Part shown: positions 1 to 64,000 of the stretch, piece after piece
How positions within the stretch are numbered: position 1 is the stretch's first letter
Layout of the letters: every line of letters starts with the position of its first letter
DNA from: Pseudochrobactrum kiredjianiae
GTDB lineage: Bacteria; Pseudomonadota; Alphaproteobacteria; Rhizobiales; Rhizobiaceae
Assembly: GCF_030362795.1 (NCBI RefSeq)
Contig: NZ_JAUCBM010000001.1
Coordinates: 1,178,001 to 1,242,000, forward strand
Direction of reading: 5' to 3'
Length of the DNA stretch: 64,000 nt
Translations under genes and position numbers: made by a program
The notes under the pieces: model-generated
The model's input: only the letters and a program-made list of their open reading frames with translations
What the model was told of the DNA's origin: nothing
The model's database searches: none

Positions 1-473
1 TAATATACGGATATAATGATTTCATGCATCGGCAGGTTATGCTCAGGTAATGACCGCCGATGCTTTTTTATGAATGTAAGTTTTATTACATTTTAGCTAA
101 TTACGCTATTTTTTGCCGCAAACGGACATGCGCCTGATAAAATCCACAGGCAAGATTTTCAAACTATGTTGATGAAGGCGGCTTTTGATCCGTCTCTGTT
201 TTTACATTTTATATCTGCGTATTTTCGGGAGGCTTGTCTTTCAGCCACCCTGATAATGCGGGGAATTAAAGAAATTAGAGCGCTCTGCCTGCTTTAATCA
301 GCTGTGCAGATTCCGCGATATTATGACAGCAATACCGGTGCAGAAATTGCTTTCTGCGGCTGCGGGTTCTGACATGCTTTCAAAAATTCGCATTGATATC
401 TGCTGTTATTTCATCATTATGTGTGGGAACTTTATAAAAACTCAAACAAAATTCACAGGATGGGGGCTTACAT
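1..473. other. Intergenic region upstream of the first ABC transporter operon
   Basis: No convincing gene is seen in this stretch. It opens with a strong terminator hairpin (26-70), presumably for a gene left of the window. The rest is moderately AT-rich and should hold the promoter of the importer operon starting at 474. A run of G about 10 nt before that ATG is the likely ribosome binding site. An open frame from 323 runs into the binding-protein gene in another frame and has no family resemblance. Confidence 0.6.
26..70 (+). terminator. Rho-independent terminator of an upstream gene
   Basis: GCATCGGC at 26-33 pairs with GCCGATGC at 56-63. An inner stem (GGTTAT with ATGACC, one G-U pair, one bulged A) extends it, and six T follow. 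This is a long, stable stem with a U-tract, so it most likely ends a plus-strand transcript entering from the left. Confidence 0.8.
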
Positions 474-1481
474 ATGCGCAAAACTTATCTGAAGACTCTG
501 GGTGCACTGGCTGCAACTTTGATGGCCGGTTCAGCTTTGGCCGAAACGATTACCGTTTATACTGTTTATGAGGAAGATGAGGCGGCGGCGTTTCTGGCAG
601 AAGCGAAGAAAGCGCTGCCGGATCTCGATATTAATATGTTGCGCCTATCCAATGGTGATCTTGTTGCACGTATTATCGCTGAACAAGCGAACCCGCAGCA
701 CGATGTGCTTTGGGGCGTTGCAGTAACATCCCTGTTCAATCCGGATATTCTTAAAACACTGGAAGCTTACAAGCCTGCCAATATTGACGCTGTGCCTGCA
801 CAGTTCCGTGACAAGGAAGACCGTTGGTTTGCCGTCACCGGCTATATGGCAGCTTTCTGCGTGAATAACGAGCGCCTGAAAGCCAAAGGTCTGACCATGC
901 CTAAGTCATGGGCTGATCTGACTGATCCTGCATTTAAGGGCGAAGTGGTTATGCCGAACCCTGCCTCTTCCGGCACCGGCTATATCCAGATCGACTCGCT
1001 GATCCAGCAGATGGGCAATGAAAAAGGCTGGGCTTTCCTCGATAGTCTCGACAAAAACGTCGCGCAATATATCAAATCCGGTTCCAAACCGTGTAACGTC
1101 GCTTCTATGGGCGAATACACTGTCGGCGCATCTTTTGAACTGCGTGCCATCAAGAATATCGCTGAAGGTTATCCGATCACTATGGTGATCCCGTCAGAAG
1201 GCGCCGGTAACGAGCTGGAAGCCAATGCGCTGGTTTCATCATCCAAGCACAAAGATGCTGCAAAGCGTTTTCTTGATTGGACTGTAAGCAAGCCTGCTGC
1301 AGACGAATATTACAAGTGGAAAGCTATTGTAACAATTCCGGGCGGTGAAATGCCGGAGAAGTTTAAAGCGGCTGGCCTGCCAGAGGATGTTTCCAAGGTT
1401 ATGTATCCGCTTGATTTCAAAGCGGCTGCCGATGAGCGTTCAACGATCATCGACACATGGCAGAAGAAATACGAGCGTTAA
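474..1481 (+). CDS. ABC transporter substrate-binding protein, 2-aminoethylphosphonate/iron type
   Basis: Periplasmic solute-binding protein of 335 aa that would deliver ligand to the ATPase and permease encoded just downstream. A Sec signal peptide is visible (basic MRK start, hydrophobic core, cleavage after SALA near residue 23). The mature part has the PNPASSGTGY and SGSKPC motifs I associate with proteins annotated as putative 2-aminoethylphosphonate binding proteins, which lie within the broad Fe(III)/AfuA-like family. The ATG is preceded by a G-rich Shine-Dalgarno. A hairpin just after the stop may reduce read-through into the ATPase and help make more binding protein than the other subunits. 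The substrate is inferred from family resemblance; iron or another anion is possible. Confidence 0.82.
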   Translation: MRKTYLKTLGALAATLMAGSALAETITVYTVYEEDEAAAFLAEAKKALPDLDINMLRLSNGDLVARIIAEQANPQHDVLWGVAVTSLFNPDILKTLEAYKPANIDAVPAQFRDKEDRWFAVTGYMAAFCVNNERLKAKGLTMPKSWADLTDPAFKGEVVMPNPASSGTGYIQIDSLIQQMGNEKGWAFLDSLDKNVAQYIKSGSKPCNVASMGEYTVGASFELRAIKNIAEGYPITMVIPSEGAGNELEANALVSSSKHKDAAKRFLDWTVSKPAADEYYKWKAIVTIPGGEMPEKFKAAGLPEDVSKVMYPLDFKAAADERSTIIDTWQKKYER

Positions 1482-1488
1482 AATGAAT

Positions 1489-1521
1489 GAGACCGGATTG
1501 CTGAGAAGCCGATCCGGTCTC
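1489..1521 (+). terminator. Hairpin after the binding-protein gene (attenuator-like)
   Basis: GAGACCGGAT at 1489-1498 is perfectly complementary to ATCCGGTCTC at 1512-1521. No real T-run follows, so it is more likely a partial terminator or an mRNA 3'-end stabiliser than a full stop. Such elements between binding protein and ATPase genes are common in ABC operons. Confidence 0.6.
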
Positions 1522-1578
1522 GCTTTATGTGCTTAAATTTATCGCAGTCTGAAGAACGGACTGCCAATAATGAATAAT

Positions 1579-1684
1579 ATAGCATTTCCAGCAAAAGTGC
1601 GAAGCGGTTTTGCGTCGGATAATGCGTAAAAACAAACAGTTACAGCGGTTCCAGCGATTCAATCTGAACTGGAACCGTTGTAAC
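1579..1684 (+). repeat. Dispersed palindromic intergenic repeat, copy R1 (106 nt)
   Basis: It begins with TAGCATTTCC, carries a GGATAATGCG core, and ends in a hairpin whose arms (GTTACAGCGGTTCCA at 1639 and TGGAACCGTTGTAAC ending 1684) match at 14 of 15 positions. The layout is shared with the copies at 14854-14999 (opposite strand) and 30280-30388. Length and palindromic design resemble Bru-RS elements of Brucella; membership is inference. Confidence 0.75.
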
Positions 1685-1889
1685 AGGGAACGCACAGTGT
1701 TTTGACACCGTGCAAAAACAGCAGTCGGGGCAAGACGATAACCATTCTGCGAGCGTTTCGCAGGCGATCTTTTGTTGTCGTCCGGTTTGCACAAAACTGC
1801 ATGAAATCAAAGAAGTGAGAGTAACCGGCCTGCGTCATGCAGGAGGGAATCTAGTCTCATCAAAACAAAATACCAAAGGATGTATACCA

Positions 1890-2975
1890 ATGGATTTGAA
1901 TATTCAGAACGTCATCAAGCAATATGGCTCCGTCAAAGCTCTCGATAATGTCTCTCTGAATATTCCGCATGGTTCTCTGGTGTGTTTTTTAGGGCCTTCC
2001 GGCTGCGGAAAAACAACCTTGCTGCGTGCCGTTGCAGGGCTTGAGGATATCGATTCCGGCAAGATTATGCTGGGTGATGCTGATCTGTCGCATACGCCTG
2101 CGCGTTCACGTAATTTCGGCGTTGTATTTCAGTCTTACTCGCTGTTTCCGCATATGACGGCTGCGCGTAATATCGCCTATGGGCTGGAATGCCGGAGCTG
2201 GACAAAAGCGCAGATTGCGACACGCGTGCGTGAAATGCTGGATTTGGTACATCTGGACAGTCAGGCAGAAAAATTACCCGCCCAAATGTCCGGTGGTCAG
2301 CAGCAGCGTATTGCGATTGCCCGCGCATTGGCTCCTAATCCTTCACTCCTTTTGCTGGATGAGCCGCTCTCTGCGCTGGATGCGAAAGTGCGTGAGGAGC
2401 TTCGTAATGAAATCCGTGCGCTGCAAAAGCGCGTCGGCATTACCACAATCATGGTGACACACGATCAGGAAGAAGCATTGGCAATGGCCGATGTGATTGT
2501 GGTGATGAAGGATGGTCATATTGAACAGACCGGCACACCACAGATGCTGTACCAGCAACCGCAGACCAGCTTTGTGGCCGACTTTATCGGTCGTATGAAT
2601 ATTTTAACTCTGGATAAAGCAACGGAGGATAAGGCAACAGGCAATGATCTGCATTTTGCTGATAAAATCCTGAAACTGGATCATAGCAATAGTGGTCATA
2701 CAGCGCCGGTCAGCAAGGTCGGAATACGGCCGGAATCCATCAATCTGTTGCCAGCAGCGCAAGCCGTTGCAGATGATAATCATTTTCCGGCGATAATCCG
2801 CAGTCAGATTTATCTGGGGCACATATCGCGGCTGGAAGTGGTGCCGGATAAGAGACCGGATATTAAAATCAGTGTGGAAATGCATGGAGCCGCAAATAAA
2901 ACTGGTGTGTTGCCGCAGACTGGCGATGCGGTAACCGTGCATCTGCCTGCTGATGCCTTGCGGGTGCTGTCATGA
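1890..2975 (+). CDS. ABC transporter ATP-binding protein (2-aminoethylphosphonate/iron type)
   Basis: Cytoplasmic ATPase of 361 aa that powers the importer. The chosen ATG has AAAGGA nine bases upstream and starts directly with the domain (MDLNIQNVIKQYGS). The open frame extends 60 codons further up, but that part covers noncoding sequence. Visible motifs are Walker A GPSGCGKTTL, the Q-loop at VVFQSYSLFP, the signature MSGGQQQR, Walker B LLLLDEP and the switch histidine in MVTHDQEEA. A C-terminal TOBE-like regulatory domain follows from about residue 240, as in the PotA/FbpC/PhnT group. The stop overlaps the permease start by 4 bp (ATGA), indicating coupling. Confidence 0.9.
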   Translation: MDLNIQNVIKQYGSVKALDNVSLNIPHGSLVCFLGPSGCGKTTLLRAVAGLEDIDSGKIMLGDADLSHTPARSRNFGVVFQSYSLFPHMTAARNIAYGLECRSWTKAQIATRVREMLDLVHLDSQAEKLPAQMSGGQQQRIAIARALAPNPSLLLLDEPLSALDAKVREELRNEIRALQKRVGITTIMVTHDQEEALAMADVIVVMKDGHIEQTGTPQMLYQQPQTSFVADFIGRMNILTLDKATEDKATGNDLHFADKILKLDHSNSGHTAPVSKVGIRPESINLLPAAQAVADDNHFPAIIRSQIYLGHISRLEVVPDKRPDIKISVEMHGAANKTGVLPQTGDAVTVHLPADALRVLS

Positions 2976-4666
2976 GTAGCGCCGAGTTATCCGTTTCTAC
3001 GACCACCGGCGCCGGTCTGAAGCGCGGCTTATTCAGCGATAATTTCATTTCATGGGCAGTAACGCTTGGTGTTACTGCGCTGATCCTGATCTTTCTGGTT
3101 ATGCCGCTTTGGGCTATTCTGGTGCTTGGCTTCAGCACGCCGGCTGGTTTTGGCCTCGGCAACTTTATCAGCACATTCACGGCAGCCCGTTTTTGGACGC
3201 TGGTGCTGAACAGTTTAGGTATGGCACTGACCTGTACGATCCTTGTGACCAGTATGGCTTATGCCTATGCCTATACGCTGCAACGGGCGCATGTGCCGTT
3301 CAAATCCATGCTGCGCATGGCAGCGCTGATACCGCTTTTCGCGCCGTCACTGGTGCAGGCGCAGGGGCTGGTTTTGCTGCTCGGGCGCAATGGTATCCTC
3401 AATCGCTGGATGAGGATGGATATTGATATTTATGGCTTCTGGGGTGTGGTGATTGCCAATGCGCTTTATGCTTTCCCTTATGCCTTTCTGATCCTTTCGG
3501 CAGCTCTAGCGGTAAGTGATGCGCGTCTGCATGAGAGTGCGGAAGTGCTGGGGGCGGGGCCTTGGCGTATTTTCCGCACCCAGACATTGCCTGCCACACG
3601 CTATGGTCTGGCGGCAGCCTGTTTCGTGGTGTTCAATTTGGTGCTGACAGATTTCGGTAATCCGATGGTCATTGGCGGCGACTTCAACGTATTGGCGACT
3701 GAGGTTTACAATCAGGTTATCGGGCAGGCACAGTTTGGCCTTGGTGCGGTGATCGGGATCGTGTTGCTGCTACCGGCAATCTTTGCCAAGATCGTCGAGA
3801 AACGCCTGACCAAGCAGCAACAGGCATTGCTCACTTCGCAGGCGCGGCCGATGGTTGTGCGGCCATCGCGCAAGCGCGATCTGCTTTTGAGCATCTATGC
3901 CTATGTTATTATGGCATTGATCCTGAGTGTTATTCTGGTTGTGGTTCTGGCAAGTTTCGTTAAGCTCTGGCCTTATAATATGAGCTTTACGCTACAGCAT
4001 TATCATTTTGATGTGCAGAACGGCACCGCGCCTTTATGGAATAGTGTGAAGATCAGTCTGGCAACGGCCGTGCTGGGTGTGGCGATTGCTGGTATGACAG
4101 CAATTGCGGTACAGAAATTCAAAAATCCGCTGACCGGCCCTCTGGCATTTCTCGCTATTCTGCCTTCCGCAGTGCCGGGCATGGTGTTGGGGCTTGGCTA
4201 TGTACTGGCCTTCAATAATCCGTCCAATCCGCTGCATTTTCTCTATGGCAGCTTTGCGCTGATTATCATTCTCAGTGTCTATTATAATCATGCGCATGCG
4301 TTTTTGATTTCCTCGACCAGTCTGAAACAGATCAGCGGTTCTTTTGATGAGGCATCAACCATGCTGGGCGGCAGTGTGCTAACCACATTGCGCAAAGTGA
4401 CCTTGCCTTTGCTCTGGCCGACATTACTGGGCGTAGGCGTGTTGTTCTTCATGCGCACTATGGTATCGCTGTCGGCAGTGATCTTTCTCACCACGCCGTC
4501 AACGCAGGTTGCTTCGATCTCGGTGCTGCAATTATCTGATCGCGGTGCAGTTAATCAGGCGGCAGCATTCTCCGTGTGTATTATGCTGATTGTGATCGCA
4601 GCTCTTGTGATCGTGCGCGGTATTCTCTGGGCATTCGGTGCCAAACACGTGACGCTGATCCGTTAA
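2972..4666 (+). CDS. Fused ABC transporter permease (2-aminoethylphosphonate/iron type)
   Basis: Inner-membrane permease of 564 aa with two permease halves in one chain, as in FbpB-type proteins and those annotated as 2-aminoethylphosphonate permeases. About 12 hydrophobic segments are visible. Each half carries a coupling-helix region (around SAEVLGAGPWRIFRTQTLP in the first half and EASTMLGGSVLTTLRKVTLP in the second), which contact the ATPase. The start overlaps the ATPase stop by 4 bp. A strong bidirectional terminator follows, so the operon comprises these three genes. Substrate is uncertain, as for the binding protein. Confidence 0.88.
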   Translation: MSSAELSVSTTTGAGLKRGLFSDNFISWAVTLGVTALILIFLVMPLWAILVLGFSTPAGFGLGNFISTFTAARFWTLVLNSLGMALTCTILVTSMAYAYAYTLQRAHVPFKSMLRMAALIPLFAPSLVQAQGLVLLLGRNGILNRWMRMDIDIYGFWGVVIANALYAFPYAFLILSAALAVSDARLHESAEVLGAGPWRIFRTQTLPATRYGLAAACFVVFNLVLTDFGNPMVIGGDFNVLATEVYNQVIGQAQFGLGAVIGIVLLLPAIFAKIVEKRLTKQQQALLTSQARPMVVRPSRKRDLLLSIYAYVIMALILSVILVVVLASFVKLWPYNMSFTLQHYHFDVQNGTAPLWNSVKISLATAVLGVAIAGMTAIAVQKFKNPLTGPLAFLAILPSAVPGMVLGLGYVLAFNNPSNPLHFLYGSFALIIILSVYYNHAHAFLISSTSLKQISGSFDEASTMLGGSVLTTLRKVTLPLLWPTLLGVGVLFFMRTMVSLSAVIFLTTPSTQVASISVLQLSDRGAVNQAAAFSVCIMLIVIAALVIVRGILWAFGAKHVTLIR

Positions 4667-4680
4667 AGCAAGAGATAGTA

Positions 4681-4717
4681 AAAAGCCCGCCTCAGTGATG
4701 AGGCGGGCTTTTTTTAA
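4681..4717. terminator. Bidirectional terminator between permease and aminotransferase
   Basis: AAAGCCCGCCTCA and TGAGGCGGGCTTT form a long stem with a small loop, with A-run on the left and T-run on the right. It serves both convergent genes. Confidence 0.9.
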
Positions 4718-4731
4718 TTCAGTGCAACCAA

Positions 4732-5919
4732 TCAGGCCGCTTTTTCTAAAGTTATGCGCTGGGCAAGCCGCACCATACCGGCGCAGGCATCATCAATCTG
4801 ATGATCTGCAACGCTGAGGCTGAGACGCAGGAAGCCGACGAGATTGCTGCCAAAGGAATCTCCGGGCATCGTGGCGATTTTTTCTTCTTCCAGCAGGCGC
4901 ATGGCGAAGTCTGCACCGGTCAGACCAGTGGCACGAATATCAACCAGAATGAACATACCTGCTTGCGGGATTTTGCAGGCAATTCCAGTCTGACCATCCA
5001 GCCGCTCGGATATCATTTGCGCACGGCGATAGAAGTTCTCAAGCATCTGCTTGGCGGCCGTTGCAGGACGGTTCAGCGCATAGGCTGTCATATCAGCGAT
5101 AAATGGCTGCACACCAAACAACAGATGCTCTGACAAAGGCAGCAGCCGCTCGGTAAATTCTTCCGGTCCGATGCACCAGCCACTGCGGAAACCCGGAGCC
5201 GAATGGGATTTGGAGATAGAGGCAACCACAACAGTACGGTCACGCAGTTCGCTTAAGTCGAGCGGGGAGGAGAACTCGCCGTTGAACACCAGCAGCTCAT
5301 AGACCTCATCGGAAATAATCCAGAGATTATGCTTGATGCAGACCTCGCCGATGGCCGCGATTTCTTCACGGCTCAGCATGGCACCGGTCGGATTATGCGG
5401 GCTGTTGAGGAGCAACACACGCGAGCGTGGTGTAATTGCTTTTTCCAGATCGGCAGCCTGAAGGCGGAAGCCGTTTTTCTCATGAACCGGCACATAGACC
5501 GGTGTGGCGCCGGTTGCTTTAATCACGCCTTCATAAGTGGCATAGCAAGGATTTGTGGTGATAACTTCATCGCCTTCCTCAGCCAAGCCGAACATGGCAA
5601 TGGCCAGCGCACTCTGGGTGCCGGGGAAGCAAAGAATCTGCTTCTGGCTGATCGCGCGGCCGGTGCGCTTGGAATACTTGTCAGACAATGCGGCAAGGAT
5701 TGAAGGCTCACCGCGACCGCCGGTGTAGCGGGTGCGGCCGGCGCGCATAGAGCGTGCGGCTTCATCAATCATATCTGCCGGGGTCGGAATATCCGGCTCG
5801 CCGATGGTCAGCTCGATAATTTCTTCGCCAGCGGCTTTCATTTCGCGGGCGCGCATATGGACAGCCCATTTATGTGAACCTTGACTGCTCAGACGCTCGG
5901 TAATTCGTGCGTAACGCAT
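4732..5919 (-). CDS. Class I/II pyridoxal-phosphate aminotransferase
   Basis: Cytoplasmic PLP enzyme of 395 aa with aspartate-aminotransferase fold type I. Family features are the TIGEPDIPTP substrate-binding start, SPHNPTGAML, the ISDEVYE segment binding the pyridine nitrogen, and the Schiff-base lysine in SISKSHSAPGFRSGW, with the substrate-carboxylate arginine near the C-terminus (GFLRLSL). The start is the ATG preceded by GGAGGAG; ten extra in-frame codons lie further up. It is convergent with the transporter operon, so a metabolic link is possible but not shown. It is not a class V enzyme like PhnW, so I would not call it an aminoethylphosphonate transaminase. Amino-acid specificity cannot be read from sequence. 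Confidence 0.87.
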   Translation of the reverse strand: MRYARITERLSSQGSHKWAVHMRAREMKAAGEEIIELTIGEPDIPTPADMIDEAARSMRAGRTRYTGGRGEPSILAALSDKYSKRTGRAISQKQILCFPGTQSALAIAMFGLAEEGDEVITTNPCYATYEGVIKATGATPVYVPVHEKNGFRLQAADLEKAITPRSRVLLLNSPHNPTGAMLSREEIAAIGEVCIKHNLWIISDEVYELLVFNGEFSSPLDLSELRDRTVVVASISKSHSAPGFRSGWCIGPEEFTERLLPLSEHLLFGVQPFIADMTAYALNRPATAAKQMLENFYRRAQMISERLDGQTGIACKIPQAGMFILVDIRATGLTGADFAMRLLEEEKIATMPGDSFGSNLVGFLRLSLSVADHQIDDACAGMVRLAQRITLEKAA

Positions 5920-5964
5920 CTTGAGCGCTCCTCCGTATTTTTTATTCATGCTTGCTGCATCTTG

Positions 5965-6067
5965 TAGAGCATAATTTCTTAAACTTGGACTGGTTAAGTG
6001 AAATTATGCTCTAATTTTAAAGTGTTAGAGCGACCTTTATGTGCCAAGTCCGGCACACGGCGCTCTA
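5965..6067 (+). repeat. Dispersed palindromic intergenic repeat, copy R2 (103 nt)
   Basis: It contains two hairpins. The first has perfect 13-bp arms (TAGAGCATAATTT at 5965 and AAATTATGCTCTA ending 6013). The second runs from TAGAGCG at 6026 to CGCTCTA at 6067, with an inner GTGCC/GGCAC stem. The second half matches the copy at 43045-43113 on the opposite strand, with compensating changes in the inner stem. It occupies most of the 340-nt gap upstream of the aminotransferase, where no gene is seen. Confidence 0.8.
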
Positions 6068-6260
6068 GTAATTCATGCGTTGTATCGCATGAACCGAAGA
6101 TAAGACCAGTGTTGTTTCTGCATAATGTCAGAAAATTTTACAAATAATGGAGAGGAATAACGTCTTACATTATAGCATGTTGAGATGTTCAGGCTTGTCA
6201 TTGGCGGACAGAGTTTATAACCATCCATAATAATTCTTTGATCTGTTCCGTGAGGCTTTT

Positions 6261-6503
6261 ATGACCAATACAAATTTGACGCTTTTTATCTGTGATCTGC
6301 TCAGTGCCGCGGGTTCAGTCACGGTGCTGATCGGCTTGCTGATTGTGCTGTTTTCGACATCGCTGGAAAGCAATAGCGAACAGAGCTCAGGTAAAAATTA
6401 TATTGTCAAAGCGACAAAACATTTCAGAACCGGTCTGGTTCTTGCCATTCTCGGCTTTTTGCTGCTGTCGATGTCGTCTTCCTTCGAGCTGATGATTTAC
6501 TAA
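6261..6503 (+). CDS. Small membrane protein of unknown function
   Basis: I do not recognise this 80-aa protein. It has two clear hydrophobic segments (about residues 8-32 and 57-76) joined by a polar loop with the sequence SNSEQSSGKNY, so it is probably a two-helix inner-membrane protein. A GAGG sits before the ATG. The next gene begins 47 nt downstream on the same strand with a good ribosome site, so the two likely form an operon. Base composition is like that of its neighbours. Confidence 0.55.
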   Translation: MTNTNLTLFICDLLSAAGSVTVLIGLLIVLFSTSLESNSEQSSGKNYIVKATKHFRTGLVLAILGFLLLSMSSSFELMIY

Positions 6504-6550
6504 GCCGTTTCTGCGATTGAGATGCGCATACTGATAAAGGGAGGATTGTG

Positions 6551-7153
6551 ATGGCCGTTGATAGTCTTGTTAGCCAGACCGATATGTTCTCTCACATGCG
6601 CATCATCAATGGCATGGGCATTAGCCTGTGCCTGTCGCGGCTGTTGATTTTTGTTTCCAGATTTATTCAGCATCCGTCAAAGAACAAAATATCCTATATC
6701 CACTCCGGCTGGATGCTCATTGTATTTTTATGGATTATCCAGTTCTGGTGGGATTATCTGTTCGAGAGCAGTGGCAAAACCTACGATATCTATCTTTATG
6801 TGTTAGAGCTTTTCTACGTTTTTGGCCTGTTTTTCATCTGTGTTACCTTAACGCCGGATGATGTTAAGGAATACGGAGACTATGAGAGCTATTTCTTTTC
6901 GAGGAAGAAATGGCTGTTCTCACTTTTCATTTTTATTAATTTTGTACAGAGCATAGAGGGGATCAGAGAAGCTTATCTGAAGAGCGATTTCAGCGATATG
7001 AAACTTGAGCTCTGGCTGTTGCTTTCATCAACCATTGTTATTCTGGTTGCTATGAATATTAAACGCAAACGGTTTCAATATTATATGATTGGCTTACTGA
7101 TCCTTTTAATCCTGCTGGATTTTTTTGTTCTGACATATCTGATGCCAGACTGA
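6551..7153 (+). CDS. Multispanning membrane protein of unknown function
   Basis: This 200-aa protein is unrecognised. It has about six hydrophobic segments, rich in Phe, Trp and Tyr, separated by short charged loops (for example SRKKWLF and NIKRKRFQYY). The start is the ATG at 6551 with GGGAGGA upstream; an adjacent GTG at 6548 is an alternative. It probably shares a transcript with the two-helix protein upstream. The size and the aromatic helices suggest a sensor or channel-like membrane protein, but nothing specific can be assigned. Confidence 0.6.
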   Translation: MAVDSLVSQTDMFSHMRIINGMGISLCLSRLLIFVSRFIQHPSKNKISYIHSGWMLIVFLWIIQFWWDYLFESSGKTYDIYLYVLELFYVFGLFFICVTLTPDDVKEYGDYESYFFSRKKWLFSLFIFINFVQSIEGIREAYLKSDFSDMKLELWLLLSSTIVILVAMNIKRKRFQYYMIGLLILLILLDFFVLTYLMPD

Positions 7154-7288
7154 CTGCGTGATGCTACACGCTGATATCGTCGGATAGTCTGGTTTTTGTG
7201 TGTTTCATAAATTTGATTCACAAGCGTTAAGTCATTGTCATGTCCACCCTCTATTGCGGAACCAGTTTTTCAACAAACAGGATCTGCA

Positions 7289-8587
7289 ATGTTCAGAAAA
7301 ATTTCAATTGCTGCTTTGACACTGACTGTCTCTGCTACATCGTCTATGGCTGCGACCAATATCAGCTGGTGGCATGGTATGGGCGGCGCGAATGCTGAGG
7401 TCATCAACGAGCTTTCAAAGCGCTTTAATGCTTCACAGCAGTCCTGTGCGCTGACACCGGTTTCCAAAGGCTCTTACGAAGAAGCGCTGGCTTCCGGTAT
7501 TGCTGCATTCCGCTCCGGTGAACAGCCGAATATTCTTCAGGTTTTTGATGCCGGTGCGGCCACCATCATCAATGCCAAGGGCGCAACCGTGCCTGCCGAA
7601 GACCTGATCAATAATGCCGGTTATAAATTCGACCGTGAAGCCTTCATTGAAGGTGTGCGCTATTTCTATGCAGCACCGGATGGCAAGTTTGTTGGTATGC
7701 CGTTCAACTCTTCCGCGCCGATCATGTATATCAATACGGAAGCGCTGAAAAAGGCCGGTGTTGAAGCACCGAAAACCTGGGAAGAGTTTGAAGCGATTGC
7801 GCCGAAGCTCAAGGAAGCCGGTTATATCCCGCTCACCGCTTCACAGCTGACATGGCAGTTTACCGAGAATTTCTTCTCCCGCCAGAACATTCAGTTTGCA
7901 ACCAATAATAATGGTTATGACAGCGTTCAGGACACGAAGCTGAATGTCACCGATCCGAACCTCATCATGATGTTCGACAAGCTGAAAAACTGGGCTGATA
8001 ATGGCTATTTCGGCTTCTACGGTGCGGGTTGGGCAGACAATCAGAAACCTTTCGATGAAGGTAAAGTCGCGTTGTGGATCGGTTCTTCCGGTTCTTTCGG
8101 TGGTCTGCAGAAAACTGCAAAGATGGAATTTTCCGCCGACTTCCTGCCTTATTGGAAAGCCGTTGACGGAGCAGGCACCAATACATTTATCGGTGGTGCG
8201 GCGCTGTTCGCTATGGCCGGTAAGCCGGACGCAGAAAACAAATGCGTGGCTGACTTCTTCCAGTTCCTGACTTCGCCGGAAGTGCAGAAATATTACCATC
8301 AGGCAACTGGCTATGTGGCAATTACCAAAGCTGCCTATGAACTGGCTAAATCTGAAGGCTACTACGAAAAAACACCGGTTGCCGAAGTCGGCATCAAGCA
8401 GCTGATGCTGCCATCGGGTGAATGGTCGAAGGGCTACCGCCTTGGTTTCTACCCGCAGATCCGTACCATTATGGAACGCGAATATAACCGTATTTTCTCC
8501 GGCGAAACCACAGTCAAACAGGCTTTCGAAACCATCGAAAAAGAAGGCAACGACCTGCTGACCCGTTTCGCAAAGACCGCGAACTAA
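7289..8587 (+). CDS. ugpB: sn-Glycerol-3-phosphate ABC transporter substrate-binding protein
   Basis: Periplasmic binding protein of 432 aa, close to the usual 435-440 aa of UgpB. A signal peptide (MFRKISIAALTLTVSATSSMAA) precedes the mature ISWWHGMGG start, and the family-typical NSSAPIMYIN and WADNQKPFDEGK regions follow. The ATG at 7289 starts the signal peptide; codons further up are noncoding. It is first in a ugpB-A-E-C order that matches Brucella and rhizobia. UgpB-type systems import glycerol-3-phosphate and glycerophosphodiesters such as glycerophosphocholine, which would supply phosphate, carbon and perhaps choline for the bet genes at 19-23 kb. I saw no convincing Pho box. Confidence 0.9.
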   Translation: MFRKISIAALTLTVSATSSMAATNISWWHGMGGANAEVINELSKRFNASQQSCALTPVSKGSYEEALASGIAAFRSGEQPNILQVFDAGAATIINAKGATVPAEDLINNAGYKFDREAFIEGVRYFYAAPDGKFVGMPFNSSAPIMYINTEALKKAGVEAPKTWEEFEAIAPKLKEAGYIPLTASQLTWQFTENFFSRQNIQFATNNNGYDSVQDTKLNVTDPNLIMMFDKLKNWADNGYFGFYGAGWADNQKPFDEGKVALWIGSSGSFGGLQKTAKMEFSADFLPYWKAVDGAGTNTFIGGAALFAMAGKPDAENKCVADFFQFLTSPEVQKYYHQATGYVAITKAAYELAKSEGYYEKTPVAEVGIKQLMLPSGEWSKGYRLGFYPQIRTIMEREYNRIFSGETTVKQAFETIEKEGNDLLTRFAKTAN

Positions 8588-8591
8588 CAAC

Positions 8592-8607
8592 TGAGAGACG
8601 TCTCTCA
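8592..8607. promoter_or_regulatory. Perfect 16-bp palindrome between ugpB and ugpA
   Basis: TGAGAGAC is followed directly by its complement GTCTCTCA, so the 16 bp are perfectly symmetric. It lies four bases after the ugpB stop and 27 nt before the ugpA start. It could be a protein-binding site or part of an mRNA-stabilising structure; a loopless stem is a poor hairpin. Confidence 0.4.
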
Positions 8608-8633
8608 ATGTGATAACGGGGTCGGAGCAAACC

Positions 8634-9656
8634 ATGCCTGACCCCGTTTTAATAGATCCTTCTCAAAAGACGGGGATTTGCCGCGTGGCATATATCCAGA
8701 CTTCCAAACCATCAAAACGCGCTGCGTTTGTCGCAAAGCTGCCGCTGCTCGGTAATGCAAAACAGGCTGAACCGGCCAAGCGCGTGCAGTTTAACGCACG
8801 CCTGCTGCCTTATCTGCTATTGGCGCCGCAGCTGGCGGTTGTTTTGATTTTCTTTTACTGGCCGTCCGTTCAGGCCATTCAGTCATCCTTCTATATCGAA
8901 GACCCGTTCGGCTTCGGCTCAACTTTTGTCGGGCTGGAAAATTATACAGATGTGCTGGTCAGCCCTGAATATCGCGGTATTGCCGGTTTTACGGCGATCT
9001 TTACGATTATCGTGACGGCCTTGTCACTGGGCATCGGCATGTTGCTGGCGGTGAAAGCCGATGCGGTGATCCGCGGCAATGCTACTTACAAAACCGTGCT
9101 GATCTCAGTCTATGCTATTGCGCCGCCGGTTGCCGGGCTCATTGGAATGATGATGTTCGATCAGCATATCGGGCCGTTTGTGAAAATGGCTGCATGGTTT
9201 GGCTGGGATATGAAAGTCGGGCTGAACTATTTCGATACTGCTTTTGCGATGATTATTGTCTCAGTCTGGAAGCAGATCCCTTATAATTTCATTTTCATTT
9301 TGTCTGGTTTGCAGGCGGTTCCGGCCTCGGTGCGTGAGGCTGCGGTGATGGATTGCCGCTCCGGCGCCCGCCGTTTCCGCACAGTCATTTTGCCTTTGCT
9401 GGCGCCGACCGTGTTCTTCCTGCTGATTATCAATATCACCTATGCGCTGTTCGATACCTTTGGTGTGATCGACGTAATGGTGAAGGATAAGGCCGCCAAT
9501 AACCCGATCACGTTGGTCTATAAAGTGTTCATGGATGGCTTCCGTGGCAATGATATCGGCAGCTCTTCGGCACAATCCGTCATTTTGATGCTGGTCGTGT
9601 TTACCCTGACCATCGTGCAGTTCCGCTTTGTCGAGCGGCGCATCCACTATAACTAA
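8634..9656 (+). CDS. ugpA: sn-Glycerol-3-phosphate ABC transporter permease UgpA
   Basis: Inner-membrane permease of 340 aa with six hydrophobic segments and the MalF-type coupling motif near VREAAVMDCRSGARRFRTVILP. The core starts around residue 55 (LLPYLLLAPQLAVV). The preceding ~55 residues are polar and basic, an extension over the ~295-aa E. coli protein. The chosen ATG follows GGAGC; an ATG after the extension would be needed to match the family length, but none is well placed. It is 47 nt downstream of ugpB and 12 nt upstream of ugpE. Confidence 0.9.
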   Translation: MPDPVLIDPSQKTGICRVAYIQTSKPSKRAAFVAKLPLLGNAKQAEPAKRVQFNARLLPYLLLAPQLAVVLIFFYWPSVQAIQSSFYIEDPFGFGSTFVGLENYTDVLVSPEYRGIAGFTAIFTIIVTALSLGIGMLLAVKADAVIRGNATYKTVLISVYAIAPPVAGLIGMMMFDQHIGPFVKMAAWFGWDMKVGLNYFDTAFAMIIVSVWKQIPYNFIFILSGLQAVPASVREAAVMDCRSGARRFRTVILPLLAPTVFFLLIINITYALFDTFGVIDVMVKDKAANNPITLVYKVFMDGFRGNDIGSSSAQSVILMLVVFTLTIVQFRFVERRIHYN

Positions 9657-9668
9657 GCAGGTGACGAG

Positions 9669-10511
9669 ATGCATAAAGTTAAAATTACTGATCATCTGAT
9701 ACTGCTTGCCGGAGCGCTGTTTCTTATTATGCCGGTGGTGGTGGCTTTCACCACCTCCAGTCATACGGCAGCGGATATTCACTCTAATGGCCTGTCTTTA
9801 AGCTGGGGTGATAATTTCACGGAAACCTATGAAAAGGTGCTGACCCGTGAAGGTGGTTTTACGGGTCAGATCACCGGGTCGCGGATGCTGATGAACTCGC
9901 TGATCCTTGGTCTCGGTTTCGCAATCGGCAAAATCGTGCTGTCGATGCTGGCGGCCTATGCGATCGTCTATTTCCGTTTCCGCTTTGCCACGCTGGCATT
10001 CTGGCTGATTTTCACCACGCTGCTACTGCCGCTGGAAGTACGTATCGTGCCTTCCTATCAGGTGGTATCGTCCTTCGGTATGCTCAACAGCTATTCAGGA
10101 CTGATTGTGCCGCTGCTGGCTTCGGCCACAGGGACTTTCTATTTCCGGCAGTTCTTTAAATCTGTGCCGGATGAATTACTGGAAGCGTCTCGTATTGACG
10201 GTGCGGGGCCGGTGAAGTTTTTCATCGATATATTACTGCCACTGTCGCGCACCATGATCGCCGCGATGTTTATCATCATGTTTGTCTATGGCTGGAACCA
10301 ATATCTCTGGCCAATGCTGGTGACGACTGATGAGAGTTTCTTCACGCTGATGCGTGGCATCAAGCAGATTTTGCAGGTGTGGGTCGGGGCGCAAATTCCG
10401 GATTATAACGAGGCTTTTGCTCTTGCCGTGCTGGCCATGGTGCCACCGGTGCTGATCGTCGTTGTGTTCCAGCGCTGGTTCATCAAAGGTCTGACCGAGA
10501 GCGACAAATAA
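9669..10511 (+). CDS. ugpE: sn-Glycerol-3-phosphate ABC transporter permease UgpE
   Basis: Second permease of the importer, 280 aa, matching the usual length of about 281. Six membrane segments are visible, and the coupling motif is ELLEASRIDGAGPVKFFIDILLP. The C-terminus FQRWFIKGLTES is typical of MalG-family permeases. It lies 12 nt after ugpA and 19 nt before ugpC. With UgpA it forms the membrane channel energised by UgpC. Confidence 0.93.
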   Translation: MHKVKITDHLILLAGALFLIMPVVVAFTTSSHTAADIHSNGLSLSWGDNFTETYEKVLTREGGFTGQITGSRMLMNSLILGLGFAIGKIVLSMLAAYAIVYFRFRFATLAFWLIFTTLLLPLEVRIVPSYQVVSSFGMLNSYSGLIVPLLASATGTFYFRQFFKSVPDELLEASRIDGAGPVKFFIDILLPLSRTMIAAMFIIMFVYGWNQYLWPMLVTTDESFFTLMRGIKQILQVWVGAQIPDYNEAFALAVLAMVPPVLIVVVFQRWFIKGLTESDK

Positions 10512-10530
10512 GAGATTTTAGGAGCCATTC

Positions 10531-11634
10531 ATGGCACAGGTTAAAATTGAAAATGTATCGAAAATCTATGCAGGCGGCACTAAAGCTGTCAGCGCGGTGA
10601 ATATCGATATTAAAGACGGTGAATTTATTGTTCTGGTCGGGCCTTCCGGCTGCGGAAAGTCTACGCTGCTGCGCATGGTGGCAGGACTGGAGAGCATCTC
10701 GGAAGGTGAGGTGGCAATCGGCAACCGCACCGTGAATGAGGTGGAACCGGCAGATCGTGACATCGCCATGGTGTTTCAGAACTATGCGCTTTATCCGCAT
10801 ATGTCGGTCTATGATAATATGGCCTATGGTTTGCGTAATCGTAAAACGCCAAAGGCCGAGATTGAGGCGCGTGTGGCAGAGGCTGCGCGGATGCTGGAGC
10901 TGGAACACTATCTGCAACGCAAGCCGCGTGCGCTTTCCGGCGGTCAGCGCCAGCGCGTGGCTATGGGACGTGCAATTGTACGTAAGCCTGCCGTATTTCT
11001 GTTCGACGAGCCGCTGTCCAATCTTGATGCCAAATTGCGCGTTTCCATGCGCGGGGAAATCCGCCAGTTACAGCGCCGTCTTGGTACCACTTCGATCTAT
11101 GTCACTCATGATCAGCTGGAAGCGATGACGCTGGCTGATCGTCTGGTGGTTTTGAATGGCGGTGAGATAGAGCAGATCGGCGCACCGCTGGAGATTTATC
11201 ACAAGCCTGCATCGACCTTTGTCGCCAGCTTTATCGGTTCTCCGGCGATGAACTTGGCTGACGGCACTGTGCATCAGACACAAGTAATGCTGGGCGAGGA
11301 TATTCTGAAATTGGACACTCTGCCATCTGTGCAGGGCGAGCTGACAATCGGTATTCGTGCGGAAGATTTGCATATTGCTGATGCTCATGAGCAGGCGATA
11401 CAGTTCCGCACCGAATATGTGGAAGAACTGGGCGCACAACGTATCGTGCATGGCTATGCGGGCAATCAGAAACTGGTCGCCGCACTGCCCCCAAAAGCTG
11501 AAATCCGCGACCAGATGCGACTGGCGATAGCGAGTGAAAAGCTGCACTTTTTCGATAAACAGAGCGGTAAGCGCATTGAACCGTCGCAAGCTGTCGCAAC
11601 TGCTGTAAAAGCAACCCAAGCTGTTTCTGCCTGA
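10531..11634 (+). CDS. ugpC: sn-Glycerol-3-phosphate ABC transporter ATP-binding protein UgpC
   Basis: ATPase of 367 aa in the MalK/UgpC subfamily. Motifs are Walker [14 protein letters not shown]-loop [14 protein letters not shown], signature LSGGQRQR, Walker [17 protein letters not shown] and H-loop [10 protein letters not shown]. The C-terminal MOBE/TOBE regulatory region from about residue 240 includes the [12 protein letters not shown] motif. TTTAGGAGCC gives a strong ribosome site. The last ~25 residues are a low-complexity tail beyond the core. It is fourth in the ugpBAEC order and 15 nt before the phosphatase-fold gene. Confidence 0.93.
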
Positions 11635-11649
11635 AATCTGAGAAATAAT

Positions 11650-12675
11650 ATGACTGAAGTAATGACTATTGAAACCATGATCCGTGCCCGTGTTGCTGCG
11701 CTGGATGTGCCATCCCATGAAGAGCGCCAGAGCATCACCCAACTGGAGAAAACCATGGCTGCCCATGATGCCAAGCTTGTTGCGATGGAGTGTATGACCC
11801 ATGTGGAATCCGGTGGTCAGGCTGCTTCAACTGCTGCACTGACTTTCCCGTTCAATGTCACTGCATGGAATCTGGAGCGTTGTCTGTTCCCTGAGGAAAG
11901 CGCTGCGAAAATGCTGGCAGAAAAACCTGCCGTGGCGCTGCTGACCGAGATGGACAATGGCATGGCGCGCACCGCGCAGAAGAATATGACAGCGGAAGTC
12001 GCTCGTCATATGTCTATGGAATATGCCTATGGCGTGGAGTTTATCGAGCTTGGTCTTGGCTCTGAAATCGAGCATTCATTCTGTAAAGATGATTTCAACG
12101 AAAAGGGTTTCCACGGCAATGCGCTGATGTCTTCTGTGCCGATGCAGCGTATTTTTGTGCAGCGTCTGGCCGGTGAGCGCCTGTGGTTCTTCAATGGCGG
12201 CGATCAGCCACGTCTGGGAGAACGCAATGCGATTGGTGCGGTGATTGAAACCATTGATGGGCCGTTTCTGGCGGTGTCTGTGCATCTGGAAAGCGCGTCT
12301 CCTGCCGCCTATCGTGAAAAGCAGGTGGCACAGCTGATTGATGCGCTGGAAACAGAATTTGGTTGCATGCCAATGCTGATCGGCGGCGATCTCAATACCG
12401 GCAATCATGCGGAAGGGGATTTTGAGGCGGAAGGTCTGTTCCGTGTTGCTGCCGAGCGCGGCTTCACCCGTCACAGCGGTGCGCTGGATCAGATGACCAC
12501 CCGTCCTAGTCTGATTACCCGCTGGCCTGATCGCGCTATGAAACTGGACTGGTTTCTGAGCCGTGGGCTGGACATCACCGAGAGCCGCATCATCTCATCG
12601 CTGGATGATAATCAGCGCCCGCTTTCCGATCATGATCTGATTGTTTGCCGTGTTGATGGTTTCAGCGCTGCATAA
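11650..12675 (+). CDS. Endonuclease/exonuclease/phosphatase (EEP) superfamily protein in the ugp operon
   Basis: Protein of 341 aa with the catalytic pattern of the DNase I-like EEP fold: the Asn of AWNLE, the metal-binding Glu of LLTEMD, HLES, GGDLNTG with catalytic Asp/Asn, LDW, and C-terminal SDHD. No signal peptide is seen, so it should be cytoplasmic. It starts 15 nt after ugpC. E. coli carries the glycerophosphodiester phosphodiesterase ugpQ at this position. EEP enzymes include sphingomyelinases, inositol-phosphate phosphatases and nucleases, so hydrolysis of imported glycerophosphodiesters is a reasonable inference, not a demonstrated function. The N-terminal ~60 residues are outside the core and predicted helical. 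Confidence 0.85.
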   Translation: MTEVMTIETMIRARVAALDVPSHEERQSITQLEKTMAAHDAKLVAMECMTHVESGGQAASTAALTFPFNVTAWNLERCLFPEESAAKMLAEKPAVALLTEMDNGMARTAQKNMTAEVARHMSMEYAYGVEFIELGLGSEIEHSFCKDDFNEKGFHGNALMSSVPMQRIFVQRLAGERLWFFNGGDQPRLGERNAIGAVIETIDGPFLAVSVHLESASPAAYREKQVAQLIDALETEFGCMPMLIGGDLNTGNHAEGDFEAEGLFRVAAERGFTRHSGALDQMTTRPSLITRWPDRAMKLDWFLSRGLDITESRIISSLDDNQRPLSDHDLIVCRVDGFSAA

Positions 12676-12689
12676 ATCGTGTCGATATG

Positions 12690-12720
12690 CCGGAGGGAAG
12701 CCTGTCTTCCTTCCGGTTTT
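12690..12720 (+). terminator. Terminator of the ugp operon
   Basis: CCGGAGGGAAG pairs with CTTCCTTCCGG (one G-U pair) across a 5-nt loop, followed by TTTT. It lies 15 nt after the last gene of the operon. Confidence 0.8.
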
Positions 12721-12835
12721 GTAAAGAGTCTGATTGTCTCTTTATTGGGACGTTGTGGTTCCAAATCACTATCTTTTGGAGTTTTCGTCTTACGGGTAGG
12801 TTCATTTCATCAACTTGAAACCATGGAGTTTTGAA

Positions 12836-13462
12836 ATGTCCAAGCCTTATAACCGCCTCGATAAAGACAATGCAGCCGTTCTTCTCGTAGACCATCAGAC
12901 AGGTCTGCTGTCGCTGGTTCGTGACATTGATCCTGATAAATTCAAAAACAATGTGCTGGCACTTGCTGATCTGGCAAAGTATTTCAACCTGCCGACTATT
13001 CTTACTACATCTTTCGAAGATGGTCCGAACGGCCCGCTGGTGCCTGAGCTGAAAGAGCTTTTCCCTGATGCGCCTTATATTGCGCGTCCTGGCCAGATCA
13101 ACGCCTGGGATAACGAAGACTTCGTGAAAGCCGTTAAGGCAACCGGCAAGAAGCAGCTGATTATCGCTGGTGTGGTGACTGAAGTTTGTGTGGCTTTCCC
13201 TGCGCTGTCGGCTCTGGCTGAAGATTTCGAAGTGTTCGTGGTGACCGATGCGTCCGGCACATTCAACGAAATCACCCGTCATTCCGCATGGGATCGTATG
13301 AGTGCTAATGGTGCACAGCTGATGACATGGTTCGGTCTTGCCTGTGAGTTGCACCGCGACTGGCGTAACGATGTGGAAGGTCTGGGTACTCTGTTCGCAA
13401 ACCACATTCCTGATTACCGCAACCTGATTAATAGCTACAACACTGTTAAAGCATCAAAATAA
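12836..13462 (+). CDS. YcaC-like isochorismatase-family hydrolase
   Basis: Cysteine hydrolase of 208 aa, the exact length of E. coli YcaC. The isochorismatase fold features are the catalytic Asp in VLLVDHQTGL and the nucleophilic Cys in GVVTEVCVAFPALSA, preceded by the usual cis-peptide Val-Thr. The PGQINAWDN segment after the central sheet is typical of the YcaC branch. The ATG at 12836 has GGAG seven bases upstream. It has its own terminator and about 170 nt of upstream space, so it is monocistronic. YcaC-type substrates are unknown; small amides are the usual guess. Confidence 0.85.
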   Translation: MSKPYNRLDKDNAAVLLVDHQTGLLSLVRDIDPDKFKNNVLALADLAKYFNLPTILTTSFEDGPNGPLVPELKELFPDAPYIARPGQINAWDNEDFVKAVKATGKKQLIIAGVVTEVCVAFPALSALAEDFEVFVVTDASGTFNEITRHSAWDRMSANGAQLMTWFGLACELHRDWRNDVEGLGTLFANHIPDYRNLINSYNTVKASK

Positions 13463-13488
13463 TCTTCTGAGCCTATAACAGAAGGAAG

Positions 13489-13524
13489 AGGCCGTGTGTT
13501 TGATCACGCGGCCTTATCTTTTTT
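13489..13524 (+). terminator. Terminator after the YcaC-like gene
   Basis: AGGCCGTGTG at 13489 pairs with CACGCGGCCT ending 13514 (one G-U), followed by TATCTTTTTT. The T-run lies within the 3' end of the convergent rpoN gene, so the two transcripts overlap slightly. Confidence 0.8.
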
Positions 13525-14824
13525 GAGCGTGTAGTTTCATTTCCCGCCGTCGTTTTGCGGAGGAGGGAATGCCTAATTCTTCGCGATATTTGGCGACTGT
13601 CCGGCGGGCGATCACAATACCTTCCGCATCAAGCTTTTGCACAATGGACTCATCAGACAAAACGCTGTCGATGATTTCCTGCGTAATCAGCGTGCGGATT
13701 TTGATGCGCACAGCTTCAGAGGCAATGTCATCGCCGGTTTTGCCCCTGATCGCCGAATTGAAAAAATAGCGGTACTCAAACAGACCTTGCGGGGTCATCA
13801 TATATTTCTGATTTGCAACACGACTGATGGTGCTTTCATGCATCTCAATCGCATCGGCCACTATCTGCATTGTCAGTGGTTTGAGCGCAACGGCACCGCT
13901 TTCCAGAAAAGCCTGTTGGTGGGTGATAATTTGCTCACCGACGTTGAGAACAGTTTGCGCACGCTGGTCGAGAATACGGGTCAGCCAATTTGCCTTCTGT
14001 TTGCAGACACGCAGAAATTGTTTTTCTTGCTTTGAGAGGCTGTTGTCACTGAGTTTGCGGCTATAATCTTCATTCATCAGCACACGGGGCAGAGCCTGTG
14101 GATTGAGCGTGATACTCCATTCACCGCTTGGCATCTTGGTAACCAGCAAATCAGGAATAATGGTCAGCGCAGGTGCGCTGTCAAAAATCAGACCGGGTTT
14201 TGGGTTCAGGCCGCGAAGTTCGCCGAGCATTTCGCTCAGTTCTTCATCATCCGCATCGCAGAGTTTTTTAAGTGCAGTGAAATCACGTTTTGCGACCAGA
14301 TCAAGATGTTTGAGCAGTGTGGCCATTTCTGCAGTCAAGCGATCATCGGCAATGAGTTGCAGGCGCAGACATTCCGCCAGATTGCGGGCGAAAAGCCCGG
14401 CCGGTTCAAAAGCCTGACATTGGTGCAGAACACGCATAACCTGTTCCGGTGCTACATTCAGGCGTTTGGCGATTTGCGCTAAGTCCGCATGGAGATAACC
14501 GGATTCATCCAATGTCTCGGCAAGTAGCTCGGCAATATGCCGCTCGGACTTATCTCTGATGCTGAGATTGATCTGCTCGGCCACATGATCTTGCAGGGAG
14601 TGCTGCACGGTGCCGAAATCTTCAACGGAATAATCCGAAGAGCCGGTAGAGGGCAGCGCACCGCTTGGCGCTCTTTGCAACAGCGGATTGGCTTCCACTT
14701 CGCGCTGCACAAAATCTTCCAGCTCAGCACGGCTCATTTGCAGCACTTTGAGCGATTGCTGCATTTGCGGTGTCATGGTCAGTGATTGGGTCTGCCGCAG
14801 AACGGGCTTGGAAGAGAGAACCAT
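13514..14824 (-). CDS. rpoN: RNA polymerase sigma-54 factor RpoN
   Basis: Sigma-54 of 436 aa. Region I is the Gln/Leu-rich activator-interaction segment (LRQTQSLTMTPQMQQSLKVLQ), followed by a short acidic region II, the core-binding region, the helix-turn-helix near the C-terminus and the RpoN box ARRTVAKYRE, which reads the -24 element. The ATG at 14824 begins the canonical protein. A TTG 14 codons upstream also opens the frame, but it falls inside the palindromic repeat, so I reject it. The gene is somewhat shorter than the ~480-500 aa of many relatives. RpoN directs nitrogen, C4-dicarboxylate and similar regulons with enhancer-binding proteins not seen here. Confidence 0.95.
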   Translation of the reverse strand: MVLSSKPVLRQTQSLTMTPQMQQSLKVLQMSRAELEDFVQREVEANPLLQRAPSGALPSTGSSDYSVEDFGTVQHSLQDHVAEQINLSIRDKSERHIAELLAETLDESGYLHADLAQIAKRLNVAPEQVMRVLHQCQAFEPAGLFARNLAECLRLQLIADDRLTAEMATLLKHLDLVAKRDFTALKKLCDADDEELSEMLGELRGLNPKPGLIFDSAPALTIIPDLLVTKMPSGEWSITLNPQALPRVLMNEDYSRKLSDNSLSKQEKQFLRVCKQKANWLTRILDQRAQTVLNVGEQIITHQQAFLESGAVALKPLTMQIVADAIEMHESTISRVANQKYMMTPQGLFEYRYFFNSAIRGKTGDDIASEAVRIKIRTLITQEIIDSVLSDESIVQKLDAEGIVIARRTVAKYREELGIPSSAKRRREMKLHAQKR

Positions 14825-14853
14825 TGATCTGTTTATAGCACCACTTTCAATCT

Positions 14854-14999
14854 TAGAGCGGTTCAATTTAAAAAAATGTTGGAACCGCTCTATGTCTTTG
14901 CTTGTCGCATTGTCTTACGTATCGAAGCGGGTAAAGAAATCAGTCCGGCGAACTGATTTCCCCGCGAAGGCGCTGCGCACTTTTACAGGAAATGCTCTA
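14854..14999 (-). repeat. Dispersed palindromic intergenic repeat, copy R3 (146 nt)
   Basis: In minus orientation it opens with TAGAGCATTTCC and closes with a hairpin whose arms (TAGAGCGGTTC at 14854-14864, GAACCGCTCTA at 14882-14892) are perfectly complementary. It carries an extra inner hairpin, GAAATCAGT with ACTGATTTC near 14936-14960, so it is longer than its relatives R1 and R6. It fills most of the space between the divergent rpoN and kinase genes. Confidence 0.8.
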
Positions 15000-15064
15000 T
15001 TGATACGTCATAAAATTATTGTAAGCACGGAATCAGAATTTTCTTCCGTGCATGAGGATTGATG

Positions 15065-16732
15065 ATGCGCCACTATATTGGAATTGATGTCGGAACCGGC
15101 AGCGCCAGAGCAGGGATTTTTGACAGCAAGGGCCAGCTACTGGGCACTGCAGCCTGTGCCATTGAAACTTTTCGCCCGCAGGCGGATTTTGCCCAACAAA
15201 GCTCGGCGCATATCTGGGCATCGATCTGCACGGCTGTTAAAAACGCTATGACTGAAGCCGCAATTGCGGCAGACAGCGTTGCCGGTATCGGCTTTGATGC
15301 GACCTGTTCGCTGGTTGTTGCGGATGCAGAAGGCAAACCGGTGACTGTCAGCCCGAAGGGTGAGCCGGATCAGGATGTGATCCTGTGGATGGATCACCGC
15401 GCGATTAATGATGCCGAAGAGATCACCGAAATTGGCGGCAAAGTGCTGAACCATGTCGGCGGTCGTATGTCGCCGGAAATGGAACTGCCGAAAATTCGCT
15501 GGTTCAAGCGTGAACTGCCGCAAAGCTGGACGCAGACCGCGGCTTTCTGGGATTTGCCGGACTGGCTGGTGCATCGTGCTACCGGCGCCGATATGCGCTC
15601 GCTTTGTTCGCCGGTTTGTAAATGGACTTATCTCGGCGATCGGGGTAACGCCGGAGAAGGCTGGGACAGCGCGTTCCTAGAGAATATCGGCCTTGAAGAA
15701 CTGGGCGATGATAATTTCGCAGCCATTGGTAATCGCTTCGGTGCGGCTGGTGAACTGGCCGGAAAATTGTCGGAACAGGCCGCAACGGAGCTTGGTCTTA
15801 AAGCTGGTATTGCGGTTTCCACCGGTCTGATTGATGCTTATTCCGGTGCGCTCGGCACGCTGGCCGTTGAGGACAATGCCGGTGTGAGTGCAACAGAACA
15901 GCGTCTGGCGCTGATCGCTGGTACCTCAACCTGCCATATTGCTCTGAGCAAAGAGCCGGTATTTGTTTCCGGTGTTTGGGGGCCTTATTATTCTGCGCTG
16001 CTGCCTGATCTCTGGGCAAATGAAGGTGGCCAATCGGCAGCAGGTGCTTTGATTGATGCGGTGATTGCGCGTCATGCGGTGTCTGTGAAACTTGCAGCAG
16101 AAAATCCGGGTAAGCGTATCGCCGATTTGCTGGATGCACATCTGGCCAAAATGGCTGAAGAAACGGCAACTCTGACCCGTTATCGTCATGTGCAGCCGGA
16201 TTTCCACGGCAACCGCTCACCACTGGCGGAAAGCTGGCGCAAGGGCGCGATTGTCGGTCTGACACTGGATCACGAACTGGATGATCTGGCACTGGATTAT
16301 CTCGCCACCATTCAGGCGCTGGCCTATGGCACAAGGCATATTCTTGAAGAAATGCGCCATGAAGGCATGGAAATTGACACGCTGGTGGTCTCCGGTGGTT
16401 TAGCTCGTAATCAGCTATACTTACGCGAACATGCGGACGCTACCGGTTGTCGCGTTCTGGTGCCGGAACAGGCCGAGCCGGTGCTGCTGGGTTCTGCCAT
16501 GCTTGGTGCTGTTGCCAGCGGTGATTTTGCAAACCTGCCGGAAGCAATGGCAGCGATGAGCGGCAAGGGCGAAGTGCTGGAGCCACGTGGTGGTGAAATC
16601 GCTGGCTATCACGATGCGAAATATCTGGTCTATCGCCGTATGCAGATGGATTATGCCGATTACGCAGAACTGATGGATGAAAATCCGGTTGCTGATGATG
16701 AAGATGAAACTGAGTCTGATTTAACCGCTTGA
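15065..16732 (+). CDS. FGGY-family carbohydrate kinase (ribulokinase-like)
   Basis: Sugar kinase of 555 aa. The N-terminal ATPase-fold motif is YIGIDVGTGSARAGIFD, the substrate-region motif WMDHRA follows, and the C-terminal half has GTSTCH and the ATP-binding VVSGGLARNQ. The WMDHRAI pattern and overall length match the D-ribulokinase/FGGY-domain branch that includes yeast YDR109C-like proteins. Three start codons are close together; the ATG at 15065 has the best spacing from GAGG. An acidic tail (DDEDETESD) closes the protein. No isomerase or transporter adjoins it, so the pentose or pentitol acted on is a guess. Confidence 0.88.
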   Translation: MRHYIGIDVGTGSARAGIFDSKGQLLGTAACAIETFRPQADFAQQSSAHIWASICTAVKNAMTEAAIAADSVAGIGFDATCSLVVADAEGKPVTVSPKGEPDQDVILWMDHRAINDAEEITEIGGKVLNHVGGRMSPEMELPKIRWFKRELPQSWTQTAAFWDLPDWLVHRATGADMRSLCSPVCKWTYLGDRGNAGEGWDSAFLENIGLEELGDDNFAAIGNRFGAAGELAGKLSEQAATELGLKAGIAVSTGLIDAYSGALGTLAVEDNAGVSATEQRLALIAGTSTCHIALSKEPVFVSGVWGPYYSALLPDLWANEGGQSAAGALIDAVIARHAVSVKLAAENPGKRIADLLDAHLAKMAEETATLTRYRHVQPDFHGNRSPLAESWRKGAIVGLTLDHELDDLALDYLATIQALAYGTRHILEEMRHEGMEIDTLVVSGGLARNQLYLREHADATGCRVLVPEQAEPVLLGSAMLGAVASGDFANLPEAMAAMSGKGEVLEPRGGEIAGYHDAKYLVYRRMQMDYADYAELMDENPVADDEDETESDLTA

Positions 16733-16790
16733 CCTTGCCACTATAGGAACCTTTATCCTGCTTATCAGTTGATAAACAGGAGAGGTTTTT

Positions 16791-19157
16791 ATGGCACAGA
16801 CTGCATCGCATACAGCCCATGCGCATGATGCACATCACGAGCATCATCATGGCGGAAATGAAAGCGGTAATTGGGTTAAAGACCCTGTTTGCGGGATGAT
16901 GGTTGATCCGGCTGCAGGCAAGCCGCACATGACCTATAAGGGGCATGAGTATCATTTCTGCTCGGATAGTTGTCATAGCAAATTCAAAGCCGACCCTGAG
17001 AAATATCTCACTGCACAATCTGCTGCTGCACCTGCAATCAAAGGGGCGCAATATACCTGTCCGATGCATCCGGAAGTTATCCGAGATGAACCGGGATCAT
17101 GCCCGATTTGCGGTATGGCGCTGGAGCCGGTTATGCCGTCGCTTGATGACGGGCCTAATCCTGAATTAGTGGATTTTACGCGTCGCTTCTGGGTGAGCGC
17201 GATCTGTTCCGTTCCCTTGTTGATTATCACTATGGGGCCGATGGTCGGTCTTTCTGTGCGTGAGTGGATTGGCGAGCAAACGGCTTTATGGCTGGAGTTT
17301 TTGCTGGCGACGCCGGTGGTGCTCTGGGCAGCGTTGCCGTTTTTCAAACGCGGGGTCGACTCGTTTAAAAACCGCAGCCCGAATATGTGGACACTGATTA
17401 TGATCGGTGTCGGTGCAGCCTATCTTTACAGTGTGATTGCTGTGCTGTTTCCGGAAATGTTCCCGCATTCCTTCCGTGGGCATGGCGGTTCAGTTCCGGT
17501 TTATTTTGAGGCCGCTGCCGTTATTGTCACGCTGGTCTTTCTCGGTCAGGTGCTGGAACTACGCGCCCGCGAGCGTACCGGCTCGGCTATCCGCGCTCTG
17601 CTTGATCTGGCGCCGAAAACTGCACGCCGTATTGCCGCTGATGGCAGCGAAGCTGATGTGCCGCTGGATGAAGTACAGGCAGGCGATAAACTTCGTATCC
17701 GCCCCGGTGACAGTGTGCCGGTGGATGGTATCGTGGTGGAAGGCCGCTCCTCCGTTGATGAGGCGATGATTACCGGTGAACCGGTGCCGGTTGAAAAGAC
17801 TGAGGGCGATAAAGTCATCGGTGGCACCGTGAATAAAAATGGTTCTCTGGTCATGCAGGCAGAGAAAATCGGCGCAGAAACCATGCTGTCGCAGATTGTT
17901 GATATGGTGGCCAAAGCCCAGCGTTCCCGTGCGCCCATTCAGGGGCTGGCTGACCGGATTTCATTCTATTTTGTGCCGATGGTTATTGTCGTTGCACTCT
18001 TGTCCTTTATCGGCTGGGCGCTGTGGGGGCCGGAGCCAAGCATGATCTATGCCATTGTGGCTGCGGTTTCGGTGTTGATTATCGCTTGTCCCTGTGCGCT
18101 GGGACTGGCAACGCCGATGTCGATCATGACAGCAACAGGACGAGGCGCGCAGGCAGGTGTGCTTATCAAGGATGCCGAGGCGCTGGAGCTTATGGAGAAG
18201 GTTGATACGCTGATCGTTGATAAAACGGGTACACTTACAGAAGGTCGACCAAAACTGACGGATGTGGTGGCAGTTTCCGGTATTGACGACGACACGCTGT
18301 TACAACTGGCTGCGAGCCTTGAGAAAGGCTCGGAACATCCGTTGGCTGATGCCATTGTTGCCGGTGCCGAAGCAAAAGGGCTGAAGACCGATAATGTTGA
18401 TGCCTTTGAAGCGATTACCGGTAAAGGTGTTGCCGGTACTGTAAAAGGGCGGGCAGTTGCGCTTGGTAATCCTGCAATGATGCAGGATATGGGGCTGGAT
18501 ATTGCCGCCATTCAGGCGCAGGCCGATACATTGCGGGCAGAAGGTAAGACCGCGATGTTTGTTGCCGTAGATAACAAGCTGGCAGGTCTGGTCGCTGTGG
18601 CCGATCCGATTAAGGAGACAGCGGCAGAAGCCATCCGCACACTCCATGCACGCGGCTTGAAGATCATTATGGCCACCGGTGATAATGAACGCACAGCGCG
18701 AGCTGTGGCGGCAAAACTCGGTCTTGATGATGTGCGTGCTGATGTGCTGCCGGAAGATAAAAAAGCGCTGGTTGATGAGTTGCACAAACAGGGCAAAAAA
18801 GTCGCGATGGCGGGGGATGGTGTGAATGATGCACCGGCACTGGCTGCTGCTGATGTGGGTATTGCTATGGGCACCGGTGCTGATGTGGCTGTGGAAAGTG
18901 CGGGGATCACACTGCTCAAAGGTGATCTCACCGGCATTACCCGTGCGCATCATCTGGCAGAGGCGACAATCCGCAATATCAAGGAAAACCTGTTCTTTGC
19001 CTTTGTCTATAATGCGCTTGGTATTCCGGTGGCAGCGGGACTGCTCTATCCGTTCACCGGCACTTTATTGTCGCCGATGATTGCAGCGGCGGCAATGAGC
19101 CTGTCTTCGGTCTCGGTGATTGCCAACTCATTGCGGCTGAGAGCATTGAAACTTTAA
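16791..19157 (+). CDS. copA: Copper-translocating P1B-type ATPase
   Basis: Inner-membrane metal exporter of 788 aa. The N-terminus is His-rich (residues 1-22), then a YHS-type metal domain (about 30-75, Cys and His rich), then a short heavy-metal-binding domain with CPMHPEV and CPICGM. No HMA ferredoxin-like domain is present. Membrane metal-site motifs are CPC at residues 433-435, the Tyr-Asn of VYNALG, and MSLSS near the end; this set is typical of Cu(I) pumps. The phosphorylated Asp is D477 in DKTGT. Also seen are TGEP (actuator), the SEHPLA nucleotide-domain HP and [15 protein letters not shown] precedes the ATG. It stands alone with no CueR gene adjacent. Confidence 0.93.
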
Positions 19158-19160
19158 ACA

Positions 19161-19194
19161 AAAAGAAAGCGGGCATTTTGCCCGCTTTTTATTT
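19161..19194. terminator. Bidirectional terminator between copA and betB
   Basis: AAAGCGGGC and GCCCGCTTT form the stem around ATTTT, flanked by A- and T-runs. It serves the convergent copA and bet transcripts. Confidence 0.88.
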
Positions 19195-19208
19195 GGCTTG
19201 AAACAGTC

Positions 19209-20672
19209 TCAGTAAGGGCTGTCGACCTTACCGGTTTCTACATAGACTGTCTTGATCTGGCTGTAATGGGAGAGAGCGGCGAGGCCGTTTTCGCGACCGA
19301 TACCGGAGTTTTTATAGCCGCCGAAAGGTACTTCCACCGGTGTCAGATTATAGGCATTGATCCAGCATGTACCGGCCTTGAGTGCTGCAATCACACGATG
19401 GCCGCGTGCGCTGTCTGCGGTGAACACACCTGCAGCAAGGCCGAATTCTGTATTATTGGCGCGGGCAATGACCTCATCTTCATCGCTGAAGGTCAGAATG
19501 CTCATGACAGGGCCGAAGATTTCTTCCCGTGCAATGGTCATATCATCGCTGACATTGGTGAAAATTGTCGGCTCGATATAGAAACCGTTTTCCAGTCCCT
19601 GCAAGGCAGGCACGCCGCCGCCGCAAGCGAGAGTTGCGCCTTCAGCTTTGCCCTTCTCAATATAGGACAAAACCTTGTCGCGCTGGGCAAGGCTCACCAT
19701 TGGCCCCATCTGTGTGTTAGGATCAAGCGGATCGCCGATCTGAATAGCGCGGGTGCGCTCGACCAGACGGCTCACAAAACGCTCAGCAACGGCCTCATGC
19801 ACGAAAACGCGGGTGCCGTTGGAGCAGACCTGACCGGTGGAATAGAAATTGCCGAGCATCGCGCCGCCAATGGCATTTTCCAGATCGGCATCATCAAACA
19901 CGATCAGCGGGGATTTGCCGCCGAGTTCCATGGTGACCTGTTTCATCTCGCTACCGGCCTGCGCCATGATTTTCTTGCCGGTCGGCACGGAGCCGGTGAG
20001 CGAAACTTTGGCAACCTTAGGGTGGCTGATCAGTGCGCTACCGGCATCGCCAAAGCCCTGAACCACGTTGAAAAGCCCGTCCGGCAGACCGGCATCCTTG
20101 TAAAGCTGTGCGAGTGCCAGAGCTGACAGCGGCGTGTTCTCGGATGGTTTGAACACCACTGCATTGCCCATGGCCAGAGCAGGGGCAGATTTCCACGAGG
20201 CGATCTGGATCGGGTAATTCCATGCGCCGATACCGACGCAAACGCCCAGTGCCTCACGGCGAGTATAAGCAAAAGGTCCGCCAAGTTCGACAAACTCGCC
20301 ATTGAAACCGGAGATCACACTGCCGAAATATTCCATCGCATCGGCACCGGAGGCCGCATCGGCCACCAAAGTTTCCTGAATAGCCTTACCGGTATCCAGT
20401 GTTTCCAGCTCCGACAGTTCCTGATTGCGCTCGCGCATCAGGTCTGCGGCACGGCGCAGGATGCGGCCACGCTCAACAGGCTTGAGTTTTGCCCATTCAA
20501 CCTGCGCTTTGGCTGCGGCTTCAACGGCCTGATCGACAATGGCCTGTGTCGCACCATGCAGGCGGGCAATGACTTCGCCAGTGGCAGGATAGATCACATC
20601 AAAAGCACGTCCTGCCGTGTCTTCAACAAACTGACCATTGATAAAATGTGAGGCTTGCGGCTGTGCGCGCAT
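19209..20672 (-). CDS. betB: Betaine-aldehyde dehydrogenase BetB
   Basis: NAD(P)-dependent aldehyde dehydrogenase of 487 aa that oxidises betaine aldehyde to glycine betaine, an osmoprotectant. Diagnostic segments are the start [14 protein letters not shown], the [20 protein letters not shown] cofactor region, the general base Glu in MELGGKSP, the catalytic Cys in [12 protein letters not shown], and [15 protein letters not shown] near the end. The start ATG has GAAGGA eight bases upstream; a TTG five codons earlier is an alternative. It is last in the betI-betA-betB operon, 36 nt after betA. Confidence 0.95.
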
Positions 20673-20708
20673 GGGAAATTCCTTCAAATTCTTAGAACTG
20701 ATTATGAC

Positions 20709-22358
20709 TTAACGATCAGAGACTTGCCAGCGCGGACTGATCCAAGGTTCCTGATTGGAGCGCGGCAGCGGTGTTTTGCCAAGAATATGATCTGAAGCCT
20801 TCTCGCCGGTCATGATCGACGGGCCGTTGAGATTGCCGTAAGGCACGCGCGGGAAAATTGAACTGTCAGCCACGCGCAGGCCTTCAACACCAATCACGCG
20901 ACATTCCGGATCAACCACGGCCATAGGGTCATTGACTGAACCCATTTTACAGGTGCCGCATGGATGGAATGCACTCTCTGCATGGTCGCGAATGAAGTTG
21001 TCCAACTGCTCATCTGTGACCTGATCGTCACCCGGCTGAATTTCCCGTCCGCGATAGGCATCAAAAGCCTGCTGGTCAAAGATCTCGCGGGTCAGACGGA
21101 TGCAATGGCGGAAATCGCGCCAGTCATCCGGATGCGACATATAATTGAACAGGATTTTCGGTTTCTCTTTCGGATCATTGGAGCGCAGTGTGACGGAACC
21201 GCGTGACTTGGAACGCATTGGTCCCACATGCGCCTGAAAGCCGTGGCCGCCTGCTGCTGCTTTACCGTCATAGCGGATCGCAACGGGCAGGAAGTGGAAC
21301 TGAATATCTGGATATTCCATACCGGCAGCCGAGCGCACAAAAGCAGCACCTTCAAAATGGTTGGTCGCGCCGAGACCGGATTTGAAGAACAGCCATTCCG
21401 CACCAATACGGGCTTTGGAAAACAGGTTGAGGCTGGAATAGAGCGTAATCGGCTGCAGGCATTCCTGCTGCACATAGACTTCCATATGATCCTGCAAATT
21501 CGCGCCGACACCGGCACGGTCTGCCACGACCTCAATACCATGCTCACGCAGATGTTCCGCAGGGCCAATGCCGGAAAGCATCAGCAGCTTAGGGGAATTG
21601 ATGCTGGAAGCGGCGATAATCACTTCGCGCTTGGCTTTGATAACGCTGATCGTGCCGGATTTTTCAATTTCAACGCCGATAGCGCGGCCATTTTCAATCA
21701 CCACTTTGCGGGCGAAAGCATTGACCAAGGTCACATTGCGACGTTTGAGGGCAGGGCGCAGATAGGCATTGGCGGTTGACCAGCGGCGACCATGATGGAT
21801 GGTCTGTTCCATCGGGCCGAAACCTTCTTGTTTCGAGCCGTTATAATCATCTGTGGTTTCAAAACCGGCCTGTTTTCCAGCGTCGTTGAAAGCTTTGAAC
21901 AGCGGGTTGCTGCGCTTGCCGCGCTGCACATGCATCGGGCCATTGGTGCCGCGCCAGCTTTCCTCACCACCATGAGAATGTTCCATGCGCTTGAAGTAAG
22001 GCAGCACATCCGCATAAGACCAGCCGCTGGCACCGCTCTCAGCCCAATGATCAAAATCCTTGGCGTGTCCGCGCACATAGACCATGCCATTAACGGAGGA
22101 AGAACCGCCAATAACCTTGCCGCGTGGCGTAACCAGACGGCGACCATTGAGATGCGGTTCCGGTTCGGTGTTAAAACCCCAGTCATAGGTAGACATATTC
22201 ATCGGGAAAGACAGAGCCGCAGGCATCTGGATCAGCGGGCCGATATCGGTGCCGCCATATTCGATGACGATAACAGAATGCTTGCCGTCTTCCGACAGGC
22301 GGTAGGCCATGGCAGAACCGGCAGAACCGGAACCGATAATAACGAAATCTGCTTCCAT
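20709..22358 (-). CDS. betA: Choline dehydrogenase BetA
   Basis: FAD-dependent GMC oxidoreductase of 549 aa that oxidises choline to betaine aldehyde at the membrane. The N-terminal Rossmann motif is [17 protein letters not shown], the GMC signature is [19 protein letters not shown], and the C-terminal active-site region is [13 protein letters not shown], followed by [17 protein letters not shown]. The ATG at 22358 lies 10 nt after the betI stop with AGGAA upstream; the frame is open for 41 more codons that overlap betI and are rejected. The C-terminus ([14 protein letters not shown]) is typical of BetA. Confidence 0.96.
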
Positions 22359-22368
22359 ATTGGGTTCC

Positions 22369-22977
22369 TTAATTCCGGTTGCGAGGCGGGATTGTTGGCG
22401 CATGTGCCAGTTGGACGGTGATATAATCCTCAACCAGAGCAATGGCTTTTGGCGCTTCCGGTGCATCGGCACCGAGCGCATGGCGGATATAAAGGCCGTC
22501 GATCAGAGCGCCGGTACCTTCAGCAATATGTTGCGCGGTCTGTTTGTCTGTGAGCTGCTCCAGTGCAAAGCACAGGTTGGAATGCAGGCGGCGGGCATAA
22601 ATCCGCAACAGACGGCGCATCTCTAATGATTGCTGGGCATGAGCATAAAAGGTGAGCCATGCGGCAATCGTTTCATGGGCAAACTGTGAGGCAGAAAAAT
22701 TCACGCTGATAATTGCAGAAAGCTTTGCACGCGGGCTGTCTGCTGCCTGTAAGGCGAGGCGCAGATCAGAGCCGAGTTCGCTCAGCAAATGGCGCATAGT
22801 GGCTAAAAGGAGCTGATCCTTACCGCCGAAATAGTGATGCGCCAGCGCTGCCGACACACCGGCTTTGCGGGCAATCTGCGCAACAGTCACATCAAGCGAA
22901 CCGCGCTCGCCGATTGTCTGAATGGCGGCCGAGATCAGGTCTTTCCGGCGCAATTCTTCCATTCCTATCTTAGGCAT
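22369..22977 (-). CDS. betI: Transcriptional repressor BetI
   Basis: TetR-family regulator of 202 aa, the usual size for BetI. The helix-turn-helix spans about residues 27-50 ([21 protein letters not shown]), and the N-terminal [19 protein letters not shown] is characteristic. In this family, choline relieves repression of the bet genes. It is first in the operon and 10 nt before betA. A palindrome 46-65 nt upstream of its start (23023-23042) is the likely operator. The rhizobial betC (choline sulfatase) that often sits between betI and betB is absent here. Confidence 0.94.
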
Positions 22978-23022
22978 GTCTGTCTCACAAAATTGTTTGG
23001 ATTGGGCTGATTATCGTTTTTA

Positions 23023-23042
23023 TTGATTGATCAGTCAATCAA
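23023..23042. promoter_or_regulatory. Probable BetI operator
   Basis: TTGATTGA and TCAATCAA are inverted arms around a 4-nt centre. This matches the A/T-rich TGATTGAnCAGTCAATCA type of BetI site known from other bacteria. Its position just upstream of betI suggests autorepression and control of the whole operon. Confidence 0.75.
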
Positions 23043-23180
23043 GAGTTTATTATTCTATTATTTCAATACTATGACGTGATTTTAAAATGAGAAAATCCGC
23101 TGTCTGCTGAGACAGGTACGTTTTGACGGCCTACGACTATTTTGCTAGAGCAGCGGCAGTGAATGATGCGGAGTTTTAAA

Positions 23181-24209
23181 ATGGCAAATCCGGTTTTGGT
23201 TGAAGTTGTGCGCGGTAAAGTGGTGGAAAGCCGCCACAGCGGTGCGCTGGCGCTATTCGATGGTGACGGTAAGACCGTTCTGAACATCGGCGATGTGACG
23301 CGCCCGACCTATCCACGTTCGGCAATCAAGGCTATTCAGGCGCTGCCATTTGTGGAAAGCGGGGCGGCTGATGCCTATGGTTTCGGCAATGAAGAGCTGG
23401 CCATGGCCTGCGCTTCCCATTCCGGTGAGCCGGAACATGTGGCGCGCGCCGCTTCGATGCTGGCGAAGGCCGGTTTGTCCTGCGAGGATCTGGAATGCGG
23501 TGCCCATTGGCCGTCTGACCAGAAAGTGCTGATTGAAGTCGCCCGTAGCGGCAAGGAGCCGACAGCGCTCAATAATAACTGCTCCGGTAAACATGCCGGT
23601 TTTCTCTGCACCTGTGCGCATATGGGCCTGAAGGTAAAAGGTTATGTGCAGGCAAACTCACAGATCCAGACCATCGTGCGTGAAACCATGCAGGAAGTGA
23701 CCGGCGCGGTGCATAATGCTAATGAATATGGCACTGATGGTTGCTCTATCCCGACCTATGCCATTGGACTTGATGCTATGGCACGTGGTTTTGCCCGTAT
23801 GGCAACTGGCACAGGCTTAGCGCCTGTTCGAGCGCAAGCTGCCAAGCGCCTGATTGAAGCCTGCATGGCTGCGCCGTTTTATGTGGCTGGCAGCCGTCGT
23901 GCCTGCACTGAACTGATGGAACTGGCACCTGGTCGTATTTTCGTTAAAACCGGTGCGGAAGGTGTGTTCTGCGGTGCAGTGCCGGAACTTGGCGTCGGCT
24001 TTGCCATGAAATGTGATGACGGCGCTACCCGTGCGGCAGAAGTTATGGTGACACGTTTGCTGGCGCAGCTTTTTGCCAAAGATGCCGAGTTGTCCGGCAA
24101 GCTGGAAGCACGCGCAACACGCCGTATGAGTAACTGGAATGGTATTGATTTCGGCTATATTGCACCATCAGCTGCTTTGGTTGATGAATTGAAAGCTGTT
24201 TCTTTCTGA
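23181..24209 (+). CDS. Class 3 (Rhizobium etli type) L-asparaginase
   Basis: Asparaginase of 342 aa that would hydrolyse L-asparagine to aspartate and ammonia in the cytoplasm. It aligns by motif to R. etli ReAII: Ser47 and Lys50 in RSAIK, Ser79 in ASHSGEP, and the zinc-site Cys134 and Lys137 in NNCSGKHAGF, with the second Cys in YGTDGCSIPTY. Those residues are the reported catalytic and metal positions in ReAII, shifted by one. The start is the ATG giving MANPVLVEV; six codons further up are unlikely. The ribosome site is weak. It is monocistronic and ends in a strong terminator. Confidence 0.9.
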   Translation: MANPVLVEVVRGKVVESRHSGALALFDGDGKTVLNIGDVTRPTYPRSAIKAIQALPFVESGAADAYGFGNEELAMACASHSGEPEHVARAASMLAKAGLSCEDLECGAHWPSDQKVLIEVARSGKEPTALNNNCSGKHAGFLCTCAHMGLKVKGYVQANSQIQTIVRETMQEVTGAVHNANEYGTDGCSIPTYAIGLDAMARGFARMATGTGLAPVRAQAAKRLIEACMAAPFYVAGSRRACTELMELAPGRIFVKTGAEGVFCGAVPELGVGFAMKCDDGATRAAEVMVTRLLAQLFAKDAELSGKLEARATRRMSNWNGIDFGYIAPSAALVDELKAVSF

Positions 24210-24236
24210 GAATAAAAATACTATAAGTATTTGATA

Positions 24237-24278
24237 ATTAAGCCGCGCATTATAAAGATGTGCGGCTTAATTGTTTTG
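24237..24278 (+). terminator. Terminator after the asparaginase gene
   Basis: ATTAAGCCGCGCAT pairs with ATGTGCGGCTTAAT (14 bp, one G-U) over a 7-nt loop, followed by a T-rich TGTTTTG. Confidence 0.85.
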
Positions 24279-24322
24279 TCGCATGGCTTGCTTTTATTTC
24301 GGTTCCTTCCTAGGCTCTGTGA

Positions 24323-24793
24323 ATGAGTAGAGCTTTTACAAAAGAACAGGACGATGTTCCTGCCGGTCTGGTGGAGCGTCCGGTCAGTCCCCACCGTAAT
24401 CTTGTCACTCAAAACGGTCTCAGACTGATTGAGGCTGAACTGGCACGTCTGCAGACGGAGCTGGGGCAGGCAACTGCCAGCGGGGATAAGGCCTCAATTG
24501 CTCATGTCTCACGGGATTTGCGTTATTGGACAGCGCGACGTGAGACCGCAGAACTCAATCTGGCCGACAAAGACGGCGATGTAATCCGCTTTGGTATGCA
24601 AGTCACTGTTGAGAATGAAGACGGTCGTCAGCAGAGCTGGATGATTGTCGGCGAGGATGAGGCGGAGCCGTCCAAAGGCACGATTTCCCACATCTCACCG
24701 CTTGCTGTTGCCCTGTTTGGCAAGAGCAAGGGGGATTTGGTGGCTGTGAATGGCCGCGAGCTGGAAATTATCAGCTTTAAAGCTATGAATTAG
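24323..24793 (+). CDS. GreA/GreB-family transcription elongation factor homologue
   Basis: Protein of 156 aa with a C-terminal GreA/GreB (FKBP-like) domain from about residue 85 (FGMQVTVENEDG, then ISHISPLAVALFGKSKGD, the family signature). The N-terminal half is a charged, probably coiled-coil helix (LIEAELARLQTELG to TARRETAELNLADKD). The usual GreA acidic tip is not obvious. It may act in the RNA polymerase secondary channel; a role as an Rnk-like or anti-Gre factor is also possible. It ends 18 nt before the 3' end of corA on the other strand. Confidence 0.85.
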   Translation: MSRAFTKEQDDVPAGLVERPVSPHRNLVTQNGLRLIEAELARLQTELGQATASGDKASIAHVSRDLRYWTARRETAELNLADKDGDVIRFGMQVTVENEDGRQQSWMIVGEDEAEPSKGTISHISPLAVALFGKSKGDLVAVNGRELEIISFKAMN

Positions 24794-24811
24794 GTGAATT
24801 GCCGGCTCTGT

Positions 24812-25825
24812 TCAGAGCCAGCCTTTTTTGCGGAAGAAATAAAGCGGGATCAGTGCAGAGATAACCATCAGGCCGAGCGCTGCGGGATAGCCCCATTGCT
24901 CGGTCAGCTCTGGCATGAAACTGAAATTCATTCCGTAAATCGAAGCGATGAGTGTCGGCGGCATGAAGCCGACGGCGGCCACTGAGAAAATTTTGATAAT
25001 CGCATTTTGCTCAACCGAAATCAGGCCGACAATTGTGTCGAGCAGGAAGTTGATTTTGTTGTTGAGAAAGTCGACGTAATTTTCCAGCGATTGCGCATCG
25101 CGCTCCAGCGTTTTCAGCGATGAACGGGTGTCTTTGGCCTGTGTTTTCGGCGAGCTGTTAGCGGTGATATACACCAGCAGACGGCGGATGCCTGCAAGGC
25201 TTTCACGCATTCTCGACAGAAAAGTACCATGCGCACCGATCTCATTGAGAATCTCACGAAAATCATGGGTCGACATTGGCCGTGTATTATTCGGGCGGCG
25301 ATAAACCCGGTGCAAAGCCGTGTCGATTTTTTCACTGACGCCTTCAATAAAATCAGCCAGCCGGCTGGTATTGGCTTCGATAATACCAAGCAGGATACAC
25401 AGGCTATTACTGCGGCTATTGATCAGACCATTGCCGCTTTTGGCCGTGCGGCTGGCATAAATGGCAAAAGACTTAGGCTCGGCATAACGCACGCTGATGA
25501 GCAGCTTATCTGTCATAATAAAGGTGACAGGGCTGACAATGCGGTGGTCATCAGTGGTGAGATGCAGAAAAGGTGCAGTCAGATATTGCGCGCCGTTCTC
25601 GCTGTAAAACCGGTTGGATTCTTCAATCTCGCCCATATCTTCACGCGTCGGAATCGGGATGCTTGCCCATTGTTCGACCTGAGCTTCCTCTTCCGATGTC
25701 GGGTTTAGAAGATCAATCCATAAAGCATTTTGCGACAAGTCTGCCGGAACAGTTAAAGCCGGATCAGTGTGAGCGCGGTCATAGGGCGTAAGAGTGTCAC
25801 CATTACGGTAATATACAGTCAGCAT
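24812..25825 (-). CDS. corA: CorA-family magnesium/cobalt transporter
   Basis: Inner-membrane divalent cation channel of 337 aa. The two C-terminal transmembrane helices are separated by the selectivity motif YGMNF and the loop MPELTEQWG, and the chain ends in the basic FFRKKGWL. The long N-terminal cytoplasmic domain (1-270) has the helical repeats of the CorA funnel. This set is diagnostic. It is monocistronic; the region above it (25826-26098) contains no gene and carries part of a palindromic repeat. Confidence 0.93.
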   Translation of the reverse strand: MLTVYYRNGDTLTPYDRAHTDPALTVPADLSQNALWIDLLNPTSEEEAQVEQWASIPIPTREDMGEIEESNRFYSENGAQYLTAPFLHLTTDDHRIVSPVTFIMTDKLLISVRYAEPKSFAIYASRTAKSGNGLINSRSNSLCILLGIIEANTSRLADFIEGVSEKIDTALHRVYRRPNNTRPMSTHDFREILNEIGAHGTFLSRMRESLAGIRRLLVYITANSSPKTQAKDTRSSLKTLERDAQSLENYVDFLNNKINFLLDTIVGLISVEQNAIIKIFSVAAVGFMPPTLIASIYGMNFSFMPELTEQWGYPAALGLMVISALIPLYFFRKKGWL

Positions 25826-26005
25826 CTTTGGGTATAACCCCTGTCATGAAAGCATTTGCTCCTCTGTGTGAGGGCAGATATGCATAAAACAAAAATAATT
25901 AGGCGCAACTGGCCGGAACTATAACTATGGCGTCATTATAAATATAGAAGTGTAAACAGCGCATGTCATTGTTTGCAGGGTCATCATGGTTGTGTATTTA
26001 CGCTG

Positions 26006-26024
26006 TAGAGCATGATTATGCTCG
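26006..26024. repeat. Short palindrome, possible remnant of the dispersed repeat
   Basis: GAGCATGATTATGCTC is a palindrome with 6-bp arms around GATT, preceded by TA as in TAGAGCATAATTT of copy R2. It may be a remnant half-element between corA and the exporter gene. Confidence 0.4.
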
Positions 26025-26098
26025 ATAGACAGGATTGCCGGATATAGATATATCACTGCGGATTGAATGATCCGCGCAGAAACAGAAGGTTTGATTTT

Positions 26099-27358
26099 AT
26101 GTCTGTAATGAATGAGCCATTGCGGGCAGAGGGGCATAGTAATGTTGAGGCGCAAGCCGCTACATCACCTGTAAAGTCAGGAATGAGCCCTGCCTATCGC
26201 CTTCTGGCAGGCGTTTCTCTGGTGCTGATTGCGCTGAACCTGCGTCCGATATTCTCCAGTTTTGCGGCTTTGCTGCCGGAGATTGTTGGCTCAACCGGCA
26301 TCAGTTCTTTAACCGCGGGATTGCTGACGACTTTGCCGGTTTTCTGTCTGGGCTTTTTTGCACCATTAGCACCGAAATTCGGCGAGCGTATTGGCATTGA
26401 ACGCACATTGCTGATCGCGGCTCTGTTGCTGGCTTTGGGAACGTTTTTACGCGGTGTCGGCCCTGTGAGTATGATGTTTGCCGGTACAATGCTTGCCGGT
26501 GCCTGTATTGCGGTGTGTAATGTGTTGTTGCCGGGGATCGTGAAGCGGGACTTTCCTGATAAAGCCGCTTTGCTGACCGGATTTTACACCATGGCGCTGA
26601 GCGGTGGCGCGGCATTGGCTGCCGCTTTTACCGTGCCGCTTTACAAGGCACTTGATAACTCATGGCAGCAGGCATTGGCTCTCTGGGCACTTCCGGCACT
26701 CATTGCCGCTTTGCTCTGGGGCAGGCTGACATGGCGTATCAAACATCATCCGGCAGCAACCAAGGGTAAAGTAACAGGCCTGTGGCGGGACAAGATCGCA
26801 TGGCAGCTGACATTCTTTATGGGGCTGCAATCATCGCTGGCTTATACGGTTTTCGGCTGGCTGTCGCCGATCCTGCGCGAGCGCGGGCTGGATGGTCATA
26901 CCGCCGGTGTGGTGGTTTCTGTTGCAATCGGGATGCAGCTGTTTGCCTGTCTGATCGTGCCGACAATCGCAGTGCGTTCCCGTAATCAGAGCCTGCTCAA
27001 TGCTGTGCTGATTGCCTGTGCCTCTGTTTCCATGCTGGCGATGTTGTTTATGCCGCTTTGGTCGGTTTGGTATTGGGCGGTTCTGCAGGGCATCGGCCTA
27101 GGCGGGTTGATTGCAGCCGCCATGACCGAGATTGTGCTGCGTTCGCCTAACCCGCGTGTGGCGGCACATTTGTCCGGCATGGTGCAGTTTGTCGGTTATA
27201 TGATTGCATCCATCGTGCCGTTGCTGATTGGCATTATCCGTGACTGGACGGGCTCTTATGATGCGACCGCATTCTTGTTTGTGTTTATCGGTATTGTTGC
27301 GGCATGGAATGGTTGGGGTGCAGGCCGTGCCATCTATGTCAAAGCGAAGAGTGAATAA
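26099..27358 (+). CDS. Major facilitator superfamily transporter, CynX/NimT type
   Basis: Inner-membrane secondary transporter of 419 aa with about 12 membrane segments. The N-terminus (ISLVLIALNLRPIFSSFAALLPEI pattern) and the length fit the CynX/NimT cyanate/nitroimidazole family. A loop with RIKHHPAATKGKVTGLW separates the two six-helix halves. The ATG at 26099 follows AGAAGG; an ATG three codons later is an alternative. It has its own terminator. The substrate is unknown: members export or import small anions or drugs. Confidence 0.85.
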   Translation: MSVMNEPLRAEGHSNVEAQAATSPVKSGMSPAYRLLAGVSLVLIALNLRPIFSSFAALLPEIVGSTGISSLTAGLLTTLPVFCLGFFAPLAPKFGERIGIERTLLIAALLLALGTFLRGVGPVSMMFAGTMLAGACIAVCNVLLPGIVKRDFPDKAALLTGFYTMALSGGAALAAAFTVPLYKALDNSWQQALALWALPALIAALLWGRLTWRIKHHPAATKGKVTGLWRDKIAWQLTFFMGLQSSLAYTVFGWLSPILRERGLDGHTAGVVVSVAIGMQLFACLIVPTIAVRSRNQSLLNAVLIACASVSMLAMLFMPLWSVWYWAVLQGIGLGGLIAAAMTEIVLRSPNPRVAAHLSGMVQFVGYMIASIVPLLIGIIRDWTGSYDATAFLFVFIGIVAAWNGWGAGRAIYVKAKSE

Positions 27359-27393
27359 ACAAAAAGCCCCGTAAAATGCGGGGCTTTTTTTAT
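27359..27393. terminator. Bidirectional terminator
   Basis: AAAAAGCCCC and GGGGCTTTTT form the stem around GTAAAATGC with T-run on one side and A-run on the other. It sits between the convergent exporter gene and the DUF protein gene. Confidence 0.9.
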
Positions 27394-27409
27394 GCGAAAG
27401 ATGAGGGGA

Positions 27410-27772
27410 TCAGATGAACTGACCGAGACCCGGAATCGAGTTCACGACATCATCAACGGTCTGCGCACCGGCTTTTTCTTTTGCAAAAGCAATGGTTTCT
27501 TTGGCAACGCCGGAAATTTCACCCATGCCGAGGCCTGCGCCCATCAGCTTGGAGCCGAGACCCATAACACCGCCCATCATATTGGAGAGGAAGCCACCCT
27601 TATCGGCAGACGCAATCAGCTCCTGCGCACCCGGAATACCGGCGATCAATGCGCCGACTTTATCCTGCGGACCTTCTTTGGCGAGAAAGGCAAGGATCAG
27701 GCCAACAGCTTTTTCTGCAGTTGCGCTATCAACACCGACATTATTGGCAATACGTGTAATCAGCTCTTCCAT
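27410..27772 (-). CDS. Conserved small protein (DUF2267/DUF2780-like)
   Basis: Small soluble protein of 120 aa. It has helical N-terminal sequence (MEELITRIANNVGVDSATAEKAV), an AGIPGAQELI turn, a Gly/Met-rich centre (MMGGVMGLGSKLMGAGLGMG) and a C-terminal VDDVVNSIPGLGQFI. I have seen such proteins annotated as unknown in rhizobia, with resemblance to DUF2267 or DUF2780, but I cannot assign a function. The start follows GGGAGA; two ATG codons are adjacent and the second has better spacing. Confidence 0.7.
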   Translation of the reverse strand: MEELITRIANNVGVDSATAEKAVGLILAFLAKEGPQDKVGALIAGIPGAQELIASADKGGFLSNMMGGVMGLGSKLMGAGLGMGEISGVAKETIAFAKEKAGAQTVDDVVNSIPGLGQFI

Positions 27773-27865
27773 CATAGTCTCCCAAAAATTGACGTTTACG
27801 TAATAAGCATTATGGAATGATGAAATCAAGTCCTGCTTTATCCGTTTCTGTAACATAAATTACCT

Positions 27866-27941
27866 TAGAGCGGTTTACATTCATGTTGGATCTCAGTGCT
27901 CGCTCTAACGTTTTAAAATTATGCTCAAGGCAGAGGCTAAA
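27866..27941 (-). repeat. Dispersed palindromic intergenic repeat, copy R5 (partial)
   Basis: TAGAGCGG at 27866 pairs in part with GCTCTA near 27902-27907. After it comes ACGTTTTAAAATTATGCTC, the reverse complement of the spacer and first-hairpin end of copy R2. The distal half of that hairpin is lost, so this copy is truncated. It lies between the divergent small DUF gene and the HerA-like ATPase gene. Confidence 0.7.
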
Positions 27942-28037
27942 ATATTGTCCCGTTGCGGTCTGATGGCTATAAACTTAAAATAGCTGTGCCGTTTGGTGTA
28001 TATTCGGCGTGAAGATGAACGGATGAGGAGTGACTCT

Positions 28038-29546
28038 ATGCCCGCAGATGGAAGCATCTTTCTTGGTGCCAGCCGCAAACCGGATGACAGCTATCAGCAA
28101 CCGGAAGAACTGGCGCTGAAATATGCCAACCGGCACGGGCTGGTGACCGGTGCGACCGGTACGGGTAAAACCGTCAGCCTGCAGGTGATGGCTGAGGCCT
28201 TTTCTGCTGCCGGTGTGCCGGTATTTTGCGCTGATGTGAAAGGCGATCTTTCCGGAATTGCCGCAATCGGCGAGAAGAATGATTTCTCGGTGAAGCGCGC
28301 GCAGGAAATTCATCTTGAACCTTATGATATGCACGCGACGCCGGTGATCTTTTGGGATATTTTCGGCCAGCAGGGGCATCCGATCCGCGCAACAATCTCC
28401 GAAATGGGGCCTTTGCTGTTGGCGCGGCTGATGAACCTGACGGAAGCGCAGGAAGGCGTGTTGAATATCGCATTCCGTGTGGCCGATGAAGAGGGGCTGC
28501 TGCTTCTCGACATGAAAGATCTGCAATCTATGCTTAGCCATGTTGCCGAGCGGTCTTCAGAACTTTCTGCCCAATATGGCAATGTCAGTAAGGCATCTGT
28601 GGGTGCTATTCAGCGTTCGCTGCTGGTATTGGAACAGCAGGGGGGCTCTTTCTTCTTTGGCGAGCCTGCGCTGAATATTTCTGATTTGATGCGTACCACC
28701 ACTGACGGGCGCGGGATTGTCAGTGTTCTGGCCGCCGATAAGCTGATGATGAACCCACGGCTTTATTCCACATTTCTGCTCTGGCTGATGTCGGAACTGT
28801 TTGAACAATTGCCGGAAATCGGTGATCCGGAAAAGCCGCGTCTGGTGTTTTTCTTTGACGAGGCGCATCTGCTGTTTGATGAGGCGCCGAAAGCGCTGCT
28901 GGATCGTATTCAGCAGGTTGTCCGCCTGATCCGCTCAAAAGGTGTTGGCGTTTATTTCGTCACACAGAACCCGCTGGATGTGCCGGAAACTGTTCTGGCG
29001 CAGCTTGGTAACCGTGTGCAGCATGCCTTGCGTGCCTATACACCGCGTGAAACAACAGCAGTGAAAACCGCTGCGGGCACATTCCGGCCTAATCCGGATT
29101 TTGATACATTCAAAGCGATCACCATGCTGTCAACAGGGGAAACGCTGGTTTCAACCTTGCAGGCTAAGGGTATCCCGTCGATGGTGCAGCGTACTTTGAT
29201 GCGTCCGCCTGCATCACGCATCGGCCCGTTGACGGCAGATGAACGTGCAAAGCTGGTCGCAACCAGCCCTGTTTCCGGTCAGTATGATCGTGTGATTGAT
29301 CGTGAATCTGCTTTTGAGATTTTGCAAAAACGCGCTGAGGAAAAAGTCGCCTCGGTTGAGCAGCAGCAAGATGCAGAGCAGGGCGGTAGTTGGACAGATT
29401 ATCTGACATCAACACTTGGCGGCGGTGGCAAGCGCGCCGGCCGTCAGACAGTTGCAGAGACAGCTGTTAAAAGTGTTGTGCGCACTGTGAGTAACTCGCT
29501 TGGTCGTGCCATCGTACGCGGTATTCTGGGCGGCTTTAAACGCTGA
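28038..29546 (+). CDS. HerA/YjgR-family ATPase (DUF853)
   Basis: Cytoplasmic P-loop ATPase of 502 aa. Walker A is GATGTGKTVS (about residues 38-47), Walker B is LVFFFDEAHLLF, and the C-terminal RVIDRESAFEILQKRAEE is a family trait of E. coli YjgR (about 500 aa). The start ATG has GAGGAG at 28025; the frame is open further up without support. HerA-like proteins can translocate along DNA, but no partner nuclease (NurA) lies nearby and YjgR's role is unclear. The final ~70 residues are Gln/Gly-rich and probably a flexible tail. It ends in a strong terminator. Confidence 0.88.
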   Translation: MPADGSIFLGASRKPDDSYQQPEELALKYANRHGLVTGATGTGKTVSLQVMAEAFSAAGVPVFCADVKGDLSGIAAIGEKNDFSVKRAQEIHLEPYDMHATPVIFWDIFGQQGHPIRATISEMGPLLLARLMNLTEAQEGVLNIAFRVADEEGLLLLDMKDLQSMLSHVAERSSELSAQYGNVSKASVGAIQRSLLVLEQQGGSFFFGEPALNISDLMRTTTDGRGIVSVLAADKLMMNPRLYSTFLLWLMSELFEQLPEIGDPEKPRLVFFFDEAHLLFDEAPKALLDRIQQVVRLIRSKGVGVYFVTQNPLDVPETVLAQLGNRVQHALRAYTPRETTAVKTAAGTFRPNPDFDTFKAITMLSTGETLVSTLQAKGIPSMVQRTLMRPPASRIGPLTADERAKLVATSPVSGQYDRVIDRESAFEILQKRAEEKVASVEQQQDAEQGGSWTDYLTSTLGGGGKRAGRQTVAETAVKSVVRTVSNSLGRAIVRGILGGFKR

Positions 29547-29567
29547 TTGTAACTTTTGCAGATCAAT

Positions 29568-29607
29568 AAAAATGCGCCCTGTCTGTCAGACAGGGCGCAT
29601 TTTTATG
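29568..29607. terminator. Bidirectional terminator
   Basis: AAAAATGCGCCCTGTCTG is mirrored by CAGACAGGGCGCATTTTT, an almost loopless 17-bp stem with A/T runs at both ends. It serves the HerA-like gene and the convergent methyltransferase gene. Confidence 0.9.
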
Positions 29608-29612
29608 CCTGC

Positions 29613-30206
29613 TTACTTGGTGGCAGTCACATGGAGCCAGTTGGTTGGCTCATTGTCATATCCGCTGCCGGTCAGTTCGGTAATTTCAATTTTGCCCCAG
29701 CCGAACTGCGCATAGAGCTCGCGCAGCCATTGTTCTGAAGGGTAGTTGTAGAACCGATCGAAGCGATCACGGCCTTCCGCTTCACCCGCTTTATAACTGG
29801 CATAGAAGGTGCCGGATGGCTTTAAGGCGGTGTGAATCTTGCCGATAATGGCAGGTAAAGCCGCACGCGGAACATGCAGCAGGCAGGCATTGGCGAAAAT
29901 GCCGTGATATTGCCCCTGCGCGTCAATATCTTCAAATAATAGCACGCCGACCAGATGGTTGAGGCGTTTTGCTGCTTCTGCGGCGAGTTCCGGTGTGCCG
30001 TCTGTCGGATGTACATCATAACCGCGATCCAGCATATAGCGGCTGTCCTGACCACCGCCGCAACCCAGTTCCAGAATGGAGGCGCCGGCAGGCAGATGTG
30101 CAAGAAACTGATCAAGCTGAATGACCGCCGGTTCACGTCCGCGCGACGCATAGGCCTCAGCTTCGCGGGCATAAAAACCAATAGTATCCGTATCTTTGGC
30201 GGTCAT
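29613..30206 (-). CDS. Class I SAM-dependent methyltransferase
   Basis: Protein of 197 aa with the SAM-binding motif ILELGCGGGQDSRYML (about residues 43-58), an acidic loop GYDVHPTDGTPEL after strand 2, and a LLHVPRAALPAII post-motif region. It fits the type 11/TehB-like small methyltransferases. The substrate cannot be read. The ATG at 30206 has AAGGA upstream; a TTG two codons earlier is less likely. It is alone between a terminator and a palindromic repeat. Confidence 0.85.
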   Translation of the reverse strand: MTAKDTDTIGFYAREAEAYASRGREPAVIQLDQFLAHLPAGASILELGCGGGQDSRYMLDRGYDVHPTDGTPELAAEAAKRLNHLVGVLLFEDIDAQGQYHGIFANACLLHVPRAALPAIIGKIHTALKPSGTFYASYKAGEAEGRDRFDRFYNYPSEQWLRELYAQFGWGKIEITELTGSGYDNEPTNWLHVTATK

Positions 30207-30279
30207 ATGCAATCCTTCAACCTTTTGACTGTTTATTCGAACTTTTAAGCTCTTTCACGGACTTGTAAATCTGTGCGCC

Positions 30280-30388
30280 TAGAGCATTTCACAGTCAAGT
30301 TGGATCAACTTGGACAGTCCGGGATAATGCGACAAAATAAAGAAACTAGAGCGAGCGCCATGATTCAATCTGAACGTAAACCGCTCTA
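30280..30388 (+). repeat. Dispersed palindromic intergenic repeat, copy R6 (109 nt)
   Basis: It opens with TAGAGCATTTC, has CAAGTTGGATCAACTTG as an inner palindrome, then GGATAATGCGACAA and AAACTAGAGCG, and closes with GATTCAATCTGAAC and CCGCTCTA. The order matches R1 and the reverse complement of R3. It sits in the 255-nt gap between the methyltransferase and L,D-transpeptidase genes, which holds no gene. Confidence 0.82.
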
Positions 30389-30407
30389 GGGGGCGAATGG
30401 TGCCAAT

Positions 30408-30441
30408 AAAAAAGCCGGACTGCTGAACAATCCGGCTTTTA
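30408..30441 (-). terminator. Terminator of the L,D-transpeptidase gene
   Basis: AAAAGCCGGA pairs with TCCGGCTTTT around CTGCTGAACAA. On the minus strand the stem is followed by a T-run. It lies about 20 nt past the transpeptidase stop. Confidence 0.8.
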
Positions 30442-30461
30442 TAAATTTTTGATAGCGCAGA

Positions 30462-31172
30462 TCACATGACCAGAACAGGTGTTTTATTCGGAACGCGGTC
30501 GTACAGATCCATCACGTCCTGATTAACCATGCGTACGCAGCCGGACGAGACGGCTTTACCAATTGACCACCATTCAGGATTACCGTGAATACGGTAGAGC
30601 GTATCAACACCGTCTTTGAAAATATACAAGGCGCGCGCGCCGAGCGGATTGTTCAGACCAGGAGCCATGCCGCCATTGCGGGCGCTGTATTTTTCCAGTT
30701 CAGGCTGACGACCGACCATTTCATCCGGCGGTGTCCAGCGTGGCCATTTACGCTTCCACTGGATAACCGCACGTCCTGACCATGAGAAGCCTGCACGGCC
30801 AATACCCACGCCATAGCGCAGAGCCTGACCATCCTGCATCACCAGATAGAGAAAGCGGTTAGCGGTGTCGACTACGACAGTGCCCGGCATTTCACCAGTC
30901 GGATCCTGAACCAGCTGACGGTAATATTTCGGATCAATTTTCTGAAACGGTACCGCAGGAATCGAATAGCCTTCATCTTCGACAGCTGCATACATGCTGG
31001 CATAAGGCCCCATAGCCGCGCCATTATTGGAAGGTGGAGCGACAGGAGCAGGACCGCCGGTCATGTCGATTACCGGAATATTACGGCTGATCTGCGTACA
31101 GCCTGCCAGACCGGCGGCTGCCGTGACCGACAGTGCCGACATGAAAGAGCGGCGGGAGAAAGAATTTTCCAT
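30462..31172 (-). CDS. L,D-transpeptidase (YkuD/ErfK family) with lipobox
   Basis: Periplasmic cell-wall enzyme of 236 aa. The N-terminus has a twin-arginine-like RRSF and a lipobox LAGC, so it is probably a Tat- or Sec-exported lipoprotein. The catalytic region is HGNPEWWSIGKAVSSGCVRM, with the active Cys in SSGCVRM; the family pattern HxX(14-17)[ST]HGChN is met with SSGC in place of SHGC. In alphaproteobacteria such enzymes make 3-3 cross-links or anchor outer-membrane proteins to peptidoglycan. It is monocistronic. Confidence 0.9.
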   Translation of the reverse strand: MENSFSRRSFMSALSVTAAAGLAGCTQISRNIPVIDMTGGPAPVAPPSNNGAAMGPYASMYAAVEDEGYSIPAVPFQKIDPKYYRQLVQDPTGEMPGTVVVDTANRFLYLVMQDGQALRYGVGIGRAGFSWSGRAVIQWKRKWPRWTPPDEMVGRQPELEKYSARNGGMAPGLNNPLGARALYIFKDGVDTLYRIHGNPEWWSIGKAVSSGCVRMVNQDVMDLYDRVPNKTPVLVM

Positions 31173-31744
31173 ATTTAAACCAGTCTTTTCAGAGCGTTTT
31201 TAAATGATGAGTATAATACCTGACAGACAAATACCGGCGGGGGTAAGCCGCAGATAATGCGTGCTCAGGCACGACCCGACAGAGCCGCTCAATCTGCCTC
31301 TGTGGAAGATACAGACAAAACGGTAGTGTGGCCGGATGGCCGGAATTATGGATCTGCCGGAATGATGCGCTGTTGTGAGTCCAGACAGAAAGCTTGTATA
31401 AAAGTGATGAAAAACTGCCATAATATGGCTAACAACTTATGAATTTTTAAGAATAGATAATTGCTTATATGTCTGTTGCAGCATGGCAACATTTCGCACC
31501 GTGGTGCTCTTGCCTGATTGTCACTGAGCAGACAGGTGCTGACTGCTGCACAATATCGCGGATTGTGACGGTGAAAATGGAAATACTCATAGTTCCATTG
31601 GATAAAGTTCTAAAATTTCCGTGATTTTTCACAGAACTTAATTTCTCTGCATTGCCCGCGTGCCTGTGTCGGCCTATGTAGTATAGGCATGAAGAATTTG
31701 GGTGGCGGAAACTTGAAGCCGCCCACACCAAGAGGAGAAACACC
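31173..31744. other. Intergenic region upstream of sodB
   Basis: About 570 nt between the divergent transpeptidase and sodB genes. I see no gene with family resemblance and no clear riboswitch. The last 60 nt hold a small hairpin (GGCGG with CCGCC) close to the AGAGGAG ribosome site of sodB, which could affect its translation. Promoters of both genes must lie here. Confidence 0.5.
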
Positions 31745-32341
31745 ATGGCTTTTGAATTGCCTGCTCTGCCTTACGACTATGATGCGCTTACCCCGTATAT
31801 GTCCCGTGAAACCCTTGAGTTCCACCACGACAAGCATCATCAGGCTTATGTAACCAACGGCAACAAGCTGCTTGAAGGTTCGGGTCTGGAAGGCAAGAGC
31901 CTTGAAGACGTCGTTAAAGAAAGCTACGGCAAAAATCAGGCGCTGTTTAACAATGCCGGTCAGCACTACAACCATATCCACTTCTGGAAATGGATGAAAA
32001 AAGACGGCGGCGGCAACAAACTGCCTGCTAAGCTTGAAGCTGCAATCAAATCCGATCTTGGCGGCTACGATAAGTTCCGTGAAGATTTCATCGCTGCCGG
32101 TGCCGGTCAGTTCGGTTCGGGCTGGGCATGGCTGTCGGTTAAAGATGGCAAGCTGGAAATTTCCAAAACACCAAACGGCGAAAACCCGCTGGTACATGGC
32201 GCGAGCCCAATTCTCGGCGTCGACGTATGGGAGCATTCCTACTACATCGACTACCGCAATGCGCGTCCTAAATATCTTGAAGCATTTGTCGATAGCATGA
32301 TCAACTGGGATTATGTTCTCGAGCTTTACGAAAAGGCCTGA
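31745..32341 (+). CDS. sodB: Iron superoxide dismutase SodB
   Basis: Cytoplasmic superoxide dismutase of 198 aa. Metal ligands are His27 in EFHHDKHH, the His of NNAGQHYNHIHFW, and the Asp and His of DVWEHSYYIDY. The AGAGQFGSGWAWL segment with Gln before FGSGW and the WEHSYYIDYRN end are those of Fe/Mn SODs; Gln in that position (AGAGQFGSGW) leans to the iron or cambialistic form. AGAGGAG sits before the ATG. It ends in a strong terminator. Metal choice is inferred from sequence only. Confidence 0.93.
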   Translation: MAFELPALPYDYDALTPYMSRETLEFHHDKHHQAYVTNGNKLLEGSGLEGKSLEDVVKESYGKNQALFNNAGQHYNHIHFWKWMKKDGGGNKLPAKLEAAIKSDLGGYDKFREDFIAAGAGQFGSGWAWLSVKDGKLEISKTPNGENPLVHGASPILGVDVWEHSYYIDYRNARPKYLEAFVDSMINWDYVLELYEKA

Positions 32342-32355
32342 TTATTCGGGTTCAG

Positions 32356-32383
32356 AAAAGCCTCCTTCGGGAGGCTTTTTTAT
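32356..32383 (+). terminator. Terminator of sodB
   Basis: AAAAGCCTCC and GGAGGCTTTT enclose TTCG, a classic tetraloop terminator followed by further T. Confidence 0.93.
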
Positions 32384-32528
32384 TGTTACAAAAAATTAAT
32401 CTGAATGACCTGACGTTTTTATAGATATTCTAAATACCCAGACTATAATAATTCTAAAATGGCGTCATGAGATGATTATGCATGGGCGCTGTAACGGAAC
32501 AGGTATTTCAGATTAAAGGACGCAGTAT

Positions 32529-32963
32529 ATGAAAAAATCATTGGCGATATTTTCTGCTTTATTCATGCTGACAAGTGCAGCTTCAGCTTCGCCGGTCGCA
32601 GACCGTCAGGCGCTGATGAAAGATATTGGTCGTTCAATGGGCGTTCTTGGGCCTGTTATGAAGGGTGATAAGCCTTTTGAAGCAGAATCCGTGCAGGCTG
32701 CACTGGAACAGCTTAAAGCAGACGCCATTAAGATGAATGCTGAAACAATGTTCCCTAAAGGCTCGGAAAGCGGTGATACTGCTGCCTCCCCGAAAATCTG
32801 GGAAGATGCTGCTGGCTTTCAGGCTGATATCGACCATTTCCGAACCGCTACAGCCGCTGCTGCTGATGCAAAGCCACAGGACGTTGATGCCCTGCGCGTT
32901 GCGATGAAAGAAGTTGGCGCAAGTTGCGGCACTTGCCATCAGGCTTTTCGCGTAAAGAAATAA
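32529..32963 (+). CDS. Cytochrome c' / c-556 family protein
   Basis: Periplasmic c-type cytochrome of 144 aa. The signal peptide is MKKSLAIFSALFMLTSAASAS with cleavage near residue 21. The heme-attachment motif CGTCH is at the extreme C-terminus (CGTCHQAFRVKK), as in four-helix cytochromes c' and c-556. An axial ligand at the N-terminal helix (Met in RQALMKDIGRSM) would fit c-556. An AAAGGA site precedes the ATG. A hairpin follows and then a diheme cytochrome gene on the same strand, so they may work in one electron path. Confidence 0.88.
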   Translation: MKKSLAIFSALFMLTSAASASPVADRQALMKDIGRSMGVLGPVMKGDKPFEAESVQAALEQLKADAIKMNAETMFPKGSESGDTAASPKIWEDAAGFQADIDHFRTATAAAADAKPQDVDALRVAMKEVGASCGTCHQAFRVKK

Positions 32964-32971
32964 GTAATTTT

Positions 32972-33004
32972 GCCTGCACATGCTCTGTCATGTGCAGGCT
33001 TTCT
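32972..33004 (+). terminator. Hairpin between the two cytochrome genes
   Basis: GCCTGCACATG pairs perfectly with CATGTGCAGGC over a 6-nt loop (CTCTGT), followed by a short TTTCTG. The T-run is weak, so it may be a partial terminator. Confidence 0.7.
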
Positions 33005-33057
33005 GAATTTCAGTCGGAATGCTGTCCGGCACCCATAAATTTGGACAAGTTTTTGAT

Positions 33058-33996
33058 ATGAAACGTAAATTGATATCCGCTGCTCTGCTTTGTGCTGTTA
33101 CCGGTGCCGGTGTGTTCTGGTTTCTGACACAGCCTGTGCATGTTGATCGCACGGCGCTGGATAAGCTGGCGGCAGGGGATGTCAAAAACGGCGAGCATGT
33201 TTTCTATGCCGGTGGCTGTGCGTCTTGTCATGCGGCACCTGGCGCAACGGGTGATGCGAAACTTGTGCTTGCGGGCGGGCATGAGCTGAAGACTGATTTC
33301 GGCACATTTATCGCACCGAATATTTCCCCGTCTGCAAACGGACTGAAAGACTGGACATTGGGCGAATTTGCCGATGCGATGCTGGAAGGTGTCGGGCGCA
33401 ATGGCGAGCATCTCTACCCGTCTTTTCCATATACATCCTATACACGGATGAAGTTGCAGGATGTGGCGGATCTTTACGCCTTTATGAAAACTCTGCCAGC
33501 CTCGGATGAGGCGTCAAAGCCGCATGAACTGGGCTTTCCGTTCAATATCCGTCGCGGACTTGGTCTGTGGAAAATGCTCTATCTGAACGATGCACCTGCG
33601 GTTGCATTGAATAATCCGGATGAACAGCTCAAGCGCGGACAATATCTGGTTGAGGCCATGGGGCATTGCGGCGAATGTCATACACCGCGCAATGCTTTGG
33701 GCGGAACGGATACGGAGCAATGGCTTGCCGGTGCGCTTTCTGCGGAAACAGATGCACAGGGTAAACGCGGTATTGTGCCGAATATTACCAGTGGCGAAGG
33801 CGGTATTTCCGACTGGAGCGCGGGTGATATTGCTTATGGGCTGGAGAGCGGTTTTACACCCGATTTTGATTCCATGGGCGGATCAATGACCGATGTGATT
33901 GCCAATACATCTAAGTTGCAGGCTGCTGATCGTGAGGCGATTGCCGCCTATCTGAAAGCCATTCCTGAACACAAGAATGGTTATTCTTCTCAGTAA
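33058..33996 (+). CDS. Diheme cytochrome c
   Basis: Protein of 312 aa with an N-terminal membrane anchor or uncleaved signal (residues 4-23) and two cytochrome c domains. Heme motifs are CASCH (GGCASCHAAPG) and CGECH (GHCGECHTPRN). The pattern of a ~300-aa diheme protein with GRYL and TPRNALGG after the second site matches cytochrome subunits of alcohol, gluconate or fructose dehydrogenases, but no such dehydrogenase is next to it. The ATG at 33058 starts the anchor; 13 upstream in-frame codons are rejected. It may pass electrons to or from the neighbouring cytochrome. Confidence 0.88.
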   Translation: MKRKLISAALLCAVTGAGVFWFLTQPVHVDRTALDKLAAGDVKNGEHVFYAGGCASCHAAPGATGDAKLVLAGGHELKTDFGTFIAPNISPSANGLKDWTLGEFADAMLEGVGRNGEHLYPSFPYTSYTRMKLQDVADLYAFMKTLPASDEASKPHELGFPFNIRRGLGLWKMLYLNDAPAVALNNPDEQLKRGQYLVEAMGHCGECHTPRNALGGTDTEQWLAGALSAETDAQGKRGIVPNITSGEGGISDWSAGDIAYGLESGFTPDFDSMGGSMTDVIANTSKLQAADREAIAAYLKAIPEHKNGYSSQ

Positions 33997-34177
33997 CTTA
34001 ACTGGGATTTATCCTCACAGTTTTGTCATCGCTTAAATCGGATGCCATCCTTTAGTATCATGGCGGGTGTGATAGTATACTTCTGCGGAAGCACAATACT
34101 GTTATGATCCGCAATGTTATAAGGTCTGTCAGTTCGGACTGTGTTCCGGCTGACGCAACCGACCGGAGGATGCAAAG

Positions 34178-35506
34178 ATGCAAAACAATAAAACCCAGCA
34201 GAAAAGTGGTGCATGTCGCACGGTTTATGTCACCGAGCTGACAGACGGAATTCTCGATCCGGCGCGCCCGATGCTCGGACCTGTTGCCGATGGTGGTACA
34301 ATTATTGCCAATACGGCGCCCGGCTGCTGGGGCCCGATGATTACACCTGCTATTCGCGGCGGCCACGAGGTTACTCGTCCGGTGGCTGTTGAAGGTGCGG
34401 AAATCGGTGATGCTATTGCTATTCGTATTCGTTCGATCGTTGTGACCTCAAATGCCACAGCATCCGGCTCGGATAGTGTTGTCGCCGGCCGCAACAATGG
34501 CGACCCGTTCTGCGCGGCTGTTTGTGCGGAATGCGGCACGGAATGGCCTGCAACCCATATTGAAGGCATTGGCCAGAGCGCAATCCGCTGCGATAAATGC
34601 GGCGCGGATGCCACGCCGTTTAAGATTGAAAATGGCTATACGATTGTTTTTGACGATGCGCGCAGCATTGGTGTGACAATCGGCAAAGCCCGTGCAGAAG
34701 AAATGGCCCCGGATGCCGCCAAGATCATGGCGCTGCCGGATACATCCGTGCAAAATCCGGTCATGACTTTTGCACCGGCTGATCTGGTTGGCGTTGCCAC
34801 GCGTTTGCGTCCGTTCCTCGGGCAGCTTGGGACAACACCATCCAAAGCAATGCCGGATTCACATAATGCCGGTGATTTTGGTTCCTTCCTGCTCAATGCA
34901 CCGCATAAATATGCGCTGACACCGGAAGAGCTGCTGCGCAATAAAACCGACGGTCATCTGGATGTAAATACTGTGCGTCAGGGTGCAGTGCTGATCTGTC
35001 CGGTTAAAGTGCCGGGCGGTGGTGTCTATCTCGGTGACATGCATGCGTTGCAAGGCGATGGTGAAATCGCCGGTCATACCTCTGACGTTGCCGGTGTGGT
35101 GACATTGGAAGTCAGCGTTATCAAAGGTCTGGCCATTGACGGGCCTCTGTTATTCCCTGTGGCGGATGATGTGCCTTATCTGGCGCGCCCACTGAATGCA
35201 GTTGAAAAACAGCGTGCTGAGGCGCTCGCAAAAGCCAACGGTCTGGCTGAAATCGAACAGGATGCACCGATCACCGTGATCGGCAGTGGTGCAACACTGA
35301 ATGAGGCCACGGATAATGGTTTGAAACGGGCAGCCGATTTGTTCGGAGTGACCGTGCCGGAAATCATGAACCGTGCGACAATGGCCGGTGCGATCGAAAT
35401 TGGCCGTCATCCGGGGATTGCCCGTGTGACCTTCCGCATGCCTCTGAAAAAGCTTGAGGAAAAAGGCTTGGCAGGTTTTGCCCGTTCGCAATATGACCTG
35501 AAATAA
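34178..35506 (+). CDS. Acetamidase/formamidase family protein
   Basis: Amidase of 442 aa in the FmdA/AmdA family, which releases ammonia from formamide or acetamide. The family hallmark GGGVYLGDMHALQGDGE is present, as are SHNAGDFG and VGIRL-like substrate strands. An inserted region around residues 113-145 has CAECG and CDKCG, a zinc-ribbon-like pair of CxxC motifs. No signal peptide is present. An upstream GGAGGA at 34163 gives the ribosome site. The actual amide is unknown. A bidirectional terminator follows. Confidence 0.88.
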   Translation: MQNNKTQQKSGACRTVYVTELTDGILDPARPMLGPVADGGTIIANTAPGCWGPMITPAIRGGHEVTRPVAVEGAEIGDAIAIRIRSIVVTSNATASGSDSVVAGRNNGDPFCAAVCAECGTEWPATHIEGIGQSAIRCDKCGADATPFKIENGYTIVFDDARSIGVTIGKARAEEMAPDAAKIMALPDTSVQNPVMTFAPADLVGVATRLRPFLGQLGTTPSKAMPDSHNAGDFGSFLLNAPHKYALTPEELLRNKTDGHLDVNTVRQGAVLICPVKVPGGGVYLGDMHALQGDGEIAGHTSDVAGVVTLEVSVIKGLAIDGPLLFPVADDVPYLARPLNAVEKQRAEALAKANGLAEIEQDAPITVIGSGATLNEATDNGLKRAADLFGVTVPEIMNRATMAGAIEIGRHPGIARVTFRMPLKKLEEKGLAGFARSQYDLK

Positions 35507-35528
35507 GCAAACACCTTATCAGGATAAA

Positions 35529-35562
35529 AGAAAAGCACCGGAATTTCCGGTGCTTTTTTATT
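35529..35562. terminator. Bidirectional terminator
   Basis: AAAAGCACCGGAA and TTCCGGTGCTTTT form a 13-bp stem with a minimal loop, with T-run beyond. It serves the amidase gene and the convergent MBL-fold gene. Confidence 0.9.
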
Positions 35563-35582
35563 TGGCGTCTTTTACAGTCAGA

Positions 35583-36497
35583 TTATTCCCATTCCATCTC
35601 GCCTTTGATGACTTTTGCGCCAAGCTCAAGGCTCGAAACACCGCCAAGATCAGGGTAGCGTTTTTTCATGGCGGCAATCAGCTCTTCGCTGTTTTTGGCT
35701 TTTGCCTGTTCCTCTTCAAAAGCGACGAGATAATCCTTGGTGAATGTCACCGCAGAGATGTCGGTTTTGGAGCCGGCTGCCATATGAGCTGGTACGACAA
35801 TTTCAGGATTACGGGCAGCAAGTGCATCAAGCGTTTTAATCCATGCCTGACGCTGCTCTGCCTTTGGCGTATCGGCAAGCCAGACATGCTCACCGGCAGT
35901 AATTAAGACGCCGCCGAAGACAGCTTTCAGGGAAGGTACCCAGAGATAGCGGCGGTTCGGCATATTTTCCGCATCAATGATTTCAATCTTTTTACCTTCA
36001 AGATCAAGCTCTGTGGCATCTGAGACTTCAGGGATGACCACATCGGCCAATGTTTGCGGGCCGTTCTCTTTCAGCTGAGGTCCCCAGACTTTTAGCTTGC
36101 CTTCCACATTACCTTTAATGGCTTCAACCGTAGCAGGTGCTGCAATCACCTTCGCATCGGGAAAGGCGGTTTTGATGGGGCCGAGGCTGAAATAATAATC
36201 GGGATCACTCTGGCTCACATAGATTGTGGTGAGGTTTTTTCCGGTCGCTTTGATTTTCTCTGCAAGGGCTTGGCCGTCTGAAAGTGTAAAGCCACCATCA
36301 AGGAGAATGGCTTCTTTCTCACCGGTCAGCAGAACAGGCGTGCGGAGAAAACCGTTTTCATCAGCCTGAAAGAACTGCCAGTTCAATGCTTTTTCATCTT
36401 GAGCATGGGCGGCAGATACAGAGAGGGCAGAGGTTACAAGTGTTGCGGCAAGAGCCGCCTTGGTCAGAAACTGCGTTGCGGTTTTGAGAAATGTCAT
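35583..36497 (-). CDS. Secreted MBL-fold (metallo-beta-lactamase-like) protein with altered metal motif
   Basis: Protein of 304 aa with a signal peptide (MTFLKTATQFLTKAALAATL to SAAHA, residues 1-31) and a beta-lactamase-like fold. The strand-turn ILLDGGFTLSDG and the strand TIYVSQSDPDYYF align with the family's first and HxHxDH motifs, but the usual His-x-His-x-Asp-His reads Ser-Gln-Ser-Asp-Pro-Asp-Tyr. Only the Asp remains and three His ligands are gone. A later His in VPAHMAAG is present. It could bind metal differently or be non-catalytic. The start follows GAAGGAAA. Confidence 0.82.
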   Translation of the reverse strand: MTFLKTATQFLTKAALAATLVTSALSVSAAHAQDEKALNWQFFQADENGFLRTPVLLTGEKEAILLDGGFTLSDGQALAEKIKATGKNLTTIYVSQSDPDYYFSLGPIKTAFPDAKVIAAPATVEAIKGNVEGKLKVWGPQLKENGPQTLADVVIPEVSDATELDLEGKKIEIIDAENMPNRRYLWVPSLKAVFGGVLITAGEHVWLADTPKAEQRQAWIKTLDALAARNPEIVVPAHMAAGSKTDISAVTFTKDYLVAFEEEQAKAKNSEELIAAMKKRYPDLGGVSSLELGAKVIKGEMEWE

Positions 36498-36692
36498 GGT
36501 CGTTTCCTTCACCTGAGAATGAACAGTGGTGAAGCGAAAATTAAGGAGCAAAGCGCCTTTGACAAGAAGGCATGTAAAAACCCGCAAGTTACATCAAGGT
36601 AACCAGTCGTCGGTAAAACGCAGGATTTATCGGGTTTTTAGAAAACCCTGCTTTGTTTCTTTATTTTGAACACAGTGTATAATGCACTGTTT

Positions 36693-37046
36693 TTAGCGTT
36701 TCAGACATTTGGTAGCGCGGGGCAGACCGGCGCTATAGAGGCTTTGCATCGTGTAGAGCCAGCCTTTGCATTCTTCCATAGAGCTGAAACAGCGGTAGCG
36801 GTTGATGGATTCAGGATAGTCACTGCTGACAAAAGCGCTTTCGCCAAATCCCTGAAAAATCCCGACAATGGCACCACTGCCGCGTGGCGGCGGATTGCAA
36901 CGCTGGCCTGCATATTCACTGACATTTTTACGCACGGTTGCTTCTGCTTGCGGTGCCGGTATTGCAAGCAATGCGGCAATACTCAAAGTGCTGAGAGCAG
37001 CCCGCAGAGGCATGGTGAAGCGCGGTTTCGCAGATATAAAGGACAT
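36693..37046 (-). CDS. Secreted protein of unknown function
   Basis: I do not recognise this 117-aa protein. It has an N-terminal basic stretch, a hydrophobic core (LRAALSTLSIAALLAI) and an Ala-rich cleavage site near EATV at residue 37, so it should be exported. The mature part has four Cys (RCN, RCF, EECK and KCLKR), suggesting one or two disulfides. A GGAAGGA site lies eight bases before the ATG. It sits after a terminator and is probably monocistronic. Confidence 0.6.
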   Translation of the reverse strand: MSFISAKPRFTMPLRAALSTLSIAALLAIPAPQAEATVRKNVSEYAGQRCNPPPRGSGAIVGIFQGFGESAFVSSDYPESINRYRCFSSMEECKGWLYTMQSLYSAGLPRATKCLKR

Positions 37047-37065
37047 GACTTAATCCTTCCCTGTT

Positions 37066-37107
37066 GCAAAAGATCAAAGCAGCATCGCTGTCTGCTTTGA
37101 TCTTTAT
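37066..37107 (-). terminator. Terminator of the msrB-ptrB unit
   Basis: AAAGATCAAAGCAG at 37069 pairs with CTGCTTTGATCTTT ending 37105 (14 bp). On the minus strand the T-run follows the stem. It lies about 20 nt past the ptrB stop. Confidence 0.85.
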
Positions 37108-37121
37108 TCTTTATGCGCCTG

Positions 37122-39218
37122 TTACAGCTTTCCTGCAACTTTAAGCGCGAAGGCGTAAATATAGGCGACTTCTTCCAGCTGGGAGAAGCGGCCGGACGCA
37201 CCGCCATGACCGGCATCCATATTGATTTTCAGCAATACAGGATTGTCGCTGGTGGTTTTTTCACGCAGTCTTGCAACCCATTTTGCTGCTTCCCAATAGG
37301 TCACGCGCGGGTCGGTCAGACCTGCGGTTGCCAGTACCGGCGGATAGTTTTTCGCATCCACATTATCGTAAGGCGAATAGGCGGCAATGGTACGGTAGTC
37401 TGTCTCCGATGCAATCGGATTGCCCCATTCCGGCCATTCCGGCGGGGTCAGCGGCAGGCTGTCATCAAGCATGGTGTTGAGCACATCGACAAATGGGACA
37501 TCGGCGATAACGCCGCCAAAGGCTTCCGGTGCCATATTGGTGATGGCACCCATCAGCATGCCACCGGCAGAGCCGCCATGGGCGATAATGCGGTCATGGC
37601 TGGTGAAGCCTTCAGCGACCAGATATTTGGCTGCGGCAATGAAGTCAGTGAAAGTATTGACTTTGTGTTCACGCTTGCCGTTTTCGTACCAGGCGAAACC
37701 TTTGTCTTTGCCGCCGCGAATATGCGCAATGGCATAGATAAATCCGCGATCAACCAGTGACAGGCGAGACGTGGAGAAGCTGGCCGGAATTGTGCTGCCA
37801 TAAGCACCATAGGCATAGAGCAAAGTCGGAGCCGTGCCGCCCAGCGGCGTATCTTTATGCGCTAGAATGGAGACCGGTACGAGTTCACCATCCGCAGCAG
37901 GCGCCAGAATGCGGCGGGTGACATAATCATCAATCACATGACCGCTTGGCACTTCCTGTGTTTTGAGCAGAATGCGCTCACGGCTGGCCATATTATAATC
38001 AAAGAGCTGGCTTGGCGTGGTCATCGATGAATAGGAGAAGCGGATGACGTCCGTATCATATTCAGCACTGCCCTGCAGGCCGAGAGAATAGGCTTCTTCA
38101 TCAAAAGCAATTGCATGTTCCGCACCACTCACACGTTCACGGATGACGATGCGCGGCAGGCCATTATTGCGCTCCAGCCAGACCAGATGATTTTTATAGG
38201 CAGCAATATCCAGAATGATGGTGCCGGATTTCTCGCCGACAACTTCTGTCCAGTTTTGCTTTTGCGGTGCGCTGACCGGTGCAGACATGATTTTGAAATC
38301 TTTGGCACCGTCAATATTGGTCAGAATATAGAAGACATCGCCGCCTTCAGTCAGAGTATATTCAATGCCGGTCTCACGCGCAGCCACAAGCTGCGGCTTT
38401 GTCTGCGGATCATTGGCTGGTATCAGCCAGACTTCTGATGTTTCGTGATCCTGAATATTGATGAAGGCATAGTCGTTCAGCGAACTGCCGGAGACATTCA
38501 TGAAGAAACCGGAGTCTTTTTCTTCATAGATCAATCTATCCTGTGCTTGTTCCGTGCCGACGCGGTGATAGAACAATTTAGCAGGTCGATGATTGTCGTC
38601 CATCTCGATATAGAAAATGCCTTTGCTCTGGGCATCCCAGACAGTGCCGCCAGCAGTCGCTGTCAGGATGTCACTGCGGTCTTCGAGTGAAGTCAGATCG
38701 CGGATTTTAATGTCGTAAAACTCTGAGCCTTTAGTATCTGCAGACCATGCTAGCAGGCTGTGATCCGGCGAATAGTCCAGACCACCAAGGCTGAAATAGG
38801 CGAGGGATGCCGCTTGTTTATCGCCGTCGATCAGAACGGTTTTATCACCGCCATCGCGCGGGGTTCTGAAATATTGCGGATGTTGGCCACCGGTCACATA
38901 GGAAACGCCATAGGCATAAGCACCGTCTTTAACCGGAACGCTGGAGTCGTCTTCCTTAATGCGGCCTTTCATCTCTGCGAACAGTTTCTGTTGCAGGTCT
39001 TTGGTATCGGCCATCAAGGTTGACTGATATGTATTTTCCGCTTTCAGATGATTGAGGATTTGCGCATCAAGCAGAGACGGATCACGCAGAACATCCTGCC
39101 AGTTTTCTGCGCGTAGCCAGTGATACTCATCATTGCGTGTAATACCATGGCGTGTGTCGCTGTAAGGCTTTTTCTCTGGAGCAGGAGCGGTCTGTTGGAC
39201 GAAAGAATGCTGGTTCAT
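37122..39218 (-). CDS. ptrB: Oligopeptidase B
   Basis: Serine peptidase of the S9 family, 698 aa from the ATG at 39218 (E. coli PtrB is 686), cleaving after basic residues in short peptides. It has the N-terminal beta-propeller (through about residue 410) and the C-terminal alpha/beta hydrolase domain with the nucleophile in HGGSAGGMLMG and the catalytic His in DAGHGGASGR. An ATG at 39275 overlaps the msrB stop by 4 bp (ATGA) and would add 19 mostly hydrophobic residues, possibly a weak export signal. That overlap argues for translational coupling, so the true start is open. It follows msrB on one transcript. Confidence 0.92.
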   Translation of the reverse strand: MNQHSFVQQTAPAPEKKPYSDTRHGITRNDEYHWLRAENWQDVLRDPSLLDAQILNHLKAENTYQSTLMADTKDLQQKLFAEMKGRIKEDDSSVPVKDGAYAYGVSYVTGGQHPQYFRTPRDGGDKTVLIDGDKQAASLAYFSLGGLDYSPDHSLLAWSADTKGSEFYDIKIRDLTSLEDRSDILTATAGGTVWDAQSKGIFYIEMDDNHRPAKLFYHRVGTEQAQDRLIYEEKDSGFFMNVSGSSLNDYAFINIQDHETSEVWLIPANDPQTKPQLVAARETGIEYTLTEGGDVFYILTNIDGAKDFKIMSAPVSAPQKQNWTEVVGEKSGTIILDIAAYKNHLVWLERNNGLPRIVIRERVSGAEHAIAFDEEAYSLGLQGSAEYDTDVIRFSYSSMTTPSQLFDYNMASRERILLKTQEVPSGHVIDDYVTRRILAPAADGELVPVSILAHKDTPLGGTAPTLLYAYGAYGSTIPASFSTSRLSLVDRGFIYAIAHIRGGKDKGFAWYENGKREHKVNTFTDFIAAAKYLVAEGFTSHDRIIAHGGSAGGMLMGAITNMAPEAFGGVIADVPFVDVLNTMLDDSLPLTPPEWPEWGNPIASETDYRTIAAYSPYDNVDAKNYPPVLATAGLTDPRVTYWEAAKWVARLREKTTSDNPVLLKINMDAGHGGASGRFSQLEEVAYIYAFALKVAGKL

Positions 39219-39271
39219 ACTATTTCCGGTATTGGTGGTTAACATGAAGATGGCTGAGAAAATGACGCGGA

Positions 39272-39697
39272 TCATGCTTCAGTAAAATAAAGAGCGGTGC
39301 CGTTCATGCAATAACGCAGGCCTGTCGGCGCAGGGCCGTCGGGAAAGACATGGCCAAGATGCGCATCACAATCCGCACAACGGATTTCGGTGCGGCTCAT
39401 GCCATATGAGGTATCCTCAAAAGCATTCACAGCTTCCGGTTCTGCCGGACGAATAAAGCTTGGCCAGCCGGTGCCTGAGTTGAATTTATCATCTGATTTA
39501 TAAAGCAGCCGGTCACAGCAGATACAGTGGTAAGTCCCGTGAAGTTTGAGGTCAAAGTCCGGACTGGAAAATGCGCGTTCTGTGCCATGCTGACGCGTGA
39601 TCTTATATTGCTCCGGCGTGAGTTGCTCGCGCCATTCTGCATCGGTCTTTTGTACTTTTAACGGGCGTTTATGAAGATCTTTGTCGGACAAGGTCAT
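39272..39697 (-). CDS. msrB: Peptide-methionine (R)-S-oxide reductase MsrB
   Basis: Repair enzyme of 141 aa that reduces methionine-R-sulfoxide in proteins. It has the zinc ligands CICC and [10 protein letters not shown], the GTGWPSF substrate loop and the catalytic Cys in [11 protein letters not shown]. The AGGAGA site is three bases before the ATG at 39697; 27 extra codons upstream are rejected. It is first in a unit with ptrB, combining oxidised-protein repair with peptide degradation. Confidence 0.94.
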
Positions 39698-40504
39698 TCT
39701 CCTGTCATTCAGAATGCATCCCTCAGACAGCTTGGCTTTCGGGATAAGAATTAAAACATGTGCGTTGATCTGATCCAATCAGATATGAGCGCGCTGTGCA
39801 GTGCAATTTTTACAATATATGGGGATATTAACTGCTTTTTAAAAGGTGAATATGGCGTTGTGTATTTCAATAAAAGGTTGATTGTTTTTATTAGTTTTGT
39901 CTAATTTTCGTGTTCTGGTCGTTGTTATCGTTACAGATCGGCCGTTATGTTTGGTAATATAGTCTTGTGTGCATGAGGTTTTTCCGGGGAATTGTTGTAT
40001 AAAATATGGTTTTTCATAATTTGCCAGAAAAATGACTTAATATAGAAATAATCATTTTTTTGATAAAGCATCTTATCCCGATGATAGTGTTTTATATCGT
40101 TATATTCGTTGAGTTCTATTGGTTGTTGTTTCAACAGGTGAAGTTCACAATTTTTTGTGAATTTGTTTTCAGGGATTTAAACTGGAACATCATTTACTTT
40201 GTATGTGCGAATGGTGATTTCAAAGTTCAAATCTTTGGAGAAAAATAGAAAAATTTTCTGTTTTAGGCAAATTCACGGATGTTCATTCCTCAAGGGTGTG
40301 AAGGTTGAAATTTTATCAATCAGTCAAAAAGCGTACAAAACTTAACATTATTGTAAAATAAATTGACATTTTGCAATTTTTATAGATATGAGAAGATCAT
40401 TGGGATGGTATGCACATTTTAAACTGGTTGATTGTTGAGCGGGCTGAATTATTATATATATAAAGTGCTTTTCCAATCAGCAATATATAGATGAAGGAAG
40501 TATA
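39698..40504. other. Long AT-rich region upstream of mucR
   Basis: About 800 nt, noticeably richer in A and T than the surrounding sequence, between msrB (minus) and mucR (plus). Many T-runs and a TATATATATA stretch near 40452-40462 are visible. MucR/Ros proteins bind AT-rich promoter sites and repress their own genes, so a regulatory role is likely. Open frames at 40060-40248 (plus) and 39931-40134 (minus) are AT-rich hydrophobic or lysine-rich translations without family resemblance, and I do not call them genes. Confidence 0.6.
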
Positions 40505-40933
40505 ATGGAACATCCAGAGACTGTAGTTTCTGCCGACGAACTACTGCTCAGTCTTACAGCTGATGTTGTCGCTGCTTATGTCAGCAATAACTCCATCCGT
40601 GCGGGCGAGTTGCCAGCGCTGATCGCTGATGTTCATGCCGCTTTTGCGCGTTCCGGTGTTCGTGAAGAAGTTGTCGCAGTTGTTGAGAAGCCAAAACCGG
40701 CTATCAACCCAAAGAAATCAGTACACGACGAGTATATTATTTGCCTTGAAGACGGCAAAAAATTCAAGTCGCTCAAGCGTCACCTGATGACCCATTATAA
40801 CCTGACACCGGAACAGTATCGTGAAAAGTGGGATCTGGATCCTAACTATCCGATGGTTGCTCCAAGCTATGCTGAAGCCCGTTCTCAGCTTGCTAAGAAG
40901 ATGGGTCTGGGTCGTAAGCGTAAAGCTGCCTGA
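40505..40933 (+). CDS. mucR: MucR/Ros-family transcriptional regulator
   Basis: Zinc-finger regulator of 142 aa, the usual size. The Ros-type finger is in [20 protein letters not shown]: Cys, then Asp, then His-x4-His, in the C-x2-D-x9-H-x4-H arrangement typical of rhizobial and Brucella MucR. The [17 protein letters not shown] and GLGRKRK tail follow. MucR acts as a global, H-NS-like regulator of exopolysaccharide, motility and cell-cycle genes in this order. A GAAGGAAG ribosome site precedes the ATG. A good terminator follows, so it is monocistronic. Confidence 0.95.
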
Positions 40934-40956
40934 TCAGGACAGTTTCCAGAGACTAT

Positions 40957-40993
40957 ACAAAAGCAGCGGTGGAATAATACCGCTGCTTTTTTA
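40957..40993 (+). terminator. Terminator of mucR
   Basis: AAAAGCAGCGGT pairs with ACCGCTGCTTTT over a 7-nt loop, followed by T-rich sequence. Confidence 0.88.
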
Positions 40994-41054
40994 TGCTTAA
41001 GTGATGATTTTTCTGTTGTTAGAGTGCAATTAACTGAAGTCTCTCAAAGATATT

Positions 41055-41378
41055 TTATAAACTCTGGTTGTGAACATCATTATGCGCGTCAGTCTCTTTC
41101 GCAATCATGTTTAAGATGCGTATTTGTACTTGTTTTAGAGCGATATGACGGTTGATGTCATAGCTCCAGTGTTTGTTCAGCCCCTTTAATCTTTCTCTTT
41201 TAATCAACCGGTTCAGCTTGGCCACAACGCTGGCCTTTTTCTCCGTGGATGACGTTGTGATTTGGCGGAGATCAATGCCGCAGCTCATTTGTAAAGCAAA
41301 TGATTGTGCGGCTTGCAGCGCATCCTCTTTACGATTTTCAATGAAAACCTGTCTGTCATGTTGCAAATTTTCTGACAT
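41055..41378 (-). CDS. Small charged protein of unknown function
   Basis: Unrecognised protein of 107 aa, rich in Lys, Arg, Glu and His, with no signal or membrane segment. The C-terminal half (IKRERLKGLNKHWSYDINRHI) looks like a conserved basic helical region. A GAGGCAG site is upstream of the ATG. Its position next to mucR and the DnaA-like gene may be meaningful, since all are small DNA-related or basic proteins. An overlapping plus-strand frame (41173-41535) is much poorer in composition and is rejected. Confidence 0.5.
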   Translation of the reverse strand: MSENLQHDRQVFIENRKEDALQAAQSFALQMSCGIDLRQITTSSTEKKASVVAKLNRLIKRERLKGLNKHWSYDINRHIALKQVQIRILNMIAKETDAHNDVHNQSL

Positions 41379-41660
41379 GATCTGCCTCTTTTTGAATGAG
41401 GAAGATGATATGTTGAGAAATAAGAGCGGGGATAAGCAGCTTTTTGTAATGTTTACTTTAATTATTGTATTAAATAATTTTTTTATAAGTAGTAATATGA
41501 GTTATGAAATTTATTTATCGCAATTAATAAGTTAAATTTATTTTGAATATGATAATTTAAAATTGTTTTTTTGATGTATTGTTTATATTTAAAATAAGTG
41601 GTCAAAATTTATCCCCGTATAAGATTTTTACCTTATCCATATGTCATCTACGGAGGGCAT

Positions 41661-42212
41661 ATGTTGAACAATTTTCCTGATTTTTTGTCTGGCCACACCG
41701 ATACGCTCATCGTTTTACGTAGCTTCCCGACTGCCGCACTAAAACCGTTTCGTCCAAAAGAGCAGGACGGCAGTCCAATAAACGAAGCAAGCCGAAAAAT
41801 ACGCATGACAGATGATGCGCTTTATCTCGCTGAACTTTTGCACAAAAATCACAAGTTTCAGCGAAAGCGTAGCAATGATGAGCGTCAGCAACATGCATGG
41901 AACCTATGCGGTGCATTGCTGTCTTTATTATCGGTTTTCTTTCAGGTGACATTAAAGGAATTGCGTAGTGCAGAGCGGGGCAATAACCATGTTGCCCGCA
42001 TCCGGCAATTCGGCATGTATATCGCCCATACAATGTTCGGGCTTTCTATGTCTGAAGTGGCTTATGCTTTTTGCCGCGAGAGAACGACGGTCAAACACGC
42101 CTGTCATTTGATTGAAGATATGCGGGAAAATGAAAAATTCGACAGTAATGTCAGCGACTTTGAATATCTGGTTCGGTCTCTTTATCCGGGCATCGGGAGT
42201 GTAGCAGAATGA
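41661..42212 (+). CDS. DnaA domain IV-like helix-turn-helix protein
   Basis: Protein of 183 aa. Residues about 93-157 resemble the DnaA C-terminal DNA-binding domain: RIRQFGMYIAHTMFGLSMSEVAYAF followed by CRERTTVKHACHLIEDMRE, which keeps the basic-loop plus helix-turn-helix pattern including the RTTVKHA box like the RDHTTVLHA signature. No AAA+ ATPase domain exists, so it is not DnaA itself. The ATG at 41661 follows GGAGGG; 21 codons further up are rejected. Its stop overlaps the next start by 4 bp (ATGA), so the two proteins are co-translated. Role inferred: a sequence-specific regulator, possibly competing at DnaA boxes. Confidence 0.78.
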   Translation: MLNNFPDFLSGHTDTLIVLRSFPTAALKPFRPKEQDGSPINEASRKIRMTDDALYLAELLHKNHKFQRKRSNDERQQHAWNLCGALLSLLSVFFQVTLKELRSAERGNNHVARIRQFGMYIAHTMFGLSMSEVAYAFCRERTTVKHACHLIEDMRENEKFDSNVSDFEYLVRSLYPGIGSVAE

Positions 42213-43000
42213 TCAAGCGTAATTGCCTTCTGACTATGGCCGATAAACAACCCGCTTTGAGAGTATTGCGCTTTTTACACAAAGCCTCAGCTATGCTGGA
42301 AGAAAGTACGGATTGTGATCGCTGGTTACTCGTGAGTGGGGAGAGCGGCAGTGTCTCTTGTGACAGGCATTTACTTGATGCGCTGAACAATGCCGCCCTG
42401 ATTAAGATACAAAATGGCAAGGCTAATTTATCAGTGGCGGGGCGTGAACTGCTGCAAGAGTTTAAACAACCCGCGAATTTAACTCATACCAATGTTAAAA
42501 ATAGTAGCTTTGGCCTCATGGTTAATCATGCTGAGTCTCCGCTGGGATTGCTTTATCGGAAGAACAAGCAAACCGGACAGCGGTTTTTGAGTGATGAGGA
42601 ATTTCAGGCAGGAGAGCGTTTGCGCGCTGATTTCACACGGGGCAACATGATGCCGCGCATTACGGCGAATTGGGAGGCGGTCGTTACGAAACGCGCACGT
42701 GGTGAGCGCGGAGCGCAGGCTGATCTGAGTGACCATGCGCTGGACTGTCGGGACAGAGTTGAGAAAGCTTTGAGAGATGTAGGGCCGGAATTATCCGGTG
42801 TGCTGCTGGATATATGCTGTTTTCTGAAAGGCTTGGAGCTGGTGGAGCGGGAGCGGTGCTGGCCGGTACGCTCAGCAAAAATGATGCTGAAAACGGGTTT
42901 AAGCATTTTGCATCGTCATTATACGGCTGACAGTGATTCCGGCAAAACAGAAGTGCCCGTGTATCATTGGGGAGCGCCGGATTTCCGGCCATCATTATAA
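42209..43000 (+). CDS. DUF6456 family protein
   Basis: Protein of 263 aa. The C-terminal part carries the block ESPLGLLYRKNK, then FLSDEEFQAGERLRADFTRG and ITANWEAVV, which I recognise as the DUF6456 region of alphaproteobacterial hypothetical proteins. The N-terminal ~90 residues look like a winged-helix fold (ALRVLRFLHKASAMLEES, then a short beta-rich stretch). The start overlaps the DnaA-IV-like gene by 4 bp. The pairing suggests a two-protein regulatory module. No enzymatic motif is visible. The function is unknown. Confidence 0.72.
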   Translation: MIKRNCLLTMADKQPALRVLRFLHKASAMLEESTDCDRWLLVSGESGSVSCDRHLLDALNNAALIKIQNGKANLSVAGRELLQEFKQPANLTHTNVKNSSFGLMVNHAESPLGLLYRKNKQTGQRFLSDEEFQAGERLRADFTRGNMMPRITANWEAVVTKRARGERGAQADLSDHALDCRDRVEKALRDVGPELSGVLLDICCFLKGLELVERERCWPVRSAKMMLKTGLSILHRHYTADSDSGKTEVPVYHWGAPDFRPSL

Positions 43001-43044
43001 TTGATCCTGCGCCTTCTATTGAAGACGCAGGATGAAACATAGCT

Positions 43045-43113
43045 TAGAGCGTCGTGCGCCCTCTTGGGCGCACAAAGGTCGCTCTAACACTTTATATTTA
43101 CAGCGTAATTTTA
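43045..43113 (-). repeat. Dispersed palindromic intergenic repeat, copy R7 (partial)
   Basis: TAGAGCGTCG at 43045 and GGTCGCTCTA near 43087 close a hairpin with an inner GTGCGCCC/GGGCGCAC stem. On the minus strand it reads AAAGTGTTAGAGCGACCTTT, identical to part of copy R2, while the inner stem differs by paired changes. It sits just past the sufE stop and may double as a terminator. Confidence 0.75.
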
Positions 43114-43131
43114 CCTTTTAAAATTTCAAGT

Positions 43132-43578
43132 TTAAGGAATTATGCTGTTGTCAGCGCTTTGCAAGGCAGCCTGTGCATCGCGGCGCACGCGCTGCACCAT
43201 TGAGCGCAGGCCGTTAGAGCGTTGCGGTGTCAGATGCTCATCAAGTCCGAGGCTTTTGAGAACATTTTCAGCGTCAATTTTCAAAATTGCAGATGCTGTT
43301 TCACCGGAATAGAGCGCCAGCAAAATGGCGACGAGGCCACGAACAATATGGGCATCGGAATCGCCGAGGAACTCCATCACCGGATCCGCGCCTTGTCCCT
43401 GAATGGTCTTCAACCAGACCTGACTGACACAGCCCGGAACTTTATGATCCGCATCGCGGGCTTCTTCCGGGTAGGGCTGTAAGTCGCGTGCGAGGTCAAT
43501 CACATAACGATAGCGATCTTCCCAATCGTCCAGAAACTCAAAGTCCGACGCAATTGTGCTGATCTTTGAATTTGTCAT
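43132..43578 (-). CDS. sufE: Cysteine desulfuration protein SufE
   Basis: Sulfur-transfer protein of 148 aa that accepts persulfide from SufS for Fe-S cluster assembly. The acceptor Cys is in KVPGCVSQVWL, and the family's LEDWEDRYRYVIDLA-like N-terminus reads FLDDWEDRYRYVIDLA. The ATG at 43578 has GGAGAG upstream; nine earlier codons are rejected. No other suf genes are in the window; the main suf cluster must be elsewhere. Confidence 0.93.
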   Translation of the reverse strand: MTNSKISTIASDFEFLDDWEDRYRYVIDLARDLQPYPEEARDADHKVPGCVSQVWLKTIQGQGADPVMEFLGDSDAHIVRGLVAILLALYSGETASAILKIDAENVLKSLGLDEHLTPQRSNGLRSMVQRVRRDAQAALQSADNSIIP

Positions 43579-43617
43579 AGGTCTCTCCGCATCATTATCT
43601 GTCATGGGCGGCTTATA

Positions 43618-43655
43618 CCAAAACCCTATGAGTATGACTCATGGGGTTTTGGTTA
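43618..43655. promoter_or_regulatory. Long palindrome upstream of sufE
   Basis: ACCAAAACCCTATGAGT is mirrored by ACTCATGGGGTTTTGGT around ATG, giving 17-bp arms with one G-U or mismatch. No T-run follows on either strand outside the stem. It lies 40 nt above sufE and about 110 nt past the DUF5330 stop. It could be a terminator of the latter, an operator or a cruciform-forming site. Confidence 0.5.
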
Positions 43656-43764
43656 AGCCCGAGTGGCGATTGAACTTTTTCAAGACGTGATGCGTCAGCA
43701 TCTTAGCGTCTTGGTATTATAGACCATTTTAGTAGCAAATGGAAAGTTATCAGATGTCGTGCAT

Positions 43765-44178
43765 CTATCGCGGACGGGGTGTCGGAACCGGAATTCTGGC
43801 AAGAACAGATTCTGCGGGGGCTGGCTGACTTGTTTGTTGCTGCGTAGCCTGCGTTGTCCCTGAAAAATTCACAATTGCATCTTTCGCGCGCAGGAGTGCC
43901 TGCTCACCGGCCTGTTGTGCCGTGGCTTTCCCTGCCATGCAGAGTGCAGGATTGCGATCGCAAAAGGTACTGATTTCTTGCAGGGTTTTTCCCGCTTGCA
44001 ACCATTGTTCCACCAAATCCGCAGGCGCATTCTGATCGGGCTGTGATTGGGGATTAGTTTGTGCAGCACGGTTGGTTTGTGACTGCGATACAGGGTTATC
44101 TGTCGACTTTCCCATAATGCCGGGCATCAGCAGAAAGACACCGCCCAGCCAGAAAATACATTTAAGCAGAAATCTCAT
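43765..44178 (-). CDS. DUF5330 family membrane-anchored protein
   Basis: Protein of 137 aa with one N-terminal membrane anchor (FLLKCIFWLGGVFLLMPGIMG), a Gln/Asn-rich linker (residues 27-52), a short conserved core with FCDRNPALCMAGKA (two Cys), and a Pro-rich C-terminus IPVPTPRPR. This layout is that of rhizobial DUF5330 proteins. The function is unknown; the anchored, Cys-containing core is presumably periplasmic. It stands between sufE and the kinase operon. Confidence 0.78.
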   Translation of the reverse strand: MRFLLKCIFWLGGVFLLMPGIMGKSTDNPVSQSQTNRAAQTNPQSQPDQNAPADLVEQWLQAGKTLQEISTFCDRNPALCMAGKATAQQAGEQALLRAKDAIVNFSGTTQATQQQTSQPAPAESVLARIPVPTPRPR

Positions 44179-44624
44179 GATCTGTGTTCCTGCCCGTTTA
44201 CATTCTCTCGTAGGTGGTTGATCTCAGCAAATATATGAAGCGCGTAATATTCATATCTTGATAAAGAATAATCCTGTTATGGCCGTGAAGATTGGCGGTT
44301 TTCCGGCACATCGCCCAGCATCGGACATATTTCTGAAGATTCTGATAAAATGTCTTTAACATTGTCTTGTCGTTCTCTGGGGCTGGAAATATTCCGTTTA
44401 CCATAGACAAAGAAGCTACCCGTTTTTCGCCTAAAAAGGGCTTTGACGGTCATCTCACGGCCGCGTTTTATCTATTCCTTAAAGTCTCGGCGTTCATTCT
44501 GTCATAGTCCGGTGACTGTTCCTTCATGTGTAAGAAGTGCGGCAGTTGAAGTGAGATTGTGTAAGAGTGAGTATGCTGCGTGTACGGCATTTATGCGAAA
44601 ACAATGAAAATGATTAAAGGCGGT
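44179..44624. other. Intergenic region upstream of the DivJ-like kinase
   Basis: About 445 nt between divergent genes. I find no gene with family resemblance and no palindromic repeat. The promoters of the kinase operon and DUF5330 gene should be here. Confidence 0.5.
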
Positions 44625-46643
44625 ATGAACAATGCCGTGACGGATCATAACCTGTTGGCGCAGGGCAGTGCGGACGCTCACACAAGCCGCAAGCCTGAAC
44701 ATTTCTCCGCTTCCGACCTGCGTCCGGCTCTGCTGTTGTTTCCGTTGTTTCTCACAATGGCTTTTTACAGCATTTTCCCGTCAATTTCTTTAAACGCATT
44801 GCTTGTGACTGCACTGTCTTTCACTGGCGTGTCGGTACTGATGCTGGCCGCACAGGCCTCCGGTATCCGCAACAGCCTGACCGGTATTGTTGCGCTTTCA
44901 TTCTATAGCGCGGTTCTGGGTTTTACGGCCTTATTTGCCGGTGCCGATAATGCACTGATCTGGGCGATGGTGTTGGCATTACCGCTGGAACTTTGGCTGG
45001 TAACCCGTCACCGTGCCGCCGTAATGGCTGGCGGATTGATCGCAGTCGCATTGATTGCCGTTTCTCAAGTCAAAGGCATCAGCACACAAACTGCACTCCC
45101 GGCCGGTGTATCGACGAGCTTCCTGTTTATCTATGCTGGCTCACTGTTGTTGCGTGTACTTCGGATTTCTCTGCACGGTGTCGTTAAAACTCAGCATCAT
45201 AATGCTGCGACTCATGCGGATAGCGATCTGGAAGCTGCATTGGATGCGCTGGTTATTCGTCTGGATCAGTACGGCCATATCAGTTCACTGTCAGATCGTT
45301 GTGTTGAACAATTTGGCGTGGATCGCGCTGTGCTCAATGGCACATTGCTGCTGGATCGCGTGCATGTGGCTGATCGCGTGCAATATCTCGCTTTTATCGA
45401 TGGGTTGAAGCACGGTCACTCTCTGATGAAACTCAGCGGTAAGACGGAAATCCGTCTGCGCTGTGTTGATTCTTCCGCTGTCAGCAAGACTGAACAGCCG
45501 AAAATCTATTTCAATACATTTGAAATGGAAGGTCAGACCAAATCGGCAGCCGGACAAATGCCGGAGGGCTTCTTGATCGTTGCGCGCAATATTATGCAGG
45601 AACAGACTGTAACGCAGCAAATCCAGCAGCAGAGTGCAGTGATTGAAAATCTGGAAGTGTCGCGTGGCCGCTTGTTGGGAACAGTCAGCCATGAACTGCG
45701 GACACCGCTGAATTCGATTATTGGCTTTTCTGATCTGTTGTTGCATGATGTGGCGGGGCCGTTACAGAGCGAAAAACAGCGCGAATATATCGACTTGATC
45801 CGCAAATCCGGCAATCATTTGCTTGAAGTTGTAAACGGTATTCTGGAGGCCTCACGCGTAGAAGCCGGTCAGTATCCGGTGCAGCATGAGCGTTTCTCTG
45901 TGCGTGACAGCGTAACTATGTGCAGCTCCATGCTGATGCCGCTGGCAGAGAAAAAGGGCGTTATTCTCTGTGATCGTATTCATCCTGATGTATCTGACAT
46001 GATCGCCGATCGCCGCGCAATCCGGCAAATTCTGATTAATCTGGTTTCCAATGCGATTAAATTTACGGATCGCGGTGGTTGTGTGACGATTGAAGTCATG
46101 CCGGATAGGGTGAAGCAGACTTATGCAGGTGCACAGCAAAACCTGATTATCTCGGTTTCTGATACCGGTATTGGCCTCGAGGCGCATGAGATTGAACGTC
46201 TTTGCCAGCCTTTCAGTCAGATCAACAATACGCAGACCCGTATGCAGGAAGGTTCCGGCCTTGGTCTCTATGTGGTGAAGGGGCTTGTCAGCCTTCATCA
46301 AGGCGAGATGGATATTCGCAGCCGCAAGGGGCAGGGCACGACTGTTTCTGTCACTTTGCCACACAACCTGCCGCAGCAGGCTGTGGATAAGGCCATACTG
46401 GTTGCCGGTCAGGCCGCAAATCAGGCGCCATTAGAGCCTATGATACAGGCGGGGCGTGTTTCAACAGATATTCGCAGCGCTCTTGAACAAGTGAAAACAG
46501 CAATTATTAATCTTCAGGCCGGTGAGACTGAAAGTCATCAGACCGCAGCAGCACAGGCAGAAAGTAGTTATGACGGAAAGACAGAGCCGCAGCGGTACGA
46601 AACGCAAGGGGACTTCCATGCGCAAAAACGCAAAACGGCGTAG
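44625..46643 (+). CDS. PAS-type sensor histidine kinase, DivJ-like
   Basis: Inner-membrane kinase of about 672 aa. Six or more hydrophobic segments fill residues ~30-185, followed by a PAS-like sensory region (DALVIRLDQYGHISSLSD) and a kinase core. The phospho-acceptor His is in TVSHELRTPLNSIIGFSDLL, the N box is LINLVSNAIKFTD, with DTGIGL (G1) and GSGLGLYVVKGL (G2). The multispanning sensor, PAS region and kinase order resembles DivJ, which phosphorylates the cell-cycle regulator DivK; orthology is inference. A Gln/Ala-rich tail follows the ATPase domain. The start is one of three nearby ATGs. The 3' end overlaps the peptidoglycan-binding gene. Confidence 0.8.
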   Translation: MNNAVTDHNLLAQGSADAHTSRKPEHFSASDLRPALLLFPLFLTMAFYSIFPSISLNALLVTALSFTGVSVLMLAAQASGIRNSLTGIVALSFYSAVLGFTALFAGADNALIWAMVLALPLELWLVTRHRAAVMAGGLIAVALIAVSQVKGISTQTALPAGVSTSFLFIYAGSLLLRVLRISLHGVVKTQHHNAATHADSDLEAALDALVIRLDQYGHISSLSDRCVEQFGVDRAVLNGTLLLDRVHVADRVQYLAFIDGLKHGHSLMKLSGKTEIRLRCVDSSAVSKTEQPKIYFNTFEMEGQTKSAAGQMPEGFLIVARNIMQEQTVTQQIQQQSAVIENLEVSRGRLLGTVSHELRTPLNSIIGFSDLLLHDVAGPLQSEKQREYIDLIRKSGNHLLEVVNGILEASRVEAGQYPVQHERFSVRDSVTMCSSMLMPLAEKKGVILCDRIHPDVSDMIADRRAIRQILINLVSNAIKFTDRGGCVTIEVMPDRVKQTYAGAQQNLIISVSDTGIGLEAHEIERLCQPFSQINNTQTRMQEGSGLGLYVVKGLVSLHQGEMDIRSRKGQGTTVSVTLPHNLPQQAVDKAILVAGQAANQAPLEPMIQAGRVSTDIRSALEQVKTAIINLQAGETESHQTAAAQAESSYDGKTEPQRYETQGDFHAQKRKTA

Positions 46644-47631
46644 TTTTGGCAGACGGTTTTTTGATGCTTGCCTGACCGGTGTGTCACGCATGGCGCTGGC
46701 TGCCGGTGATCTTGTCGCGCGTAATCCTGTGGTTGCCGGTGGCGCAACCGCATTTCTTGTGACGCTTGGTTTTGTGGCCAGCAATGCGATCTGGTATCAG
46801 CCGCAGGCACATGATGGTGTGTTTTTTAAAACGCGCCCTGATCAGGTTTTTCGCGCTGTTGCAAAAGATGAGAGTGAGGCTGCACGCAGGATCACAGGGA
46901 ATGCTGACCAACAACAAACTGTACGTGAAATCACACTCAATGGTACTGCGCCTACACATGATAAGCCGCATATTGTGGCGGTTTTACCGGACACAACGGT
47001 TGATGGCGGTGATCTGCCGGCCTTGGCGCCGAATGGCGACAAGCAGGTTGCGATCCTGCAATATAATCTAAAGCAGCTTGGTTTCTATAGCGGCAATGTG
47101 GATGGTCTGACTGGCCCTCAAACCCGCGCTGCGTTTGAGCAATGGCAGAGTGTGCAGGCAAAGCTTTCACCAGAGCAAGCGCCAATTCAGACTGTTGCAG
47201 CGAAGCCGGTTGAAAACAAAATGACGATTGCTGAAGCAATCTCTGTGGCTGTGCCGGAAGCAAGACCGGAAAACAGTTCAGCCCGTTCTGTGCCGGTTGC
47301 AGAAAAAAGACCTGCGCCGATTATGGTCAGAACGGAAGAAAAAGCCGTTGTTCAACCGGTGCGTAATCAATCGCAACAGGAAAGAACTGCTTCCGTTGAA
47401 CCGGTTGCTGTGAGAGCAGCAGGTGGACAGGCTGTGTCTGCTGAGGAACTTGTACGGATTCAGGCCGGTTTGAAAGCCTTCGGTAATGATATGGTTGTGG
47501 TGGACGGTGTTCCGGGTAAATCCACTGAAGATGCTATTCGTGAATTTCAGAAACTGTTCCGTCTCAATGTCAGCGGTAAGCCTGATTCTGAGCTGATCGG
47601 GAAAATGCGTGAAATCGGCCTTATAAGCTGA
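46570..47631 (+). CDS. Peptidoglycan-binding membrane protein
   Basis: Protein of 353 aa. A very basic N-terminus (KRKGTSMRKNAKRR) precedes one membrane segment (GATAFLVTLGFVASNAIWY, about residues 58-76). Two PG_binding_1 domains follow: one with QYNLKQLGFYSGNVDGLTGPQTRAAFEQWQ and one with IQAGLKAFGNDMVVVDGVPGKSTEDAIREFQ. A disordered Pro/Glu-rich linker separates them. So it is anchored in the inner membrane and binds the cell wall. The start overlaps the kinase gene by 74 nt; a later ATG at 46618 has a better ribosome site. Coupling suggests joint envelope and cell-cycle control. Confidence 0.82.
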   Translation: MTERQSRSGTKRKGTSMRKNAKRRSFGRRFFDACLTGVSRMALAAGDLVARNPVVAGGATAFLVTLGFVASNAIWYQPQAHDGVFFKTRPDQVFRAVAKDESEAARRITGNADQQQTVREITLNGTAPTHDKPHIVAVLPDTTVDGGDLPALAPNGDKQVAILQYNLKQLGFYSGNVDGLTGPQTRAAFEQWQSVQAKLSPEQAPIQTVAAKPVENKMTIAEAISVAVPEARPENSSARSVPVAEKRPAPIMVRTEEKAVVQPVRNQSQQERTASVEPVAVRAAGGQAVSAEELVRIQAGLKAFGNDMVVVDGVPGKSTEDAIREFQKLFRLNVSGKPDSELIGKMREIGLIS

Positions 47632-47658
47632 TTTGACGGGGAACAGGTATTTGTACTG

Positions 47659-48000
47659 ATGCGTCTGACAAGTGAGTTCTGGGTTTCTGCATTTATGCGT
47701 CGTGTCCGCCAAGCAGATGGTTTTACCTATCTGGTGCGGCGTGGCGCAACAGAAGCCGGTGCGATCTTTATCAAGATACGTGATCGCGACGGCAATTTTG
47801 ATCTCTATATGCCTGCACCGCAGAGTGAATATGATCCGGAGCGTGCAGATGAACGCCGGTTTATTCTATACAAACAGAGTGATAACGAGCAATTGCTCAA
47901 TGAGCAGCTTGAGAAAGAGCTGCGTTTTGACCCCGATCTCTGGCTGGTCGAGGTGGAAGACTGCACACAGGCTGCAGACTTGCTGAATAATGGATTATAA
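47659..48000 (+). CDS. DUF1491 family protein
   Basis: Small soluble protein of 113 aa. It starts MRLTSEFWVSAFMRRV, has the ATEAGAIFIKI and RDGNFDLYMPAPQ strands, and ends with DPDLWLVEVED, the pattern of alphaproteobacterial DUF1491. It lies 27 nt after the peptidoglycan-binding gene, so it is the third gene of the kinase operon. Function unknown. Confidence 0.85.
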   Translation: MRLTSEFWVSAFMRRVRQADGFTYLVRRGATEAGAIFIKIRDRDGNFDLYMPAPQSEYDPERADERRFILYKQSDNEQLLNEQLEKELRFDPDLWLVEVEDCTQAADLLNNGL

Positions 48001-48035
48001 ATAAAAAAAGCCCGGTTTTACTGGGCTTTTTTGTG
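48000..48035. terminator. Bidirectional terminator
   Basis: AAAAAAAGCCCGG and CTGGGCTTTTTT form the stem around TTTTA. It separates DUF1491 from the convergent DUF2336 gene. Confidence 0.9.
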
Positions 48036-49091
48036 CTGAATGCTGCTGTCATTATTGGCAGCGTTGGTGAAACTATCTGTGGTATTTTCCGCCAGATCAC
48101 GCAATTGATTGCGCAGTTTTTCATTCATATCATCGGACTTCCAGCGCCGCACAGCTGCGGAAGCCTGTTCAGGACTGATCGAGCGATAAATATGCACAAA
48201 CTCACGTAATTGCTCACGTTCACCGTGGATAGTGCCGAGAACTGCCGTGAGGATCAGATAAGTGTCCTGAGCGGTCAGGCCAATGGCTTTGAGCGCCAGC
48301 GGCAACTGCGAATTTGGCCATGTGCCGATGATTGTCTCAGCCCGCATATAGTTGACATCCAGCGCATCAGCGAGCGCCGTGCGGAACATGCTATTATCAA
48401 TCAGCAATGCCATATCAATAAGATGTTCAGCGATTGCAGGCCGCAAATATGCGGTGAGCGACAAAGCGCCGAGATCATGTGCGGGTAATGGTTGCGGCGC
48501 TGATGGCTGGCTATTGGCGGAGCGAAAGGGCGGAGTCGGGACTGGCTTAGCGGCCACCGGTGCAGAGGCATAATGCATGCTCGCAGGTTCCGGCTCATTT
48601 GCCTCCTGCACTGCAGGAGCGGCTGGAAGTGGCTGTTCGGAATTGAGTGTCTGTTTGATGATCTCGTCATCATAATTTTCTAAGAGCGGCAGCAATAGCG
48701 GATCAACCGGCTGACGGCGTGCGATAATACGCGCATGAGACAGGCCGCTTTTGCCAATAATCTCCATGAAGTCAGTGGTTTTCAGAAGAGGGGAGCGCAA
48801 CAATAACGGCGCTGCGACTTCAATATTATCATTGGCAAGTGCCAGCACCAGTTTGCGCGGCGCAGCATCATGTTGGGCAAGAATAGCGGATACCTGTCGT
48901 TTGGCACGCGGGGTCGCAGTTTCCAAAAGCGGCAGAGCCAGATCTTCAAATTGCTGGCTTTCGTGACGGGTCGGGCGTGTCAGGGAGTTGAAACCTGCGA
49001 CAGCTGCGGCCAGCAGATCATCGGTCTTGTGGTGTGCGGAATGACCACTTCCGGATAATGTCTCCAAAGCGCGGAATTGATCAGCGGTCAC
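48018..49091 (-). CDS. DUF2336 family protein
   Basis: Protein of 357 aa, probably cytoplasmic and helical. The N-terminal half has repeat-like helical segments (VAAPLLLRSPLLKTTDFMEII and SHARIIARRQPVDPLLLPLL) in the manner of HEAT-like DUF2336. A Pro/Ala-rich linker spans about 170-220, and a second helical domain follows. The start is a GTG at 49091, with AAGGGG about eight bases up. No function is known for the family. It overlaps the terminator at its 3' end. Confidence 0.75.
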   Translation of the reverse strand: MTADQFRALETLSGSGHSAHHKTDDLLAAAVAGFNSLTRPTRHESQQFEDLALPLLETATPRAKRQVSAILAQHDAAPRKLVLALANDNIEVAAPLLLRSPLLKTTDFMEIIGKSGLSHARIIARRQPVDPLLLPLLENYDDEIIKQTLNSEQPLPAAPAVQEANEPEPASMHYASAPVAAKPVPTPPFRSANSQPSAPQPLPAHDLGALSLTAYLRPAIAEHLIDMALLIDNSMFRTALADALDVNYMRAETIIGTWPNSQLPLALKAIGLTAQDTYLILTAVLGTIHGEREQLREFVHIYRSISPEQASAAVRRWKSDDMNEKLRNQLRDLAENTTDSFTNAANNDSSIQHKKAQ

Positions 49092-49276
49092 GCGTATTTA
49101 CCCCTTTTACGCTTACACAACACAAATAAAACAGTGGTCCCCGTATACAATACGGCCAGATAATCTGCACTCTACGGGACAACACTTAGCAATCAATTAA
49201 CCATCGGAGATTTTACGGTAATTTCCTTTTTAATTAATCAAATATTGAGAGGCTTGTCGGAGCCTGTTGTGGCAGT

Positions 49277-49825
49277 TCAGTTTTCCAGTGAAACGCTCAT
49301 ACATTCTGCCGACTTCAGAAATTCGCTGACCTCATCGCGCCATGTGACATCTGGTTGAAAGACACGCAAAACCACAATACCCTCGCTGACAGATTGATTA
49401 ACCAGTACCGCTTGCTCAAGCTGCTGAGGCATACTCTGTTCGAGCAGAATTTTTTGCAAAGGCGAGACAAGCAGCAGATCCGTGGCGGGAGAGACCTGAT
49501 CGTTGAGGCTAAAGGTAATATCGCCCTGATGATTATAAAGTGCCAGCGACCAGAACGGGACTTTGCCAATAGCGCTGATGTGAACCGGTCCGTTCGACAG
49601 ATCAAAACGACAGACTGCGCTACGCATCAGCGGATCACTGCGCATAGCCCAGTTTTTACCTTCTAGCCGGTGAAAAGTCTCGGGTGGCCCCAATTCCTCG
49701 ACGCGGTTCCACAAAGTCTCAGATGCGTAGGACGGAACAAGCAGGATAATCGCAATATGCACAATAGCGGCACCGATCAGGCCGAGCAGCAATGCATAAA
49801 GAAGCTGCAACAGGGAATGTCTCAT
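49277..49825 (-). CDS. DUF1254-type membrane protein (second gene of a split pair)
   Basis: Protein of 182 aa with an N-terminal membrane segment (LLQLLYALLLGLIGAAIVHIAIILLV) and a soluble periplasmic part with SDPLMRSAVCRFDLSNGPVHI and FWSLALYNHQGDI. This corresponds to the DUF1254 half of the DUF1254-DUF1214 proteins, which in other bacteria are one chain. The ATG overlaps the stop of the DUF1214 gene by 4 bp (ATGA), so the halves are co-translated. Function unknown; envelope role inferred. Confidence 0.75.
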   Translation of the reverse strand: MRHSLLQLLYALLLGLIGAAIVHIAIILLVPSYASETLWNRVEELGPPETFHRLEGKNWAMRSDPLMRSAVCRFDLSNGPVHISAIGKVPFWSLALYNHQGDITFSLNDQVSPATDLLLVSPLQKILLEQSMPQQLEQAVLVNQSVSEGIVVLRVFQPDVTWRDEVSEFLKSAECMSVSLEN

Positions 49826-50421
49826 CGGACAGCTCCTTTGCACTCAATCCGTTTCAGTTCCGGCATTCGCGGATTTTCAAAGCCGAGTGATGATCCTGTT
49901 GCGGTATCATAAAGTGTCATAACCAGCTGATAGGGACGGCTTGAGTTAATCGCCAGCCAGTTACCGGATTGCGCGGATGAGGAGACAGAAATCAGAAAGC
50001 TGGAATCATTGCGATACCAGACTAGCTGGCTATGGAGTTCCTGCGGCAGCCCTTGTTGGTTTGAAAGCGGATATTCGTTTAAATCACTGGCATGAAGTGT
50101 CCAAAAGCGCGAGGCAGGTACCTGGCCTTGGAGACTGTAGTCGCAGCGTGGATCAAGCTTCGTGCCGTCTATATCATATCGCAGTACAAAGCGTTGCCCC
50201 TCTGCAGCGCCAAGCGGCAATAAGGCAGCACGACTGCGTTGCGCACGCGCATAAGGATCGGCATCTGCACTGCCATAAAGCGGTGAGGCGTGCCATTGGC
50301 CGATTGTCAGCTGGTTGAAGCCTTCAAAATTGTTGAGAGCATAAAGCGCACTGGCTGTGCCGCCAGCAAGGGCGATGGCGCAGATGACGATTGTCAGAAA
50401 TATGGTTCTGATATTGCTCAT
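49822..50421 (-). CDS. DUF1214-type membrane protein (first gene of a split pair)
   Basis: Protein of 199 aa with an N-terminal membrane anchor (TIFLTIVICAIALAGGTASALYAL) and a periplasmic DUF1214-like domain: ADPYARAQRSRAALLPLGAAEG, FWTLHASDLNEYPLSN, and the C-terminal RPYQLVMTLYDTA. This order of motifs is that of the DUF1214 region. It is coupled to the DUF1254-type gene. The two membrane-anchored halves could form a complex. The pair is on the same strand as, and 73 nt after, the penicillin-binding protein gene. Confidence 0.78.
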   Translation of the reverse strand: MSNIRTIFLTIVICAIALAGGTASALYALNNFEGFNQLTIGQWHASPLYGSADADPYARAQRSRAALLPLGAAEGQRFVLRYDIDGTKLDPRCDYSLQGQVPASRFWTLHASDLNEYPLSNQQGLPQELHSQLVWYRNDSSFLISVSSSAQSGNWLAINSSRPYQLVMTLYDTATGSSLGFENPRMPELKRIECKGAVR

Positions 50422-50493
50422 ACCGACTCTATAAAACACGTTCGGTTAAAATTGCCTGTCATTCTGGCATAACAGGCTTATTAAAGATGGAGG

Positions 50494-52668
50494 TCAGAGA
50501 GAGGAGATGGTTGTACGCAACGGTTGCGGCGTTTCGTAAGTGCGGAACTTCTCATTCAGCCCACGTATGAAGCGGGTCGTTTCAGAGGATAAAACACGCG
50601 GATAGTCAGGTGTTGCGTTTTGCGGCTTGTCGCCGTTGCCTGCGTTACTCTGTGCCACCAGCTTCGGATCAGTTGCCGGAGCTTGTTTCGGAAACGGATT
50701 GCTGATGCCCGGAATTGGTTTCAGATCAATATTTTGATGCGCCTGCATCATCATCATCTGCCATGTCATGGCCGGAATAATACCACCGGTCAGATTATTC
50801 ATCGGGGCATAGCTGTCATTTCCAAACCAGACTGCTGCCGTATAATTTCCGGTATAGCCGACAAACCAAGCGTCGCGATAATTCTGTGTTGTGCCGGTTT
50901 TGCCGGCAACGCGGGTCATTGGCAGTGCCGCACGCCGCGCAGTGCCGCGCTCCGGTACCTGAACCAGCATGGAGTTCATTTCAGAGGTGGCTTTTTCAGA
51001 CAATACACGCTTTGGCTCCGGAGTGTCGCGCTTAAAGTCCCAGAGAATTTTGCCTGACGGATCAGAGATTTGTACCAGTCCGTGGCGCAGACCTGCAAAA
51101 CCACCATTGGCAAAAACACTAAAACCGGTTGCCTGATCCATCACGGTCATGCCGGATGTGCCAAGCACCATCGTTTTGTGATCGGAAATTTCCGATTCAA
51201 TGCCCATGGCTTTGGTCAGTGCCACAATCGGCTTGGTTGTCAGATAATCTTTGGCAAGGCGTACCGGCACCGTATTATAGGATTTGACCAATGCAGTCGT
51301 GAGGTCAACACGACCGGCAAAGGAGCGTCCGTAATTGCGCGGCATCCAGTTGCCCCATGCAATCGGCGCATCGGAAATTATGGTGCTTGGCGTTAGCCCT
51401 TTTTCCATCGCAGCCGCATAAACATAGGGTTTGAACGAAGAGCCGGATTGCCTCAAAGCTTTGGTCGCGCGGTTGAACTGGCTCATCCCATAGTCGCGAC
51501 CGCCGACAATTGCTCGCACAGAGCCGTCATCCGCAATCACCACGGTAGCGGCTTCAGTCACTTTATACTCAGTCCCATATTGGCGCAGATGAAACTCAAT
51601 CGCGTCTTCTGCGGCTTTTTGAATATTACGATCCAGTGTGGTGCGCACGATCAGATTATGTTGCGGAATTGTGCGGGTGATCTTCTTCACCTCGTCAAAA
51701 GCCCAATCCAGAAAATAATCGGGATTATCACCTTTAGCACGGTCAACCACACTGGCAGGATTGCGACGGGCAAAGGCTAATTGGCCTTCACTCATGAAGC
51801 CCGCATCGGCGAGATTGGATAAGACAACATTGGCACGCGCACGCGCCGCAGGCAGATTGACATGCGGTGCATATTTGGCCGGCGCCTTGAAAAGACCCGC
51901 CAGCATGGCGGCTTCGGCAAGGTTAACATCTTTGACGCTCTTGCCGAAGTAAAACTCGGAGGCTGCTGCAATGCCGAATGTACCGCCGCCCATATAGGCG
52001 CGGTCGAGATAAAGCTGCAAGATCTCTGTTTTGCTTAAATTGGCTTCAAGCCAGAGTGAGAGAAAGGCTTCATTGATCTTACGCTTCAATGTTCTTTCAT
52101 TCGAAAGAAACAGGTTTTTTGCCAGTTGCTGAGAGAGCGTGGAGCCGCCCTGAACTACACCATTGGCACGCATATTCTGGGTCAGCGCACGGCTCAAGCC
52201 CCAAAAGTCGATGCCGATATGTTCAAAGAACCGACGGTCTTCTGTCGCAAGAACCGCTTTAATCACATGATCCGGTAATTCTGCAATTGGCACCGCATCG
52301 CGATGTAAGATACCGCGCTGGCCGATTTCATTGCCGTAGCGGTCAAGAAACGTGACAGCATAATCATCCTGTGCACGCCAGTCTTTCTTGGTTTCCTCAA
52401 AAGCAGGCATGGCCAGTGCGAGCATCACGACACTGCCCAACACGCCGAGCGTAAAACCTTCATCGGCGACTTCAATGAACAGACGCTTCCAGCCGCGCAC
52501 GCGAAATTTTCGGGAAAAGAGAGTGGCGCTTTCCCAGAAGGCAGCAAAACCAGAGCGCAACCTATACAGGCTGCTATCCAGCCAGGCGTCAATCGCCATC
52601 AAAAACGGGCTGCGGGTCAGGCGGCGCGCTTTCTTTTTTGGCAAATTATTGTCAGCCTGTTTGTTCAT
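50494..52668 (-). CDS. Class A penicillin-binding protein (PBP1A family)
   Basis: Bifunctional peptidoglycan synthase of 724 aa. After a cytoplasmic basic stretch and one membrane anchor (LGVLGSVVMLALAMPAF), the GT51 glycosyltransferase has the catalytic Glu in ATEDRRFFEH and the GGSTLSQQLAKNLFL motif. The transpeptidase domain has the nucleophile in SGSSFKPYVY (SxxK), SYN (SxN) and KTGTTQNYRDAWFVGY (KTG). The length and motif spacing match alphaproteobacterial PBP1A-like enzymes. It makes and cross-links glycan strands in the periplasm. It is the first gene of a possible unit with the DUF1214/DUF1254 pair. Confidence 0.93.
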   Translation of the reverse strand: MNKQADNNLPKKKARRLTRSPFLMAIDAWLDSSLYRLRSGFAAFWESATLFSRKFRVRGWKRLFIEVADEGFTLGVLGSVVMLALAMPAFEETKKDWRAQDDYAVTFLDRYGNEIGQRGILHRDAVPIAELPDHVIKAVLATEDRRFFEHIGIDFWGLSRALTQNMRANGVVQGGSTLSQQLAKNLFLSNERTLKRKINEAFLSLWLEANLSKTEILQLYLDRAYMGGGTFGIAAASEFYFGKSVKDVNLAEAAMLAGLFKAPAKYAPHVNLPAARARANVVLSNLADAGFMSEGQLAFARRNPASVVDRAKGDNPDYFLDWAFDEVKKITRTIPQHNLIVRTTLDRNIQKAAEDAIEFHLRQYGTEYKVTEAATVVIADDGSVRAIVGGRDYGMSQFNRATKALRQSGSSFKPYVYAAAMEKGLTPSTIISDAPIAWGNWMPRNYGRSFAGRVDLTTALVKSYNTVPVRLAKDYLTTKPIVALTKAMGIESEISDHKTMVLGTSGMTVMDQATGFSVFANGGFAGLRHGLVQISDPSGKILWDFKRDTPEPKRVLSEKATSEMNSMLVQVPERGTARRAALPMTRVAGKTGTTQNYRDAWFVGYTGNYTAAVWFGNDSYAPMNNLTGGIIPAMTWQMMMMQAHQNIDLKPIPGISNPFPKQAPATDPKLVAQSNAGNGDKPQNATPDYPRVLSSETTRFIRGLNEKFRTYETPQPLRTTISSL

Positions 52669-52703
52669 AACCGGAAAAGCTCGTTTTTACTTAAATCGGA
52701 GTT

Positions 52704-52730
52704 TACAGCATAAAGTGCTAGAGCGACCCA
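52704..52730 (+). repeat. Dispersed palindromic repeat, fragment R8
   Basis: CATAAAGTGCTAGAGCGACC matches the middle of copies R2 and R7 (TTAAAGTGTTAGAGCGACC), but the partner arm of the hairpin is not seen. It is probably a decayed copy upstream of the GTA cluster. Confidence 0.55.
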
Positions 52731-52855
52731 TTCTACCACATTCTTATGGATGACCAATAAAACAGAAGTGCCAAGGAAGGGTTTAGAAATATGCTTAATC
52801 AGGGGAAGCGTGGTATTTCAAAATCTTAAATATCTTACTGATTGAGGAGGTAAGA

Positions 52856-52969
52856 ATGTGCATGGTCAGACGCGAAAATAGGAATTTTATCCTTGACGGC
52901 GTAACGGTGTTGCAGTATCTTTTAGATACAGTCAGAGAAGTGTGGCTGAGAGAGTTCAAGAGTTTTTGA
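52856..52969 (+). CDS. Small ORF (37 aa) upstream of the GTA cluster
   Basis: ATG at 52856 follows GAGGAGG with a 5-nt spacer, one of the best ribosome sites in the window. The 37 codons encode a peptide with the sequence RRENRNFILDGVTVLQYLL and then TVREVWLREFKSF, which could form an amphipathic helix. The stop TGA is 88 nt before the terminase small subunit start. It may be a leader peptide or small regulator of the GTA operon. No homologue is recognised. Confidence 0.4.
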   Translation: MCMVRRENRNFILDGVTVLQYLLDTVREVWLREFKSF

Positions 52970-53057
52970 TGAGGCGTGGCATTCAGTGCTGCGCTTTTTT
53001 TGTTTGTGCCATTTGTAACCGGTTATGCGTTTGGAAAAGAACGGAGCCGGTGAACCT

Positions 53058-53522
53058 ATGCCGGAAAACAAAGAGACAATAGAGCCACAGAAAAGTGTGA
53101 TGCTTGAGCGTTTGCAGGCAGCGTATCGCTTGCAGCGCCGCTATCAAGTTGCGCCGCAGGACATAGCTTTTCTGCTCGGTTTAAAGCCGGACATTTATCG
53201 AAACCGTTTGAAAAAGGCAGGGCTGGATATCACTGCGACTGGTTTGCCGGTGCTGGATATCGAAGACCTGCTGATTAAAATCAATACGGAATTGCAGAGT
53301 TTTTCAAAAGCCGATGGCCTGCCGGAAAAGAGTGCGGTTGAAGCTTTGGCTGCGCTGGCAAAAGCTGTGAAGAGTATTAGCGAATTGTCCAAGGAAACGC
53401 GGTTAGCGCAGGTGGGCGATCAACCGGAGCCAGCAAGTGAAGCAGGCGGTGTGAAGCCGGAGGATGTGCGTGAAGCCCTCAGCATCATTAGCGCCAGAAT
53501 TACTGAACTCAGAACTGTTTGA
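53058..53522 (+). CDS. GTA gp1-like small terminase subunit
   Basis: Protein of 154 aa at the first position of the GTA cluster. The N-terminal third (LERLQAAYRLQRRYQVAPQDIAFLLGLKPDIYRNRLKKAGLD) looks like a helix-turn-helix DNA-binding region, fitting a small terminase that selects DNA for packaging. The rest is helical and acidic. The ATG at 53058 follows CGGAG; an ATG 11 codons up is an alternative. It overlaps the large terminase gene by 59 nt. The call rests on position and size more than on a clear sequence signature. Confidence 0.68.
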   Translation: MPENKETIEPQKSVMLERLQAAYRLQRRYQVAPQDIAFLLGLKPDIYRNRLKKAGLDITATGLPVLDIEDLLIKINTELQSFSKADGLPEKSAVEALAALAKAVKSISELSKETRLAQVGDQPEPASEAGGVKPEDVREALSIISARITELRTV

Positions 53523-54801
53523 ATTTCTTTCCGATGCGGGAGTTGAGGGGCAGACAATTGTTGCAGCAAGTAAAGAATGGCTGTTTCAAGGGCGGTTGGC
53601 GCAATTGCCAATTTTTCCGCGCAATGACTGGCGTAGCTGGGTGATTATGGGCGGGCCTGGTTCCGGCAAAACCCGTGCCGGAGCTGAGTGGATCAGCGGC
53701 ATGGCGCAGGGACTTGCGCCATTCAGCGATAAAGCTTGCGGTAATATTGCGCTGGTGGGGGAAACGCTTGCCGATGTGCGTGAGGTAATGGTGGAGGGGC
53801 CTTCTGGTATTCTTTCTGTCTCACGTTTGCAAAGGCCGCGATTGGAAAGCACACGGCGTCGACTGGTTTGGGAAAGCGGGGCTGTGGCTTCCTTTTATTC
53901 ATCAGAAGATCCGGACAGTTTGCGCGGGCCGCAGTTTTCCGCAGCATGGTGTGATGAGCTGGCGAAATGGAAAAACCCGCAACAGACATGGGATATGCTG
54001 CAATTCGGACTGCGTCTCGGAGATTTCCCGCGACAGGTGGTGACGACGACGCCGAAAATGCAGGCTCTGTTGCGCGATTTGTTGAGTGATCCGGCGACAA
54101 TCATGACCCATATGCGTACCGATGAAAATTCCGCTCATCTGGCTCCTGCCTTTCTGCTGGCCATGCAGCAGCGCTATGCAGGCACAGCCTTGGGGCGGCA
54201 GGAACTGGACGGTGTGCTGATCGCAGACCGTGAAGATGCACTGTGGTCGCGGGAGCAATTGGAAGCACTCTATGATCCGCAAGTGCCGGAGTTGCAGCGC
54301 ATAATTATTGCGGTTGATCCGCCTGCTAGTTCAACCAAGAACTCTGATGCCTGCGGGATTGTTGTGGCAGGGTTGGATGCGCATGAGCAAGCTTGGGTGC
54401 TGGAAGATGCCACCGTGCAAGGTGTGAAGCCCCATCAATGGGCGGCGCAGATTGTACAATTCTACCATCGCTATCAGGCTGATATGGTGGTGGCAGAGGT
54501 CAATCAGGGTGGTGATATGGTGATGGCGGTGATCCATGCACAGGATGCTTCTGTTGCGGTGAAGCCCGTGCGGGCGCAGCGGGGGAAATATTTGCGCGCC
54601 GAGCCGGTTGCGGCACTCTATGAGCAGGGGCGTATCCGCCATGCACGCCGTTTTCCGCAACTGGAAGATGAGATGTGTGATTTTGCCGTCAACGGGCTGT
54701 CATCAGGGCGCTCTCCGGACAGGATGGATGCGCTGGTCTGGGCCTTGCACACGCTGTTGCTGCAGGACACGCATAAACCACGTATCCGACATTTAAGATA
54801 A
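53464..54801 (+). CDS. GTA large terminase subunit (gp2-like)
   Basis: DNA-packaging ATPase/nuclease of 445 aa. Walker A is GGPGSGKTRAGAEW (residues about 63-76), Walker B is SAAWCDELAKW, and the nuclease half has IIAVDPPAS, VVAEVNQGGDM and SPDRMDALVWAL with acidic metal-binding residues. In GTAs this enzyme packages random host DNA by headful. The start overlaps gp1 by 59 nt; the ATG has GGAGG directly before it without normal spacing, so a downstream start is possible. It is followed 27 nt later by the portal gene. Confidence 0.93.
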   Translation: MCVKPSASLAPELLNSELFEFLSDAGVEGQTIVAASKEWLFQGRLAQLPIFPRNDWRSWVIMGGPGSGKTRAGAEWISGMAQGLAPFSDKACGNIALVGETLADVREVMVEGPSGILSVSRLQRPRLESTRRRLVWESGAVASFYSSEDPDSLRGPQFSAAWCDELAKWKNPQQTWDMLQFGLRLGDFPRQVVTTTPKMQALLRDLLSDPATIMTHMRTDENSAHLAPAFLLAMQQRYAGTALGRQELDGVLIADREDALWSREQLEALYDPQVPELQRIIIAVDPPASSTKNSDACGIVVAGLDAHEQAWVLEDATVQGVKPHQWAAQIVQFYHRYQADMVVAEVNQGGDMVMAVIHAQDASVAVKPVRAQRGKYLRAEPVAALYEQGRIRHARRFPQLEDEMCDFAVNGLSSGRSPDRMDALVWALHTLLLQDTHKPRIRHLR

Positions 54802-54828
54802 AACCAGATTGAACTGAGTGAGGTTAAC

Positions 54829-56094
54829 ATGGCTTGGAACTGGCCGTGGCGGCATCATGCTGCCCAAACGCAGGCGCATAAAGCAACCGCGCCGTTGGAG
54901 GCGCAAAAAGCAACCGCGCCGCTGGAGGCGCAAAAAGCAACTGTACCCCCTTCCGCAAAAACGCAGCAGGGCTTTGTCGCGCTCCATATGGATGCGCAGG
55001 CTCGCTGGACAACCCGTAATTATATGGCGCTGTCGCAGCAGGGGTTCATGCGCAATCCGATTGTGCATCGTTGCGTAAAAATGATCAGTGATGCCGCTGC
55101 TAATGTGCCGCTGCTGCTCTATCAGGGTGAGACGGAACTTGAAGATCATCCATTGTTGAAGCTGCTGCGTGCGCCTCATGAAGGCGCTTGCGGCTCCGGT
55201 TTTTTCGAGCAGCTTTACGGGCATTTATTGCTATCCGGCAATGCCTATGTAGAGCGGTTGGATTATGACGGTCAGGCGAAAGAGCTGCATTTGCTGCGCC
55301 CTGAGCGGGTGACGATTGAGAGCGACAACAATGGCTGGCCGCAAGCTCTGCTCTATCGCAACAATACAGCCAGCCGTCGTATTAGTCTCAATGCCGGTTT
55401 TGAAGCCTGTCTGTCAGCGCGGGGCTTGCATCTGCGCCTGTTTCATCCGCTCGACGATCATTATGGTTTTCCGCCCTTGGAAGCCGCATTGATGGCGCTG
55501 GATATTCATAACGCCATCGCTGCATGGAACAAGGCACTGCTTGATAACTCCGCCCGGCCATCCGGTGCGCTGGTCTATGCGCCGAAAGACGGCGGCAATT
55601 TGAGCGAAGAGCAATTTGACCGGTTAAAGACGGAACTGGAAGAAGGCTATACCGGCGCCGGAGGTGCGGGCAGGCCACTGCTGTTGGAGGGCGGGCTGGA
55701 CTGGAAAGCAATGGGACTATCGCCCAAAGACATGGATTTCATTGAGGCCAAGCATGTGGCAAGCCGCGAGATTGCGCTGGCTTTTGGTGTGCCGTCGATG
55801 TTGCTCGGCATCCCCGGTGACAACACCTATGCCAATTATGCCGAGGCCAACCGTGCTTTCTATCGCCTGACTATTTTGCCTCTGCTGAACCGCACTGCAC
55901 AGGCGTTAAGCAATTGGCTTTGCCCGTTTTATGGCTCCGATCTGCGGCTGGAGCATGATTATGACCGTATTGACGGACTGGCCGAGGAGCGCGAGGCGCT
56001 GTGGCGGCGCATCGGTGCAGCAGATTTTCTGAGTGATGCGGAGAAACGGCAGGCGGGTGGTTATTCTCTTGAACCGGAAGGGCGTGAACCATGA
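54829..56094 (+). CDS. GTA portal protein (HK97 family, gp3-like)
   Basis: Portal protein of 421 aa through which DNA enters the capsid. The HK97-type portal motifs are NPIVHRCVKMISDAAANVPL, HPLLKLLRAPHE, LSGNAYVERL and LAFGVPSMLLGIPGDNTYANYAEANRAFYRLTILPL. An N-terminal stretch is made of a 9-residue repeat (KATAPLEAQ, two full copies and a partial third) absent from the family core; it reflects a 27-bp tandem DNA repeat (54880-54943). The stop overlaps the next ATG by 4 bp. Confidence 0.93.
   Translation: MAWNWPWRHHAAQTQAHKATAPLEAQKATAPLEAQKATVPPSAKTQQGFVALHMDAQARWTTRNYMALSQQGFMRNPIVHRCVKMISDAAANVPLLLYQGETELEDHPLLKLLRAPHEGACGSGFFEQLYGHLLLSGNAYVERLDYDGQAKELHLLRPERVTIESDNNGWPQALLYRNNTASRRISLNAGFEACLSARGLHLRLFHPLDDHYGFPPLEAALMALDIHNAIAAWNKALLDNSARPSGALVYAPKDGGNLSEEQFDRLKTELEEGYTGAGGAGRPLLLEGGLDWKAMGLSPKDMDFIEAKHVASREIALAFGVPSMLLGIPGDNTYANYAEANRAFYRLTILPLLNRTAQALSNWLCPFYGSDLRLEHDYDRIDGLAEEREALWRRIGAADFLSDAEKRQAGGYSLEPEGREP
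54880..54943 (+). repeat. 27-bp tandem repeat inside the portal gene
   Basis: Two 27-bp units (54880-54906 and 54907-54933) differ at one base (GTTGG or GCTGG), and a third is partial (54934-54943). They encode KATAPLEAQ in-frame. Being a multiple of three, the number can vary without a frameshift, so this is a potential length-variable site. Confidence 0.85.
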
Positions 56095-56462
56095 ACCTGT
56101 TCAACCAGACGGGAGAATTAACGCAGGAGCAGTGGATCTGGCTTGCTAAAATCACCGGTGCAGTCAGCGGTTCTGCCGTCTCACTGGCCTATATGCTGCC
56201 TAAGGGCAAGCGCGAGGCAGCCATTCGCTTTGCTGTCGGCTTAATCTGCGGAATGATTTTTGGCGGGGCGGCTGGTGTTAAAATTGCAGAACAACTGAAG
56301 TTGGCTAGTAGTCTCGGGCAAGCCGAACTGATGCTGATGGGATCGAGTGCTGCAAGTTTTGCCGCATGGACGGCGCTCGGGTTTTTCAAGCGCTTTACCG
56401 ACAGGTTGAAAAATCAGGATGGCATTGTCTCACGCAAAAGGAGTGCGGCTGATGACAATTAA
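56091..56462 (+). CDS. DUF6107 family membrane protein in the GTA cluster
   Basis: Protein of 123 aa between the portal and protease genes, the place of small orf 3.5 in the Rhodobacter cluster. It has two or three hydrophobic segments (about residues 20-36, 45-65 and 80-99) and a basic tail (KRFTDRLKNQDGIVSRKRS). It matches my memory of DUF6107, seen in rhizobial GTA clusters. Membrane topology resembles holins, but a lytic role is not shown. The start overlaps the portal stop (ATGA), and the 3' end overlaps the protease start by 11 nt. Confidence 0.7.
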   Translation: MNLFNQTGELTQEQWIWLAKITGAVSGSAVSLAYMLPKGKREAAIRFAVGLICGMIFGGAAGVKIAEQLKLASSLGQAELMLMGSSAASFAAWTALGFFKRFTDRLKNQDGIVSRKRSAADDN

Positions 56463-56949
56463 AACCGGCCAGCCTTTGCGTTTCAGCGGTTATGCCAGCC
56501 TGTTTTCACTGACAGATTTGAGCGGCGATATTATTGAGCGCGGCGCTTTCGCAGCTTCTTTAAAACGGGGCGGGACAGTGCGGATGCTCTGGCAGCATCA
56601 GGCTGACAACCCCATCGGTATCTGGACGAAAATAGCGGAGGATCAGCGCGGTCTTTATGTGGAAGGGCAACTGGCTGAAGGCGTGGCGCGTGCTGATGAA
56701 GCATGGCACCTGCTCTCCGAAGGTGCGCTTGATGGGTTGTCGATTGGCTTTCGCGCTGTGCGCAGCAAGAAAGTCACAACTACCGGCCGGCGGCATATTC
56801 TGGAAGCTGAGCTTTGGGAAATTTCACTGGTGACTTTTTCGATGTTACCGCAGGCACGTGTTATCGCGGTTCAGCAGAAACAGCATGATGAGAGCAGTAC
56901 AGCCTCGATTATAAGGCAGGCTGCCTTCCGGTTTCATAAAAACACATAA
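56452..56949 (+). CDS. GTA prohead protease (HK97 family, gp4-like)
   Basis: Capsid maturation protease of 165 aa. The family pattern is FSGYASLFSLTDLSGDIIERGAF, then MLWQHQADNPIGIW with the catalytic His, LSEGALDGLSIGFR with the catalytic Ser, and LWEISLVTFSMLPQAR. The ATG at 56452 has AAAGGAG seven bases up. It lies directly before the capsid gene, whose N-terminal scaffold region it would remove. Confidence 0.92.
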   Translation: MTIKTGQPLRFSGYASLFSLTDLSGDIIERGAFAASLKRGGTVRMLWQHQADNPIGIWTKIAEDQRGLYVEGQLAEGVARADEAWHLLSEGALDGLSIGFRAVRSKKVTTTGRRHILEAELWEISLVTFSMLPQARVIAVQQKQHDESSTASIIRQAAFRFHKNT

Positions 56950-57005
56950 TCTCTTTCGGTCGGTTTGCATCGGTTCATTACACTTAAACCTTAAAAGGAC
57001 AGGCA

Positions 57006-58283
57006 ATGACGATAAAGCAAATTCAAAAAGCGGATAAGGCACCGGCTCTTGAAATCAAAGCACTCAACAGCCAGCAGGAGGTCGGTCAGGCTTTTGGCGA
57101 GTTTATGCAGGCTTTTGAAGGTTTTAAACAAGCCAATGATGAGCGCCTGACCCAGATTGAAAAACATGTTGGTGCGGATGTTGTTACCGTCGAAAAGATG
57201 GAGCGTCTTAACCGTGCAATGGATGAGCAAAAAGCGGCGCTGGATCAATATGTACTGAAACAGGCACGTCCTGCGCTGGGTGGCGAAACGCGATCACCTT
57301 TTAATGGCGCTACGCAGGAGCATAAACAGGCTTTTGATAATTATGCCCGCCGTGGTGATGAGCAGGCTTTACGCGGGCTTGAGCAGAAAGCGCATTCCTA
57401 TGGTTCAGGGCCTGATGGCGGTTATCTTGTGCCGTCTGAGTTGGAAACTGCAATCGGCACGCGTTTGGCTGCACTTTCGCCGGTGCGCGGACTTGCAACT
57501 GTGCGTCAGGTTTCCGGTGCCGTTTTGAAAAAACCGTTTTCCATTAGCGGGCCAGGCACCGGTTGGGTGGGAGAAGAGGGGGCACGCCCGCAGACTGCCA
57601 ATGCTAAACTGGCTGAACTGCAATTCCCGACAATGGAAATTTACGCCATGCCTGCGGCCACGAGCAGTCTGCTGGATGATGCGGCGGTGGATGTAGAGCA
57701 GTGGATTGCCGCCGAGGTTGAAACTGCTTTTGCAGAACAGGAAAGCGCTGCCTTTATCAATGGCGATGGTGTGAACAAGCCGCATGGATTTTTGGCTTAT
57801 GACACAGTTGCTGAAAGCGCATGGGCATGGGGTAAACTTGGTTGCCTGAAAACCGGCGTTGCCGGTGCAATGCCTGCTTCCAGCCCGTCCGATCTGCTGA
57901 TTGATCTGGTCTATGCGCTCAAATCCGGCTACCGCCAGAATGCACATTGGATGATGAACCGTAAAACACAGTCAGCACTGCGTAAGCTCAAAGACAGCAA
58001 CGGTAATTATCTCTGGCAGCCACCGGCATCGCTTGGACAAAAAGCGTCCTTCATGGGCTTTGGTCTGGTGGAAGCGGAGGACATGCCGGATATTACAACG
58101 GACAGCACGCCGATTGCATTTGGTGATTTTGCCCGTGGTTATCTGATTGTGGATCGTATCGGTATCCGCATTCTGCGCGATCCGTATTCTGCCAAGCCTT
58201 ACGTGCTGTTTTACACCACCAAGCGTGTTGGTGGTGGTGTGCAGGATTTTGATGCGATCAAACTGCTCAAATTCGCAGTGTAA
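57006..58283 (+). CDS. GTA major capsid protein (HK97 fold, gp5-like)
   Basis: Capsid subunit of 425 aa. The first ~115 residues form a charged coiled-coil delta domain (FGEFMQAFEGFKQANDERLTQIEKH), expected to be cut off on maturation. The core then has SYGSGPDGGYLVPSELETAI and ends WMMNRKTQSALRKLKDSNGNYLW, FGDFARGYLIVDRIGIRILRDPYS, the HK97 capsid hallmark. AAAGGACAG gives the ribosome site. A 107-nt gap follows before the connector gene, the largest gap in the cluster so far, perhaps with processing or pausing. Confidence 0.95.
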   Translation: MTIKQIQKADKAPALEIKALNSQQEVGQAFGEFMQAFEGFKQANDERLTQIEKHVGADVVTVEKMERLNRAMDEQKAALDQYVLKQARPALGGETRSPFNGATQEHKQAFDNYARRGDEQALRGLEQKAHSYGSGPDGGYLVPSELETAIGTRLAALSPVRGLATVRQVSGAVLKKPFSISGPGTGWVGEEGARPQTANAKLAELQFPTMEIYAMPAATSSLLDDAAVDVEQWIAAEVETAFAEQESAAFINGDGVNKPHGFLAYDTVAESAWAWGKLGCLKTGVAGAMPASSPSDLLIDLVYALKSGYRQNAHWMMNRKTQSALRKLKDSNGNYLWQPPASLGQKASFMGFGLVEAEDMPDITTDSTPIAFGDFARGYLIVDRIGIRILRDPYSAKPYVLFYTTKRVGGGVQDFDAIKLLKFAV

Positions 58284-58390
58284 CTTTGATGAAAACTGGC
58301 GGTTTTGCCAGCCTTTGCAAAGTGACATGAATCATTCTGGCAGAGAATAATTTTATCATATTGTTTTTATTGTAAAATACGGGAGATAGC

Positions 58391-58960
58391 ATGGTTCTCC
58401 AACTTATAACGCCGCCGGTAGAAGAGCCGGTGACGACAGCATTTTTGCGCGAATTTTTACGTTTGCCACCGGATCAGGAAGAAAACTTGCTGACACGCCT
58501 GATCCGTACCGCACGTGAGGTGATTGAAGATCATTGCAATCTGGTGATGCTATCGCAGCGCTGGTATTTGCAACTCACCAACTGGCCGCAATCGGGCAGA
58601 ATTGCACTCTACAAAGCTCCGGTGATTTCGATTGATAAAGTGCGGGGTTTTAGTGCTGACGGCAGCGCTGTGCAATTTAGTTCGGATGACTGGCGGCTGG
58701 ATACGGAGAGCCGCCCGCAGCGGCTTTATCTCCGTCGTCCGCAATATATCACCATTGCCCGAGGGCTGGAAATTGAGCTGACCGCCGGTCTGGCGAATGA
58801 GCCGGAGGCGCTTCCTGAAACATTGCGCCATGCCTGTGTGATGCTGGCGGCGCATCTCTACGACAACCGTAATTCTGCACAGGCCGGAACACTGATGACC
58901 AGTCTGCCGGATATGGTTGCGCAACTCGTATCACCGTGGTTGCGGCGGGGGCGGTTATGA
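58391..58960 (+). CDS. GTA head-tail connector (gp6-like adaptor)
   Basis: Protein of 189 aa at the gp6 position. It starts with LITPPVEEPVTTAFLREFLRLP and has LTRLIRTAREVIEDHCNLVML, the helical pattern of the gp6/phiE125 gp8 family of head-tail connectors, and DNRNSAQAGTLMTSLPDMVAQLVSPWLRRGRL at the end. It links the portal ring to the tail. The stop overlaps the next ATG (ATGA). Confidence 0.9.
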   Translation: MVLQLITPPVEEPVTTAFLREFLRLPPDQEENLLTRLIRTAREVIEDHCNLVMLSQRWYLQLTNWPQSGRIALYKAPVISIDKVRGFSADGSAVQFSSDDWRLDTESRPQRLYLRRPQYITIARGLEIELTAGLANEPEALPETLRHACVMLAAHLYDNRNSAQAGTLMTSLPDMVAQLVSPWLRRGRL

Positions 58961-59292
58961 ACCTGCAATTCATTGATGCTGGACAGTTTAAAACATCTCT
59001 GAGCCTGCAAGAAAACCGCCCTTTGTTTGATGAGAGCGGCAGCTATCAGGAGCAATGGACAGAAATTGCCACGCTCTGGGGCAGGATTGAACCGCAGAAA
59101 ACCGGCAGTCAGTCCTTTGCTTTGCAGGCCATTCCTCATGTCACGCATCGCATCACGACCCGTTATCGCAGTGACATTCTTGTCTCCGCGCGGCTGACAT
59201 ATGGAACAAGGCATTTCACAGTGCTGGGGCTTCACGATCCCGATGAAAGCCAACGCTATCTTATCTGCTTAGTTAGAGAGGAAATCCGATGA
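58957..59292 (+). CDS. GTA head closure protein (gp7-like)
   Basis: Protein of 111 aa in the phage head-tail joining (stopper) family. Sequence features are SLQENRPLFDESGSYQEQW, LWGRIEPQKTGSQSF, VTHRITTRYRSDILVSARL and the VLGLHDPDESQRYLICLVREEIR end. It seals the head after packaging. The ATG overlaps the connector stop by 4 bp and the stop overlaps the next small ORF, again ATGA. Confidence 0.9.
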   Translation: MNLQFIDAGQFKTSLSLQENRPLFDESGSYQEQWTEIATLWGRIEPQKTGSQSFALQAIPHVTHRITTRYRSDILVSARLTYGTRHFTVLGLHDPDESQRYLICLVREEIR

Positions 59293-59456
59293 ATTTTTCT
59301 ATGCGCTTTATATTTGAGGCCTTGTTGCGCACCTTGCGCCTTGTTGGTTTGCAGGCTTGCGAGCAGGCATTATCCAATAAACGCGACGGGCTGTTTTTGA
59401 AAAGTCCTGACACTAAAACACCGCCCGTAAGCCCTGAACAGGACAATAAGGGATGA
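59289..59456 (+). CDS. Extra small ORF (55 aa) embedded in the GTA cluster
   Basis: It starts ATG at 59289 overlapping the head-closure stop (ATGA) and ends TGA at 59456 overlapping the start of the next gene (ATGA). The peptide has an N-terminal amphipathic helix (MRFIFEALLRTLRLVGLQA), a single Cys, and a polar, Pro-rich tail. Double coupling without any gap strongly suggests it is translated. I know of no counterpart at this point in the Rhodobacter cluster, which passes from gp7 to gp8. A structural or regulatory small protein is possible. Confidence 0.72.
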   Translation: MNFSMRFIFEALLRTLRLVGLQACEQALSNKRDGLFLKSPDTKTPPVSPEQDNKG

Positions 59457-59884
59457 CGGGTGCGGCGCTCATTTTGCAAAAGGCAATATTGGCGTGGCTG
59501 CAAGCTGCGCCTTTGCTGATGGAAAAGCTGCACGGGCAGGGCATCTATGACCATGTGCCGCCCGATGCGCGTTTTCCATATATCAGCTTTGGCCAAAGTC
59601 AGGTCTATGCATGGGATACCGATAGCGGCTCCGGCGAAGAACATAGTCTGGTGCTGCATATTTGGGCGCGTTCCAATGGCCGCAGGCAGGTGCTGGAACT
59701 GATGATGCTGGTTGAGGCGTTGCTTGAGGCCTTGGATAGCAGCACTTTGAGGCCGGATATCGGCGGTTTTTATCTCGTCAACCTGACTTTGCAATCTTCA
59801 CAGACCCGTAATGACGAATTGCGCGATGGTTATAGCGGGCAATTGCGCTACCGCGCGGTAACCGAGAAAATTGAAGGAGCGTAA
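59453..59884 (+). CDS. GTA tail terminator (DUF3168, gp8-like)
   Basis: Protein of 143 aa of the DUF3168 family. Features are LQKAILAWLQAAPLLMEKL, IYDHVPPDARFPYISFGQSQ, and HSLVLHIWARSNGRRQVLELM. It caps the tail tube at the head-proximal end. Coupled to the 55-aa ORF upstream; the next gene begins 3 nt after its stop. Confidence 0.9.
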   Translation: MTGAALILQKAILAWLQAAPLLMEKLHGQGIYDHVPPDARFPYISFGQSQVYAWDTDSGSGEEHSLVLHIWARSNGRRQVLELMMLVEALLEALDSSTLRPDIGGFYLVNLTLQSSQTRNDELRDGYSGQLRYRAVTEKIEGA

Positions 59885-59887
59885 TCA

Positions 59888-60301
59888 ATGGCAGCCCAGA
59901 GAGGGAAAGACCTGTTGCTGAAAATCGCAACGGGCAATGACACATTTCAGACCTGTGCCGGTTTGCGCAGCAAGCGCATTGCATTCAATGCGGAGACCGT
60001 TGATGTGACGGATGCCGATGCGACAGGGCGCTGGCGGCAATTGCTGGCCGGTAGTGGTGTGCAGCGCGCATCTGTCAGTGGTGCCGGTATTTTCAAAGAT
60101 GCGGCTTCCGATGCGCTGATCCGCGCGACGTTCTTCAACGGCGATATTTTGGACTGGCAGATTGTGGTGCCGGATTTTGGCACTGTCAGCGGGCTGTTTC
60201 AGATTACGGCGCTGGAATATGGCGGCGTGCATGATGGCGAAGTGACTTTTGAAATTGCATTGGAATCTGCAGGTCTGGTCAGTTTTGGAGTGCAGCCATG
60301 A
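59888..60301 (+). CDS. GTA major tail protein (gp9-like)
   Basis: Tail tube subunit of 137 aa in the TP901-1-like major tail protein family. It begins AAQRGKDLLLKIATGNDTFQTCAGLRSKRI, with VDVTDADATGRWRQLLAGSG and FEIALESAGLVSF near the end. AAGGAG is just upstream. The stop overlaps the gp10 start (ATGA). Confidence 0.92.
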   Translation: MAAQRGKDLLLKIATGNDTFQTCAGLRSKRIAFNAETVDVTDADATGRWRQLLAGSGVQRASVSGAGIFKDAASDALIRATFFNGDILDWQIVVPDFGTVSGLFQITALEYGGVHDGEVTFEIALESAGLVSFGVQP

Positions 60302-60690
60302 AGGTCAATGCCAGACGGGGTGAAGTGGCTGCCGTGCTGAATGATACGGATTGGATTCTGTGTCTGACGCTTGGTGCTTTGGCGGGGCTTGAGGCTTCTT
60401 ATGAGGCCGAAGATTTATCCGCTTTGATAGCCCGTTTTTCAACGGGTAGTTTAAAGGCGGAAGATATGATCCGCATTGTCACCGCAGGTTTGCGCGGTGG
60501 CGGCCATGATGTGGCCGAGGATGATGTGGCGGATATGCGGATCGATGGTGCTGCTGTCGGCTTTGCCCGCCTTGTAGCACAATTGCTGGAGGTAACTTTT
60601 GGTGTGAGTACCGAAAAGCTGGAAAACACAGCACAATCAAAAAATCAGAAGCCGCAGTTGAATCAATGTCTTTCCCCTGGGATGCGCTGA
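60298..60690 (+). CDS. GTA gp10 family protein
   Basis: Protein of 130 aa. The N-terminal MKVNARRGEVAAVLND and LTLGALAGLEASYEAEDLSAL are the pattern of GTA_gp10, an assembly chaperone-like protein. A low-complexity C-terminal tail follows (QSKNQKPQLNQ). Overlaps the major tail gene by 4 bp and gp10.1 by 25 nt, similar to the overlapping tail chaperone pairs of phages. Confidence 0.88.
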   Translation: MKVNARRGEVAAVLNDTDWILCLTLGALAGLEASYEAEDLSALIARFSTGSLKAEDMIRIVTAGLRGGGHDVAEDDVADMRIDGAAVGFARLVAQLLEVTFGVSTEKLENTAQSKNQKPQLNQCLSPGMR

Positions 60691-60854
60691 TGCATTTCGG
60701 GTTGGGACAATTGCGGCTGTCGTCACGCGATTTTTGGCGGCTGAGTCTGCCCGAAATCAGGGCACTTAGCGGAACTATGCGTGGTAGCAGGCAAGCGCCG
60801 TCACGCGACATTTTCAACAGCCTGATGCAGGCTTTTCCTGATGGTGACACATGA
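60666..60854 (+). CDS. GTA gp10.1 (rcc01693-like tail assembly chaperone)
   Basis: Protein of 62 aa starting MSFPWDALMHFGLGQLRLSSRDFWRLS and containing TPREIRAL-like LPEIRALSG, the pattern of the rcc01693 family. It overlaps gp10 by 25 nt in another frame and the tape measure start by 4 bp. It probably acts with gp10 in tail assembly before the tape measure. Confidence 0.9.
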   Translation: MSFPWDALMHFGLGQLRLSSRDFWRLSLPEIRALSGTMRGSRQAPSRDIFNSLMQAFPDGDT

Positions 60855-61354
60855 ATGATACAGGCACGCAGCAGCAGTCAGTCACGGTTTCGGTTGAGGC
60901 CGATACCAGCGGCTTTGACCGCGCATTGGATAATTTGCAAAAACGCTCCGGTTCCTTCGGGCAGAGCCTGACCTCGGCTTTCAAGAGCGCGGTTACATCC
61001 GGCAAAGGGCTGGATGATGTGCTGCGCGGGCTGGCCTCCAATATGGCCTCGATGGCACTGGATGCGGGGATGAAGCCCTTGCAGGGACTTTTCTCTTCAA
61101 TGTTTTCCGGTCTGATGAGCGGGCTTGGCAGTGGTTTTGGCGTGGCTGGAGAGGCAGGTGCCGAGGCGATCTTGCCATTGGCGCGAGGGAGTGACGGTAG
61201 TCTGGGCGTGGTGATGGGCAGTGGTGGTGGCGGTCGCGGGATGCAGATCAATTTTAATATGTCTTCACCGGATGCTGCTTCCTTCAGCCGCTCTGAAGCG
61301 CAGGTCAGTGCCATGCTGGCACGCGCGGTGCGCCACGGCACCAGACGAATGTAG
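60851..61354 (+). CDS. GTA tape measure protein (gp11-like, short)
   Basis: Protein of 167 aa. The central ALDNLQKRSGSFGQSLTSAFKSAVTSGKGLDDVLRGLASNMA and the conserved GVAGEAGAEAILPLARGSDGSLGV block identify the short GTA tape measure type. Such proteins set tail length, and this one is short relative to phage tape measures, fitting a short tail. Coupled to gp10.1 by ATGA. Confidence 0.9.
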   Translation: MNDTGTQQQSVTVSVEADTSGFDRALDNLQKRSGSFGQSLTSAFKSAVTSGKGLDDVLRGLASNMASMALDAGMKPLQGLFSSMFSGLMSGLGSGFGVAGEAGAEAILPLARGSDGSLGVVMGSGGGGRGMQINFNMSSPDAASFSRSEAQVSAMLARAVRHGTRRM

Positions 61355-61365
61355 AGGAGGGATAC

Positions 61366-62004
61366 ATGCAGGATTTATCTTCATTCCATGATGTATCTTT
61401 TCCGCTCGGTGTTTCATTTGGCGCAACGGGCGGGCCGGAATGGCGCAATGAGATTGTTGGGCTGACCTCCGGCCATGAAAAGCGTAATGCGCGCTGGTCG
61501 ATGTCGCGCCGCTTTTATGATGCCGGAACGGGTTTACGTTCGCTCAACGATCTGCGGGATGTGCTGCGCTTTTTCGAGGCACGGCGTGGCTCGCTTTATG
61601 CTTTCCGGTTTCGTGATCCGTTCGATCATCTCTCATCGGAACAGGATGCGCCGCCACAGGCTACAGATCAGCTTTTGGGGTTTGGTGATGGCGTTAGACG
61701 GCAGTTTCAACTGGCGAAACATTACGGCGATTATCAGCGCATTATTACCAAACCGGTGCCGGAGTCCGTGCAGCTTGCTGTGGATGGTGCGGCACTTGCG
61801 GATGAAACATTCAGCATGAACTGGCTGACTGGGATGGTTGAATTTCACGAAGGGCATGTGCCGCCGTTACAAGCGAAAATCACAGCTGGTTTCTTGTTTG
61901 ATGTGCCGGTGCGTTTTGACACGGATCGCCTGAGTGCCAGTATTGCCAGTTTCAAAGCGGGTGAAATTCCGTCCATTCCGATTGTTGAGGTGAAGTCATG
62001 CTGA
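61366..62004 (+). CDS. GTA distal tail protein (gp12-like, DUF2460)
   Basis: Protein of 212 aa. It has VSFPLGVSFGATGGPEWRNEIV, RRFYDAGTGLRSLNDLRDVLRFFEARRG and YAFRFRDPFDH, the DUF2460 signature. It forms the end of the tail tube at the baseplate. AGAGGAGG precedes the ATG. The last 7 nt overlap gp13. Confidence 0.93.
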   Translation: MQDLSSFHDVSFPLGVSFGATGGPEWRNEIVGLTSGHEKRNARWSMSRRFYDAGTGLRSLNDLRDVLRFFEARRGSLYAFRFRDPFDHLSSEQDAPPQATDQLLGFGDGVRRQFQLAKHYGDYQRIITKPVPESVQLAVDGAALADETFSMNWLTGMVEFHEGHVPPLQAKITAGFLFDVPVRFDTDRLSASIASFKAGEIPSIPIVEVKSC

Positions 62005-62885
62005 CACTGGATCCGCAATTTGAATCACATTTGCAAGGTGATGTGACAACACATTGTTTTGCATGGATTTTACGGCGCAAAGACGAAGAGGTTTTCGGCT
62101 TTTGCGATCACGATAAATCATTGCCTGTTCATGGGATAAATTGCTTTCCGCAAAGCGGGATGAATGGCTCTGAAGCCGGAAGCCCGCTTGGCCTTTCTGT
62201 TGACAGTTCCGAGATTGAAGGGGCGCTGACGAGTGATGCACTCAATGATGAAGATATTGAGCGCGGTCTATATGACGGCGCAACCGTTGAAACCTATCTG
62301 GTAAACTGGATGCAGCCGCAGCAGGCGGTGCTTTTGCGCAGCAGTGTGATTGGCAAAATTACCCGTAGCGGGATGAAATTTATTGCCGAATTGAAAAGCA
62401 GCACCGCATTACTGGATCGCGTTTTTGGGCGGCGTGCCAAGCGGGGCTGTGATGCAGAATTTGCAGACAGGCGCTGCGGTATCAATCCGGCTGACCCGCG
62501 CTATGCAGGAGAGGGCGTTGTGGTGCGTGTGAACGGGCCGGATATGATCGTTTCGGGTTTAAGTGTTTTCGCTCCCCATTGGTTTGAGCGGGGTGAAGTG
62601 CTGTGGTTGGGCGGCAAAAATCAAGGGAGCAGAAACAGTGTTGTCTCGCATCTCAAACAGGGGGAAGCGGCTAGTCTGATCTTGCAGGACTTGCCGGTCT
62701 ATGACGTTCAGGCCGGAGATCATTTTCGTGTGCTGGCGGGCTGTGACAAGAGCTTTCAGCAATGCCGTGACCGTTTTGCCAATCAGGAGAATTTTCGCGG
62801 CTTTCCGCATATTCCGGGTAATGATGCCGCCTATTCCTTTGCCGGTGGCGAGGGGAATTTTGATGGCGGAGTACTTGTGCCATGA
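61998..62885 (+). CDS. GTA baseplate hub protein (gp13-like, DUF2163)
   Basis: Protein of 295 aa with CFAWILRRKDEEVFGFCDHDKSL, the SEIEGALTSDALNDEDIERGLYDGATVE block and the CDKSFQQCRDRFANQENFRGFPHIPG Cys-containing C-terminus, all typical of DUF2163. In the Rhodobacter GTA it binds an iron-sulfur cluster through Cys; here Cys in CDKSFQQC and RGCDAEFADRRC are present. The stop overlaps gp14 (ATGA). Confidence 0.92.
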   Translation: MLTLDPQFESHLQGDVTTHCFAWILRRKDEEVFGFCDHDKSLPVHGINCFPQSGMNGSEAGSPLGLSVDSSEIEGALTSDALNDEDIERGLYDGATVETYLVNWMQPQQAVLLRSSVIGKITRSGMKFIAELKSSTALLDRVFGRRAKRGCDAEFADRRCGINPADPRYAGEGVVVRVNGPDMIVSGLSVFAPHWFERGEVLWLGGKNQGSRNSVVSHLKQGEAASLILQDLPVYDVQAGDHFRVLAGCDKSFQQCRDRFANQENFRGFPHIPGNDAAYSFAGGEGNFDGGVLVP

Positions 62886-63322
62886 CGACAGTATCGGTCA
62901 ATGACAGAGTGCTGGCCGTCGCGCAGAAATGGCTCGGTACGCCCTATCGGCACGGTGCCAGCCGCTTACAAGTGGGATGTGATTGTCTGGGGCTGATACG
63001 CGGCATCTGGCGTGAGCTTTATGATGAAGAGCCAGAGGATGCAGGGACTTATTCCCGCGACTGGGCGGAGCTTACCCAAGACGAGCCGCTGATCAATGCT
63101 GCACGGCGGCATATGTATTTAAAACCGCTTTCCAATATGCAGGCAGGTGATCTGTTGATTTTCCGCTGGCGGGACGGCGTGGCCGCCAAGCATTTAGGTA
63201 TCATGGCGCAGAATAACCGTTTCATCCATGCCTATGAGGGGCATAGCGTGACGCTCTCGGCGCTGGTTCCGCAATGGCGGCAACGGATAGCAGCGGTGTT
63301 TTCTTTTCCTGACAGTTTTTAG
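62882..63322 (+). CDS. GTA NlpC/P60 peptidase (gp14-like)
   Basis: Tail-tip peptidase of 146 aa that would open host peptidoglycan. The catalytic Cys is in GCDCLGLIRGIWREL, the His in AAKHLGIMAQNNRFIHAYEG. WLGTPYRHGAS at the start is the family hallmark. Coupled to gp13. A 33-nt gap precedes gp15. Confidence 0.93.
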   Translation: MTTVSVNDRVLAVAQKWLGTPYRHGASRLQVGCDCLGLIRGIWRELYDEEPEDAGTYSRDWAELTQDEPLINAARRHMYLKPLSNMQAGDLLIFRWRDGVAAKHLGIMAQNNRFIHAYEGHSVTLSALVPQWRQRIAAVFSFPDSF

Positions 63323-63355
63323 AAACCTTCGGTTTGAAGACAGGTTATCTTTTTC

Positions 63356-64000
63356 ATGAGTACACTGGTTCTTCAGGCAGCAGGCGGTATGATCGGCGGG
63401 TTGTTTGGCCCCGTTGGCGCAGCCATTGGCAGTGCTATCGGCGCGATGGGCGGTTATATGATCGATACCGCTCTGATTAACTCAACGCGGCGTATTGAAG
63501 GCCCGCGTCTTGTCAGTACACGTCCGATGCAGGCGGAGGAAGGCGCTGCCTTGCCTGCCATTTATGGCACGATGCGTGTTGGCAGTACCTTGATCTGGGC
63601 AACCCGTTTTGAAGAGCAGAAAACCACCACCCGACAGGGTGGCAAGGGCGGCCCTAAGACGACGACCTATAGCTATTATGCCAATGCTGCTTTTGCCGTG
63701 GCGCAGGGTGAAATTTCCGGTATTCGCCGCATTTGGGCAGATGGAAACGAACTTGACCAGACGCAGGTTACAATCCGCGTTTATAAAGGTAGCGAAACAC
63801 AGTTACCCGATCCGTTGATTGAAGCGCGGCAGGGTTCTGGCAAGGCACCAGCTTATCGCGGCACGGCCTATGTGGTGTTTGAACGCTTGCCGATTGATAC
63901 CTATGGAAACCGTCTGCCTTTGCTGCAATTTGAAGTGATGCGCAGTGTCGGCAAGTTGTCGCAGGATATTCAGGCTGTAGCACTGATCCCCGGAGCAACG
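63356..64000 (+). CDS. GTA host-specificity/tail fibre protein (gp15-like), partial
   Basis: An open frame of 215 codons from the ATG at 63356 to the window end with no stop. It begins MSTLVLQAAGGMIGG, a glycine/alanine-rich hydrophobic stretch, then PRLVSTRPMQAEEGAALPAIYG and GTAYVVFERLPIDTYGNRLPLLQFEV, the N-terminal pattern of the large GTA gp15 (usually over 1200 aa). The rest lies beyond the window. Confidence 0.92.
   Translation, partial: MSTLVLQAAGGMIGGLFGPVGAAIGSAIGAMGGYMIDTALINSTRRIEGPRLVSTRPMQAEEGAALPAIYGTMRVGSTLIWATRFEEQKTTTRQGGKGGPKTTTYSYYANAAFAVAQGEISGIRRIWADGNELDQTQVTIRVYKGSETQLPDPLIEARQGSGKAPAYRGTAYVVFERLPIDTYGNRLPLLQFEVMRSVGKLSQDIQAVALIPGAT

What the first reader, a model, noticed from the sequence alone, without database searches (positions are those of the whole stretch)
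1579..43113. Covarying family of structured palindromic intergenic repeats
At least six copies or fragments (1579-1684, 5965-6067, 14854-14999, 27866-27941, 30280-30388, 43045-43113, plus a fragment near 52704) share TAGAGC...GCTCTA borders and common spacers in either orientation. R2 and R7 share about 20 identical bases, but their inner hairpins differ by paired substitutions (GTGCC/GGCAC versus GTGCGCCC/GGGCGCAC). Paired changes indicate selection on folded structure, whether as RNA or as cruciform DNA. The roughly 105-nt length recalls Bru-RS of Brucella. All copies are intergenic, some directly after stop codons or between divergent genes.
Basis: partly seen in the sequence, partly recalled or inferred. 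Interest (0 to 1): 0.72.

Follow-up and report, generated by a model that had tools for sequence, protein, structure and literature searches.

The report
Tiny jumping palindromes with methylation sites
The repeated palindromes in this soil bacterium look like miniature transposons derived from an IS630-type jumping gene, and jumping genes of that lineage carry the cell-cycle methylation mark GANTC at a fixed spot in the end next to their transposase gene, which suggests that their movement may be tied to the host's replication cycle.

Summary
The host is a Pseudochrobactrum (Brucellaceae). The bordered pattern occurs 238 times in its genome against 6 for the control. Full copies, about 105 bp, are two palindromic arms joined by a linker. 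They are mobile: 38 of 61 indels of 30-400 bp against a sister species are this family, and 15 of 23 near full-length ones have the length of a 2-bp, mostly TA, target duplication. The genome's one DDE_3/IS630 element has the same TAGAGC...GCTCTA ends. Three of four subfamilies match IS630 ends beyond shuffles; AD does not. So these are IS630-type MITEs resembling Bru-RS and CIR repeats. Paired changes sit mainly at two base pairs without G-U bias; RNA selection is not supported. New: in 45 of 49 distinct left ends of intact-length IS, GANTC (CcrM site) starts exactly at nucleotide 23, in 0 of 48 right ends. A second site follows in 47 of 51 IS and the IS body avoids it; four Azotobacter copies have none in nt 1-60. 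Proposed, unproven: CcrM methylation gates transposition.

The parts
1578..1682 (+). Class B element (arm 1, linker, 42-nt arm 2); TA at 1578-1579 and 1681-1682; site empty in two relatives
1656..1660 (+). GATTC (CcrM site) at nt 23-27 read from the outer right end of the 1578-1682 element
5965..6067 (+). Class AD element (49-nt arm D, 12-nt linker, 42-nt arm A); shared with two relatives, absent in three others that keep one TA
14854..14999 (-). Class B element with an extra inner hairpin (146 nt), at the 5' end of a sigma-54 (rpoN) gene on the minus strand
27866..27907 (+). Class C arm (42 nt, GGATC at nt 23), followed to about 27926 by a deletion remnant
30280..30388 (+). Class C element; class C outer ends resemble the IS630 right end; absent at this site in P. 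asaccharolyticum, where the empty-site dinucleotide reads GA
30362..30366 (+). GATTC (CcrM site) at nt 23-27 read from the outer right end of the 30280-30388 element
43045..43150 (-). Class AD element, longer than reported; holds the stop codon (43132-43134) of a SufE gene
52704..52728 (+). Short AD-like fragment
   Evidence: not recovered by profile search

Best explanation
The repeats are MITEs: non-autonomous elements of about 105 bp (TA-[arm]-[linker]-[42-nt arm]-TA) moved in trans by transposases of an alphaproteobacterial IS630 lineage (Tc1/mariner superfamily, DDE, TA target) whose autonomous members are about 1.05 kb and end in TAGAGC...GCTCTA. Shown: the same borders and, for three of four subfamilies, matching inner end sequence; 2-bp target duplications and precise presence/absence between species; nested insertion; one such IS630 copy in this genome. 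Inferred: that the transposase acts on the MITEs, that several IS630 subtypes bred the several MITE subfamilies, and that palindromy is kept by the element's life cycle, not by an RNA role.
For: Empty sites with a single TA at two loci. 38 of 61 indels of 30-400 bp against P. asaccharolyticum, found without use of the repeat's sequence, are this family. Of 23 near full-length ones 15 have an insertion length equal to the TA-to-TA distance, and the empty dinucleotide is TA in 10 of those 15 (ties between candidate end positions were broken towards that length, which favours the result). An AD element sits inside a B element at TA. The one DDE_3 match among 7 genus genomes lies in a TA-flanked 1050-bp element with TAGAGCGTTTCCC ends; its DDE ORF passes the IS630 model's cut-off (129.6 over 100 bits). 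End matches at positions 7-30 against 51 IS, 2000 shuffles each: class C both ends 18/24 to IS right ends (no shuffle reached it), class C' left = an IS left end 18/24 (none), right = an IS right end 17/24 (p 0.0005), class B one end 16/24 (p 0.001) (consensus of 6, 7 and 27 copies). A TIR search without prescribed letters found a pair in 20 of 50 loci; 19 have TAGAGC or TAAAGC borders, one (L169) was a wrong pair.
Against: Class AD (58 of 160 profile hits; B with Bx 69) matches no IS end in the library (p 0.13 and 0.10), nor does the second end of class B (p 0.10). Six other genus genomes hold 34-134 pattern copies but no DDE_3 match, so the source there is lost or unseen. In 8 of 23 indels the length is off by 1 to 11, and a letter-exact TA test gives only 10 of 38 family indels (7 with TA in the empty site) against 3 of 23 other indels (2). 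No movement was observed.
Confidence: 0.85

Rival explanations
1. The repeats are conserved RNA elements (3' UTR hairpins, terminators or small RNAs) kept by selection on the RNA fold.
For: Strong folds for four of six window copies; enrichment near stop codons (57 of 146 flanking stops within 20 nt) and between convergent genes (34 of 139 against 15% of intergenic bases); both-side changes above shuffles in the A arms.
Against: No G-U preference in the A arms (20 G-T, 25 A-C), none in the B arms without the consensus G-T pair (9 and 14; 24 and 15 with it). Copies are polymorphic between sister species, and no Rfam family matches in the window.
Confidence: 0.07
2. GANTC in the IS ends is a transposase contact or part of a promoter hexamer, with no role for methylation.
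For: Right ends keep G at 23 in 46 of 48 and TC at 26-27 in 37 of 48, so part of the motif is probably a protein contact. Other sites have a recurrent context (CTGATTCAA, GTGATTCAA, GGGATTCCC) and a 23-nt spacing in 20 pairs, which could be promoter geometry. Methylorubrum AM1 has no GANTC in its left end.
Against: Left ends fix A24 and T26 while base 25 varies (GAATC 32, GAGTC 9, GATTC 4 of 49), as GANTC specificity predicts. GANTC is about twenty-fold below expectation in the IS body (0.17 against 3.49 per kb). Four Azotobacter copies keep TAGAGC but have no GANTC in nt 1-60.
Confidence: 0.35
3. The repeats are REPIN-like elements moved by a Y1 (RAYT) transposase, or MITEs of an IS5/IS427-type IS such as IS711.
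For: High copy number and palindromy (REPIN); IS711 also duplicates TA (PMC2266754, passages).
Against: A 2-bp target duplication points to a DDE enzyme. DDE_Tnp_1 gives seven matches in 3 of 7 genus genomes; five of these seven loci (L149-L152, L154) were examined and none has a TIR pair bounded by TAGAGC. Y1 transposases were not searched.
Confidence: 0.04

Closest known systems
CIR (Caulobacter CcrM-associated intergenic repeats; Chen and Shapiro 2003, not held; known here through the review PMC2229807, section 7 and passages)
   Same: About 110 bp, two palindromic arms plus linker, TA at termini, intergenic, GANTC at the loop of one arm, alphaproteobacterial.
   Different: The review's table gives CIR no terminal inverted repeat, and its text leaves mobility and the GANTC role open. 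Here the elements have TAGAGC...GCTCTA borders, 2-bp target duplications and an IS630 lineage with the same ends. Published CIR sequences were not compared.
Bru-RS1/Bru-RS2 of Brucella (Halling and Bricker 1994, not read; seen through passages of PMC2267715, PMC2266754 and PMC10800456)
   Same: 103-106 bp, palindromic, intergenic, same bacterial family; PMC2267715 lists 222(69) members in B. melitensis against 35-40 known before.
   Different: No parent IS is named for them in the passages seen; IS711 is said to prefer them as targets. No Brucella sequence was compared here.
RUP of Streptococcus pneumoniae with IS630-Spn1 (review PMC2229807, passages)
   Same: 107-bp intergenic MITE, TA target, proposed to be moved in trans by an IS630 transposase with matching ends.
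   Different: The review reports no functional DNA motif in RUP; the two-arm plus linker build is not described for it.
Dam-regulated IS10/IS50 (PMC10073500, table and references in passages; details recalled)
   Same: An adenine-methylation site in an IS, used to couple transposition to replication.
   Different: Other methylase (CcrM, GANTC), other IS family (IS630), other bacterial class. That review's table gives ctrA-GcrA for CcrM and 'Unknown yet' in the next column, where Dam has IS10 transposition. For the IS630 lineage the link is a hypothesis.
IS630-like elements of Sinorhizobium meliloti (a copy annotated ISRm10-1, L311; a pSymA copy of strain 1021, L222)
   Same: TAGAGC ends, GANTC at 23 and further GANTC in the left end.
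   Different: Autonomous elements, not the MITEs; ends differ in positions 7-22.

Membership tests
IS630-type MITE | Terminal sequence shared with an IS630 element | tested here: met
   Classes C, C' and one end of B, p at most 0.001; both AD ends and the other B end not significant
IS630-type MITE | TA target-site duplication | tested here: met
   15 of 23 near full-length indels by length, TA in 10 of these 15; two sites aligned; letter-exact test 10 of 38
IS630-type MITE | Short and numerous | tested here: met
   57 of 64 full-length copies are 100-110 nt; 160 elements in 1.024 Mb
IS630-type MITE | Mobilised by the IS630 transposase | not testable with these tools
   Needs a transposition assay
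IS630 family (the parent IS) | IS630 transposase model / DDE_3 domain, TA-flanked TIRs, about 1 kb | tested here: met
   NF033545 129.6 bits over cut-off 100, PF13358 1.1e-28, 1050 bp
CIR | About 110 bp, two arms and linker, intergenic | tested here: met
CIR | GANTC in one arm | tested here: inconclusive
   In part of the copies only: at nt 23 in AD 12 of 24 and B 7 of 27 (one end each), fewer in C and C'; two of six window copies
CIR | No terminal inverted repeat (table of PMC2229807) | tested here: not met
   TAGAGC...GCTCTA borders; so not filed as CIR, only compared with it
CIR | Sequence identity with published CIR1-CIR4 | not testable with these tools
   Chen and Shapiro 2003 not held
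Bru-RS | 103-106 bp palindromic intergenic repeat | tested here: met
Bru-RS | Sequence homology to Brucella Bru-RS1/2 | not tested
   No Brucella sequence was fetched. Class B DNA matches 351 plasmid records, mostly Rhizobium, with 3 Ochrobactrum; the class C and AD queries matched only 4 Pseudochrobactrum records each
REPIN | Linked RAYT (Y1) transposase | not tested
   Y1 genes were not searched; the 2-bp duplication speaks against this kind
Rfam RNA family | Covariance-model match | tested here: not met
   0 matches at gathering scores in the window

The most novel reading that the evidence does not exclude
An IS630 lineage spread through the Alphaproteobacteria is wired to the CcrM cell-cycle methylase: GANTC sites at nt 23 and again upstream of the transposase start let transposase transcription and/or left-end use respond to the hemimethylated state left by the replication fork, possibly through GcrA, so that transposition is timed to replication. 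CIR- and Bru-RS-like MITEs inherited the site, which would explain why such repeats carry GANTC. It would be the CcrM counterpart of Dam control of IS10/IS50.
Probability: 0.5. Interest if true: 0.85.

Novelty: new variant of a known kind. Interest (0 to 1): 0.7.

Why it matters
It gives a candidate parent and an insertion mechanism for a class of alphaproteobacterial repeats known since the 1990s; for CIR-type repeats a review called the mechanism of mobility unresolved. It also turns the unexplained GANTC of such repeats into a testable hypothesis: that the cell-cycle methylase CcrM times transposition. The IS left ends become a natural comparative panel of possible CcrM-responsive promoters and transposon ends.

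Tried and rejected
RNA fold as the driver: tested by G-T versus A-C mismatches, no bias. IS5-type transposases as parents: five of seven DDE_Tnp_1 loci examined, no matching TIR pair. The backward-read control is unfair in GC-rich family members (control exceeds observed in many), so no family-wide abundance claim rests on it. The letter-exact TA test of the indels (10 of 38 family, 3 of 23 other) was followed by the length-based test because single substitutions in the TA had broken the first; both are reported. CIR and RIME source papers are not held. The right end's lack of GANTC has a partial coding explanation: its motif overlaps the last codons of the transposase (..GYDPI in this IS).

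Rows left out before counts; of 60 loci 10 had no tblastn hit; of the other 50, 35 gave a left end (33 distinct, 31 with GANTC at 23) and 44 a right end (36 distinct, 0); of 42 loci 34 gave a left end, 19 of them with GANTC at 23; the 15 without are six distant IS (L225-L228, L256, L257), Azotobacter L220, and eight others (L218, L221, L229, L233, L245, L250, L251, L254), of which several are probably degenerate or wrongly assigned ends, not checked one by one. The 45 of 49 is after keeping IS of 1030-1065 bp with both ends and at least 44% identity; L192 (judged a wrong left end) is counted there as a miss and dropped from then on. Roseomonas and Roseibium gave no left end; Dysgonomonadaceae gave none.

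Against the GANTC reading: Methylorubrum AM1 (L221) has no GANTC in its first 80 nt, Paracoccus pantotrophus (L218) has GGGTC at 23 though GANTC at 36 and 59, an O. quorumnocens copy (L229) has an altered left end without it, and two Azotobacter salinestris copies have GATTC at nt 23 of the RIGHT end (not in the 48 right ends). That Azotobacter lacks CcrM is recalled, not searched. Its four copies have three distinct left ends and are few independent events. In 3 of 16 high-copy genomes no unit has in-register GANTC. IS loci were the best matches to this genome's transposase, and 28 plasmid records (from searches matching 952, 985 and 1003 records) were picked by me for breadth, not at random.
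Full report
WHAT IS THERE. The window lies in a Pseudochrobactrum genome (the five best named loci for one ABC permease, 94-98% amino-acid identity, include P. asaccharolyticum, P. saccharolyticum and a Pseudochrobactrum sp.). Every copy in the finding is present. The bordered pattern TAGAGC-N25-55-GCTCTA occurs 238 times in the genome against 6 for the pattern read backwards, in 7 of 7 genomes of the genus (34-238) and in 227 of 297 of the family, where the control is not GC-fair. Profiles built from copies in this genome find 160 elements in 1.024 Mb, none in the reversed sequence; 140 of 160 overlap ORFs by less than 20%, against 10.6% of random 100-mers.

ANATOMY. A full element is two palindromic arms joined by a short linker. 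One arm is usually 42 nt with TAGAGC at one border and GCTCTA at the other; 57 of 64 full-length copies are 100-110 nt. Four classes occur: B (1578-1682, and 14854-14999 with an extra inner hairpin), C (30280-30388, and one arm at 27866), C' (not complete in the window) and AD (5965-6067 and 43045-43150). Four of six window copies fold strongly as single-stranded DNA (z -7.0, -6.3, -3.8, -6.9); the two class C copies do not (+0.2, -1.5).

IT MOVES. At 5965 three relatives lack the element and keep one TA; at 1578 two relatives lack it and keep one TA (the other three are too diverged there to align). Against P. asaccharolyticum about 280 kb of colinear sequence gave 61 indels of 30-400 bp; 38 are this family. 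Of 23 near full-length ones 15 have exactly the length expected for a 2-bp target duplication, and in 10 of these 15 the empty site reads TA (position ties were resolved towards that length). One AD element is inserted inside a B element. A stricter letter-exact test found TA at both borders in 10 of 38 family indels (7 with TA in the empty site) and in 3 of 23 others (2).

THE PARENT. The genome has one DDE_3 (IS630-type) match; the other six genus genomes have none at E 1e-3. It lies in a 1050-bp element flanked by TA with ends TAGAGCGTTTCCC; its DDE ORF passes the IS630 model's cut-off. Relatives of this transposase occur in 162 of 297 family genomes and, at E 1e-20, in 35 of 398 genomes drawn across the phylum, where matches from other classes are at most 39% identical; on plasmids Azotobacter has one at 56%. 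A search for TA-flanked inverted repeats without prescribed letters found a pair in 20 of 50 loci, 19 of them bordered by TAGAGC or TAAAGC and one (L169) a wrong pair. Comparing MITE end consensuses with 51 IS (positions 7-30, 2000 shuffles): C both ends 18/24, C' left end with an IS left end 18/24 and right end with an IS right end 17/24, B one end 16/24, all p at most 0.001; B second end and both AD ends not significant (C and C' consensuses rest on 6 and 7 copies). The elements are therefore best read as IS630-type MITEs; the AD parent is still to be found.

NOT AN RNA STORY. In 50 distinct A arms the both-side changes (49 cells, shuffle maximum 32) sit mainly at two pairs that split the copies into two forms. 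G-T mismatches (20) do not exceed A-C mismatches (25). For 19 distinct B arms they are 24 and 15, or 9 and 14 without the one pair that is G-T in consensus, and both-side changes (15) only equal the shuffle maximum; outer C pairs give 3 and 1. A fold that mattered as RNA should favour G-U.

THE GANTC PATTERN. Counting from the T of the border TA, 45 of 49 distinct left ends (transposase-start side) of intact-length IS have GANTC starting exactly at nt 23; 0 of 48 right ends do. The four exceptions are one probable wrong assignment (L192), Azotobacter (L220), Methylorubrum AM1 (L221) and an O. quorumnocens copy with an altered left end (L229). Before the length filter the counts are 31 of 33 distinct left ends and 19 of 34, the misses being listed in Tried and rejected. 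In 22 clusters at 75% nucleotide identity 19 have it in all members; positions 14-22 carry at most 0.38 bits, positions 23, 24, 26 and 27 carry 1.63 and position 25 carries 0.81. Of 51 distinct alphaproteobacterial IS, 49 have the site at 23 and 47 another at 28-75; from nt 80 to 1000 the density is 0.17 per kb against 3.49 expected from composition. In the first 60 nt of 50 distinct left ends there are 88 GANTC against a shuffle mean of 10.8 (maximum 21); of seven other split palindromes of the same form TCNGA reaches 45 and the rest at most 12. After noting the prediction I fetched more named plasmid loci. In the first batch Azospirillum, M. tardum and Lichenicola have GANTC at 23, Roseomonas and Roseibium gave no left end; in the second all five with a recognisable left end had it at 23 and another at 54-58, one gave none. 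Paracoccus pantotrophus, fetched earlier, has GGGTC at 23 and GANTC at 36 and 59. The four Azotobacter copies keep TAGAGC but have no GANTC in nt 1-60, nor do four distant IS630 (two gammaproteobacterial, one cyanobacterial, one from Bacteroidota); two A. salinestris right ends read GATTC at 23. The right-end motif overlaps transposase codons, so its usual lack of GANTC is partly a coding matter.

THE MITES KEEP THE SITE, IN PART. In-register GANTC units occur in 13 of 16 high-copy genomes, for example 34 in G193 (59 units), 20 in G022 (31), 16 in G127 (25) and 11 in this genome (182), with 0 for the backward control in all 16; G118, G159 and G087 have none. In the window the elements at 1578 and 30280 have it at nt 23 from their outer right end, the other four do not have GANTC. 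GANTC is scarce in this genome (1208 sites against 3984 expected in 1.024 Mb); 55 lie in the elements, which are 1.4% of the sequence. The host has CcrM (best solved relative 6pbd, 3.1e-162; CcrM model 1.8e-192, 638.8 bits, below its cut-off of 830).

LITERATURE. A review dated December 2007 (PMC2229807, section 7 and passages read) describes CIR repeats of about 110 bp with two arms, a linker and GANTC; it gives them no TIR and leaves mobility and the GANTC role open. Searches: IS630 with MITE and Brucella gave 3 papers, GANTC with IS630 gave 4, GANTC with transposase and CcrM gave 17, IS630 with miniature inverted-repeat and Rhizobium gave 0, intergenic repeat with GANTC and CcrM gave 0. Passages of five of these papers were opened (PMC2229807, PMC11711589, PMC13076061, PMC10073500, PMC4287350); the rest were seen as listings only. 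None of what was seen links CcrM or GANTC to IS630 or names IS630 as parent of these repeats. A 2023 review (PMC10073500, passages) lists IS10 transposition for Dam and 'Unknown yet' in the same column for CcrM. GcrA of Caulobacter, Brucella abortus and S. meliloti binds GANTC-methylated DNA (PMC3667746, passages). Only open-licence papers are held, so absence here is not proof of absence in print.

MECHANISM, WITH STATUS. Shown: presence/absence between species, 2-bp duplications, shared ends for three classes, placement of the GANTC site. Inferred: the transposase acts in trans on MITEs. Hypothesis (about 0.5): the methylation state of the left-end GANTC sites sets transposase expression or end use, timing transposition to replication.

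Noticed in passing
window 43616-43723: A second TA-bounded palindromic family of about 104 bp (TACCAAAACCC...TCTTGGTA), 7 profile hits in 1.024 Mb; three copies are absent from P. asaccharolyticum. Probably another MITE; parent not sought.
   Followed up: partly
window 43132-43605 (-): The SufE gene ends inside a MITE arm, which holds its stop codon.
   Followed up: partly
L030: The record titled 'Bacillus subtilis strain SK6B4' encodes the window's permease at 97% identity and is colinear with the window at about 89% DNA identity; it looks mislabelled.
   Followed up: no
L148:979-2028: The IS630 transposase is in two overlapping frames with a run of seven A in the overlap, as in IS that use programmed frameshifting (the parallel is recalled).
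   Followed up: no
window 14854-14999; G001:C1:337140: Some class B elements carry an extra inner hairpin (GAAATCAGTTCGCCGGACTGATTTC) as a recurrent module.
   Followed up: no
window 240-287: Weak class C' profile hit (E 4e-4), perhaps an old fragment.
   Followed up: no
   Followed up: no
G000:C1:973223: A 54-bp tandem unit differs by two copies from the sister species.
   Followed up: no
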